This document shows positions 1 to 64,000 of a stretch of 64,000 bases of DNA, in pieces. Under the pieces are notes generated by a model. It saw only the letters and a program-made list of their open reading frames with translations. It did not search any database and had not been told where the DNA came from. Source of the stretch: Trichobilharzia szidati (lineage: Eukaryota; Platyhelminthes; Trematoda; Strigeidida; Schistosomatidae); NCBI GenBank assembly GCA_944472155.2, contig OX235275.1, positions 27,580,865 to 27,644,864 of the forward strand. Direction: 5' to 3'. The first letter of the stretch is position 1. Every line of letters begins with the position of its first letter. Position numbers and translations under genes: made by a program.

Positions 1-99
1 GTGGCATTCACTGACATTTGTGGTGTTATTCCTCCAGTGAAGAAAGAACATTCTACTGTGTCAAAACAAAAGTCACCACATCATCGTCTAAATCTCTGA

Positions 100-201
100 C
101 CAATCAGTAGCAAGATGTGAAATCACTCAACCAATAGTTAAAGCGGAATAACTTGGCCATTGATGATTCGTTTTGCCAACAACATCTGTTGCAGTATAAA
201 A
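100..201 (+). promoter_or_regulatory. Core promoter with two CCAAT boxes and a TATA box
   Basis: CCAAT occurs at 100-104 and again at about 131-135, and TATAAAA lies at 195-201. The TATA box sits about 35 bp before the start codon at 236, so the 5' untranslated leader would be very short. Spacing and order fit a compact RNA polymerase II promoter. Seen directly; use in transcription is inferred. Confidence 0.5.
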
Positions 202-235
202 GCACATGAATTATGCTAGGTCCAACGCATCCAGT

Positions 236-290
236 ATGAAGATCTATTGCTTCCTTTGTTTATTTCTGTTCGTCGTAATTCATGTTGGAG
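236..290 (+). CDS. MEG exon 1: start codon and signal peptide
   Basis: ATG at 236 opens MKIYCFLCLFLFVVIHVG plus one base of the next codon. The 55-nt coding part ends GGAG before the strong donor gtgagt at 291. The run of Leu, Phe, Val and Ile after a Lys makes a classical secretory signal. It is the only signal exon I see in the window; none of the duplicated units carries another copy. Confidence 0.72.
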
Positions 291-3200
291 GTGAGTAATT
301 ATTGAAACTAAATATTCACAATTATTTACCTTTATTATAATTACTATTTATTTTATTGCAATGATTAAGCCGATATTAAGCGAATGTGTTAAAATGATTA
401 TTTTTCCATATAGTTGAATTTTCTGAAAATGTGTAGTTGATGTCAACGTGTTGAGAAAAGCTTTCGAGTTAGTTAAATTAAAGATTGACATAGAAAACCT
501 GAACATTTTACCACATGCGTGAATGAAATCGTCGTCACTTTCCTTCGTTATTTCACTTCTTCACGTGTTTGATGAATCATGGCAAGAAAGTGAACAAGTC
601 CTTCTCATATATATCACTGTAATAATTATAATCGCTTGCCTCCTTCAAAAATGCACAATTAAAGAAACTGGTGAGGAATACAGTTTCATGCCCAGAGACA
701 TAACTGAATAACTGAAGACTGCGAATGGTTAGATTTTATTTCTCTAGAGCAGTGACAGTTTGCATCGAAAATCTGAGGAACAGTTATCTCGTTTGTTGAG
801 ATAAGTTGCCATTGACGATTATGTTTTTTCTCAAGTTTTGTGGGAGCCTGCAATCCAGTGGATTGTAGAAGTTCTATTGATACTCACAAGAATGGAAAAC
901 ACAATCAGAGTTCGAGATTTAATTGATTGAAGCAAAGTGAACAAGAGGAATTACAGGCAATATAATGATTGACGTTTTCGACAGCTCTGGTTTTCAGCTG
1001 GCTACCAGAACATTGTCACTTGGTGATACATACATGTAGATATACTTGCAGACTGAATTAATTTCAAGTACAGAGGTACTTAGCCGCCATTAACATTTGA
1101 TGATTAAAGCTGCTAGAACCTACTCAACCTATATGTAACGTGAGTTTTCAGTATTGGGTGGGGTGTGTTTTGCCTGTGTTCTTCGTAGCAAAGACGTAGA
1201 CTTGACTTGAAGTTACAGCTCAATCGTTTTCAGTATCAATTATTTGGATAATTATGACCATTGTTATTTTACCCGACAGTCTACAATATTTTGACAAGGG
1301 TGTGATTCCCATTTTATTTCAGATTTGAATCCCCTCGGTAAGAGGTTTGCGTGAGACACATACAAAAAGCAAACAGTGTCAGTTTCCAGACATGCCTAAG
1401 CCTAAATCCCAATCACAAAGCTATTCAGCTTTGATTTCCGGGATGGGATCAAGAAATCCACTACCTACTTTCATAAGATTCCAACGAACTTTGAAATATT
1501 ATCTTTCACTGAGTGATTTCTCACTTTCAAAAATGTTTTTTGAACGCAATAAGAATGAGCGAAGAAATAATCACCTGCAAAGTGAAATTCCCATACTTGT
1601 CACTACTGAAATAAAAACAACAATTTTACCAAACTAGTCAGGATAAATGTGGAAAAAAATATGAAAAGCAATTGACAAAAAGAGATTTCGGATTAAAAAT
1701 TAAAAAAAACCATCACTAGTTAAAACAAAGATTGAAATAAGACAAGATTAATTTATATATTATAAGGGAATGCAGCATCATAATTACTTATATTCATCCA
1801 GAAATGAATAATCCATATGCCAACCAAATGTATATATTCTCAACAGTGATATCTGTTAAAAACTTGATTCCCTCAGATGCTAGTGACTTCAGTGTGTGAG
1901 ACGTTCCGCTCACTGAAAGTTTTTCCAGGAAATGGGAAATGTCGATGAAGTTGAAGAGTTCTAAAAGTTCACACATTGAGTCAGTCCTAAAAGGTTACGG
2001 AATGATATTAACATATTTTAAGAAGACATTATTGTCGATTTGATGAACTTATGACTGTGAAGGATAAACTAATTCTCATTCAGATAGGTTCTTTGACAAA
2101 AATATAAATTTCGCACCAAGTGAGTAGGGAGAGAGATCCAAGAAAGAGTTTGTTCATGAGACTGTACGATCTGAGTGATAACACATTGCTTGAAGGGTGC
2201 GGTTGAAACAGCATACCGTGCAACCAAGGTCTCTTGTCTCTTCACAACTACTCAAATCTCACGTTCAGAAAATAAGGAGAACCAATCCTTATCTTCCCTT
2301 CTCTATATGTTTTTACTAGTTGGACTGTAGTTATGGACACTGCTACATTGGGCGTGCAATTAGGCTGGTGCATCATCATCATATAACCGAACATCATCCT
2401 GTGTGGTTCGGAAAGAGGCAAACAAGATCCATTCGTGGCACGCCTTGTAGCCAGTGAGAACAATGTTGATGTCCCTTGTCGCCCTCTGTCCATATCTCCA
2501 GTATATGCGTTACGTCATCCCAACTGCACGTGTGTGCTATTGAAACGATAAACAAAGCTTCATTACATCTACCGATGTTAATTTTAATTGCTGTCACCCT
2601 GTCTCACCCACCCTTTGTGTGATTACATTGAAGTGAACGCAGTGCAATGGCAGAGCTTTTCGCTATTTTATTTAACACCGCCTGTTCTATAATTCTGGGT
2701 CCAGCCAAATCTTGTTTCTCAGTTGATCTCGATCTACGTTTTCTCACCTATGCTACTTTTGGCCCCAATTTCATTACATGTTCTTTGGTAAACAATATGA
2801 TTTTTTGTAATCAGATCTACCGAGTCTCCAAGCTGACAAAGTGTACCTCTGAGAGAGTCGGTTGGTTTGAATATCACTTAATTTCAACCTCGATGAAAAT
2901 CGTACGTAATTCTTTTTTTGTACAGCAGTAGAATGGTGTCTTCGAATCTCATATTATTTCGTCATTTTTATTGCTAATCTTAGTTCTCCATTAGTATTTC
3001 ACATGTTTTGAGAGAATTCTGGTGAGCAAATATTCACTAGAAATACTTTATTTGTTTGATCTCATTATTTAGATCTTCTAGCTTGTCTCTTGATCGGGGT
3101 CAACTAGATTACTGAAAAATAAGATTAGGCTGGACCTGGAATTATAGAACAGGCTGAGTTAAATAACACAGAGAATAGCTCAGCCATCGCACTTCAGTTC

Positions 3201-6200
3201 AACATACTTTGAATGCACTGAATGCCATTTCAACTGCATCCTTCAGGGAATGTCTTACCACTTCGATAATGTTATTACTCAGATCGTACAGTCTCATGAA
3301 CAAACTCTTTCTTGGATCTCTCTCCCTACTCACTTGGTGCGAAATTTATATTTTTGTCAAAGAACCTATCTGAATGAGAATAAGTTTATCCTTCACAGCT
3401 ATAAGTTCACCAAATCGACAATAATGTCTTCTTAAAATATGTTAATATCATTCCGTAACCTTTTAGGACTGACTCAATGTGTGAACTTTTAGAACTCTTC
3501 AACTTCATCGACATTTCCCATTTCCTGGAAAAACTTTCAGTGAGCGGAACGTCTCACACACTGAAGTCACTCACATCTGCCAAAATCGATTTCTTGTTAT
3601 TTCTCATGTTAAAGAATATAGAGATTTTTCGAACACATGGATTGTTCATTCATGAAGCCATGTTAGGTTGAATTCTGTTTCCTGTTGTGGAGTTGCATAA
3701 AATACTGATCTTACTTTTCTTGATAGCTATGATTTTGTGTGAGCAGGTAATTGCAAGTAGAGCTCAGTTTCACACTGTTAGAATTCTATTGTTAAATCAA
3801 CAAATGAAAATTCCGCGAATATTTTCCGTATTCCTGATATCTTGTTGTTTGTCCAGGCATTCAATCCATTTTTCCATCAGACAGTGATGTTCAATTCGTA
3901 AACAGGAGATCAGCGTATACAAGTAGGTTACTAAAGTATAGTTGAGACACGCAATGCAACTGTTTGTTGACAGAGTTTGATAATGTAGTCAGAACATTTG
4001 GTTGAGAATAGTAATAAATTCAATAGACATTTTATGGATAGTAAACATCTTTATATCTATGCGTCTGCATTAACCTCGTCTAGTTCACTAGCTTTCTAGT
4101 TTTATTGCCAGTGTCAAGCCCAAGTAAAGAGGGAAGGTTTTGCGTGGGTCTAGCTACATTACACCGCTTAACCTATCAAACCAAGTGCGAAACTTCAATG
4201 CAAAAGAAACACATTTCAAATACAAAAGCTGCAAATGACAAAAATCTTATTCTTCGCTTGGATTAGAGAAGCGAAATAGCAAAGCGGACTGGTGGAAACT
4301 TTCGGGAAACAAATCAGTTTGGCGATGTTTCTTCTCTCGATGATTGTAAGAATAACAATGAGGACGTAGAATTTACGTACAGTGTACGAGACTGGGAAGG
4401 CCATGCAAGTAGCGAAATGGAAAAAATGTGGCTCAAAAGTGCTATGTTATTGTGAAAGCAGATTAAACAGATGTGGACTGGCTAAATTGCCAACTGGAGA
4501 GTCAGATGACAAATGCGAACACACTATAGGAGTGACTATTTTTATGTCACTAATGACAGCCAGTGCCCTTATGCAGTAGGAACAGATCTCATGCAGTGTC
4601 ATGACAGCAAGTTTCTACTCAAAAAGAAGGACGGTTACAATTATCCAATGCTTCGCACAAGGCTACACACATTGCAGAACAAGATATGAAGCAGGATTTG
4701 TATAGACAACTACAAATGGTCACGGACAACATCCTGAATGGGTACGTGGAAATCACAATGGGCGACATTAACTTCAGTCTCAGTAGGAAGAGATAATACA
4801 GGAAGAGAAGTCAATCATGGGTCGAGAGACAATAGTTCGGAGAAATGAATGAGAACGGAGAATCATTTGCAGACTTGTACCCTTTCAACAATTTGATGAT
4901 CGGAGGCAGTGTGTACAAGCAAAAGGACATACATAAAAAAACATGTATTTTACCTGACAGACACTTCGTTTATCAGATAGATTTGGTCCCAATGCTGCTG
5001 AAAAAGAGTGGAGAAGCAGCCTACAGGCGCAAATAATAATAAAAATTTGCTTTATTCCAAAACAGTACTTGTGATACAGAATGGAATTCTCAGCACTTTA
5101 CTACAGTATTGCGTCCAGTTAGTACATTATCAATAAATAAAATTATTCATAGATTAAGGGTAATCTCATTTAGTTTTGTGAACAACATATTAGCATATCA
5201 ATAGCAAAGCCAAAAGTGAACAGAATGTGTGATGGTGTTAGAAAAGTAGATACTAGCATATTTACTGGCGTAGGCGGTAACAAAACGGTCGAGATATACA
5301 GAGTGTGAAAGAATGAAGAAGAATGTATTAATTAGAGTTTGTAAGGAAGAGAGTAACAAAACAGCACACCACAAAAAAAGAAAAGGAAAAGGAAGAAATA
5401 AAACGTTGTATCTATAAATGATATGATTTGGAAAGACGAGATCCTGTTATTCTACTGACTATTTAATAAGTTATAGGTATCACGCCCAGTGCTTTCTTTA
5501 TCGCACAGAACACGAGCTAAGTAGGGTATGGTTGAGTTTTTGTACTTGCTAGTGCGAGCATATAGTTTTCTACATAGGCTTCTGGTTTTGCCCGATGAGA
5601 TACAAGGGGAGAGTTGTGAATCAAGAGGGTGGTGTGAGTAAGATAAAATGAATTTAGCTAATTTTTCACATGAGTCCAAGTACCTGTCAACCAGAATATT
5701 AAGAACACAATATTCAGAGAAGAGACTCTTTTCAATGAATTTATTATCAAGCTGTACAATCGTACACATGTGGTTTTTATAAAAATTATATCCGGTGAGG
5801 CAATTAGGTCAAAGGTGTGGATACATGAAATAGTAATAGTATGAAATGCAATTAAAATATTTGTGATTATAATCATAGTTTAATGTCAAATGGCACAATA
5901 ATTAATGTCGTATATAGAATAATACATAAGGTGTATAGATTTTGGAAAGGGGTACATAGTTATAGGATTAGTGGACGAATATAAAATGTTACATAACATG
6001 GTGTGAAATTTGAAAAGATAGAATTCATCCATACCGGAGATGAAATGGCGAGAATGAATATGTCACAAGAAACTTTTGGAACAAACCAACCAATAACCGA
6101 TCGGCCTAGACCCACGAGTGATATCTCAGTCGGGAGCGACGAGTGTATTGCCCTAGGGTGACATAAAGAAGATCATACAAGGAAAAGATGGGATGGTATG

Positions 6201-9200
6201 GGCAATCACAGAATTAGCTGTAGAGGATGGTAGAAAATAGAAGAAAGTGTGGACTAAAGAGAGAAAACGAAAAATTCGATGAGTATAAATGAAATGCAGC
6301 AAAATAATCGTGAATAAAAGAATAAAGACAGTGCTGAAAATATTGACAGATAAACAAAAGAATATATTCAATATAGAAAAAAATATAGAATATAAAAACA
6401 AAAGCTTAAATAGAAATCGATTGCACTACCAATTATTCACGAAAGAATTGTGTCCATGTTTGTATATTCGTGTATTGTTAACCCTATTTTGAACACTACA
6501 GGAAAACCGGAAACAACAGAACCGCCAGTGGTGACTTGTAAGTTGAACTGCAAGTTTAATGACACCTTATTCCCCTTAAAAAATTGGCTTTCTTCTCATG
6601 TGACACACTCCTTGTAAAATGCGAATCCTGTTCTTTATACTGGCTGAGTGCAGAAGATTTCCGTGCTGGCTTCAGGTTGATGAAGACCTATCTTGCATTG
6701 CCAATTATGACCGCTTTTGTCAGACTCATCCGTTATGCCTGTGGATGAAACGACACTCGCTGTCAGATGTCACTCGTTGACGGCGTTCCGTGCTGGTTGT
6801 TGTTGCTTTTGTGGATTGGTTATCCCCATCATCTTTGTTTTCTCTATTTTCACTTGAAATCCTGTCTTCGCTGCAAGTCGTCGAGTTTGTGAGACATTGG
6901 ATATAAATGACCAGCGAAATTCAGATCTTCCAGAGACTTCTTGTCGCCTCAGCGTATTTCTGTCTCCCCCTCCACCAATCACAATCTGACGTATAATCAA
7001 GTCCAACATTAATGAAAATATCATCGTTGAGCATGAAAAGTTTTGTCTCTCCAAGGTCACGCGACTTAGCGCTAACAACAAAATTATTTCATACCAGTCA
7101 GTTGTTGCAGGGGCCATATTCGCCCTTATTTGGTGGATTGAAAAGTTTACAGTCCTTCTCGCGATCGGTAGGCAACATTCCTTCTTTCCAGTTCATTTGA
7201 AACAATGGCGTCAGCATAACTGCTGCAGTCTCTGAGTTAGTTTTCAGTGCTCTGTGATGAATTCGCTCTGTTCACTCTTCATTCACGACTGAACTTTGGT
7301 GGGTTGATCGCATTCAAGATTTCCACTTTCGTTGAAGGATTGATATCTATTGGTCGGCAGTTATGGGCGTGATATTGGTGGTACCTGTGAGCGAGTTGCA
7401 GGTGATGGTCGACTCAAGAGTCCTTTACAGTGATCAGACCAATGTTTCATTTGTTTCGTCTGCTTGATAATTATGTGCTTCTTAGCATCTTTCATTGGTT
7501 TCATTAACTGTATTTATCTCTTTTCGGATAGAGACCTGGTTATCTGATATAGTGTCGTGCGGTCTGTTCAACCTGTGGTCTGTCTGTAATGCTTTAGTTG
7601 ACAGTGTGTCAGCGAATTGTCGTCTTCTTCCCTAGCACTCTGACAGGCGAAATCCACGTTGCTCTGTGTATATCCTTGTGCTTGTACACACCGCATCCGA
7701 TCATCAAATCTCTGAAAGCGCAAAAGTCTGCGAATAATTCTGCGTTCTCGTTCATTTCTCTGAGCTATTGTCTCTCAACCCATGATTGACTTCTCTTCCT
7801 GTATTATCTCTTCCTACTAAGACTGTAGTTAATATCGCCCATATGGATTTCCACGTACCCATTCAGGATGTTGTCCGTGACCATTTGTAGTTGTCTATAC
7901 AAATCCTCCTTCATCTCTTGTTCTGCAATGTGTGTAGCCATGTGCGAAGCATTGGATAATTGTAATCTACCTTTCTTCATTCCGAGTGAAACCTGGCTGT
8001 CACCATCCAACGGTGGAGACTGTCCCTCAATAACATACTGCTCTGTCACCTATTGGGAAAATTATGAAAGTCATTCTCTGCGTCAGTGTGTTTGTGGTTG
8101 TCGTCAGGTCCCTCAGAAGACAAACGATTACTGAGACTCAAGTAGATAGTTTTGAGAGGTCACATTCATTCTATCTGATGCAGCAGATTCCACGCACTTC
8201 TATGCGGTTTCATCGCATTACTTCGACTACCTGAACAGCTTTCGCAAACTCGTACATCGGACGTACATTTCACGTCCTCATTCTGATTCCTGCTGTCATC
8301 AGGAGAAGAGAGATAGGCTGATTGACTTCCTGAAGGCTTCCAATAGCCAGACTTATTACTGTCTACTGAATCCAGCAAATACAGAGCTTTTTTCAAATTT
8401 TTGTGTATTTTCACACATTGCTTGTGCAATAAATATTGCCCAGAAGTTTGATATCTTTGCGATTTAAAGTCGATAAACTCACTCCAAAATTACACTCTCC
8501 AGACAGGCAAGGTACAGGCTAGAAAACTAGCACAGCATTTATACAGGTGAGGCTAGAAATCCTAGTCTGTGACTGCACACAAACACCCACATGTGATTCT
8601 CATGCCACTGACGATACATTCTTACTTGCTTACAGACCGGTGGATGAAAATAACCGAGAACACCATGAGTAAGACAGTATAATTTTTAAATATATAAAAT
8701 ATTGTGCACTTTTGTGAGGGAAAGGAGGAGGGGTAGCCTATTGGAACTGCCATAACAATTTCACAACTATATTTGACTAACGAACAATACGAATGAGAAA
8801 TTCAAATCGAGGAATCAGTCAGAGGAGCAACTGAAATTCTAATAATACGTGATTCTTCAAACATTGTGATGTTGGACACCATCTGGTGTTAATATGCCAG
8901 AGACATCAGTATTATTCGTAATGATTTCGGAATGCCAAATTCGCAGTACTTGAACAGTCACGACGCTTCCAATAGACGAAGGAATAAGAAACACTGTATC
9001 ACGACACTTTTAATGAAAAGAAGATGGAGATAACTTTGACGACATTCGGCGAATTGTGATGGTTGTTCACGCAGAGCTACGTGGAGCAATGGCCGTCGGA
9101 TCGACAGTCTCACAGGCATTCGTTGACATATTCATGGATTTTAGGCAGGAAAATCCACCTCGACCATTCATATCATCAATGAAATGTTGATAGAGGTGTG

Positions 9201-12200
9201 CAGATGATGCTTGAGTAATAATGAGAATGACTTACACCGACAAACTTGTCCCACACACAAACAACAGTCATGTAGACTCAGTGTGGAGATTCACTATGGA
9301 AATAGAGGATGAAATTGAAGAACAACTCGTGCTAGCTGAACTGCGAAGTAGTGAATTGTAATACAAATGTGTGAATTGAAGCAAATATCAAAACAACAAC
9401 TCATCGTTGTGTGTAAACTATCGACATACAGCTACAATTATTCTGGTCTACTCCATAGTGCACAGACGTTCAACTGACATGAAATAATATCACATAACCA
9501 GCCGACACCATGTGCAGGAAATCGGCACGCATCGAAGTCAAGAAGGTGCTTTCAAGTGTCAAACAGTTGTTTTCTCAATATCTTCTGAAGAATATTGTGC
9601 GAAATTCGTTTCAATGTATTTCATACTGTACGTTCTGCGTAACTACACACAACATTTCTTTTGATAGAATACTTATTCCTTCTGAGAAATTCATCAACAA
9701 GTAAGCACGTGTGCATTGAAATAATTTCATTTACCTGACTTCATAATCCATGGAAGTGGAATTTGGGAGACCAGCACCATTGTGTTCACTTGCTTTTCCC
9801 AACGTTTCCATGGGATGCATTCTATCAATGAACACCAAGATATTATTCATGATTCGCCCATCAGTTAGTCAGTTGATTCGATATTAGTCAGAATGTTTCG
9901 TGACTGCCTAACTACAGGAACACAGAGTTGCATCCACTTGAGAAGGTATTTGTCGGTGAAACTGTGCACTGAACTTCAGTCGATCATTGCGACAGAGATG
10001 AAGACGCATTCGCGAGTAGTCTCCATCCAGACATTAGCGGAAATAAAAGCAAGCACGTAGTTCAGGTAACAGTTTCCTTTCGGAGACGAATTGACTCACT
10101 TAGCTCTACAGTGGAATTATTATTACAGAAGCAGATAACGCATGTGTCGAAATATTTGTGCATGCATCAGTTCAGATGTCACTGCAAATCACCTTCCGGC
10201 GATTTCTCAACGTGACTATAATCTTCATGACAGAAACGCAATAATACTTCCACTTCCTTTACAGATGAATGGAATGAACTGAATAGAATCGTATTTGAAT
10301 GTGAGCGATTTGAAATCTGGTTTAGAAATTTTCATCTAGTTATCTTCCTGATGTTCTATGATGACATTTCTGACTTTCGATGCTGCGCTTGTGTGGGTAA
10401 TTGTATTCATTTCAGTGAAGAATTCGGCACGAACCTGATCAGTGGATGAGTCACTGAATGAAAACATCAAGCGCCAAATGACGGATTTCTCCTGATTTGA
10501 GACCCGCCTCAGACCGCTGCAACAACAGCAACAATATCATCAATTGCACCAAGGATCGAACACGCCTCGTCCACGATGCTGCCACTAAGGTGGAATTCAG
10601 CAACCGAATGAATTCGAAAATTCTTACTCATAGATCCGGGACTGTCAGCAACCAATGCCATAGATGAGCATGCAGACTTCTGATGACGCTGGCATTCACT
10701 GATTCAGTTTGAAAAATTGGTGTTGTTGTTTTTAAACAGCACTTCAAAGATAATAAGCAGTGACATTGTCATCTCATGGTGACATACAATTCGTTCACGA
10801 AACGGGATATGGCAGATTTTCCAGATATCTCCTTGATCCAATTTAACTAATAAACGCCTTCATCTAAGTCAATGTGCAATTTGTTTATTTCATTTTCACA
10901 GATTTTCGAAAGAATAAGGCCTATGTTCTCAAAGGTAAGCAAGAAGCAACCGAATTCATTATCTACTCGCTCGAGTAGTGAAAGTGTCTTGATTACACTA
11001 CCTACCATCCCAGTATTCAAGGATACCAATTCATTGAGACAACAATGACACAAGGCGAAAATAGAAAGTGTATTCGGTGGAATACAGTTGAGCTGTAAGA
11101 CATGTAATACTTCGATTGGACACAGACTGGTGTCATGCCTGTAATCCCTGGCGTTTGCTGCAGACTGAATTGTATCGGTCAAGTTTGCAATGTGGCCACC
11201 AACAAGCTGGGTGGATCTCCAGCACAAAGTGCTCAGAATTCTTGTTATCAGATGATTGAAAGCAATTGACAGGAGGCCCTTCTTGGCTGAGGGTTTCGGG
11301 CTTGTTGGCTGACACTAGTCAGCAATGCAGTCCTGCAGGATGTCAGTCACGCTTTCGAATAGCCGACTGGCTCAGTGTCGACGTCTGTGACTGCAGGAGG
11401 CATGAGATCCTTGAGAATCGCAGATGCACCTTGTTGACTGGTGATTGCCAACAAGCTGGGGACCTAGGTGTGTCAGGGCTTTCTTCAGATGAATCCATAC
11501 AACCATTTAGTAATAAGAAATGTAATGGCGGTCGGTATATTCTGATTGGCATTTGAATGAGGCGAACTATGGATAGTCAAATGTTCTTTCAGACAAATAA
11601 CTCGCGAACACGCTTCGAATTTAACCACACGAATGTAGTTTACAGGAATGAGAATCAGTCGACACTAAGAAGGATTCAATTTGTGTTCATAGTCTGTACA
11701 GTTTCGTGAGGTGTTATCGTTCGGATAGGCAGAGACGTGTCTATCAGTTAGTTGGAATGCTCGACAGTTCAGTTGACGCAGTCATGAGAGAAGTTTACTG
11801 AGGCAGGCTGGTTGAAAGTAAAGGAAATATCGCTGTTTAACACGGTTTTCGCAATCAATGCTGACTGTTTCGATCAAATTTGTGAAGAATCATGCCTGTG
11901 AGTACAACCGATGCCCTCTGTCCTAGGTTCGTTCTCACTTATGTGAAACTATCACATCCCACAGCAATCAGATGTGATGTGCCATGATTGATTGACTGAT
12001 CTCATCAAAACTCACATGTATCAGCCGATATTTATACTTCAAAATATCATGCTATCATTTCATTCTACGTAACGTAACTTTCATGTCACTGCTTTCAATG
12101 GCCTCTGCCAAACACGTGACAACTCCTCTCCAATTGATTTCATTCTTTTCAGATAGTCCGAATGCAAGAGAAAAGCTTGCCAAAGCAGGTTTGTACACGT

Positions 12201-15200
12201 GGATTTTCTCCCTCTTCTTCTCCTTGTTCTGCTGCGTCAATGTTCATTATACCCTCCTGAATCTGTATTGTCTGTTAACATAAGATGATCCACTTGTCAG
12301 TTCATCCACCAGTAGTTCATCGCTCAAACTGGGGATTACCTACTTGGAATACTCTTGTTAACTTAGCGCATTTCGATGGAGAGTGTGTTTGTGCGAGTGA
12401 TTCACTGACAGTCTACAATTTCCCAGAATCTGCTATTGCGAAATAACCACGGGTTTTGCATGGAATTAAGATCCAAATAACATAGATACGGAAGCATGCA
12501 TTCCGGCCAGCTTTGGCCAGCTTTCTGCGTCAATGAAATGGAGAAGCAGATTTCCTGAAGGCTCTTTTACAAAGTAAAGATTCATTTGACCCTACACATC
12601 AACAGAGTGATTGAATCCAATAGATGAATAGAAGTTTGTGTTGGCGTAATTTGTGATCTTGAAAGGTTGTTAGGAAGGAGTCGATTGTCTCGCCAGGCAG
12701 GATATTCAAGGTCGACTTTTCAGTTGAACCGTCCAGCTCACAGTGAACTCAAGTACTGCAACTTCATTCACCGGAGGGCAGAATTCAAGCAACATTCTCA
12801 TTTGTTTCCCAGATAACTTTCATGTTGAGTATGAAAAAATCATTTGCAGGGATAAGACTGGCAACGCGACTGATCACGAGTCGAGAACCATTGAAAGATA
12901 AGCATGGCGGACTACACAGCTGTTTCGTCAGCCTAGTTTTCGGCTCATCGCCACTACACACATGCTCGCGTTGGAGACCAGAATAATTTGACAACGAGAC
13001 GAGCTAATAGACATTTAAGCAACTATGATCGGCACCAAGACTCATGAAAAACAGATTCTGTACTTTCAGAATGCGTAGTGAGCACAAGCGCCAGCCAGTG
13101 TGACAGGAGTGTAACTATCCTCTTGTCTGACGCAGTGTACATCACTGTCAACACTGGTGGTCGCACCACATGCGTGTCACGAGATGACGTGCGTTGGAAT
13201 TCATGGAGCATTGAGTCAGTTGCCACTGGATTAGTGGTCTTTCAGCTTGCTTCATAACCGGTATCTGCCGGCTTCACACCTCTGCAGTGGATGTGTACTG
13301 CTGACGAGTACAAAACGGGGCTGGTGATATATCTGTCCGCGGTCACTGTTGGTTATGCAGTGCTTCTCTAACTGATGTGAACTCAAATTCACTCCTGTAA
13401 CTTTCACAATACACTGTGAGAAAATCCAATACCAAACATTTCTATTAATTACTGATCAATTTGTCTCCTCTTATCAACTGATGCAGATTTCCTGAACAGA
13501 TTTATGAATGGTGAGCATCAATGTTTTATTACGTGATTTGTGATAGCTTACATCTTTGAATATGAATATGTGGCCTGTAGAAGAGAGGGTGTCCACACAC
13601 ATGTAGACACGCGATGCATATCATGACATCGCTGGTCATCTGTACAAGTGTTCGATTGACCATTCAACACGTCATCAAAGATAACATCAGTACTGATACT
13701 CAGTCAGCACCTTCCCATTGAACATCACTCACTGCAATCACTCAGCGCCATAACGCCTGTGAATCTTCTTGTAAATACAGCATTCTTCGACTCAGAATGT
13801 TTGCTTGATCATTTTTGCTCAGAGGAAAGAAAAGTGGCAGGCTGAAGCAAACGTCAGCAGAATTCATCTCACACTATCATATTGTATTGCTTGTTGTCGA
13901 GATGAAATGCTGTCAATAGAAGGAGTGAAATCCTTTAGTTATTCGTCTCCATCACCGCAGAGAAACATCATGTGTAGTGCAGAGACGTGATACTCAATGA
14001 GTTGACGAATGCATCAATGAATGAATGAATGAATGGATGATTGATTGATTGATACGAGGAGTAATGCACCTTGATAGAAATTCGAAATATATGAGGTACA
14101 TCAACCAGGTAGTTAGAAAAGCTTGGGGGTGACGAGAAGCGATAGGGGAATATCTCAACTGTGGTTGTTATGATCTGCTGTCACGCTGTTGCGTGCACCG
14201 AATATTCATCAACCTCATTCAACAGCTAGTCATGTGACAGGGGTATATATCAAATGATCTACAATGGAAAACTGGGTGAGGCGTCTGAAGTGAAGACAAG
14301 AGTAGGCCATTGGTGCCTGCCAACCATCACCGGTGACATTGCTGATTGCATCGGAGTCGATTGAGCATCCGATTTCACGGAGTGAGAAGGCAGTGATATG
14401 CTAGACCACCGATAAGAAGACTCAAGAAGATGCGTACTTCGCGGATGATTTATGCCCAATCTGATAGTAAATCGGAAGACTTACAGGCGAATGTCAACAA
14501 ACTGGCAGAAGAGAAAAGGAGGCATGGACAGGACTTGACCGGAACCACAGGCACCAGTCACCATCAGCCAGAGTAATTTGGCAGGACTTACTCGCTTCAC
14601 TCATATAGGAGGCGTCACGTCAACTGCAAGCAGGCAGAATGCATGAAGATTTGAAAAGTGAGAGCAAGACAATCCTTCGTGCTCTGAAATCAGTTTGCGA
14701 GTCTCCTGAACTCACCTGGAACAAGGAACAAGTTACAGACCCTCAACACGAATGTGTAGTCTGTCAATTCTTCTATATGGATCAGACACCTCCAGCCGGA
14801 GTCATGAATACCATTTCCAATAGACTACTTTTGACCTTTATCAACAGCTGTCCTCTTCACTGGCTCCGTTCCGAAGACTGTACGGCTAGCCTGAAAGAAT
14901 TAGTAGCAAGAAACCATGAGAGGAAACCCGAAAGTGAGAACTTATTTCTCAACAAATATTTCAGAGGGGATGGAGATGGATCAGACACACGCTGAGGAGA
15001 CTGTTGAATGACATCGCGTAGCAGGACAGGACTCGCTTGGAACTCCAATGGGAAACAGTGAGTGGAGAGAGGTTTTGGGAGTGACATGAAGTACACCGTG
15101 CGAAGAGAGGACCGGAGACTATAAACAATTCTGGGACCGGATGAGGAGGAACACAGAATATAGGACAGAATGCAGGTGTGCTGCTGAAGCCATTCGTTTC

Positions 15201-18200
15201 ATTCGGAAGCCTAGAGAGTCATAGTAAACGCAATAATATAACAGCTTGCAAAGATAATGCTGTCTGCATCCAGGCACTCGACAGCATTAGGTGCGAAGAG
15301 AAACAAACAGAATTGAGGTTGAATCTTGCCTTCGCCAACACAAGCGTGTATCATCCAACTTCAAAGTGAGTAGAAACCGATCGAATTAAGACAATCTTCA
15401 CTGTAATCAAGCAACCGAAGAGAAGGATTTGATATTATGACGTCTGATATTGAAACCAGCTGTATGTGGCAAGACAACTGATAGACTCGATGGAAGGCAA
15501 AGCACTCAAAGCAATGTGAAATATTCAGGCAAAATGGAACACGTGGGTTGGGGAGAAGACTGAGGAAAGTGCCGTGAAAATACTACATTATTGAGTGAAG
15601 TTTGGCAAGTATTTGATTGGAACCATCACATTTACATATAGCTATTTCGTGTGTGAGTACATTAGCATTCTGAAACAAAAGTAGAGTTAAAAATACCTAG
15701 GTCTACTGTTCACGTCATCGAAATGTTTCTAAATTGTGACGAATAATTAAAATTGTAACTCAGTGGTGACGATTTGTAATTGTTGGCAAGGGTTTCGTAA
15801 TATGAAACAGGAAGTAAGTGGAGACATTTGTACAAAAAATGCATTATGTTATGGGTAAAGAGAGAAAATAAAGATTAGTTAAGAAGAGGATGTTACTAAG
15901 ATGCAATACAAAAGGAAAACAAAACAAAGCCGTCGAACATGGAATCATACCCAAAGTGGAGGGAAAGTGTGGAGACGTTTCTTCTCTGTGCATAAGTCAG
16001 TGTTTTCTATCCGGATTGCATGAGCCTCAGCAATGCAAAGTGAACAGAAGCTTGATTTACTCTTTCTTCCCATTACATAATATATGTTTTGAACATGTGT
16101 CTCCTTTAACATCCTATTGCATATCACGAAAAGCGAGTCAACAATTACAAATCGTCACCACTCTAGTTACAATTCTCATTATTCGTCACAATTTAGAAAC
16201 ATTTTGATGGCGTGAACAGTAACTCTAACTAATTTTCACTCCATTTTGGTTCGACAATCCATATGCCTTCGCACACAAAATAGTTATATGTTAGTGCGAT
16301 TGTACAGCCAAGGGAATGAATTCGCCGAAAAGAGACTCTATACTGAACTTTTGTTGTTCTTATACTTCCAAGTAAGTCAAGAACTGAATCACCCAAGTCT
16401 TCCTTATTAAAATAAGTGATATTCTCTGCTTTTTCCCACTCTTAGAATTCGGAAACGACTTGTCAGGCCTTACAGGTGAGTGTGAATCATAACTTCTCTC
16501 ATGATAGCTACCTTCAACCATGTGAATCAGTATATTAACATCAATACTAAATCATTTCCTCATATTTGGCCAATAATTTCGTGGAATTAGGAAAACAAGG
16601 GTCGCTTGCATCTTCCTCCTTTACTGCTTGTCAAAACCACTCCCTTATTTACCATGGTTTTGTGGAATTTCATAAGATACAAACAGCGCATATGCTTTCG
16701 CACAGTGCAGTTTGTCCACAAATACAGAAATACGTTGGACCGATAGGAAGACGGTAGAAGATCTGGACTTCGTGGACGACTAACGTCCGGTGTTCCATGG
16801 ACTGAAGGACTTCCAATTGCAAGCCAACAATTTGTAAGAAGAAGCAGAAAATACAGCACTTCCAGTGGAGATACAGGTGGTGAAGGTAACTGAACAACAG
16901 GGAATTCTCTTCTGCTGCTTATTCAGTGCAGTGTCGCTTCAACTCTAAGCAGCACAAATGAGTATGTGAAGGGCAGGACCAAACAAGCGAGACAGATTTT
17001 CAGATTTCATTGTGAATTCAGTGTGGAAAGCCGCTGCACTCAGAATAAGGAAAACGATTCAGATTTCCTACACTGATGTCCAATCAGCGCGTAATTCTGG
17101 TTGAGAGACTTAGCACGTGTACCAACATAAGCATGTGTAACTGAATTCAGAGATTTCTTGGTTGCTGACCTGACTGGATACTGATGACCTCATGGTTAGA
17201 AAGGGTGAGAAATATGAAACTCTGCCTATTACAAGCTCCAATGCGATTAACTCACCACTGTCCATGGAAAGTGTTGTCTACATTCACATGCATTCTTCTC
17301 ACATGTTTGTGTTATCAAACGACATCTCATAAATCACTGCAAGACTATTCAAACGTTCACCAGTTCACGTCGCACATAAACATAGCTCTTTGTCAACCGA
17401 AAGACTCAACAGGGAAACGAGATAAAATCAACGTCACCCACACAATAAATTTCAACAACCTTGAAAAACACTAAATAGACCAAAGTGGACGTCCCTTTCG
17501 TCTTCATATTCATGAAGGTAAACTGGTCGCTGCACACAGACAAACAAAGACATTAATTTGACTGAGACGAAGTTCAAATAATACACAGACGAAACACCAA
17601 GAATGCTACAGGATTATTAGGAGCCTGATTTTCCAGCGAATCGTCAATGAAATAACACAAACAATACGGAGGAAATATCACGCACAAAGGATGAAACATC
17701 AGGTCAAGCAAACAATCAGTACAAACACAAGAAGATTTTGAGGGCGTTCAAACACACAAATCAACCGATCACGTTCAAGGTGACCAGAGTATGTGACTGA
17801 ACTCAGATAACAAAACCACATCAAAATAATCAACCTGAGCTAGACATCGTCTACAACATATTTCTACATCAATAAATCAAGTCTTTACCGTAAGAGAATC
17901 TCACTACTTACTATTCACGATTTATTTGTGTTCATATTTTTGTATTTGTGTATTGTTAACCCGATTTCGAACACTCCTCAGACATTCCAGAAACAACAGA
18001 ACCGCCAGTGGTGACTTGTAAGTTGAACTGCAAGTTAAACAACACCTTATTCCCCTTAAAAATTGGCTTTCTTCTCATGTGACACACTCCTTGTAATTGT
18101 TGTCAGTGACCTGCCATCAACTTGAGCTTTCATTCATCTACATACTTTCAGAATCCACTAGAGTTGCAAGAAATCAGTAGTGAATACGTAGTTTCCTGAA

Positions 18201-21200
18201 AAATCCCCAACAAACGATCTATTACTATGTAGCAACCGAAGGAGTTGTAGGATTCAGTCTACATTCTGAGGTTTGAAATGTGACAATCAATACTGACGAC
18301 GTGGATTGTGAGCCTTGCTTTCGTCTGTGAGTAGGTAATCTTGCCACCTGAAACACAGCCGAAGAATGTGAGGTCATTAAGATATGTAGAGTACACGGTA
18401 TATTTTATTGCACTACGGTTTTTTTCATTCATTCGTCTTCCATATGAAGTAGAGACCAATCGCATCTATAAATATTTGAAGGGCTGAAATAATTTGAGTC
18501 GAAGTGAGTGTTTTTGATCGTCGTGGATGCAAATTCAGGTGGGACGATTATTCAAGCTGACCAACTAGGGGTGGAGCAGGATGGATATGTCAAACGCACA
18601 AGCATACTCAAACTGCATCACTGAGAGATCGGCATACTCGCCAGACAAGACAAAGCATGAAGTCACGTCACATTTGCATGTACTTGTAGAATCACGCACG
18701 ATCTTGTGATTGTGGAAGAGAATGCTTGTAATGTGATATGTCTGAAGGCTTCAGATAGACTCTGATTTGCCTACTGCTCAATCTGTTATTTCAGCTACAT
18801 TCCCACTACCTGGATGCTGAGGAACGGGTTTACAACTTCATTCAGATCGTCTTCATACTTCACGACGAAATGTGCCTTGCCAGTGTAAGAGGTTTGTGAC
18901 TCAAATACACAGAAATGATTGATTGCACACATTGGATTCATTTGAAACCTGTTCATTATATGATGAAGCCTACTCTGCAACTGCACACAAACAGCCACAT
19001 GTATTTCTCTTGTCACTGATGACACTTTCTTACTTGTTTACAGATTCGTGGATGACTGTCGGTAACGATATCGAAAGTAAGCGTTTACACTATTTTAAAT
19101 ATTGTGCACCCATGAAAGGGGAAGGAGGAGTAACCTACTAAAACTTATACAACACTTTTTTCGCTACTTTGATTGGCGAAGATCATGTATGAGAAATTCT
19201 TATCGAGGATTTAGTCGGCTGAGTAAGCAGAATTCGAATCACAGGTGAATCCGCACACATAGTGAAGTTGTTCATCATCTGGAGTTCATCGGTCAGAGGC
19301 GTCATTGTTGTTCATGATGATTTCCGTATGGCTGACTCAAAATTCTTGGACACCCAGGACGCTATCCAATAGACGAATGAATCAGAATCCCTGTCTCAGG
19401 ACACTTTGAATGAAAAGGAGATTGAGAAAACTTTGACGTTGATCGGCGAAATCCGTTAGGTGTTCACGAGGAACAAAATGAAGCATTGTCCATCGGTTCG
19501 CCGATCTCATCAATAAAAGCCGATACTTATGTCTCATACGAGACAAGCTCGCGAACTTACAGGCTAAAACTTACAGGCAAAGACAGGATCACACCTGAAC
19601 ATCAAGTGCCAGTCACCATCAACTGGATGGATTTCGAAGAGATCACCTCCCTCACTTGTACAGGCGGCATCACTACAACTCCAGTCACACAAGACGGATT
19701 CAGATGTGAATACCAGAATTGAAGCTTCCTTATCCCGAAATAAGTTTGGAAATCTCCTGCACCCACTCAGCACAAGGAACAAGATTCGGATATTCAACAC
19801 AAATGTTCAGTCAGTCAGTTCTTCTTCATGGGTCAGAGACATGGCGCCAGAGTTCAGAGGGCATTTCTGACAGAATAATTTAGATCTCTACGAACAGCTG
19901 CCCCCTTCTCTGGCCCCAGTAAGAAGATCAACTGGCCAACCTGAAAGAATTAGCAACAAGCGACCATGAGAAGAAACCAACAGGCGAGAACCTACTGCTC
20001 AACAGATAGTTCGAAGTAAATGGAGAGCGATTGGACACAAGCGTATGAGACCATTGGATGACATCACGCGTCAAGCCATCACCAGAATGGAACTCGAGTG
20101 ATAAATGACGAGTGGAGATGGCTTCCGAGGGTTATATGTAGGAGGCCGAGTGAGGATGACATCAAAAACTGAATGTCCAAATAATATGCGGGTCAGACGT
20201 CTAGATCATCATTGAAAATAAGAGCGAATGGACATATACGACTGACTAAGTGTTATCCAACAAGGAAACAAATGTACAATTATTCAGAAGAAAATTCGTC
20301 CACAGCTGCACATGCAGGGAACGAAATCCACAACATTGATTGAGAAGAGATTTGCATTTTGGAATCTAATATGAACAAATGAAAAGAGAGACTAATAACG
20401 ACGAGGTCTGTATTACTGAGAGACGTCACGCTGGATACATGTGACAAGGCTGACTCCGCAGCACGACTGTCAGCGACCTGGAATATAATTCACGATACAG
20501 AAAACTGAGTGGACCGAATCTGAACTAAGCACACACAAATGACTACAAATCACAAATGTGTGAATTGAAGCAAATATCAAAACAACAACTCATCGTTGTG
20601 TGTAAACTATCGACATACAACTACAATTAATCTGGTCTACTCCATAGTGCGCAGACGTTCAACTGACATGAAATAATATCACATAACCAGCCGACACCAT
20701 GTGCAGGAAATCGGCACGCATCGAAGTCAAGAAGGTGCTTTCAAGTGTCAAACAGTTGTTTTCTCAATATCTTCTGAAGAATATTGTGCGAAATTCGTTT
20801 CAATGTATTTCATATTGTACGTTCTGCGTAACTACACACAACATTTCTTTTGATAGAATACTTATTCCTTCTGAGAAATTCATCAATAAGTAAGCACGTG
20901 TGCATTGAAATAATTTCATTTACCTGACTTCATAATCCCTGGAAGTGGAATTTGGGAGACCAGCACCATTGTGTTCACTTGCTTTTCCCAACGTTTCCAT
21001 GGGATACATTCTATCAATGAACACCAAGATATTATTCATGATTCGCCCATCAGTTAGTCAGTTGATTCGATATTAGTCAGAATGTTTCGTGACTGCCTAA
21101 CTACAGAAACACAGAGTTGCATCCACTTGAGAAGGTATTTGTCGGTGAAACTGTGCACTGAACTTCAGTCGATCATTGCGACAGAGATGAAGACGCATTC

Positions 21201-24200
21201 GCGAGTAGTCTCCATCCAGACATTAGCGGAAATAAAAGCAAGCACGTAGTTCAGGTAACAGTTTCCTTTCGGAGACGAATTGACTCACTTAGCTCTACAG
21301 TGGAATTATTATTACAGAAGCAGATAACGCATGTGTCGAAATATTTGTGCATGCATCAGTTCAGATGTCACTGCAAATCACCTTCCGGCGATTTCTCAAC
21401 GTGACTATAATCTTCATGACAGAAACGCAATAATACTTCCACTTCCTTTACAGATGAATGGAATGAACTGAATAGAATCGTATTTGAATGTGAGCGATTT
21501 GAAATCTGGTTTAGAAATTTTCATCTAGTTATCTTCCTGATGTTCTATGATGACATTTCTGACTTTCGATGCTGCGCTTGTGTGGGTAATTGTATTCATT
21601 TCAGTGAAGAATTCGCCACGAACCTGATCAGTGGATGAGTCACTGAATGAAAACATCAAGCGCCAAATGACGGATTTCTCCTGATTTGAGACCCGCCTCA
21701 GACCGCTGCAACAACAGCAACAATATCATCAATTGCACCAAGGATCGAACACGCCTCGTCCACGATGCTGCCACTAAGGTGGAATTCAGCAACCTATTGA
21801 ATTCGAAAATTCTTACTCATAGATCCGGGACTGTCAGCAACCAATGCCATAGATGAGCATGCAGACTTCTGATGACGCTGGCATTCACTGATTCAGTCTG
21901 AAAAATTGGTGTTGTTGTTTTTAAACAGCACTTCAAAGATAATAAGCAGTGACATTGTCATCTCATGGTGACATACAATTCGTTCACGAAACGGGATATG
22001 GCAGATTTTCCAGATATCTCCTTGATCCAATTTAACTAATAAACGCCTTCATCTAAGTCAATGTGCAATTTGTTTATTTCATTTTCACAGATTTTCGAAA
22101 GAATAAGGCCTATGTTCTCAAAGGTAAGCAAGAAGCAACCGAATTCATTATCTACTCGCTCGAGTAGTGAAAGTGTCTCGATTACACTACCTACCATCCC
22201 AGTATTCAAGGATACCAATTCATTGAGACAACAATGACACAAGGCGAAAATAGAAAGTGTATTCGGTGGAATACAGTTGAGCTGTAAGACATGTAATACT
22301 TCGATTGGACACAGACTGATGTCATGCCTGTAATCCCTGGCGTTTGCTGCAGACTGAATTGTATCGGTCAAGTTTGCAATGTGGCCACCAACAAGCTGGG
22401 TGGATCTCCAGCACAAAGTGCTCAGAATTCTTGTTATCAGATGATTGAAAGCAATTGACAGGAGGCCCTTCTTGGCTGAGGGTTTCGGGCTTGTTGGCTG
22501 ACACTAGTCAGCAATGCAGTCCTGCAGGATGTCAGTCACGGTTTCGAATAGCCGACTGGCTCAGTGTCGACGTCTGTGACTGCAGGAGGCATGAGATCCT
22601 TGAGAATCGCAGATGCACCTTGTTGACTGGTGATTGCCAACAAGCTGGGGACCTAGGTGTGTCAGGGCTTTCTTCAGATGAATCCATACAACCATTTAGT
22701 AATAAGAAATGTAATGGCGGTCGGTATATTCTGATTGGCATTTGAATGAGGCGAACTATGGATAGTCAAATGTTCTTTCAGACAAATAACTCGCGAACAC
22801 GCTTCGAATTTAACCACACGAATGTAGTTTACAGGAATGAGAATCAGTCGACACTAAGAAGGATTCAATTTGTGTTCATAGTCTGTACAGTTTCGTGAGG
22901 TGTTATCGTTCGGATAGGCAGAGACGTGTCTATCAGTTAGTTGGAATGCTCGACAGTTCAGTTGACGCAGTCATGAGAGAAGTTTACTGAGGCAGGCTGG
23001 TTGAAAGTAAAGGAAATATCGCTGTTTAACACGGTTTTCGCAATCAATGCTGACTGTTTCGATCAAATTTGTGAAGAATCATGCCTGTGAGTACAACCGA
23101 TGCCCTCTGTCCTAGGTTCGTTCTCACTTATGTGAAACTATCACATCCCACAGCAATCAGATGTGATGTGCCATGATTGATTGACTGATCTCATCAAAAC
23201 TCACATGTATCAGCCGATATTTATACTTCAAAATATCATGCTATCATTTCATTCTACGTAACGTAACTTTCATGTCACTGCTTTCAATGGCCTCTGCCAA
23301 ACACGTGACAACTCCTCTCCAATTGATTTCATTCTTTTCAGATAGTCCGAATGCAAGAGAAAAGCTTGCCAAAGCAGGTTTGTACACATGGATTTTCTCC
23401 CTCTTCTTCTCCTTGTTCTGCTGCGTCAATGTTCATTATACCCTCCTGAATCTGTATTGTCTGTTAACATAAGATGATCCACTTGTCAGTTCATCCACCA
23501 GTAGTTCATCGCTCAAACTGGGGATTACCTACTTGGACTACTCTTGTTAACTTAGCGCATTTCGATGGAGAGTGTGTTTGTGCGAGTGATTCACTGACAG
23601 TCTACAATTTCCCAGAATCTGCTATTGCGAAATAACCACGGGTTTTGCATGGAATTAAGATCCAAATAATATAGATACGGAAGCATGCATTCCGGCCAGC
23701 TTTGGCCAGCTTTCTGCGTCAATGAAATGGAGAAGCAGATTTCCTGAAGGCTCTTTTACAAAGTAAAGATTCATTTGACCCTACACATCAACAGAGTGAT
23801 TGAATCCAATAGATGAATAGAAGTTTGTGTTGGCGTAATTTGTGATCTTGAAAGGTTGTTAGGAAGGAGTCGATTGTCTCGTCAGGCAGGATATTCAAGG
23901 TCGACTTTTCAGTTGAACCGTCCAGCTCACAGTGAACTCAAGTACTGCAACTTCATTCACCGGAGGGCAGAATTCAAGCAACATTCTCATTTGTTTCCCA
24001 GATAACTTTCATGTTGAGTATGAAAAAATCATTTGCAGGGATAAGACTGGCAACGCGACTGATCACGAGTCGAGAACCATTGAAAGATAAGCATGGCAGA
24101 CTACACAGCTGTTTCGTCAGCCTAGTTTTCGGCTCATCGTCACTACACACATGCTCGCGTTGGAGACCAGAATAATTTGACAACGAGACGAGCTAATAGA

Positions 24201-27200
24201 CATTTAAGCAACTATGATCGGCACCAAGACTCATGAAAAACAGATTCTGTACTTTCAGAATGCGTAGTGAGCACAAGCGCCAGCCAGTGTGACAGGAGTG
24301 TAACTATCCTCTTGTCTGACGCGGTGTACATCACTGTCAACACTGGTGGTCGCACCACATGCGTGTCACGAGATGACGTGCGTTGGAATTCATGGAGCAT
24401 TGAGTCACTTGCCACTGGATTAGTGGTCTTTCAGCTTGCTTCATAACCGGTATCTGCCGGCTTCACACCTCTGCAGTGGATGTGTACTGCTGACGAGTAC
24501 AAAACGGGGCTGGTGATATATCTGTCCGCGGTCACTGTTGGTTATGCAGTGCTTCTCTAACTGATGTGAACTCAAATTCACTCCTGTAACTTTCACAATA
24601 CACTGTGAGAAAATCCAATACCAAACATTTCTATTAATTACTGATCAATTTGTCTCCTCTTTACAACTGATGCAGATTTCCTGAACAGATTTATGAATGG
24701 TGAGCATCAATGTTTTATTACGTGATTTGTGATAGCTTACATCTTTGAATATGAATATGTGGCCTGTAGAAGAGAGGGTGTCCACACACATGTAGACACG
24801 CGATGCATATCATGACATCGCTGGTCATCTGTTCAAGTGTTCGATTGACCATTCAACACGTCATCAAAGATAACATCAGTACTGATACTCAGTCAGCACC
24901 TTCCCATTGAACATCACTCACTGCAATCACTCAGCACCATAACGCCTGTGGATCTTCTTGTAAATACAGCATACTTCGACTCAGAATGTTTGCTTGATCA
25001 TTTTTGCTCAAAGGAAAGAAAAGTGGCAGCCTGAAGCAAACGTCAGCAGAATTCATCTCACACTATCATATTGTATTGCTTGTTGTCGAGATGAAATGCT
25101 GTCAATAGAAGGAGTGAAATCCTTTAGTTATTCGTCTCCATCACCGCAGCGTAACATCATGTGTAGTGCAGAGACGTGATACCTAATGAGTTGATGAATG
25201 CATCAATGAATGAATGAATGAATGGATGATTGATTGATTGATACGAGGAGTAATGCACCTTGATAGAAATTCGAAATATATGAGGTACATCAACCAGGTA
25301 GTTAGAAAAGCTTGGGGGTGACGAGAAGCGATAGGGGAATATCTCAACTGTGGTTGTTATGATCTGCTGTCACGCTGTTGCGTGCACCGAATATTCATCA
25401 ACCTCATTCAACAGCTAGTCATGTGACAGGGGTATATATCAAATGATCTACAATGGAAAACTGGGTGAGGCGTCTGAAGTGAAGACAAGAGTAGGCCATT
25501 GGTGCCTGCCAACCATCACCGGTGACATTGCTGATTGCATCGGAGTCGATTGAGCATCCGATTTCACGGAGTGAGAAGGCAGTGATATGCTAGACCACCG
25601 ATAAGAAGACTCAAGAAGATGCGTACTTCGCGGATGATTCATGCCCAATCTGATAGTAAATCGGAAGACTTACAGGCGAATGTCAACAAACTGGCAGAAG
25701 AGAAAAGGAGGCATGGACAGGACTTGACCGGAACCACAGGCACCAGTCACCATCAGCCAGAGTAATTTGGCAGGACTTACTCGCTTCACTCATATAGGAG
25801 GCGTCACGTCAACTGCAAGCAGGCAGAATGCATGAAGATTTGAAAAGTGAGAGCAAGACAATCCTTCGTGCTCTGAAATCAGTTTGCGAGTCTCCTGAAC
25901 TCACCTGGAACAAGGAACAAGTTACAGACCCTCAACACGAATGTGTAGTCTGTCAATTCTTCTATATGGATCAGACACCTCCAGCCGGAGTCATGAATAC
26001 CATTTCCAATAGACTACTTTTGACCTTTATCAACAGCTGTCCTCTTCACTGGCTCCGTTCCGAAGACTATACGGCCAGCCTGAAAGAATTAGTAGCAAGA
26101 AACCATGAGAGGAAACCCGCAAGTGAGAACTTATTTCTCAACAAATATTTCAGAGGGGATGGAGATGGATCAGACACACACTGGGAAGACTGTTGAATGA
26201 CATCGCGTAGCAGGACAGGACTCGCTTGGAACTCCAATGGGAAACAGTGAGTGGAGAGAGGTTTTGGGAGTGACATGAAGTACACCGTGCGAAGAGAGGA
26301 CCGGAGACTATAAACAATTCTGGGACCGGATGAGGAGGAACACAGAATATAGGACAGAATGCAGGTGTGCTGCTGAAGCCATTCGTTTCATTCGGAAGCC
26401 TAGAGAGTCATAGTAAACGCAATAATATAACAGCTTGCAAAGATAATGCTGTCTGCATCCAGGCACTCGACAGCATTAGGTGCGAAGAGAAACAAACAGA
26501 ATTGAGGTTGAATCTTGCCTTCGCCAACACAAGCGTGTATCATCCAACTTCAAAGTGCGTAAAAAACGATCGAATTAAGACAATCTTCACTGTAATCAAG
26601 CAACCGAAGAGAAGGATTTGATATTATGACGTCTGATATTGAAACCAGCTGTATGTGGCAAGACAACTGATAGACTCGATGGAAGGCAAAGCACTCAAAG
26701 CAATGTGAAATATTCAGGCAAAATGGAACACGTGGGTTGGGGAGAAGACTGAGGAAAGTGCCGTGAAAATACTACATTATTGAGTGAAGTTTGGCAAGCA
26801 TTTGATTGGAACCATCACATTTACATATAGCTATTTCGTGTGTGAGTACATTAGCATTCTGAAACAAAAGTAGAGTTAAAAATACCTAGGTCTACTGTTC
26901 ACGTCATCGAAATGTTTCTAAATTGTGACGAATAATTAAAATTGTAACTCAGTGGTGACGATTTGTAATTGTTGGCAAGGGTTTCGTAATATGAAACAGG
27001 AAGTAAGTGGAGACATTTGTACAAAAAATGCATTATGTTATGGGTAAAGAGAGAAAATAAAGATTAGTTAAGAAGAGGATGTTACTAAGATGCAATACAA
27101 AAGGAAAACAAAACAAAGCCGTCGAACATGGAATCATACCCAAAGTGGAGGGAAAGTGTGGAGACGTTTCTTCTCTGTGCATAAGTCGGTGTTTTCTATC

Positions 27201-30200
27201 CGGATTGCTTAAGCCTCAGCAATGCAAAGTGAACAGAAGCTTGATTTACTCTTTCTACCCATTACATAATGTATGTTTTGAACATGTGTCTCCTTTAACA
27301 TCCTATTGCATATCACGAAACCCGAGTCAACAATTACAAATCGTCACCACTCTAGTTACAATTCTCATTATTCGTCACAATTTAGAAACATTTTGATGGC
27401 GTGAACAGTAACCCTAACTAATTTTCACTCCATTTTGGTTCGACAATCCATATGCCTTCGCACACAAAATAGTTATATGTTAATGCGATTGTACAGCCAA
27501 GGGAATGAATTCGCCGAAAAGAGACTCTATACTGAACTTTTGTTGTTCTTATACTTCCAAGTAAGTCGAGAACTGAATCACCCAAGTCTTCCTTATTAAA
27601 ATAAGTGATATTCTCTGCTTTTTCCCACTCTTAGAATTCGGAAACGACTTGTCAGGCCTTACAGGTGAGTGTGAATCATAACTTCTCTCATGATAGCTAC
27701 CTACAGCCATGTGAATCAGTATATTAACATCAATACTAAATCATTTCCTCATATTTGGCCAATAATTTCGTGGAATTAGGAAAACAAGGGTCGCTTGCAT
27801 CTTCCTCCTTTACTGCTTGTCAAAACCACTCCCTTATTTACCATGCTTTTGTGAAATTGCATAAGATACAAACAGCGCATATGCTTTCGCACAGTCGAAA
27901 ACCACACTCACAATCATATTGTTGACTGGATAATGCCCCAGACTGTGTGTCCACAAACGCAGAAATACGTTGGACCGATAGGAAGACGGTAGAAGATCTG
28001 GACTTCGTGGATGACTAACGTCCGGTGTTGGATGGCCTGAAGGACTTCCGATTGCAAGCCAACAATTTGTAAGAAGAATCAGCAAATACAGCACTTCCAG
28101 TGTAGATACAGGTGGTGAAGGTAACTGAACAACAGGGAATTCTCTTCTGCTGCTTATTCAGGGCAGTGTCGCTTCAACTCTAAGCAGCACAAATGAGTAT
28201 GTGAAGGGCAGGACCAAACAAGCGAGACAGATTTTCAGATTTCATTGTGAATTCAGTGTGGAAAGCCGCTGCACTCAGAATAAGGAAAACGATTCAGATT
28301 TCCTACACTGATGTCCAATCAGCGCGTGATTCTGGTTGAGAGACTTAGCACGTGTACCAACATAGGCATGTATAACCGAATTCAGAGATTTATTGGCTGC
28401 TGCCTTGAATGGACGCTGATGACCTCATGGTTAGAAAGGGTGAGAAACATGAAATTCTGCCTACACAGTTTGATTGGAACGATGTGTGCGTTCTTGTGAC
28501 AAATGACAATGGACGGGCAATTTGATTCACCAGTTAGGAGCGTTTAGACAGTCGAAGAAGTGTGCAACCAGAAATGAATACTTTGAGTCGTCTGCAGATT
28601 CAGAAAATTTATTCAGCTCTACAGGCTGGGGTGAGGTCATCACGATATGTAGAGTACGCGGCATATTTTATTGCACTACAGTATTTCCTCACTGATTGGT
28701 CTTCCATATGAAGTAGAGATCAATCGCATCTATAAATATTTGAAGGGCTGAAATAATTTGAGTCGAAGAGAATGTGTTCAATCGTGTTGGATGCAAATTC
28801 AGGTGGGACGATTATTCAAGCTGACCAACTAGGGGTGGAGCAGGATGGATATGTCAAATGCACAAGCATACTCAAACTGCATCACTGAGAGATCGTCATA
28901 CTCGCCAGACAAGACAAAGCATGAAGTCACATCACATTTGCATGTACTTGTAGAAACACGCACGATCTTGTGATTGTGGCAGAGAATGCTTGCAATTTGA
29001 ACTCCTTTTATTTTTGATCTACCTCCATTTTCTCGTAAATATTTCAGCACCTGGTTCTTCTTTATTTTGTTCTCATTTCGCATTTTCCTTCGACTAATCC
29101 TTTCTTGCGATTCAATTTTCAATAAGAATCGGAGGCATCTGTTGACACACTTGTGTCGTCTGTTGGTAATGCTTTAGGTTACCGTCCAAGTTTTGCCTCT
29201 TTTCGAAGCACCGACTCCATACTTGTAGTGAAAATCCGAATCCTGTTCTTTATACTGGCTGAGTGCCGAAGATTTCCGTGCTGGCTTCAGGTTGATGAAG
29301 GCCTGTTTCGAATTACCAATTCTGGCTGCTTTTGACGGACTCATCCGTCATGCCTATGGATGCAACGACACTCGCTCTCAGATGTCACTCGTTGACGGTG
29401 TTCCGTGCTGGTTGTTGTTGCGTTTGTGCATTGGTTATCCTCATCATCTTTGTTTTCTCTATTTTCACTTGAAATCCTGTCTTCGCTGCAAGTCGTCGAG
29501 TTTGTGAGACATTGGATATAAATGACCAGCGAAATTCAGATCTTCCAGAGACTTCTTGTCGCCTCAGCGTATTTCTGTCTCCCTCTCCGCCAATCACAGT
29601 CTGACGCATAATCAAGTCCAACATTAGTAAAAATATCATCATCGTTGAGCATAGAGAGTTTTGTCTTGCTCCTGTAGTCGCTTCGAAAGTCTCGCTGTGT
29701 TTCCCGTTGTGGATCACCTGACAAGTGCCACTGTCATATGGCCAGCTGTTGAATGGAGTTGATAAAGAATCAGCCACTGGAAGCTTGTGAGGAGATGAAG
29801 CAGAGTTCAAGTTACTTCCCGTCAACTTCGTCAAACGCGCTTCCGAATTCAATGAAATTAACGTTCAGATTCGACTGCCATTCTATGGATTGTTTGATGA
29901 CGACGCGTGCAGTCGTAATCGAATCAGAACGTGATTTGTCTTTCCTAAATCCAGCTTATTCCAAGCTGATGGAGTTCTAGATCCAGTGCATGTTTTATTC
30001 TCTCCAGAGTGATGCGACTTAGTATTTTACTTGGCGCTAATAACAACATTATTCCACACCAGTCAGTTGTTGCAGAGGCCAAATTCGCCCATGTTTGGTG
30101 GCTTGACAAGTTTGCAGTGCTTTGTGATGAATTCCATCCGGTCACGCTGCCTCCACGACCGAACTTCGGTAGCTTGATCGCATTCAAGATTTCTACTTTC

Positions 30201-33200
30201 GTTGAAGGATTGATATCAATTGGTCGGCAGTTATGGGCGTGATATTGGTGGTACCTGTGAGCGAGTTGCAGGTGATGGTCGACTCAAGAGTCCTTTACAG
30301 TGATCAGACCAATGTTTTATTTGTTTCATCTGCTTGATAATTAGGTGTTCTTTACTAATATAGATAATAAGATATTTTCTCATTGTTCCTCGTGGTCCAT
30401 ATGACTCAAAAGTTCTTCTCTTCTTGCTTTTGTCTTCTTCCCCTCATCCATGTTAGTTAATAATATTTGAACACCTCTTCACACGATCCCCTTCATATCA
30501 CTTTTGGACGTCCCACTGGCAGCTTGCTTTTCGAGTTCCACTCTTTGGCCTGACGCGAGATATCATCCAGCAGCTTCATCAAGGATTGTGCAATCCATCT
30601 CCACTTTCCCCTGCATATTTATTGAGCGATTGGTTCTTGTTTTGTTTGTTCTCATGGTTTCTTGTTAATGATTCTTTCCCTCCATCTGATCTTCAGTATA
30701 TAAAGAAGACAGTTGCTTATAAATGTCTGCAACAGGCTGTTGGTAATATTTTTTGTGACCCACCAATTTTCTGATCCGTATAGAAAAACTGATTTGACGT
30801 TTGTATCGAAAATCCGAATTTTGTATTTGATGCTGAGTGACGAAGATTTCCAGATTGGTTTCAGGTTGATGAATGTGTTTCTCGCCTTCCCGATTCTCGA
30901 TTTGACATCCTCGTCCGTTCCTCGTGTAGTTGAGAGAATGCTCCTTAAATAAATGAATGAAGTAACCTCTTTCAAATCCCTCCCGTTGATGGTGATTGGC
31001 GCTGGATGTTGCTGCTGTTGTTGTTGTCGGTTATTTTCATAACCTCCGTATTGTCTATGTTAACCTGGAGTCCTGTCTTTGCTGCTTCCTCGACCAGTTT
31101 GTCGGTTTTCGCTTGTAAGTTTTCGATTTTGTGTGAGGTCAAACATAAATCGTCTGCGAAATCCAGGTCTTCTAGGTTCTTCACGTCTGTCCAGGATATT
31201 CCTGTCTTCTCGTTTCCCACTGTCTGGTGCATAATCCAGTCCACCACAATTAGGAATATCATTGGTGATAATAAGCACCCTTGTTTGACTCCTGTGTTTG
31301 CTCCAAACGCCTCGCTGAGTTTTCCGTTGTGGATCACTAGACATGTGCCCTTGTCGTACAGCTGTTGAATAAGGTTGATGAATATTTGGGGTACGCCGTA
31401 GTACTCAAGTAGTTTCCAAATTACTTCGCGGTCAACGCTGTCGAAGGCCTTCTCAAAGTCTATGAAGTTGAGGTAGAGGTGTTATCACCATTCCATGCTT
31501 TGTTCAATGATGATGCGTAGAGTGGCAATTTGGTCAGAACATGATTTGCCTTTCCTGAATCCAGTTTGTTCTTGTCAGAATTCTGCATCCAGTGTGTCCT
31601 TTATTCTCTCCAGGATGATGCGATTCAGAATTTTACTTGGCGTCGACAGGAGCATGATTCCTCGCCAGTTCTTGCAGAGTCCTAAGTCACCCTTCTTTGG
31701 TAGTTTCACAAGGTAACCTTTCCTCCAGTTAGTAGGCACCTTCCCCTCCTCACACACGTTTCACAATAATGGAGTCAGCATATCTGCCGTCGTTTCTGGG
31801 TCCGCTTTCAGTGCTTCCGGGGGTATTCCATCTGGTCCAGCTGCTTTTCCAGCTTTCAGAAGCTTGATTGCACTCAAGACTTCAGCTTTCGTTAGAAAGT
31901 TTGGTGTCAACTTGCAGTTGTGTGCGTGCTGTTGTTGGTATTTGTGGACGGGTTGCAGGTGGTGATCGGTTCAAGAGTCCTTTGAAGTGGTCCGCCCATT
32001 GTTTAATCTGTCTATCTTCTTTGGTAATTGGGTTCCCTTCGCTATCTTTTATAGGTTTCACTTGTGTTGATCTCTTCCCGGATAGAGACTTGGTTATCTG
32101 ATATAATGTCCCCAGGTCCCTTTTGCCTGCTGCCTTCTCAGCTTCAGTGGCCAGATTGTCGTAGAATTGTCTTTTGTCCTTCCTAGCACTCTTCTTCACT
32201 TCTTTGTCCACTGTTGTGTAAGTTGAACTCAGCGTCCCCTTCTCTTGTCCGTCTTTGCATTGAATCATTTTCTCTTTCACCATTCTCCTCTCCTCTATTA
32301 GCTTCCAAGTGTCCGTTGAGAGCCATTCCTTGTATTGTTTCTTCTTTCTTCTTAAAATCGTTGAACACGTTTCGTTGAAAATCACCTTCAGAGAGTTCTA
32401 ATGGTCTTCCTCGCATGATTCCTCAGTGTTGTCACGTAGTATTTCCAGATTTGCTATGACAGTTGCAGTGAAAGTGTCCTTTGTGGTTGTGTCCTTCAGT
32501 TTTTGAGTGTTGAACTTGCATTGTGGCCTACTCCCAGCTATCCTGGAGGCTTTAAGCTTCACTTTGAAAGTCTTTTGTACTAGATAGTGTTCCGAATCCA
32601 CATCTGCTCTTCTCTTCGATCTTGTGTCCAGTAGGCTCCGTCTCCACTTCCTTGAGATTGGAATGAAGTCTATCTGGTTTTTGGTGTGTCCATCTGGTGA
32701 AATCCATGTTGCCTTTTGTATATCTTTGTGTTTGAACACACTGTTACCAATCACCAAATCATTGAAGGCGCAGAAGTCTGAGAAGAGTTCACCATTGTCG
32801 TTCATTTCACCGAGGGCCTCACGACCCATGGTGAGTTCTCTTCCTGTATTGTCTCCTCCCAGTTTCGCATTCATATCACCCATCAGTATTCTGATATCGC
32901 CATTTGGGACGTTGTCCATTACTGTTCGTAGTTGACTGTAGAAATCCTCATTGTTCTCTTGTTCTGAGACGTTTGTAGGTGCATAGCATTGAATGACTGT
33001 TACATTCCTTCCTTTTGAGTTGAACGTAGCTGTCATTATCCTGGAGGAGATTGGTTCCCACTGCATGAGAGCTGTGGATGCTGTTGGTGACACCATGATG
33101 GGCACTCTCTCGGTGTGCTCGTGGTTGTCCTCTGGGTGACCGGAATAGATTTCTGTCTCTCTAGTTCACAACTGGCACGTTCCACATCCGTTCCATCTGC

Positions 33201-36200
33201 TCTCGCAGATTCCCAACACTTCTATTCCATATTTTCTCACTTCTGTGTCTATTTCGGCAGCATTTCCAGCTTCGTACATTGTACGAAAATTCCACGTCCC
33301 GATCCATACTTCTGGGTTCATCGAAAGGAGGCACTTTGGTTGACTGGCTTCTCGAAGGCTTTCACTAGCAAGCTAGTAATCTAGTCGCGGTAAGGTGCTC
33401 CATAGCAATTGTTATTCATTTCATTACCTGTATTGATCTCTTTCCGGATAGAGACCTGGTTATCTGATATAGTGTAATGAGTTCTGTTCAACCTGTGGTC
33501 TGCCTGTTCTGCTTTAGTTGATAGTGTGTCATAGAGTTATCGTTTCTCTTCCGTAGCACTCTGTCAAGCGAAGTCCACGTTGCTCTGTGTATATCCTTGT
33601 GCTTGTACATAGCACATCCGATCATCAAATCTCTGAAAGCGCAGAAGTCTGCGAATAATTCTCCGTTCTCATTCATTTCTCCGAGCTATTGTCTCTCGAC
33701 CCATGATTGACTTCTCTTCCTGTATTATCTCTTCCTACTAAGACTTTAGTTAATATCCCCCATAGGGATTTCCACGTATCCATTCAGGATGATGTCCGTG
33801 ACCATTTGTAGTTGTCTATACAAATCCTACTTCATCTCTTGTTCTGCAATGTGTGTAGCCATGTGCGAAGCATTGGATAATTGTAATCTTCCTTTCTTCA
33901 TTCCGAGTGGAACCTGGCTGTCACCATCCAACGGTGGAGACTGTCCCTCAATAACATACTGCTCTGTCACCTATTGGGAAAATTATGAAAGTCATTCTCT
34001 GCGTCAGTGTGTTTGTGGTTGTCGTCAGGTCCCTCAGAAGACAAACGATCACTGATACTCCAGTCGATAGTTTTGAGAGGTCACATTCATTCTATTTGAT
34101 GCAGCAGATTCCACGCACTTCTATGCGGTTTCATCGCATTACTTCGACCACCTGAACAGCTTTCGCAAACTCGTACATCTGGCGTACATTTCACGTCCTC
34201 ATTCTAATTCCTGCTGTCATCAGGAGAAGAGAGATAGGCTGATTGACTTCCTGAAGGCTTCCAACAGCCAGACTTATTACTGTCTACTGAATCCAGCAAA
34301 TACAGAGCTTTTTTCAAATTTTCGTGTATTTTCTCACATTGCTTGTGCAATAAATATTGCCCAGAAGTTTGATAGCTTTGCGATTTAAAGTCGATAAACT
34401 CACTCCAAAATTACACTCTCCAGACAGGCTAGGTACAGGCTAGAAAACTAGCACAGCATTTATACAGGTGAGGCTAGAAATCCTAGTCTGTGACTGCACA
34501 CAAACACCCACATGTGATTCTCATGCCACTGACGATACATTCTTACTTGCTTACAGACCAGTGGATGAAAATAAACGACAACACCATGAGTAAGACAATA
34601 TACCATTTTAAATATTTATAATATTGTGCAGTTTTGTGAGAGGAATGAGAAGGAGTGGCCTAATTAATCTGCCATAACAATTTCGCAACTATATTTGACT
34701 AACGAACAATGCGAATGAGAAATTCAAATCGAGGAATCAGTCAGAGGAGCAACTGAAATTCTAATAATACGTGATTCTTCAAACATTGTGATGTTGGACA
34801 CCATCTGGTGTTAATATGCCAGAGACATCAGTATTATTCGTAATGATTTCGGAATGCCACATTCGCAATACTTGAACACTCACGACGCTTTCAATAGACG
34901 AAGGAATAAGGACACTTTCAGTGAAAAGAAGATGGAGAAAACTTTGACGTCACTCGGCGAAATGTGATGGTTGTTCACGCAGAGCTACGTGGAGCAATGG
35001 CCGTCGGATCGACAGTCTCACAGGCATTCGTTGACATATTCATGGATTTTAGGCGGGAAAATCCACCTCGACCATTCATATCATCAATGAAATGTTGATA
35101 GAGGTGTGCAGATGACGCTTGAGTAATAAGGAGAATGACTGACACTGACAAACTTGTCCCACAAACAAACAACAGTCATGTAGACACAGTGTGGAGATTC
35201 AATACGGAAATAGAGGATGAAATTGATGAACAACTTGTGTAGCTGAACTGCGAAGCAGTGATTTGTAATACAAATGTGTGAATTGAAGCAAATATCAAAA
35301 CAACAACTCATCGTTGTGTGTAAACTATCGACATACAACTACAATTAATCTGGTCTACTCCATAGTGCGCAGACGTTCAACTGACATGAAATAATATCAC
35401 ATCACCAGCCGACACCATGTGCAGGAAATCGGCACGCATCGAAGTCAAGAAGGTGCTTTCAAGTGTCAAACAGTTGTTTTCTCAATATCTTCTGAAGAAT
35501 ATTGTGCGAAATTCGTTTCAATGTATTTCATACTGTACGTTCTGCGTAACTACACACAATATTTCTTTTGATAGAATACTTATTCCTTCTGAGAAATTCA
35601 TCAACAGGTAAGCACGTGTGCATTGAAATAATTTCAGTTACCTGACTTCATAATCCCTGGAAGTGGAATTTGGGAGACCAGCACCATTGTGTTCACTTGC
35701 TTTTCCCAACGTTTCCATGGGATACATTCTATCAATGAACACCAAGATATTATTCATGATTCGCCCATCAGTTAGTCAGTTGATTCGATATTAGTCAGAA
35801 TGTTTCGTGACTGCCTAACTACAGAAACACAGAGTTGCATCCACTTGAGAAGGTATTTGTCGGTGAAACTGTGCACTGAACTTCAGTCGATCGCTGCGAC
35901 AGAGATGAAGACGCATTCGCGAGTAGTCTCCATCCAGACATTAGCGGAAATAAAAGCAAGCACGTAGTTCAGGTAACAGTTTCCTTTCGGAGACGAATTG
36001 ACTCACTTAGCTCTACAGTGGAATTATTATTACAGAAGCAGATAACGCATGTGCTGAAATATTTGTGCATGCATCAGTTCAGATGTCACTGCAAATCACC
36101 TTCCGGCGATTTCTCAACGTGACTATAATCTTCATGACAGAAACGCAATAATACTTCCACTTCCTTTACAGATGAATGGAATGAACTGAATAGAATCGTA

Positions 36201-39200
36201 TTTGAATGTGAGCGATTTGAAATCTGGTTTAGAAATTTTCATCTAGTTATCTTCCTGATGTTCTATGATGACATTTCTGACTTTCGATGCTGCGCTTGTG
36301 TGGGTAATTGTATTCATTTCAGTGAAGAATTCGCCACGAACCTGATCAGTGGATGAGTCACTGAATGAAAACATCAAGCGCCAAATGACGGATTTCTCCT
36401 GATTTGAGACCCGCCTCAGACCGCTGCAACAACAGCAACAATATCATCAATTGCACCAAGGATCGAACACGCCTCGTCCACGATGCTGCCACTAAGGTGG
36501 AATTCAGCAACCGAATGAATTCGAAAATTCCTACTCACGGATCCGGGACTGTCAGCAACCAATGCCATAGATGACCATGCAGACTTCTGATGCCGCTGGC
36601 GTTCACAGATTCAGTCTGAAAAATTGGTGTTGTTGTTTTTAAACAGCACTTCAGAGATAATAAGCAGTGACATTGTCATCTCATGGTGACATACAATTCG
36701 TTCATGAAACGGGATATGGCAGATTTTCCAGATATCTCCTTGATTCCATTAAACTAATCAACGCCTTCATCTAAGTCAAAGTGCAATCTTTTTATTTCAT
36801 TTTCACAGATTTTCGAAAGAATAAGGCCTATGTTCTCAAAGGTAAGCAAGAAGCAACCGAATTCATTATCTACTCGCTCGAGTAGTGAAAGTGTCTTGAT
36901 TACACTACCTACCATCCCAGTATTCAAGGATACCAATTCATTGAGACAACAATGACACAAGGCGAAAATAGAAAGTGTATTCGGTGGAATACAGTTGAGC
37001 TGTAAGACATGTAATACTTCGATTGGACACAGACTGATGTCATGCCTGTAATCCTTGGCGTTTGCTGCAGACTGAATTGTATCGGTCAAGTTTGCAATGT
37101 GGCCACCAACAAGCTGGGTGGATCTCCAACACAGTGTACTCAGAATTCTTGTTATCAGATGATTGGAGGCAATTGACAGGAGGCTTTCCTCGGCTCAGGC
37201 TTTCGTGCTTGTTGACTGACACTAGTCAGTTATGCAGTCCTGCAGGATGTCAGTCACGGTTTCGAATAGCCGACTGGCTCAGTGTCGACGTCTGTGACTG
37301 CAGGAGGCATGAGATCTTTGAGGATCACAGATGCGCCTTGTTGACTGGTGACTGTCAACAAGCAGGAGATTTAGGTGAGTCAGGGCTTCTTTCAGATGTA
37401 TCTGCACAACCACTTAATAATAAGAAATGTAATGGCGGTCGGTATATTCTGATTGGCATTTGAATGAGGCGAACTATGCATAGTCAAATGTTCTTTCAGA
37501 CAAATAACTCACAAACACACTTCGAATTTCAACACACGAATGTAGTTTACAGGAATGAGAATCAGTCGACACTAAGAAAGATTCAATTTGTGTTCATGGA
37601 GTCATATTCTGTACAATTTCGTAAAGTGTTATCGTTCGGATAGGCAGAGACGTGTCTATCAGTTAGTTGGAATACACGACACTTCAGTTGACGTAGTCAT
37701 GAGAGAAGTTTACTGAGGCAGGCTGGTTGAAAGTAAAGGAAATATCTCAGTTTTACACGGTTTTCGCAATCAATGCTGACTGTTTCGATCAAATTTGTGA
37801 AAAATCATGCCTGTGAGATCAACCGATGCCCTCTGTCCTAGGTTCGTTCTCACTTATGTGAAACATTTCACATCCCACAGCAATCAGATGTGATGTGCCA
37901 TGATTGATTGACTGATCACATGAAAAACCCACATGTATCAGCCGAAATTTATATTTCAAAATATCATGCTATCATTTCATTCTACGTAACGTAACTTTCA
38001 TGTCACTGCTTTCAATGGCCTCTGCCAAACACGTGACTGCTCCTCTCAAATTGGTTTCATTCTTTTCAGATAGTCCGAATGCAAGAGAGAAGCTTGAAAA
38101 AGCAGGTTTGTACACGTGGATTTTCTCCCTCTTCTTCTCCTTGTTCTGCTGCGTCAATCTTCATTATACCCTCCTGAATCTGTATTGTCTGTTAACATAA
38201 GATGATCCACTTGTCAGTTCATCCACCAGTAGTTCATCGGTCAAACTGAGGATGACCCACTTGGACTACTCATGTTAACTCAACGCATTTCGATGGAGAG
38301 TGTGTTTGTGCGAGTGATTCACTGACAGTCTACACCTACCCAGAATCTCCACTTGCGAAATAACCATGGGTTTCGCATGGAATTAAGATCCAAATAACAT
38401 AGATACGCAGGCATGCATTCCGGCCAGCTTTGGCCGGCTTCCTGTGCCAATGAAATGGAGAAGCAGATTTCCTGAAGGCTCTTTCACAAAGTAAAGATTC
38501 ATTTGACCCTACACATCAAGAGAGTGATTGAATCCAATAGATGAATAGAAGTTTGTGTTGGCGTAATTTGTAATCTGGATAGGTTGTTAGGAAGGAGTCG
38601 ATTGTCTCGCCAGGCAGGATATTCAGCGTCGACTTTTCAGTTGAACCGTCCAGCTGACAGTGAATTCAAGTACTGCGACTTCATTCACCGGAGGGCAGAA
38701 TTCAAGCAACATTCTCATTTGTTTCCTAGAAAACTTTCATGTTGAGTATGAAAAAATCAACTGCAGGGATAAGACTGGCAACACGACTGATCACGAGTCG
38801 AGAACCATTGAAAGATAAGCATGGCGGACTACACAGCTGTTTCGTCAGCCTAGTTTTCGGCTCATCGCCACTACACACATGCTCGCGTTGGAGACCAGAA
38901 TAATTTGACAACGAGACGAGCTAATAGACATTTAAGCAACTATGATCGGCACCAAGACTCATGAAAAACATCTTCTGTACTTTCAGAATGCGTAGTGAGC
39001 ACAAGCGCCAGCCAGTGTGACAGGAGTGTAACTATCCTCTTGTCTGACGCGGTGTACATCACTGTCAACACTGGTGGTCGCACCACATGCGTGTCACGAG
39101 ATGACGTGCGTTGGAATTCATGGAGCATTGAGTCACTTGCCACTGGATTAGTGGTCTTTCAGCTTGCTTCATAACCGGAATCTGCCGGCTTCACACCTCT

Positions 39201-42200
39201 GCAGTGGATGTGTACTGCTGAAGAGTACAAAACGGGGCTGGTGATATATCTGTCCGCGGTCACTGTTGGTTATGCAGTGCTTCTCTAACTGATGTGAACT
39301 CAAATTCACTCCTGTAACTTTCACAATACACTGTGAGAAAATCCAATGCCAAACATTTCTATTAATTACTGATCAATTTGTCTCCTCTTTACAACTGATG
39401 CAGATTTCCTGAACAAATTTATGAATGGTGAGCATCAATGTTTTATTACGTGATTTGTGATAGTTTGCATCTTTGAATATGAATATGTGGCCTGTAGAAG
39501 AGAGAGTGTCCACACACATGTAGACACGCGATGTATATCATGACATCGCTGGTCATCTGTACAAGTGTTCGATTGACCATTCAACACGTCATCAAAGATA
39601 ACATCAGTACTGATACTCAATCAGCACTTTCTCATTGAACGTCACTCACTGCAATCACTCAGCACCATAAATCCAGTGAATCTTCTTGTAAATACAGCAT
39701 ACTTCGACTCAGAATGTTTGCTTGATCATTTTCGCTCAGAGGAAAGAAAAGTGGCAGCCTGAAGCAAACGTCAGCAGAATTCATCTCACACTATCATATT
39801 GTATTGCTTGTTGTCGAGATGAAATGCTGTCAATAGAAGGAGTGAAATCCTTTAGTTATTCGTCTCCATCACCGCAGTGTAACATCATGTGTAGTGCAGA
39901 GACGTGATACTCAATGAGTTGATGAATGCATCAATGAATGAATGAATGATTGATTGATTGATTGATACGAGGAATAATGCACCTTGATAGAAATTCGAAA
40001 TATATGAGGTACATCAACCAGGTAGTTAGAAAAGCTTGAGGGTGACAAGAAGCGATAGGGGAATATCTCAACTGTGGTTGTTATGATCTGCTGTCACGCT
40101 GTTGCGTGCACCGAATATTCATCAACCTCATTCAACAGCTAGTCATGTGACAGGGGTATATATCAAATGATCTACAATGGAAAACTGGGTGAGGCGTCTG
40201 AAGTGAAGACAAGAGTAGGCCATTGGTGCCTGCCAACCATCACCGGTGACATTGCTGATTGCATCGGAGTCGATTGAGCATCCGATTTCACGGAGTGAGA
40301 AGGCAGTGATATGCTAGACCACCGATAAGAAGACTCAAGAAGATGCGTACTTCGCAGATGATTCATGCCCAATCTGATAGCAAATCGGAAGACTTACAGG
40401 CGAATGTCAACAAACTGGCAGAAGAGAAAAGGAGGCATGGACAGGACTTGACCGGAACCACAGGCACCAGTCACCATCAGCCAGAGTAATTTGGCAGGAC
40501 TTACTCGCTTCACTCATACAGGAGGCGTCACTCCAACTGCAGGCAGACAGAATGCATGAAGATTTGAATAGTGAGAGCAAGACAATCCTTCGTGCTCTGA
40601 AATCAGTTTACGAGTCTCCTGGACTCACCTGGCACAAGGAACAAGTTTCAGACCCTCAACACGAATGTGTAGTCTATCAATTCTTCCACACGGATCAGAC
40701 ACCTCCAGCCTGAGTCACGGAGACCATTTCCAATAGACTACTTTTGACCTTTATCAACAGCTGTCCTCTTCACTGGCTCCGTTCCGAAGACTATACGGCC
40801 AGCCTGAAAGAATTAGTAGCAATAAACCATGAGAGGAAACCCAAAAGTGAGAACTTATTTCTCAACAAATATTTCAGAGGGGATGGAGATGGATCAGACA
40901 CACGCTGAGGAGACTGTTGAATGACATCGCGTAGCAGGCCATGACACGCTTGGGACTCCAATGAGAAACGGTGAGTGGAGAGAGGTTTTGGGAGTGACAT
41001 GAAGTACACCGTGCGAGGAGAGGGTCGGAGACTATAAACAATTTTGGGACCGGATGAGGAGGATCACAGAATATAGGACAGAATGCAGGTGTGCTGCTGA
41101 AGCCATTCGTTTCATTCGGAAGCCTAGAGAGCCATAGTAAACTCAATAATATAACAGCTTGCCAGGATAATGCTGTCTGCATCCAGGCACTCGACAGCAT
41201 TAGGTGCGAAGAGAAATAAACAGAATTGAGGTTGAATCTTGCCTTCGCCAACACAAGCGTGTATCATCCAACTTCAAAGTGCGTAGAAACCGATCGAATT
41301 AAGACAATCTTCACTGTAATCAAGCAACCGAAGAGAAGGATTTGATATTATGACGTCTGATATTGAAACCAGCTGTATGTGGCAAGACAACTGATAGACT
41401 CGATGGAAGGCAAAGCACTCAAAGCAATGTGAAATATTCAGGCAAAATGGAACACGTGGGTTGGGGAGAAGACTTAGGAAAGTGCCGTGAAAATACTACA
41501 TTATTGAGTGAAGTTTGGCAAGCATTTGATTGGAACCATCACATTTACATATAGCTATTTCGTGTGTGAGTACATTAGCATTCTGAAACAAAAGTAGAGT
41601 TAAAAATACCTAGGTCTACTGTTCACGTCATCGAAATGTTTCTAAATTGTGACGAATAATTAAAATTGTAACTCAGTGGTGACGATTTGTAATTGTTGAC
41701 AAGGGTTTCGTAATATGAAATAGGAAGTAAGTGGAGACATTTGTACAAAAAATGCATTATGTTATGGGTAAAGAGAGAAAATAAAGATCAGTTAAGAAGA
41801 GGATGTTACTAAGATGCAATACGAAAACGAAAACAAAACAAAGCCGTCGAACATGGAATCATACCCGAAGTGGAGGGAAAGTATGGAAACGTTATTTCTC
41901 TGTACATAAGTCAGTGTTTTCTATCCGGATTGCTTAATCCTCAGCAATGCAAAGTGAACAGAAGCTTGATTTTCTCTTTCTTCCCATTACATAATGTATG
42001 TTTTGAACATGTGTCTCCTTTAACATCCTATTGCATATCACGAAAAGCGAGTCAACAATTACAAATCGTCACCACTCTAGTTACAATTCTCATTATTCGT
42101 CACAATTTAGAAACATTTTGATGGCGTGAACAGTAACCCTAACTAATTTTCACTCCATTTTGGTTCGACAATCCATATGCTTTCACACACTAAACAGTTA

Positions 42201-45200
42201 TATGTTAGTGCGATTGTACAGCCAAGGGAATGAATTCGCCGAAAAGAGACTCTATACTGAACTTTTGTTGTTCTTATACTTCCAAGTAAGTTGAGAACTG
42301 AATCACCTAAGTCTTCCTTATTAAACTAAGTGATTTTCTCTGCTTTTTCCCACTCTTAGAATTCGGAAACGACTTGTCAGGCCTTACAGGTGAGTGTGAA
42401 TCATAACTTCTCTCATGATAGCTACCTACAGCCATGTGAATCAGTATATTAACATCAATACTAAATCATTTCCTCATATTTGGCCAATAATTTCGTGGAA
42501 TTAGGAAAACAAGGGTCGCTTGCATCTTCCTCCTTTACTGCTTGTCAAAACCACTCCCTTATTTACCATGCTTTTGTGAAATTGCATAAGATACAAACAG
42601 CGCATATGCTTTCGCACAGTCGAAAACCACACTCACAATCATATTGTTGACTGGATAATGCCCCAGACTGTGTGTCCACAAACGCAGAAATACGTTGGAC
42701 CGATAGGAAGACGGTAGAAGATCTGGACTTCGTGGACGACTAACGTCCGGTGTTCCATGGACTCAAGGACTTCCAATTGCAAGCCAACAATTTGTAAGAA
42801 GAAGCAGAAAATACAGCACTTCCAGTGGAGATACAGGTGGTGAAGGTAACTGAACAACAGGGAATTCTCTTCTGCTGCTTATTCAGTGCAGTGTCGCTTC
42901 AACTCTAAGCAGCACAAATGAGTATGTGAAGGGCAGGACCAAACAAGCGAGACAGATTTTCAGATTTCATTGTGAATTCAGTGTGGAAAGCCGCTGCACT
43001 CAGAATAAGGAAAACGATTCAGATCTCCTACACTGATGTCCAATCAGCGCGTAATTCTGGTTGAGAGACTTAGCACGTGTACCAACATAAGCATGTGTAA
43101 CCGAATTCAGAGATTTCTTGGTTGCTGACCTGACTGGATACTGATGACCTCATGGTTAGAAAGGGTGAGAAATATGAAACTCTGCCTATTACAAGCTCCA
43201 ATGCGATTAACTCTCCACTGTCCTTGGAAAGTGCAGTCTACATTCACATGCATTCTTCTCACATGTTTGTGTAATCAATCGACATCTCATAAATCACTGC
43301 AAGACTATTCAAACCTTCACCAGTTCACGTCGTACACAGCTCTATGTCAACCGAAAGACTCAACAGGGAAACGAGATAAAATCAACGTCACCCACACAAT
43401 AAATTTCAACAGACGCGGAAAACACTAAATTGACCAAAGTGGACGTCCCTTTCGTCTCCATATTCATGAAGGTAAACTGGTGGCTGCATACAGACAAACA
43501 CAGACATCAATGTGACTGAGACTAAGTTCAAATATTACACAGACGAAACAGCAAGAATGCTACAGGATTATTAGGAGCCTGATTTTCCAGCGAATCGTCA
43601 ATGAAATAACACAAACAATACGGAGGAAATATCACGCACAAAGGATGAAACACCAGGTCAAGCAAACAATCAGTACAAACACAAGAAGCTTTGAGGGCGT
43701 TCAAACACACAAATCAACCGATCACGTTCAAGGTGACCAGAGTATGTGACTGAACTCAGATAACAAAACCACATCAAAATAATCAACCTGAGCTAGACAT
43801 CGTCTACAACATATTTCTACATCAATAAATCAGGTCTTTGCCTTAAGAGAATCTCACTACTTACTATTCACGATTTATTTGTGTTCATAATTTTATATTT
43901 GTGTATTGTTAACCCGATCTCGCACACTACAGGAAATCCGGAAACAACAGAACCGCCAGTGGTGACTTGTAAGTTGAACTGCAAGTTAAACAACACCTTA
44001 TTCCCTTTAAAAAATTGGCTTTCTTCACATGTGACACACTCCTTGTAATTGTTGTCAGTGACCTGCCATCAACTTGAGCTTTCATTCATCTACATACTTT
44101 CAGACTCCACTACAGGTGCAAGAAATCAGTAGTGGATACGTTGGTTTCTGATGAATCTACAACAAGCGATCTGTTCATGTGTAGCAACCGAAGGAGTTGT
44201 AGGATTCAGTCTACATTCTGAGGTTTGAAATGTCACAATCAATACTGACAACGTGGATTGTGAGCCTTGCTTTCGTCTGTGAGTAGGTAATCTTGCTACT
44301 TGAAACACAGCCGAAGAATGTGAGGTCATCAAGACATGTAGAGTAAACGGTATATTTTATTGCACTACGGTTTTTCTCATTCATTCGTCTTCCATATGAA
44401 GTGGAGACCAATCGCATCTATAAATTTTTGAAGGGCTGAAATTATTTAAGTCGAAGTGAGTGTTTCCGATCGTCGTGGATGCAAATTCAGGTGGGACGAT
44501 TATTCAAGCTGGCCAACAAGGGGTGGAGCAGGATGGATATGTCAAATGCACAAGCATACTCAAACTGCATCACTGAGAGATCGTCATACTAGCCAGACAA
44601 GACAAAGCATGAAGTCGCGTCACATTTGCATGTACTTGTAGAATCACGCACGATCTTGTGATTGTGGAAGAGAATGCTTGTAATGTGATATGTCTGAAGG
44701 CTTCAGATAGACTCTGATTTGCCTACTGCTCAATCTGTTATTTCAGCTACATTCCCACTACCTGGATGCTGAGGGACGGGCTTACAACTTCATTCAGATC
44801 GTCTTCATACTTCACGATGAAACGTGCCTTTCCAGTGTAAGAGGTTTGTGACTCAAATACACAGAAATGATTGATTGCACACATTGGATTCATTGAAACC
44901 TATTCATCGTAAGATGGAGCCTACTCTGCAACTGCATACAAGCAGCCACATGTATTTCTCTTCTCACTGATGACACTTTCTTACTTGTTTACAGATTCGT
45001 GGAGGACTGTCGGCAACGATATCGAAAGTAAGCGTTTCCACTATTTTAAATATTGTGCACCCATGAAAGGGGCAGGAGGAGTTACCTACTAAAACCTATA
45101 CAACACCTTTTTCGCTACTTTGATTGGCGAAGATCATGTATAAGAAATTCTTATCGAGGATTTAGTCGGCTGAGTAAGCAGAATTCGAATCACAGGTGAA

Positions 45201-48200
45201 TCCGCATACATAGTGAAGTTGTTCATCATCTGGAGTTCATTGGTCAGAGGCGTCATTGTTGTTCATGATGATTTCGGTATGGCTGACTCAAAATTCTTGG
45301 ACACCCAGGACGCTATCCAATAGACGAATGAATCAGGATCCCTGTCTCAGGACACTTTGAATGAAAAGGAGATTGAGAAAACTTTGACGTTGATCGGCGA
45401 AATCCGTTAGGTGTTCACGAGGAACAAAATGAAGCATTGTCCATCGGTTCGCCGATCTCATCAATAAAAGCCGATATATTCGTGGATTTTAGCGAGGAAA
45501 ATCAACCTGAACCATACACACCATCAACGGAGATGTTCAGATGACACGCGAGTAATAGGAAGAAAGAATGATACTGATAGGATCGACTCACATATAAACA
45601 GTAGTCATGTAGACTCAATACAGAAATTCACTATATAAATAGAGGAAGAAATTAAGCAACATCCCGTGCTAGCTGGACTGCATAGAAAAAATCTAACAGA
45701 TGAGAGCTTAAGAATGTCGATATAACTAGAGGAGGTTCTGTCGTTATGTAACATTCAGCTCATTTACTCACAGTAAAAGGAGGGTTGACACATGGTCTTG
45801 CAGACAGAATGCGCAGACTGACGAAGATGTGGAATTTGCAGGTTACTTACTTATGTCTACTACGAGACAAGCTCGAGGACTTACAGGCTAAAACTTACAG
45901 GCAAAGACAGGATCACACCTGAACATCAAGTGCCAGTCACCATCAACTGGATGGATTTCGAAGAGATCACCTCCCTCACTTGTACAGGAGGCATCACTAC
46001 AACTTCAGTCACACAAGACGGATCCAGATGTGAATACCAGAAATGGAAGCGAAAGACAAAGCTTCATTACTCTGAAATCAGTTTGAAAATTTCCTGCACC
46101 CACTCAGCACAAGGAACAAGATTCGGATATTCAACACAAATGTTCAGTCAGTCAGTTCTTCTTCATGGGTCAGAGACATGGCGCCAGAGTCACGGGGGCA
46201 TTTCTGACAGAATAATTTAGATCTCTACGAACAGCTGCCCCCTCCTCTGGCCATAGTAAGAAGATCAACTGGCCAACCTGAAAGAATTAGCAACAAGCGA
46301 CCATGAGAAGGAACCAACAGGCGAGAACCTTCTGCTCAACAGATAGTTCGAAGTAAATGGAGAGCGATTGGACACAAGTGTATGAGACCATTGGATGACA
46401 TCACGCGTCAGGCCATCACCAGAATGGAACTCGATTGATAAATGATGAGTGGAGATGGCTTCCGAGGGTTATATGTAGGAGACCGAGTGAGGATGACATC
46501 AAAAACTGAATGTCCAAATAATATGCGGGTCAGACGTCTAGATCATCATTGAAAATAAGAGCGAATGGACATATACGACTGACTAAGTGTTATCAAACAA
46601 GGAAACAAATGTACAATTATTCAGAAGAAAATTCGTCCACAGCTGCACATGCAGAGAACGAAATCCACAACATTGATTGAGAAGAGATTTGCATTTTGGA
46701 ATCTAATATGAACAAATGAAAAGAGAGACTAATAACGACGAGGTCTGTATTACTGAGAGACGTCACGCTGGATACATGTGACAAGGCTGACTCCGCAGCA
46801 CGACTGTCAGCGACCTGGAATATAATTCACGATACAGAAAACTGAGTGGACCGAATCTGAACTAAGCACACACAAATGACTACAAATCACAAATGTGTGA
46901 ATTGAAGCAAATATCAAAACAACAACTCATCATTGTGTGTAAACTATCGACATACAACTACAATTATTCTGGTCTACTCCATAGTGCACAGACGTTCAAC
47001 TGACATGAAATAATATCACATCACCAGCCGACACCATGTGCAGGAAATCGGCACGCATCGAAGTCAAGAAGGTGCTTTCAAGTGTCAAACAGTTGTTTTC
47101 TCAATATCTTCTGAAGAATATTGTGCGAAATTCGTTTCAATGTATTTCATATTGTACGTTCTGCGTAACTACACACAACAATTCTTTTGACAGAATACTT
47201 ATTCCTTCTGAGAAGTTCGTCAGCAGGTAAGCACGTGTGCATTGAAATAATTTCATTTACCTGAATTCATAGTCCATGGAAGTGGAATTTGGGAGACCAG
47301 CACCATTGTGTTCACTTGCTTTTCCCAACGTTTCCATGGGATGCATTCTATCAATGAACACCAATATATTATTCATGATTCCCCATCAGTTAGTCAGTTG
47401 ATTCGATATTATTCAGAATGTTTTGGTGACTGCCTAACTACAGAAACACAGAGTTGCATCCACTTGAGAAGGTATTTGTCGGTGAAACTGTGCACTGAAC
47501 TTCAGTCGATCGTTGCGACAGAGATGAAGACGCATTCGCGAATAGTCCCCATCCAGACATTAGCGGAAATAAAAGCAAGCACGTAGTTCAGGTAACAGTT
47601 TCCTTTCGGAGACGAATTGACTCACTTAGCTCTACAGTGGAATTGTTAATACAGAACCAGATAACGCATGTGCTGAAATATTTGTGCATGCATCAGTTCA
47701 GATGTCACTGCAAATCACTTTCCGGCGATTTCTCAACGTGACTATAATCTTCATGACAGAAACGCAATAATACTTCCACTTCCTTTACAGATGAATGGAA
47801 TGAACTGAATAGAATCGTATTTGAATGTGAGCGATTTGAAATCTGGTTTAGAAATTTTCATCTAGTTATCTTCCTGATGTTCTATGATGACATTTCTGAC
47901 TTTCGATGCTGCGCTTGTGTGGGTAATTGTGTTAATTTCAGTGAAGAATTCGCCCTGAACCTGATCAGTGGATGAGTCACTGAATGAAAATATCAAGAGG
48001 CAAATGACGGATTTCTCCTGATTTGAGACCCGCCTCAGACCGCTGCAACAACAGCAACAATATCATCAATTGCACCAAGGATCGAACACGCCTCGTCCAC
48101 GATGCTGCCACTAAGGTGGAATTCAGCAACCTATTGAATTCGAAAATTCTTACTCACGGATCCGGGACTGTCAGCAATCAACGCCATAGATGACCATGCA

Positions 48201-51200
48201 GACTTCTGATGCCGCTGGCGTTCACTGATTCAGTTTGAAAAATTGTTGTTGTTGTTTTTAAACAGCACTTCAGAGATAATAAGCAGTGACATTGTCATCT
48301 CATGGTGACATACAATTCGTTCATGAAACGGGATATGGCAGATTTTCCAGATATCTCCTTGATTCCATTAAACTAATCAACGCCTTCATCTAAGTCAAAG
48401 TGCAATCTTTTTATTTCATTTTCACAGATTTTCGAAAGAATAAGGCCTATGTTCTAAAAGGTAAGCAAGAAGCAACCAAATTCATTATCTACTCGCTCGA
48501 GTAGTGAAAGTGTCTTGATTACACTACCTACCATCCCAGTATTCAAGGATACCAATTCATTGAGACAACAATGACACAAGGCGAAAATAGAAAGTGTATT
48601 CGGTGGAATACAGTTGAGCTGTAAGACATGTAATACTTCGATTGGACACAGACTGATGTCATGCCTGTAATCCTTGGCGTTTGCTGCAGACTGAATTGTA
48701 TCGGTCAAGTTTGCAATGTGGCCACCAACAAGCTGGGTGGATCTCCAACACAGTGTACTCAGAATTCTTGTTATCAGATGATTGGAGGCAATTGACAGGA
48801 GGCTTTCCTCGGCTCAGGCTTTCGTGCTTGTTGACTGACACTAGTCAGTTATGCAGTCCTGCAGGATGTCAGTCACGGTTTCGAATAGCCGACTGGCTCA
48901 GTGTTGACGTCTGTGACTGCAGGAGGCATGAGATCTTTGAGGATCACAGATGCGCCTTGTTGACTGGTGACTGTCAACAAGCAGGAGATTTAGGTGAGTC
49001 AGGGCTTCTTTCAGATGTATCTGCACAACCACTTAATAATAAGAAATGTAATGGCGGTCGGTATATTCTGATTGGCATTTGAATGAGGCGAACTATGCAT
49101 AGTCAAATGTTCTTTCAGACAAATAACTCACAAACACACTTCGAATTTCAACACACGAATGTAGTTTACAGGAATGAGAATCAGTCGACACTAAGAAAGA
49201 TTCAATTTGTGTTCATGGAGTCATATTCTGTACAATTTCGTAAAGTGTTATCGTTCGGATAGGCAGAGACGTGTCTATCAGTTAGTTGGAATATACGACA
49301 CTTCAGTTGACGTAGTCATGAGAGAAGTTTACTGAGGCAGGCTGGTTGAAAGTAAAGGAAATATCTCAGTTTTACACGGTTTTCGCAATCAATGCTGACT
49401 GTTTCGATCAAATTTGTGAAGAATCATGCCTGTGAGATCAACCGATGCCCTCTGTCCTAGGTTCGTTCTCACTTATGTGAAACATTTCACATCCCACAGC
49501 AATCAGATGTGATGTGCCATGATTGATTGACTGATCACATGAAAAACCCACATGTATCAGCCGAAATTTATATTTCAAAATATCATGCTATCATTTCATT
49601 CTACGTAACGTAACTTTCATGTCACTGCTTTCAATGGCCTCTGCCAAACACGTGACAACTCTTCTCAAATTAATTTTTATTATTTTCAGATGGTCCGAAT
49701 GCAAGAGAGAAGCTTGAAAAAGCAGGTTTGTACACGTGGATTTTCTCCCTCTTCTTCTCCTTGTTCTGCTGCGTCAATCTTCATTATACCCTCCTGAATC
49801 TGTATTGTCTGTTACCATAACATGATCCACTTGTCAGTTCATCCACCAGTAGTTCATCGATCAAACTGAGGATGACCCACTTGGACTACTCATGTTAACT
49901 CAACGCATTTCGATGGAGAGTGTGTTTGTGCGAGTGATTCACTGACAGTCTACACCTACCCAGAATCTCCACTTGCGAAATAACCATGGGTTTCGCATGG
50001 AATTAAGATCCAAATAATATAGATACGCAGGCATGCATTCCGGCCAGCTTTGGCCGGCTTCCTGTGCCAATGAAATGGAGAAGCAGATTTCTTGAAGGCT
50101 CTTTCACAAAGTAAAGATTCATTTGACCCTACACATCAAGAGAGTGATTGAATCCAATAGATGAATAGAAGTTTGTGTTGGCGTAATTTGTAATCTGGAT
50201 AGGTTGTTAGGAAGGAGTCGATTGTCTCGCCAGGCAGGATATTCAGCGTCGACCTTTCAGTTGAACCGTCCAGCTGACAGTGAATTCAAGTACTGCGACT
50301 TCATTCACCGGAGGGCAGAATTCAAGCAACATTCTCATTTGTTTCCTAGAAAACTTTCATGTTGAGTATGAAAAAATCAACTGCAGGGATAAGACTGGCA
50401 ACACGACTGATCACGAGTCGAGAACCATTGAAAGATAAGCATGGCAGACTACACAGCTGTTTCGTCAGCCTAGTTTTCGGCTCATCGCCACTACACACAT
50501 GCTCGCGTTGAAGACCAGAATAATTTGATAACGAGACGAGCTAATAGACATTTAAGCAACTATGATCGGCACCAAGACTCATGAAAAACATCTTCTGTAC
50601 TTTCAGAATGCGTAGTGAGCACAAGCGCCAGCCAGTGTGACAGGAGTGTAACTATCCTCTTGTCTGACGCGGTGTACATCACTGTCAACACTGGTGGTCG
50701 CACCACATGCGTGTCACGAGATGACGTGCGTTGGAATTCATGGAGCATTGAGTCACTTGCCACTGGATTAGTGGTCTTTCAGCTTGCTTCATAACCGGAA
50801 TCTGCCGGCTTCACACCTCTGCAGTGGATGTGTACTGCTGACGAGTACAAAACGGGGCTGGTGATATATCTGTCCGCAGTCACTGTTGGTTATGCAGTGC
50901 TTCTCTAACTGATGTGAACTCAAATTCACTCCTGTAACTTTCACAATACACTGTGAGAAAATCCAATGCCAAACATTTCTATTAATTACTGATCAATTTG
51001 TCTCCTCTTTACAACTGATGAAGATTTCCTGAACAAATTTATGAATGGTGAGCATCAATGTTTTATTACGTGATTTGTGATAGTTTGCATCTTTGAATAT
51101 GAATGTGTGGCCTGTAGAAGAGAGAGTGTCCACACACATGTAGACACGCGATGTATATCACGACATCGCTGGTCATCTGTTCAAGTGTTCGATTGACCAT

Positions 51201-54200
51201 TCAACACGTCATCAAAGATAACATCAGTACTGATACTCAATCAGCACTTTCTCATTGAACGTCACTCACTGCAATCCCTCAGCACCATAAATCCAGTGAA
51301 TCTTCTTGTAAATACAGCATACTTCGACTCAGAATGTTTGCTTGATCATTTTCGCTCAGAGGAAAGAAAAGTGGCAGCCTGAAGCAAACGTCAGCAGAAT
51401 TCATCTCACACTATCATATTGTATTGCTTGTTGTCGAGATGAAATGCTGTCAATAGAAGGAGTGAAATCCTTTAGTTATTCGTCTCCATCACCGCAGCGT
51501 AACATCATGTGTAGTGCAGAGACGTGATACCCAATGAGTTGATGAATGCATCAATGAATGAATGAATGAATGGATGATTGATTGATTGATACGAGGAGTA
51601 ATGCACCTTGATAGAAATTCGAAATATATGAGGTACATCAACCAGGTAGTTAGAAAAGCTTGAGGGTGACAAGAAGCAATAGGGGAATATCTCAACTGTG
51701 GTTGTTAGGATCTACTTTAACGCTGTTGCGTGCACCGAATATTCATCAACCTCATTCAACAGCTAGTCATGTGACAGGGGTATATATCAAATGATCTACA
51801 ATGGAAAACTGGGTGAGGCGTCTGAAGTGAAGACAAGAGTAGGCCATTGGTGCCTGGCAACCATCACCGGTGACATTGCTGATTGCATCGGAGTCGATTG
51901 AGCACCCGATTTCACGGAGTGAGAAGGCATTGATATGCTAGACCACCGATAAGAAGACTCAAGAAGATGCGTACATCGCGAATGATTTATGCACAATCTG
52001 ATGTTAAATCCAAAATAGAGGTAAAAGCATCTAGGTTTACTGTTCACGCTATCGAAATGTTTCTTAATTGTGACGAATATTTAGAAATTTAACTAGAGTG
52101 GTGACGATTTGGAATTGTTGACAAGGGTTTCGTAATATGAAATAGGAAATAAGTGGAGACATTTGTACAAAAAATACATAATGTTATGGGTAAAGAGAGA
52201 AAATAAAGATCAGTTAAGAAGAGGATGTTACTAAGATGCAATACGAAAAGGAAAACAAAACAAAGCCGTCGAACATGGAATCATACCCGAAGTGGAGGGA
52301 AATTGTGGAGACGTTTCTTCTCTGTGCATAAGTCAGTGTTTTCTATCCGGATTGCATGAGCCTCAGCAATGCAAAGTGAACAGAAGCTTGATTTACTCTT
52401 TCTTCCCATTACATAATATATGTTTTGAACATGTGTCTCCTTTAACATCCTATTGCATATCACGAAAAGCGAGTCAACAATTACAAATCGTCACCACTCT
52501 AGTTACAATTCTCATTATTCGTCACAATTTAGAAACATTTTGATGGCGTGAACAGTAACCCTAACTAATTTTCACTCCATTTTGGTTCGACAATCCATAT
52601 GCTTTCACACACTAAACAGTTATATGTTAGTGCGATTGTACAGCCAAGGGAATGAATTCGCCGAAAAGAGACTCTATACTGAACTTTTGTTGTTCTTATA
52701 CTTCCAAGTAAGTTGAGAACTGAATCACCTAAGTCTTCCTTATTAAACTAAGTGATTTTCTCTGCTTTTTCCCACTCTTAGAATTCGGAAACGACTTGTC
52801 AGGCCTTACAGGTGAGTGTGAATCATAACTTCTCTCATGATAGCTACCTACAGCCATGTGAATCAGTATATTAACATCAATACTAAATCATTTCCTCATA
52901 TTTGGCCAATAATTTCGTGGAATTAGGAAAACAAGGGTCGCTTGCATCTTCCTCCTTTACTGCTTGTCAAAACCACTCCCTTATTTACCATGCTTTTGTG
53001 AAATTGCATAAGATACAAACAGCGCATATGCTTTCGCACAGTCGAAAACCACACTCACAATCATATTGTTGACTGGATAATGCCCCAGACTGTGTGTCCA
53101 CAAACGCAGAAATACGTTGGACCGATAGGAAGACGGTAGAAGATCTGGACTTCGTGGACGACTAACGTCCGGTGTTCCATGGACTCAAGGACTTCCAATT
53201 GCAAGCCAACAATTTGTAAGAGGAAGCAGAAAATACAGCACTTCCAGTGGAGATACAGGTGGTGAAGGTAACTGAACAACAGGGAATTCTCTTCTGCTGC
53301 TTATTCAGTGCAGTGTCGCTTCAACTCTAAGCAGCACAAATGAGTATTTGAAGGGCAGGAGCAAACAAGCGAGACAGATTTTCAGATTTCATTGTGAATT
53401 CAGTGTGGAAAGCCGCTGCACTCAGAATAAGGTAAACGATTCAGATTTCCTACACTGATGTCCAATCAGCGCGTAATTCTGGTTGAGAGACTTAGCACGT
53501 GTACCAACATAAGCATGTGTAACCGAATTCAGAGATTTCTTGGTTGCTGACCTGACTGGATACTGATGACCTCATGGTTAGAAAGGGTGAGAAACATGAA
53601 ATTCTGCCTACACAGTTTGATTGGAACGATGTGTGCGTTCTTGTGACAAATGACAATGGACGGGCAATTTGATTCACCAGTTAGGAGCGTTTAGACAGTC
53701 GAAGAAGTGTGCAACCAGAAATGAATATTTTGAGTCGTCTACAGATTCAGAAAATTTATTCACCTCTACAGGCTGAGGTGGGGTCATCACGATATGTAAA
53801 GTACACGGTATATTTTATTGCACTACGGGTTTTCTCATTCATTCGTCTTCCATATGAAGTAGAGACCAATCGAATCTGTAAATATTTGAAGGGCTGAAAT
53901 AATTTGAGTCGAAGAGAATTTGTTCAATCGTGTTGAATGCAAATTCAGGTAGGACGATTATTCAAGCTGGCCAACAAGGGGTGGAGCAGGATGGGTATGT
54001 CAAATGCACAAGCATACTCAAACTGCATCACTGAGAGATCGTCATACTAGCTAGACAGAACGAAGCATGAAGTCGCGTCACATTTGCATGTACTTGTAGA
54101 ATCACGCACGATCTTGTGATTGTGGCAGAGAATGCTTGCAATTTGATATCCTCCTATTTTTGATATACCTCCATTTTCTCGTAAATATTTCAGCACCTGA

Positions 54201-57200
54201 TTCTTCTTTATTTTGTTCTCAGCATTTTCTTTCGACTAATCCCTTCTTGCAATTCAAGATTTCCGTGCTGGCTTCAGGTTGATGAAGGCCTATTTTGAAT
54301 TGCCAATTCTGGCTGCTTTTGTCAGACTCATCCGTTATGCCTGTGGATGAAACGACACTCACAGTCAGACGTCATTCATTGACGGTGTTCCGTGCTGGTT
54401 GTTGTTGCTTTTGTGGATTGGTTATCCTCATCATCTTTGTTTTCTCTATTTCCACTTGAAATCCTGTCTTCGCTGCAAGTCGTCGAGTTTGTGAGACATT
54501 GGATATAAATGACCAGCGAAATTCAGATCTTCCAGAGACTTCTTGTCGCCTCAGCGTATTTCTGTCTCCCCCTTCGCCAATCACAATCTGACGTATAATC
54601 AAGTCCAACATTAATGAAAATAACATCGTTGAGCATGAACAGTTTTGTCTTTCCAAGGTCATGCGACTTAGCGCTAATAACAACATTATTCCACACCAGT
54701 CGGTTGTTGCAGGGGCCATATTCGCCCTTGTTTGGTGGCTTGAAAAGTTTACAGCCTTTCTCGCGATCGGTAGGCAACATTCCTTCTTTCCAGTTCATTT
54801 GCAACAATGGCGTCAGCATAACTGCTGCAGTCTCCGAGTGTGTTTTCAGTGCTCTGTGATGAATTCGTTCTGTTCACTCTTCATTCACGACTGAACTTTG
54901 ATGGGTTGATCGCATTCAAGATTTCCACTTTCGTTGAAGGATTGATATCTAATGGTCGGCAGTTATGAACGTGATATTGGTGGTACCTGTGAGCAAGTTG
55001 CAGGTGTTGGTCGACTCAAGAGTCCTTCACAGTGATCAGACCAGTGTTTTATTTGTTTCATCTGCTTGATAATTAAGTGCTTCTTAGCATCTTTCATTGG
55101 TTTCATTACCTGTATTGATCTCTTTCCGGATACAGACCTGGTTATCTGATATAGTGTCGCGCGGTCTGCTCAACCAGTGGTCTGCCTGTTCTGCTTTAGC
55201 TGACAGTGCGTTATAGAACTGTCGTTTCTCTTCCTTAGCACTCTGTCAAGCGAAGTCCACGTTGCTCTGTGTATATCCTTGTGCTTGTACACAGCACATC
55301 CGATCATCAAATCTCTGAAAGCGCAGAAGTCTGCAAATGATTCTCCGTTCTCATTCATTTCTCCGAGCTATTGTCTCTCGACCCATGATTGACTTCTCTT
55401 CCTGTATTATCTCTTCCTACTGAGACTGAGGTTAATATCGCCCATCGTGATTTCCACGTATCCATTCAGGATGGTGTCCGTGATTATTTGTAGTTGTCTA
55501 TACAAATCCTGCTTCATCTCTTGTTCTGAAATGTGTGTAGCCTTGTGCGAAGCATTGGATAATTGTAAACTTCCTTTCTTCATTCCGAGTGGAACCTGGC
55601 TGTCACAATCCAACCGGAGGAGACTGTCCACCACTGACATACTGCTCTGTCACCTATTAGGAAAATTATGAAAGTTATTCTCTGCCTCAGTGTCTTTGTG
55701 GTTGTCGTCAGGTCACCGAGAAGACAAACGATTACTGACACTCCAGTCGATAGTTTTGAGAGATCACATTCATTCTATCTGATGCAGCAGATTCCAAGCA
55801 TATGTATGCGGTATCTTCACATTACTTCGACTACCTGAACAGCTTTCGCAAACTCGTACATTGGACGTACATTTCACGTCCTCATTCTAATTCCTGCTGT
55901 CATCAGGAGAAGAGAGATAGGCTGATTGACTTCCTGAAGGCTTCCAATAGCCAGACTTATTACTGTCTACTGAATCCAGCAAATACAGAGCTTTTTTCAA
56001 ATTTTCGTGTATTTTCTCACATTGCTTGTGCAATAAATATTGCCCAGAAGTTTGATAGCTATGCGATTTAAAGTCGATAAACTCACTCCAAAATTACACT
56101 CTCCAGACAGGCTAGGTACAGGCTAGAAAACCAGCACAGCATTAATACAGGTGAGGCTAGAAATCCTAGTCTGTGACTGCACACAAACACCCACATGTGT
56201 TTCTCTTGCCACTGACGATACATTCTTACTTGCTTACAGACCAGTGGATGAAAATAAACGACAACACCATGAGTAAGACAATATACGATTTTAAATATTT
56301 ATAATATTGTGCAGTTTTGTGAGAGGAAGGAGGAGGAGTAGCCTATTTGAACTGCCATAACAATTTTGCAACTATATTTGACTAACGAACAATACGAATG
56401 AGAAATTCAAATCGAGGAATCAGTCAGAGGGGCAACTGAAATTCTAATCACAGGTGATTCTTCAAGCATTGTGATGTTGTACACCATCTGGTGTTCATAT
56501 GCCAAAGACATCAGTATTATTCAAAATGATTTCGGAATGCCACATTCGGAATACTTGAACACTCACGACGCTTCCAATAGACGAAAAAATAAGAAACACT
56601 GTATCAAGACACTTTCAACTAAAAGGGGATAGAGGGCGAAAACCATCAGGTATTCACGAGGAACAAAATGAAGCATTGTCCATCGGATCGCCGATCTCAT
56701 CAATAAAAGCTGACATATTCGTGGAGTTAAGGAACGAAAGTCCACCTGAACCATACACACCATCAACGGAGATGTTCAGATGACACGCGAGTAGTAGGAA
56801 GAAAGAATGATACTGATAGGATCGACTCACATATAAACAGTAGTCATGTAGACTCAATACAGAAATTCACTATATAAATAGAGGAAGAAATTAAGCAACA
56901 TCCCGTGCTAGCTGGACTGCATAGAAAAAATCTAACAGATGAGAGCGTAAGAATGTCGATATAACTAGAGGAGGTTCTGTCGTTATGTAACATTCAGCTC
57001 ATTTACTCACAGTAAAAGGAGGGTTGACACATGGTCTTGCAGACAGAATGTGCAGACTGACGAAGATGTGGAATTTGCAGGTTACTTACTTATGTCTACT
57101 ACGAGACAAGCTCGAGGACTTACAGGCTAAAACTTACAGACAAAGACAGGATCACACCTGAACATCAAGTGCCAGTCACCATCAACTGGATGGATTTCGA

Positions 57201-60200
57201 AGAGATCACCTCCCTCACTTGTACAGGAGGCATCACTACAACTTCAGTCACACAAGACGGATCCAGATGTGAATACCAGAAATGGAAGCGAAAGACAAAG
57301 CTTCATTACTCTGAAATCAGTTTGAAAATTGCCTGCACCCACTCAGCACAAGGAACAAGATTCGGATATTCAACACAAATGTTCAGTCAGTCAGTTCTTC
57401 TTCATGGGTCAGAGACATGGCGCCAGAGTCACGGGGGCATTTCTGACAGAATAATTTAGATCTCTACGAACAGCTGCCCCCTCCTCTGGCCATAGTAAGA
57501 AGATCAACTGGCCAACCTGAAAGAATTAGCAACAAGCGACCATGAGAAGGAACCAACAGGCGAGAACCTTCTGCTCAACAGATAGTTCGAAGTAAATGGA
57601 GAGCGATTGGACACAAGTGTATGAGACCATTGGATGACATCACGCGTCAGGCCATCACCAGAATGGAACTCGATTGATAAATGATGAGTGGAGATGGCTT
57701 CCGAGGGTTATATGTAGGAGACCGAGTGAGGATGACATCAAAAACTGAATGTCCAAATAATATGCGGGTCAGACGTCTAGATCATCATTGAAAATAAGAG
57801 CGAATGGACATATACGACTGACTAAGTGTTATCCAACAAGGAAACAAATGTACAATTATTCAGAAGAAAATTCGTCCACAGCTGCACATGCAGGGAACGA
57901 AATCCACAACATTGATTGTGACGAGATTTGCAATCTGGAATCTAATATGAACAAATGAAAAGAGAGACTAATAACGACGAGGTCTGTATTACTGAGAGAC
58001 GTCACGCTGGATACATGTGACAAGGCTGACTCCGCAGCACGACTGTCAGCGACCTGGAATATAATTCACGATACAGAAAACTGAGTGGACCGAATCTGAA
58101 CTAAGCACACACAAATGACTACAAATCACAAATGTGTGAATTGAAGCAAATATCAAAACAACAACTCATCATTGTGTGTAAACTATCGACATACAACTAC
58201 AATTATTCTGGTCTACTCCATAGTGCACAGACGTTCAACTGACATGAAATAATATCACATCACCAGCCGACACCATGTGCAGGAAATCGGCACGCATCGA
58301 AGTCAAGAAGGTGCTTTCAAGTGTCAAACAGTTGTTTTCTCAATATCTTCTGAAGAATATTGTGCGAAATTCGTTTCAATGTATTTCATATTGTACGTTC
58401 TGCGTAACTACACACAACAATTCTTTTGACAGAATACTTATTCCTTCTGAGAAATTCATCAACAAGTAAGCACATGTGCATTGAAATAATTTCATTTACC
58501 TGACTTCATAATCCATGGAAGTGGAATTTGGGAGACCAGCACCATTGTGTTCACTGGCTTTTCCCACCGTTTCCATGGGATACATTCTATCAATGAACAC
58601 CAAGATATTATTCATGATTCGCCCATCAGTTAGTCAGTTGATTCGATATTAGTCAGAATGTTTCGTGACTGCCTAACTACAGAAACACAGAGTTGCATCC
58701 ACTTGAGAAGGTATTTGTCGGTGAAACTGTGCACTGAACTTCAGTCGATCGCTGCGACAGAGATGAAGACGCATTCGCGAATAGTCTCCATCCAGACATT
58801 AGCGGAAATAAAAGCAAGCACGTAGTTCAGGTAACAGTTTCCTTTCGGAGACGAATTGACTCACTTAGCTCTACAGTGGAATTATTATTACAGAACCAGA
58901 TAACGCATGTGTCGAAATATTTGTGCATGCATCAGTTCAGATGTCACTGCAAATCACCTTCCGGCGATTTCTCAACGTGACTATAATCTTCATGACAGAA
59001 ACGCAATAATACTTCCACTTCCTTTACAGATGAATGGAATGAACTGAATAGAATTGTATTTGAATGTGAGTGATTTGAAATCTGGTTTAGAAATTTTCAT
59101 CTAGTTATCTTCCTGATGTTCTATGATGACATTTCTGACTTTCGATGCTGCACTTGTGTGGGTAATTGTATTAATTTCAGTGAAGAATTCGCCCTGAACC
59201 TGATCAGTGGATGAGTCACTGAATGAAAATATCAAGAGGCAAATGACGGATTTCTCCTGATTTGGGACCCGCCTCAGACCGCTGCAACAACAGCAACAAT
59301 ATCATCAATTGCACCAAGGATCGAACACGCCTCGTCCACGATGCTGCCACTAAGGTGGAATTCAGCAACCTATTGAATTCGAAAATTCTTACTCATAGAT
59401 CCGGGACTGTCAGTAACCAATGCCATAGATGACGATGACGCTGGCATTCACTGATTCAGTCTGAAAAATTGGTGTTGTTGTTTTTAAACAGCACTTCAAA
59501 GATAATAAGCAGTGACATTGTCATCTCATGGTGACATACAATTCGTTCACGAAACGGGATATGGCAGATTTTCCAGATATCTCCTTGATCCCATTAAACT
59601 AATCAACGCCTTCATCTAAGTCAAAGTGCAATTTTTTTATTTCATTTTCACAGATTTTCGAAAGAATAAGGCCTATGTTCTCAAAGGTAAGCAAGAAGCA
59701 ACCGAATTCATTATCTACTCGCTCGAGTAGTGAAAGTGTCTCGATTACACTACCTACCATCCCAGTATTCAAGGATACCAATTCATTGAGACAACAATGA
59801 CACAAGGCGAAAATAGAAAGTGTATTCGGTGGAATACAGTTGAGCTGTAAGACATGTAATACTTCGATTGGACACAGACTGATGTCATGCCTGTAATCCT
59901 TGGCGTTTGCTGCAGACTGAATTGTATCGGTCAAGTTTGCAATGTGGCCACCAACAAGCTGGGTGGATCTCCAGCACAGTGTACTCAGAATTCTTGTTAT
60001 CAGATGATTGGAGGCAATTGACAGGAGGCTTTCCTCGGCTCAGGCTTTCGTGCTTGTTGACTGACACTAGTCAGTTATGCAGTCCTGCAGGATGTCAGTC
60101 ACGGTTTCGAATAGCCGACTGGCTCAGTGTCGACGTCTGTGACTGCAGGAGGCATGAGATCTTTGAGGATCACAGATGCGCCTTGTTGACTGGTGACTGT

Positions 60201-62270
60201 CAACAAGCAGGAGATTTAGGTGAGTCAGGGCTTCTTTCAGATGTATCTGCACAACCACTTAATAATAAGAAATGTAATGGCGGTCGGTATATTCTGATTG
60301 GCATTTGAATGAGGCGAACTATGCATAGTCAAATGTTCTTTCAGACAAATAACTCACAAACACACTTCGAATTTCAACACACGAATGTAGTTTACAGGAA
60401 TGAGAATCAGTCGACACTAAGAAAGATTCAATTTGTGTTCATGGAGTCATATTCTGTACAATTTCGTAAGGTGTTATCGTTCGGATAGGCAGAGACGTGT
60501 CTATCAGTTAGTTGGAATGCTCGACACTTCAGTTGACGTAGTCATGAGAGAAGTTTACTGAGGCAGGCTGGTTGAAAGTAAAGGAAATATCTCAGTTTTA
60601 CACGGTTTTCGCAATCAATGCTGACTGTTTCGATCAAATTTGTGAAGAATCATGCCTGTGAGATCAACCGATGCCCTCTGTCCTAGGATCGTTCTCACTT
60701 ATGTGAAACTATCACATCCCACAGCAATCAGATGTGATGTGCCATGATTGATTGACTGATCTCATCAAAACTCACATGTATCAGCCGATATTTATACTTC
60801 AAAATATCATGCTATCATTTCATTCTACGTAACGTAACTTTCATGTCACTGCTTTCAATGGCCTCTGCCAAACACGTGACAACTCCTCTCCAATTGATTT
60901 CATTCTTTTCAGATGGTCCGAATGCAAGAGAGAAGCTTGAAAAAGCAGGTTTGTACACGTGGATTTTCTCCCTCTTCCTCTCCTTGTTCTGCTGCGTCAA
61001 TGTTCATTATACCCTCCTGAATCTGTATTGTCTGTTACCATAACATGATCCACTTGTCAGTTCATCCACCAGTAGTTCATCGATCAAACTGAGGATAACC
61101 TACTCGAACTACTCATTTTAACTCAACACATTTGGATGGAGAGTGTGTTTGTGCGAGTGATTCACTGACAGTCTACACCTACCCAGAATCTCCACTTGCA
61201 AAATAACCACGGTTTTCGCATGGAATTAAGATCCAAATAACATAGATACGCAGGCATGCATTCCGGCCAGCTTTGGCCGGCTTCCTGTGCCAATGAAATG
61301 GAGAAGCAGATTTCCTGAAGGCTCTTTCACAAAGTAAAGATTCATTTGACCCTACACATCAAGAGAGTGATTGAATCCAATAGATGAATAGAAGTTTGTG
61401 TTGGCGTAATTTGTAATCTGGATAGGTTGTTAGGAAGGAGTCGATTGTCTCGCCAGGCAGGATATTCAGCGTCGACTTTTCAGTTGAACCGTCCAGCTGA
61501 CAGTGAATTCAAGTACTGCGACTTCATTCACCGGAGGGCAGAATTCAAGCAACATTCTCATTTGTTTCCTAGAAAACTTTCATGTTGAGTATGAAGTAAT
61601 CAATTGCAGGGATAAGACTGGCAACACGACTGATCACGAGTCGAGAACCATTGAAAGATAAGCATGGCGGACTACACAGCTGTTTCGTCAGCCTAGTTTT
61701 CGGCTCATCGCCACTACACACATGCTCGCGTTGAAGACCAGAATAATTTGATAACGAGACGAGCTAATAGACATTTAAGCAACTATGATCGGCACCAAGA
61801 CTCATGAAAAACATCTTCTGTACTTTCAGAATGCGTAGTGAGCACAAGCGCCAGCCAGTGTGACAGGAGTGTAACTATCCTCTTGTCTGACGCGGTGTAC
61901 ATCACTGTCAACACTGGTGGTCGCACCACATGCGTGTCACGAGATGACGTGCGTTGGAATTCATGGAGCATTGAGTCAGGTGCCACTGGATTAGTGGTCT
62001 TTCAGCTTGCTTCATAACCGGAATGTGCCGGCTTCACACCTCTGCAGTGGATGTGTACTGCTGACGAGTACAAAACGGGGCTGGTGATATATCTGTCCGC
62101 AGTCACTGTTGGTTATGCAGTGCTTCTCTAACTGATGTGAACTCAAATTCACTCCTGTAACTTTCACAATACACTGTGAGAAAATCCAATACCAAACATT
62201 TCTATTAATTACTGATCAATTTGTCTCCTCTTTACAACTGATGCAGATTTCCTGAACAAATTTATGAATG
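236..62270 (+). CDS. Micro-exon gene (MEG-like), secreted protein; 39 predicted exons, 3' end beyond window
   Basis: Predicted spliced gene. Exon 1 encodes MKIYCFLCLFLFVVIHVG, a hydrophobic signal-peptide start, and ends in phase 1. Thirty-eight exons follow (one of 15 nt, five of 24, four of 30, seventeen of 33... in blocks ordered 36-33-33-36-33-36-24-30), each flanked by AG and GT, each a multiple of three, all phase 1, with no stop in the shared frame. Summed coding length is 1273 nt, i.e. 424 codons plus one base. This architecture (signal exon, then symmetric micro-exons of 36 nt or less) is the hallmark of schistosome micro-exon genes, whose products are secreted from eggs or gut/oesophageal glands. 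One complete block encodes 87 residues; the blocks are tandemly duplicated with their introns. I cannot name the family with confidence; MEG-2/ESP15-like is one possibility I could not test. No terminal exon or poly(A) signal was recognised before 64000. An alternative is that some duplicated blocks are unspliced relics. Confidence 0.68.
291..1322 (+). other. Intron 1 (AT-rich, no further gene seen)
   Basis: About 1 kb between exon 1 and the 15-nt exon. It contains one short 62-residue open frame (523-711) with no recognisable domain and no splice-site support. I see no repeats or other structure in it. Confidence 0.5.
1323..1337 (+). CDS. MEG exon 2 (15 nt), LNPL
   Basis: The acceptor attttatttcag has a good pyrimidine tract and the donor gtaagagg at 1338 is strong. 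The exon reads AT TTG AAT CCC CTC G in phase 1, so the junction codon with exon 1 gives Asp and the rest LNPL. It is single-copy in this window. It is the shortest exon in the model, so chance occurrence is harder to exclude. Confidence 0.5.
1790..3660. repeat. Fold-back (long inverted repeat) element in intron 2
   Basis: The stretch about 1870-2185 is nearly the reverse complement of about 3265-3572, and weaker similarity runs out to about 1790 and 3660. Both arms give the same shadow peptide beginning MCELLELFNFIDISHF on opposite strands. An inner pair, about 2600-2740 against 3085-3190, is also inverted. The left arm has about 375 bp of extra sequence (about 2226-2600), and the central spacer is about 2741-3084. 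The arrangement fits a fold-back DNA transposon relic or two head-to-head copies of one repeat. No transposase is visible. Confidence 0.7.
3661..4329. other. Intron 2 sequence without recognised features
   Basis: AT-rich DNA between the fold-back element and the RTE fragment. A candidate 20-nt exon at 3727-3746 has splice-like flanks but would break the frame. I see nothing else here. Confidence 0.4.
4330..5036 (+). mobile_element. RTE-type retrotransposon fragment, endonuclease part, plus strand
   Basis: Shifting plus-strand frames match the endonuclease of the fuller RTE copy at 30353-33413. About 4380 reads MYETGKAMQVAKWKK and CESRLNRCG (compare MYEAGNAAEIDT and CESRWNGCG). About 4690-4790 resembles DLYRQLQMVTDNILNGYVEI...MGDIN. 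About 4845-5036 reads MNENGESFADLYPFNNLMIGG. Frameshifts and stops make it a dead 5' fragment. It lies opposite in orientation to the neighbouring RTE relic at 6617-8462. Confidence 0.75.
5037..6501. other. AT-rich intron 2 sequence, nature unknown
   Basis: About 1.46 kb upstream of the 36-nt exon. It starts where the RTE endonuclease similarity ends and is very A/T-rich, especially 6150-6420. Short open frames on both strands (for example 5452-5769 minus and 6153-6401 minus) are low complexity and show no family. It may be part of a mobile element I do not recognise. Confidence 0.35.
6502..6537 (+). CDS. MEG exon 3 (36 nt), KPETTEPPVVT
   Basis: The acceptor gaacactacag and donor gtaagttg flank GA AAA CCG GAA ACA ACA GAA CCG CCA GTG GTG ACT T, in phase 1. 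The peptide is Thr/Pro-rich, a composition that often carries O-glycans. Homologous exons are at 17982-18017 and 43933-43968. The intron just downstream is cut at about 6617 by an RTE insertion. Confidence 0.72.
6617..8462 (-). mobile_element. Old degraded RTE-type retrotransposon, antisense (type 1 linker)
   Basis: Minus-strand frames give pieces of an RTE polyprotein: the end of the reverse transcriptase (about 6620-7120), then towards 8460 the endonuclease, with EDLYRQLQMVTDNILNGYVEI...MGDIN near 7804-8049. Stops and frameshifts are frequent. The left edge follows cacactccttgtaa, after which type 2 copies continue with different sequence, so this marks the junction. Homologous relics are in the type 1 linkers at 28998-34388 and 54140-56070, so the insertion predates the duplications. 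Confidence 0.78.
8636..8668 (+). CDS. MEG exon 4 (33 nt, type 1), RWMKITENTM
   Basis: The acceptor cttgcttacag and donor gtaagac flank AC CGG TGG ATG AAA ATA ACC GAG AAC ACC ATG A. Phase 1 and open. It differs from the later type 1 copies (34557, 56240) by Arg to Gln, Thr to Asn and Glu to Asp. Confidence 0.68.
9668..9700 (+). CDS. MEG exon 5 (33 nt), unit A, YLFLLRNSST
   Basis: The acceptor acatttcttttgatag precedes AA TAC TTA TTC CTT CTG AGA AAT TCA TCA ACA A, followed by gtaagcac. It lies inside a 64-residue open frame (9510-9704) that is in a different frame and that I regard as a shadow. Confidence 0.6.
10265..10300 (+). CDS. MEG exon 6 (36 nt), unit A, EWNELNRIVFE
   Basis: The acceptor cttccacttcctttacag has an excellent pyrimidine tract and the donor is gtgagc. 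Phase 1 and open through 11 codons. The same peptide is encoded in all five units. Confidence 0.68.
10902..10934 (+). CDS. MEG exon 7 (33 nt), unit A, FRKNKAYVLK
   Basis: The acceptor tttcattttcacag and the strong donor AAAG/gtaagc flank a basic peptide in phase 1. The peptide is invariant across all five units. Confidence 0.68.
12153..12188 (+). CDS. MEG exon 8 (36 nt), unit A, SPNAREKLAKA
   Basis: The acceptor tttcattcttttcag and donor CAG/gtttgt flank AT AGT CCG AAT ... AAA GCA G. Charged, helix-prone peptide in phase 1. Units A and B read LAKA; C, D and E read LEKA. Confidence 0.7.
13246..13260 (+). other. Possible cryptic 15-nt exon, unit A (CFIT)
   Basis: ggtctttcag precedes CTTGCTTCATAACCG, followed by a weak donor gtatct. 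It is phase 1 and open. The donor is gaatct in unit C and gaat in E, so if this is an exon it is not shared by all units. I left it out of the gene model. Confidence 0.2.
13487..13510 (+). CDS. MEG exon 9 (24 nt), unit A, FLNRFMN
   Basis: The acceptor gatgcag is preceded by a tctcctctt tract and the donor is gtgagc. It reads AT TTC CTG AAC AGA TTT ATG AAT G in phase 1. Confidence 0.64.
14014..14053 (+). repeat. Tetranucleotide microsatellite (AATG)n/(ATTG)n, unit A
   Basis: Tandem AATG followed by TGAT/GATT units, intronic. Copy numbers differ slightly between array units, so it could mark individual units. Confidence 0.85.
14172..15110 (+). mobile_element. RTE reverse-transcriptase fragment, plus strand, unit A core
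   Basis: Broken plus-strand frames read RIFINLIQQL, then a degenerate counterpart of the FADDL region, then DLQANVNKLAEE, which match the RT of the element at 30353-33413 (QIFINLIQQL, FADDL, NLQAKTDKLVEE). Further on is a connection-like part (SPGTRNKLQTLNTNV). Many stops; non-functional. Present at the same place in every unit, so it predates the array. Confidence 0.75.
15704..16221. repeat. MITE-like inverted-repeat element (~520 bp), unit A
   Basis: The left arm (about 15704-15905) and right arm (about 16020-16221) are reverse complements with scattered mismatches; both outer ends read tactgttcacg when oriented inward. No coding capacity. The shape fits a non-autonomous DNA transposon. 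Confidence 0.72.
16446..16475 (+). CDS. MEG exon 10 (30 nt), unit A, FGNDLSGLT
   Basis: The acceptor tttttcccactcttag and consensus donor CAG/gtgagtg flank AA TTC GGA AAC GAC TTG TCA GGC CTT ACA G in phase 1. The sequence is identical in all four visible copies. Confidence 0.72.
17982..18017 (+). CDS. MEG exon 11 (36 nt, type 2), IPETTEPPVVT
   Basis: The acceptor is cgaacactcctcag and the donor gtaagttg. Homologous to the 6502 exon, with GKP changed to DIP at the start; the ETTEPPVVT tail is unchanged. Confidence 0.7.
19044..19076 (+). CDS. MEG exon 12 (33 nt, type 2), SWMTVGNDIE
   Basis: The acceptor cttgtttacag and donor gtaagcg flank AT TCG TGG ATG ACT GTC GGT AAC GAT ATC GAA A in phase 1. 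It sits in the position of the type 1 33-nt exon; both start xWM, but the rest has diverged. Confidence 0.68.
19520..20200 (+). mobile_element. RTE 3' reverse-transcriptase fragment, plus strand, type 2 linker
   Basis: Broken frames read STRNKIRIFNTNVQSVLLHGSE across about 19770-19860, matching the SIKYKIRIFDTNVKSVFLYGSE part of the fuller RTE element. Upstream it begins near a DKLANLQAKT-like stretch. Fragmentary. Confidence 0.72.
20857..20889 (+). CDS. MEG exon 13 (33 nt), unit B, YLFLLRNSSI
   Basis: Same exon as 9668-9700 with ACA changed to ATA (Thr to Ile). The acceptor is ttgatag and the donor gtaagc. Confidence 0.6.
21454..21489 (+). CDS. MEG exon 14 (36 nt), unit B, EWNELNRIVFE
   Basis: Identical to the unit A copy, including its cctttacag acceptor and gtgagc donor. 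Confidence 0.68.
22091..22123 (+). CDS. MEG exon 15 (33 nt), unit B, FRKNKAYVLK
   Basis: Identical to the unit A copy, with cattttcacag before and gtaagc after. Confidence 0.68.
23342..23377 (+). CDS. MEG exon 16 (36 nt), unit B, SPNAREKLAKA
   Basis: Identical to the unit A copy. The flanking intron differs from A by single bases only, such as g to a in the intron after the donor. Confidence 0.7.
24435..24449 (+). other. Possible cryptic 15-nt exon, unit B (CFIT)
   Basis: Same candidate as at 13246, with acceptor tctttcag and weak donor gtatct. Not used in the model. Confidence 0.18.
24676..24699 (+). CDS. MEG exon 17 (24 nt), unit B, FLNRFMN
   Basis: Identical to the unit A copy; acceptor tgatgcag, donor gtgagc. 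Confidence 0.64.
25203..25242 (+). repeat. Tetranucleotide microsatellite, unit B
   Basis: AATG then TGAT/GATT units, intronic, matching unit A in position. Confidence 0.85.
25361..26300 (+). mobile_element. RTE reverse-transcriptase fragment, plus strand, unit B core
   Basis: Copy of the unit A fragment with the same breakpoints and nearly the same stops, so it was duplicated with the unit and did not insert independently. Confidence 0.75.
26893..27410. repeat. MITE-like inverted-repeat element, unit B
   Basis: Same element as at 15704-16221. The right end continues gtgaacagtaaccctaact, i.e. a TTAGGGTTA-type tip when reversed. Confidence 0.72.
27635..27664 (+). CDS. MEG exon 18 (30 nt), unit B, FGNDLSGLT
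   Basis: Identical to unit A, with cccactcttag before and gtgagtg after. It would splice directly to 34557 across about 6.9 kb of retrotransposon-rich intron, the longest intron in the array. Confidence 0.7.
28998..30352 (-). mobile_element. Old RTE relic, 3' half, interrupted by a younger RTE
   Basis: Antisense RT pieces homologous to 6617-7470. About 29400-29520 matches the relic at 6790-6900 almost base for base. The sequence stops near tgataattaggtgttctt, where the younger element begins, and resumes at about 33414. Confidence 0.72.
30353..33413 (-). mobile_element. Younger RTE-type (SR2/Perere-like) non-LTR retrotransposon, nested insertion
   Basis: About 3.06 kb, antisense to the MEG, inserted into the old relic: in the homologous relic near 55060-55090 the flanks (gataattaagtgcttctt and tttcattacctg) are only about 15 bp apart. 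Reading the minus strand it carries an endonuclease domain, a linker and a reverse transcriptase, with a few stops and frameshifts. It is the best-preserved mobile element in the window and absent from the other type 1 linkers, so it is the later insertion. No long terminal repeats are seen. Confidence 0.8.
30590..33340 (-). pseudogene. RTE polyprotein: endonuclease plus reverse transcriptase, degraded
   Basis: From the 5' side of the minus strand: IGTWNFRTMYEAG near 33300 is the first endonuclease motif. The open stretch 33105-32398 has VTVIQCYAPT, MGDMNAKLG and NQIDFIPIS, typical of APE-type endonucleases. 32385-31882 is the linker. 31757-31575 has GYLVKLPKKGD and the RT fingers. About 31500-31380 reads NFIDFEKAFDSVDREVIW. 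31337-30972 holds GVKQGCLLSP and the palm motif FADDL. 30975-30652 is the connection/C-terminal part with FLYGSE. Frameshifts between these pieces and stops such as that near 33180 show it is not intact. The protein would nick DNA and reverse transcribe element RNA if intact. Confidence 0.8.
33414..34388 (-). mobile_element. Old RTE relic, 5' (endonuclease) half
   Basis: Continuation of the relic interrupted at 30352, homologous to about 7510-8462 and 55110-56070. Minus-strand frames show MNENGELFADFCAF and related endonuclease pieces. The right edge, near cgatttaaagtcg, is shared with the other type 1 linkers. Confidence 0.75.
34557..34589 (+). CDS. MEG exon 19 (33 nt, type 1), QWMKINDNTM
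   Basis: The acceptor cttgcttacag and donor gtaagac flank AC CAG TGG ATG AAA ATA AAC GAC AAC ACC ATG A. Phase 1; three residues differ from the first type 1 copy at 8636. Confidence 0.68.
35575..35607 (+). CDS. MEG exon 20 (33 nt), unit C, YLFLLRNSST
   Basis: As in unit A, but the last base is G, giving the stronger donor context CAG/gtaagc and turning the next junction codon from Asn to Asp. Confidence 0.62.
36172..36207 (+). CDS. MEG exon 21 (36 nt), unit C, EWNELNRIVFE
   Basis: Unchanged from units A and B; acceptor cctttacag, donor gtgagc. Confidence 0.68.
36809..36841 (+). CDS. MEG exon 22 (33 nt), unit C, FRKNKAYVLK
   Basis: Exon unchanged; the upstream pyrimidine tract here is ctttttatttcattttcacag. 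Confidence 0.68.
38070..38105 (+). CDS. MEG exon 23 (36 nt), unit C, SPNAREKLEKA
   Basis: GCC has become GAA (Ala to Glu) and GAA has become the synonymous GAG relative to units A and B. Acceptor cattcttttcag, donor gtttgt. Confidence 0.7.
39404..39427 (+). CDS. MEG exon 24 (24 nt), unit C, FLNKFMN
   Basis: AGA has become AAA (Arg to Lys) relative to A and B. Acceptor tgatgcag, donor gtgagc. Confidence 0.64.
39931..39967 (+). repeat. Tetranucleotide microsatellite, unit C
   Basis: AATG run shortened and GATT run extended relative to A and B; the intervening GGATG is missing. Confidence 0.85.
40084..41035 (+). mobile_element. RTE reverse-transcriptase fragment, plus strand, unit C core
   Basis: Same fragment as in unit A with extra substitutions around 40540-40720, several of them shared with unit E. 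Confidence 0.75.
41617..42135. repeat. MITE-like inverted-repeat element, unit C
   Basis: Same inverted-repeat element as in A and B, with both arms intact. Confidence 0.72.
42360..42389 (+). CDS. MEG exon 25 (30 nt), unit C, FGNDLSGLT
   Basis: Identical to the other copies although the intron just upstream has several substitutions (for example ttaaactaagtgattttc). Confidence 0.72.
43933..43968 (+). CDS. MEG exon 26 (36 nt, type 2), NPETTEPPVVT
   Basis: The acceptor cgcacactacag and donor gtaagttg flank GA AAT CCG GAA ... ACT T. Third variant of this exon: Lys, Ile and Asn are found at the same position in the three copies. Confidence 0.7.
44995..45027 (+). CDS. MEG exon 27 (33 nt, type 2), SWRTVGNDIE
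   Basis: Copy of 19044 with ATG to AGG (Met to Arg) and a synonymous GGT to GGC. Acceptor cttgtttacag, donor gtaagcg. Confidence 0.68.
45850..46510 (+). mobile_element. RTE 3' reverse-transcriptase fragment, plus strand, type 2 linker
   Basis: Copy of the fragment at 19520-20200. It holds a 96-residue open stretch (45930-46220) with SQSVLLHGSETW in one frame, but flanking stops show it is a relic. Confidence 0.72.
47194..47226 (+). CDS. MEG exon 28 (33 nt), unit D, YLFLLRSSSA
   Basis: The most diverged copy of this exon: Asn to Ser, Thr to Ala, plus a synonymous change. The acceptor has improved to ttgacag and the donor context is CAG/gtaagc. Confidence 0.64.
47791..47826 (+). CDS. MEG exon 29 (36 nt), unit D, EWNELNRIVFE
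   Basis: Unchanged exon; acceptor cctttacag, donor gtgagc. Confidence 0.68.
48428..48460 (+). CDS. MEG exon 30 (33 nt), unit D, FRKNKAYVLK
   Basis: A synonymous CTC to CTA change only; acceptor cattttcacag, donor gtaagc. Confidence 0.68.
49690..49725 (+). CDS. MEG exon 31 (36 nt), unit D, GPNAREKLEKA
   Basis: AGT has become GGT (Ser to Gly) compared with unit C. The acceptor tract has changed to tttttattattttcag but is still good. Confidence 0.7.
51024..51047 (+). CDS. MEG exon 32 (24 nt), unit D, FLNKFMN, weakened acceptor
   Basis: The exon body matches unit C, but the acceptor is gatgaag where every other copy has gatgcag. AAG is a poor 3' splice site, so this exon may be skipped; because it is 24 nt the frame would survive. 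Confidence 0.5.
51551..51590 (+). repeat. Tetranucleotide microsatellite, unit D
   Basis: AATG and GATT units as in A and B, with the GGATG interruption. Confidence 0.85.
51707..52010 (+). mobile_element. RTE reverse-transcriptase fragment, truncated, unit D core
   Basis: Only the first third of the fragment remains. It ends near gcacaatctgatgttaaatcc, where the other units continue with the rest of the RT. Confidence 0.7.
52038..52557. repeat. MITE-like inverted-repeat element, unit D
   Basis: Here the left tip reads ctaggtttactgttcacg and the reversed right tip ttagggttactgttcacg, the best match between ends of any copy. The 1.2 kb deletion ends about 25 bp outside it. Confidence 0.72.
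52782..52811 (+). CDS. MEG exon 33 (30 nt), unit D, FGNDLSGLT
   Basis: Identical to the other copies; acceptor cccactcttag, donor gtgagtg. The next exon in the model is 56240, skipping over another old RTE relic. Confidence 0.72.
54140..56070 (-). mobile_element. Old degraded RTE-type retrotransposon, antisense (type 1 linker, uninterrupted copy)
   Basis: Homologous to 6617-8462 and to the two halves around the younger element. It shows the pre-insertion state: gataattaagtgcttcttagcatc runs straight into tttcattacctg near 55060-55110. Minus-strand pieces include MNENGESFADFCAF (55358 downwards). Confidence 0.77.
56240..56272 (+). CDS. MEG exon 34 (33 nt, type 1), QWMKINDNTM
   Basis: Identical to the exon at 34557, with cttgcttacag before and gtaagac after. 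No 36-nt ETTEPPVVT exon precedes it in this linker. Confidence 0.68.
57090..57745 (+). mobile_element. RTE 3' reverse-transcriptase fragment, plus strand, hybrid linker
   Basis: Near-identical to 45850-46510, including the open stretch with SQSVLLHGSETW. It arrived as part of the type 2 tail of the hybrid linker. Confidence 0.72.
58433..58465 (+). CDS. MEG exon 35 (33 nt), unit E, YLFLLRNSST
   Basis: Coding sequence as in unit A, but with the ttgacag acceptor found in unit D. Confidence 0.62.
59030..59065 (+). CDS. MEG exon 36 (36 nt), unit E, EWNELNRIVFE
   Basis: Synonymous ATC to ATT change only; acceptor cctttacag, donor gtgagt. Confidence 0.68.
59654..59686 (+). CDS. MEG exon 37 (33 nt), unit E, FRKNKAYVLK
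   Basis: Unchanged exon; acceptor cattttcacag preceded by a long T tract, donor gtaagc. Confidence 0.68.
60913..60948 (+). CDS. MEG exon 38 (36 nt), unit E, GPNAREKLEKA
   Basis: Same coding sequence as unit D, while the upstream intron resembles units A and B (caattgatttcattcttttcag), a mosaic pattern. Confidence 0.7.
62247..62270 (+). CDS. MEG exon 39 (24 nt), unit E, FLNKFMN
   Basis: Last exon of the model inside the window, with the normal gatgcag acceptor and gtgagc donor. The reading frame is still open in phase 1. Confidence 0.64.
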
Positions 62271-62772
62271 GTGAGCATCAATGTTTTATTACGTGATTTG
62301 TGATAGCTTACATCTTTGAATATGAATATGTGGCCTGTAGAAGAGAGGGTGTCCACACACATGTAGACACGCGATGCATATCATGACATCGCTGGTCATC
62401 TGTACAAGTGTTCGATTGACCATTCAACACGTCATCAAAGATAACATCAGTACTGATACTCAATCAGCACTTTCCCATTGAACATCACTCACTGCAATCA
62501 CTCAGCGCCATAACTCCAGTGAATCTTCTTGTAAATACAGCATACTTCGACTCAGAATGTTTGCTTGATCATTTTCGCTCAGAGGAAAGAAAAGTGGCAG
62601 CCTGAAGCAAACGTCAGCAGAATTCATCTCACACTATCATATTGTATTGCTTGTTGTCGAGATGAAATGCTGTCAATAGAAGGCGTGAAATCCTTCAGTT
62701 ATTCGTCTCCATCACCGCAGCGTAACATCATGTGTAGTGCAGAGACGTGATACTCAATGAGTTGATGAATGC

Positions 62773-62821
62773 ATCAATGAATGAATGAATGAATGGATGA
62801 ATGATTGATTGATTGATTGAT
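62773..62821 (+). repeat. Tetranucleotide microsatellite, unit E
   Basis: The longest of the five copies: AATG run, GGATGAATG, then an extended GATT run. Confidence 0.85.
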
Positions 62822-62938
62822 ACGAGGAGTAATGCACCTTGATAGAAATTCGAAATATATGAGGTACATCAACCAGGTAGTTAGAAAAGCTTGAGGGTGA
62901 CAAGAAGCGATAGGGGAATATCTCAACTGTGGTTGTTA

Positions 62939-63890
62939 TGATCTGCTGTCACGCTGTTGCGTGCACCGAATATTCATTAACCTCATTCAACAGCTAGTCA
63001 TGTGACAGGGGTATATATCAAATGATCTACAATGGAAAACTGGGTGAGGCGTCTGAAGTGAAGACAGCAGTAGGCCATTGGTGCCTGGCAACCATCACCG
63101 GTGACATTGCTGATTGCATCGGAGTCGATTGAGCATCCGATTTCACGGAGTGAGAAGGCAGTGATATGCTAGACCACCGATAAGAAGACTCAAGAAGATG
63201 CGTACTTCGCAGATGATTCATGCCCAATCTGATAGTAAATCGGAAGACTTACAGGCGAATGTCAACAAACTGGCAGAAGAGAAAAGGGGGCATGGACAGG
63301 ACTTGACCGGAACCACAGGCACCAGTCACCATCAGCCAGAGTAATTTGGCAGGACTTACTCGCTTCACTCATACAGGAGGCGTCACTCCAACTGCAGGCA
63401 GACAGAATGCATGAAGATTTGAATAGTGAGAGCAAGACAATCCTTCGTGCTCTGAAATCAGTTTGCGAGTCTCCTGGACTCACCTGGCACAAGGAACAAG
63501 TTTCAGACCCTCAACACGAATGTGTAGTCTATCAATTCTTCCACACGGATCAGACACCTCCAGCCTGAGTCACGGAGACCATTTCCAATAGACTACTTTT
63601 GACCTTTATCAACAGCTGTCCTCTTCACTGGCTCCGTTCCGAAGACTATACGGCCAGCCTGAAAGAATTAGTAGCAATAAACCATGAGAGGAAACCCGCA
63701 AGTGAGAACTTATTTCTCAACAAATATTTCAGAGGGGATGGAGATGGATCAGACACACGCTGAGGAGACTGTTGAATGACATCGCGTAGCAGTACAGGAC
63801 TCGCTTGGAATTCGAATTGGAAACAGTGAGTGGAGAATGATTCTGAGGGTGACATGAAGGAGGGGCCGTGCGAGGAGGGGATTAGAAACT
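62939..63890 (+). mobile_element. RTE reverse-transcriptase fragment, plus strand, unit E core
   Basis: Full-length fragment as in A-C. The part from about 63380 shares unit C's variants, and the tail near 63830-63890 has several unique substitutions. Confidence 0.74.
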
Positions 63891-64000
63891 ATGAACAAAT
63901 TTCGGACCGGATGAAGAGGAACACAGAATATAGGACAGAATGCAGGTGTGCTGCTGAAGCCATTCGTTTCATTCGGAAGCCTAGAGAGCCATAGTAAACT

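Follow-up and report, generated by a model that had tools for sequence, protein, structure and literature searches.

Micro-exon genes (MEGs) are a puzzling class of secreted genes in parasitic flatworms, and in Schistosoma many of them are active in the oesophageal glands. As the class has been defined, they have at least seven exons, half or more of which are micro-exons (shorter than 70 nt, length a multiple of three) in runs of four or more (PMC7653826). Published accounts of Schistosoma MEGs describe a first exon that encodes a signal peptide, a core of symmetric micro-exons, a location in clusters and a secreted, fast-changing protein (PMC4671649, PMC4350168), and note that exons can be skipped without a frameshift (PMC4350168, PMC4671649). 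In S. mansoni, MEGs are reported to contain 10-20 short exons, and the longest protein in a set of 87 has 189 residues (PMC10526429). Three other systems bear comparison: the 10.3 antigen (MEG-4), whose tandemly repeated exons are reported to encode 81-base repeats (Davis 1988, cited in PMC4015677); SmVAL6, with 38 exons, the smaller ones alternatively spliced and the largest encoding conserved VAL motifs (PMC4015677); and a Hymenolepis microstoma MEG family said to have grown by tandem duplication, with ten separate genes in one region (PMC7653826). Within Trichobilharzia, counterparts of MEG-4 and MEG-8/9 have been reported in T. regenti (PMC5825161), as have 10 MEG transcripts from T. szidati and four from T. 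regenti, some of them not close to those of S. mansoni (PMC6362228).

The window considered here is the whole stretch of 64,000 nucleotides that was analysed: bases 27,580,865-27,644,864 (forward strand) of contig C5 (68.6 Mb) of the T. szidati genome, which was searched as 1.11 Gb in 907 contigs. T. szidati is a bird schistosome, associated with swimmer's itch; a preliminary description of the stretch in terms of schistosomes holds for the family, while the genus is Trichobilharzia and not Schistosoma. We consider it highly probable, from comparison of sequences, that this stretch carries most of one very long protein-coding gene of MEG type. Like the Schistosoma MEGs, it combines a signal-peptide exon with symmetric micro-exons no longer than about 36 nt and sits in a gene cluster; where the S. 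mansoni MEGs have 10-20 exons, the model here has about 60 predicted exons over about 91 kb, with an eight-exon block present six times plus two older copies, which bears out the preliminary description of the locus as unusually long and exon-rich for a MEG. The 10.3 antigen/MEG-4 is likewise a MEG whose transcripts contain tandem repeats, but its exons encode an 81-base repeat, whereas the predicted unit here is a block of 11-15 kb with eight different micro-exons. SmVAL6 shares the large number of exons and differs in its VAL motifs; the one-unit product predicted here has zero Pfam domains over cut-off. The H. microstoma clusters reflect duplication of whole genes, whereas here blocks within the gene have been duplicated as well. 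The overall design therefore fits the schistosome MEGs, and the novelty is one of size and of repeated exon blocks; among the best-matching open-licence papers, as judged by their titles and the openings of their abstracts, none describes this array.

Exon model and repeated units

Exon calls were made with general splice-site weights, not fitted to T. szidati, and yield a window model of 40 exons: exon 1 plus 39 short exons (15-42 nt) that together would encode 438 aa. This count excludes a doubtful family, j, whose five 33-nt candidates would raise the total to 45. The array runs on to about coordinate 91,350, some 27 kb past the end of the window, so that the whole model (without j) comprises 60 exons and 2,038 nt, or 679 aa with zero stops if all are joined; its introns measure 380-6,892 bases (median 1,298). 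With the 27 kb downstream and with j included, the extended model has 66 exons and a stop-free joined frame, and all 65 exons after exon 1 have AG/GT borders and lengths divisible by three. The preliminary description had listed 38 short exons of 15-36 nt between 236 and 62270. Both limits are exact, and the AG/GT borders, the common phase 1 and the divisibility by three hold; the size range does not, exon 3 being 42 nt long, and the rebuilt model has 39 short exons beside exon 1.

All 59 predicted exons after exon 1 (without j) qualify as micro-exons in the sense of the MEG definition, being 15-57 nt long and divisible by three. Exons of 36 nt or less supply 1,788 of the 2,038 nt of the coding model (1,218 of 1,315 nt inside the window), and the 5' exon carries a signal peptide, predicted from a hydrophobic core. 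The MEG-type design proposed earlier is thus what the predicted exons display. The features in the window are as follows; P0121-P0126 are database proteins treated below, and "loci" are this gene and seven paralogs.

195..202, +: TATA-box-like element TATAAAAG, 41 bases upstream of the ATG
236..290, +: exon 1, predicted signal peptide MKIYCFLCLFLFVVIHVG; ends in phase 1, then GTGAGT; open in 8/8 loci
1323..1337, +: exon 2, 15 nt, DLNPL; both splice sites retained in 8/8 loci
3881..3922, +: exon 3, 42 nt, DSDVQFVNRRSAYT; near-identical in P0121, diverged in P0122-P0126
6502..6537, +: exon g0, 36 nt, KPETTEPPVVT; family g, seen in P0121 and P0123
8636..8668, +: exon f0, 33 nt, RWMKITENTM; family f, RWMKINDNTM in P0123
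9363..19525, +: unit A (a b c d i e g f), by self-comparison
9668..9700, +: A-a, 33 nt, YLFLLRNSST; family profile, counterpart in 27.91 Mb paralog
10265..10300, +: A-b, 36 nt, EWNELNRIVFE; family profile, counterpart in 27.91 Mb paralog
10902..10934, +: A-c, 33 nt, FRKNKAYVLK; family profile, counterpart in 27.91 Mb paralog
12153..12188, +: A-d, 36 nt, SPNAREKLAKA; family profile, counterpart in 27.91 Mb paralog
13487..13510, +: A-i, 24 nt, FLNRFMN; family i, counterpart in 27.91 Mb paralog
16446..16475, +: A-e, 30 nt, FGNDLSGLT; family profile, counterpart in 27.91 Mb paralog
17982..18017, +: A-g, 36 nt, IPETTEPPVVT; family g, weak acceptor
19044..19076, +: A-f, 33 nt, SWMTVGNDIE; family f
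20857..20889, +: B-a, family profile
21454..21489, +: B-b, family profile
22091..22123, +: B-c, family profile
23342..23377, +: B-d, family profile
24676..24699, +: B-i, family i, extended model
27635..27664, +: B-e, family profile
34557..34589, +: B-f, QWMKINDNTM; family profile, downstream of an intronic retrotransposon
35575..35607, +: C-a, family profile
36172..36207, +: C-b, family profile
36809..36841, +: C-c, family profile
38070..38105, +: C-d, SPNAREKLEKA; family profile
39404..39427, +: C-i, family i, extended model
42360..42389, +: C-e, family profile
43933..43968, +: C-g, NPETTEPPVVT; family profile
44995..45027, +: C-f, SWRTVGNDIE; family profile
47194..47226, +: D-a, YLFLLRSSSA; family profile
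47791..47826, +: D-b, family profile
48428..48460, +: D-c, family profile
49690..49725, +: D-d, GPNAREKLEKA; family profile
51024..51047, +: D-i, family i, extended model
52782..52811, +: D-e, family profile
56240..56272, +: D-f, QWMKINDNTM; family profile
58433..58465, +: E-a, family profile
59030..59065, +: E-b, family profile
59654..59686, +: E-c, family profile
60913..60948, +: E-d, family profile
62247..62270, +: E-i, family i, extended model; final exon within the window
11489..11521, +: doubtful exon j of unit A, 33 nt, open with AG/GT, not among the 40; also at 22678, 37396, 49015 and 60241

The 5' end is conserved. TATAA stands at -41 in 8/8 loci read (TATAAAAG in seven and TATAAGAG in one; four further exon-1 copies lie outside this count), the start MKIYCFL of exon 1 recurs in P0121-P0123, and the DLNPL peptide is present in P0121 from T. 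regenti. Two candidates in this part were rejected: a 36-nt segment at 2084-2119, which aligns as such in just one (L005) of the seven other loci and is in none of P0121-P0126, and a 66-nt form of exon 3 (3857-3922), P0121-P0123 fitting the shorter 3881-3922. Between exons 2 and 3 lies an inverted repeat of about 450 bases (1803-2236 and 3200-3650, 86% identity) that is also found in the 27.91 Mb paralog.

After f0 begins a tandem array with the block order a-b-c-d-i-e-g-f, in six near-identical units and two older, incomplete ones. By self-comparison five units start inside the window, at 9363, 20552, 35270, 46889 and 58128, and a sixth downstream of it, at 72026; the starts are spaced 11-15 kb apart, and pieces longer than 1 kb match unit A at 92-98% identity. 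The earlier suggestion of an internal block amplified about five-fold is right as to the amplification and low as to the number. Exon lengths per unit are 33 (a), 36 (b), 33 (c), 36 (d), 24 (i), 30 (e), 36 (g) and 33 nt (f), with g absent from units B and D in the model. Past the window, exons e, g and f of unit E lie at 65216, 66813 and 69618, and the first exons of the two older units, of type c or b, are at 83,161 and 87,870. These units are followed at 91,300 by a basic exon that resembles the end of P0121 and is a candidate for the longer closing 3' exon, which would carry the stop and the poly(A) signal.

Family j is open with AG/GT in 6/6 recent (type-1) units, the AG is missing in the eight diverged copies aligned over the full length of j, and none of P0121-P0126 contains the j peptide; whether a newborn exon or a look-alike, its standing is doubtful. 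Family h (28598) was excluded from the model on account of a stop in the unit D copy, and the candidates at 14634, 14877 and 15025 were rejected as lying inside a dispersed repeat. The intron between e and f of unit B houses a broken non-LTR retrotransposon (29385-33165, minus strand), with a reverse transcriptase (PF00078) over cut-off and an endonuclease (PF14529) under it; related pieces occur near 4602, 7639 and 55242. Antisense to exon c, on the minus strand, runs a stop-to-stop frame of 155 codons (10847-11314 in unit A, 22036-22503 in unit B); the unit A frame has zero Pfam matches at E<=0.01.

Splice signals and the case for one gene

The preliminary description had argued that so many short segments could hardly keep phase and openness by chance. 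As worded, this argument fails: the bare rule (AG, 15-36 nt, length divisible by three, phase 1 open, GT) picks out 1,305 segments in the window and 1,246-1,327 in five dinucleotide shuffles, and because these counts match, phase and openness alone prove nothing. The strength of the splice sites, on the other hand, does separate the array from its shuffles. In the non-redundant first 20,551 bases (acceptor>=6, donor>=5.5, 15-42 nt), 10 open segments have a length divisible by three, whereas 200 shuffles averaged 0.95 such segments, peaked at 4 and never reached 10. With acceptor>=6 and donor>=6 over positions 1-92000 of the plus strand, all 40 candidates divisible by three (mostly mutual copies) are open in phase 1, whereas the other two phases give 18 and 16; the same thresholds also return 26 candidates whose length is not divisible by three.

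Retention in diverged copies points the same way. Where copies have diverged by 14-17% (two units, neighbouring gene), 3/3 exons are intact in each, compared with 25/70 control segments; the figures are 7/7 and 58/102 for the 27.91 Mb paralog, and 6/6 and 42/70 among the six recent units. These counts take in the exons inside aligned stretches (b, at the edge of one stretch, is uncounted there), and the advantage in splice-site retention over bare controls is modest. Family profiles run over 200 kb found every copy open with AG/GT and the family length for a (6/6), b (14/14), c (16/16), d (13/13), e (6/6) and f (14/14). Family i is intact in 8/8 copies and g in 11/12, the exception having a GG acceptor, with eight weaker g-profile matches that lack such an exon; family m, which lies mainly in the neighbouring gene and outside the model, is intact in 6/8. 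The unequal copy numbers of the families imply that some units lack certain members.

Could the segments be splice-like by chance or derived from transposons, with no gene at all? The chance numbers returned by the bare rule, and the retrotransposon pieces in the introns, are what such an origin would predict. We nevertheless regard it as close to negligible in probability: exons 1 and 2 are conserved, and the same exon strings appear in database proteins, P0121 and P0123 contradicting this origin unless the models are wholly artificial.

A second question is whether the units are several separate genes, each with its own promoter and another, unrecognised first exon. The 11-15 kb between unit starts leave sufficient room, and a first exon of low similarity or of a non-hydrophobic type would escape a scan. 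The scan itself (ATG, hydrophobic stretch and phase-1 donor; plus strand, 92 kb) returned exon 1, with two nested ATGs, as its sole match, in agreement with the single signal exon described earlier, and a 601-base exon-1 query had no other match within the array among the best 40 candidates scored. Since proteins spanning several units are also in the database, from the paralog and from T. regenti, separate genes seem very unlikely. By comparison of sequences, the same multi-unit proteins favour the earlier proposal of one gene.

Related proteins and predicted product

A one-unit product (134 aa) used as query retrieved two proteins at E<=1, out of five candidates in all, and a 419-aa query four more at E<=1 among its best 8,000 candidates; both queries included family j, and the searches depended on shared 5-residue words. 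All matches at E<=1 in these word-based searches were Trichobilharzia proteins. P0121 (T. regenti A0AA85ISH6, 213 aa) aligns along the entire one-unit query (100% coverage, E=4.5e-29) and reads as x1-x2-x3-n-o-b-c-d-i-g-f-a-b-c-d-basic end. In a permissive tblastn, its x1, x3, n, o, b, c, d, g, f, a and basic end fall at separate spots in the 200-kb region, with single E-values that are mostly weak; x2 and i had no match on their own. The first two exon peptides of P0122, an unnamed product of T. szidati, agree with the copies at 5.87 and 6.59 Mb, which were the two read; three others lie nearby.

P0123, also an unnamed T. szidati product (239 aa; 55% identity over 59% of the query, E=1.5e-74), shares its exon 1 with the 27.907 Mb copy. 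Its exon 1 and 10 distinct further exons map in order, with AG/GT, to the 27.91 Mb paralog, a mapping that spans the first 134 of its 239 residues (20 kb of paralog DNA). It contains two d-i-e blocks and lacks j, exon 2, and a and b before the second c; the splice sites of exon 2 are intact at its locus although the model omits the exon. The model ends in a g exon followed by CKLANN, and because the homologous g frame in our gene likewise runs into its intron, we judge this 3' end to be probably wrong, a g exon read into its intron. P0124-P0126, all from T. regenti, agree at both ends but are set apart by the absence of blocks of 66 and 103 aa, the latter corresponding in these database models to one whole unit. 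Beside A0AA85ISH6, the uncharacterized T. regenti proteins of the family are A0AA85IYH5, A0AA85IS33 and A0AA85ISU3. Together with A0AA85ISH6, P0122 and P0123, these belong to the same family and have the same order of exon peptides as our gene, but hold roughly one to three units against about eight here, and their displayed names do not include "MEG."

These proteins bear on a third possibility: that only part of the array is used, in a short MEG made of exon 1 and one or two units, with the other units passive copies left by recent segmental duplication. Exon divergence equal to intron divergence in the comparison with the 27.91 Mb paralog would suit this, as would the limit of 189 residues in the 87 S. 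mansoni MEG proteins as reported (PMC10526429) and the exons that P0123 passes over (exon 2 despite its intact sites; a and b before the second c). Against this, the copies of a-f in the six recent units keep their AG/GT, length and openness, and both P0123 and P0124 span more than one unit. On balance we find partial use unlikely, though less so than either possibility above, and prefer a single long gene.

Neither query retrieved a protein closely similar to the gene itself: with the best 8,000 candidates scored for the 419-aa query, identity reached 55% at most. This, together with the probably wrong end of P0123, suggests that short-exon arrays this large get missed or truncated in automatic annotation. 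Pfam gave zero domains over cut-off in P0121-P0126 and in the one-unit product, a PDB search with P0124 gave one match that is not meaningful (E=0.74), and Rfam (gathering scores) and ARAGORN (bacterial code) gave zero matches in the window. The blue-clade motif described for S. mansoni, which follows the signal peptide (PMC10526429), is absent from the model and from P0121-P0124, and the first red-clade motif (PMC10526429) is absent from the model; the four other red-clade motifs are excluded because they contain cysteine and the mature part of the model has none. The predicted structure of P0123 has a mean pLDDT of 36.9 (six-sequence alignment), and the gene product is predicted to be largely unstructured.

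For the single long gene, we propose that a single TATA-type promoter and a single signal-peptide exon ending in phase 1 would serve the whole tandem array as one transcription unit. Since all predicted exons downstream of exon 1 share one phase and have lengths divisible by three, exons or entire blocks could be skipped from the mRNA without a frameshift; the differing blocks of P0124-P0126 and the absence of exon 2 from P0123 are features of database models. Skipping is not wholly free: with family j counted, 194 of the 2,145 possible forward pairs of exons would give a stop where the two join, always with an upstream exon of b, g or j type, all of which end in T. The products would be secreted, largely unstructured proteins that share a signal peptide and vary in how many repeated peptide segments they carry; that they are secreted and act at the host interface may be expected by analogy with the MEG class.

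Paralogs, divergence and block number

The gene has many relatives on C5. Exon-1 regions occur at no fewer than 12 places at 77-100% identity over about 600 bases, with at least three additional shorter matches over exon 1 (best 40 of 92 candidates). The exon c region occurs at 40 or more places (best 40 of 51 candidates), all on C5; assigned to genes by position and strand, these would be eight in this gene, nine in a convergent gene starting at 27.79 Mb, four each in genes at 27.91, 27.50 and 28.16 Mb, four near 27.35-27.37 and three near 27.39-27.42 Mb, and one each near 27.99, 28.56, 6.89 and 5.78 Mb. The number of units thus differs among paralogs: of the dozen or more C5 gene copies, some have a few blocks (at least three to four, where position allows a count) and others eight or nine. 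Family DNA was read over 200 kb, a further 20 kb and the short exon-1 loci.

Together, the 3' sides of this gene and its convergent paralog make up a large inverted repeat with interruptions (C5:27,672,300-27,705,700), whose arms measure about 15-17 kb, with 91-98% identity in aligned pieces and a centre near 27.690 Mb. Elsewhere in the assembly, the mitochondrial contig C907 holds COX1 twice (L029/L030), 14.2 kb apart and with equal score, and appears to have been assembled more than once round. This COX1 matches the T. szidati protein of 511 aa at 100% identity, S. japonicum being the next named species at 82%.

Between unit types, phase and splice sites are kept while the peptides are altered (EWNELNRIVFE/RRNQLGKFAFE, SPNAREKLAKA/GRNSGAKNLKS, SWMTVGNDIE/YWLNMSENNE). 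With six exons pooled, exons differ at 55/198 positions and introns at 288/1325 (Fisher p=0.037), 0/6 single exons falling below p 0.05; NG86 gives dN 0.49 and dS 0.27 for b, c, d, f and i, and one within-gene pair of f exons differs at 18/33 as against 54/208 positions (p=0.0013). In the comparison with the 27.91 Mb paralog, nine exons differ at 23/303 positions and introns at 150/1902 (NG86 dN 0.068, dS 0.089). Exons evolving "faster than introns" were accordingly rejected as proof of positive selection, there being no exon excess in relation to this paralog. Since exons diverge as fast as introns there, constraint at the protein level is weak, perhaps with diversification in places. Among the six recent units, one peptide form each is seen for b, c and e, 2-3 for a, d and i, and several for f and g; uniform b, c and e beside variable f and g suggest an array that multiplies more than it diversifies.

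A tentative extension, which we hold to be possible but short of probable, is that block copy number is itself an evolving trait, with the blocks kept uniform by unequal exchange or gene conversion and splicing reading a variable number of them. If so, worms, or mRNAs within one worm, would secrete repeat proteins of variable length from one promoter; in Dscam the repertoire comes from alternative variants, whereas here it would come from the length of the array. A block multiplied to different extents in neighbouring paralogs offers a direct test of how MEGs grow, and the family may serve to test whether MEG variation stems from new sequence or from repeat number.
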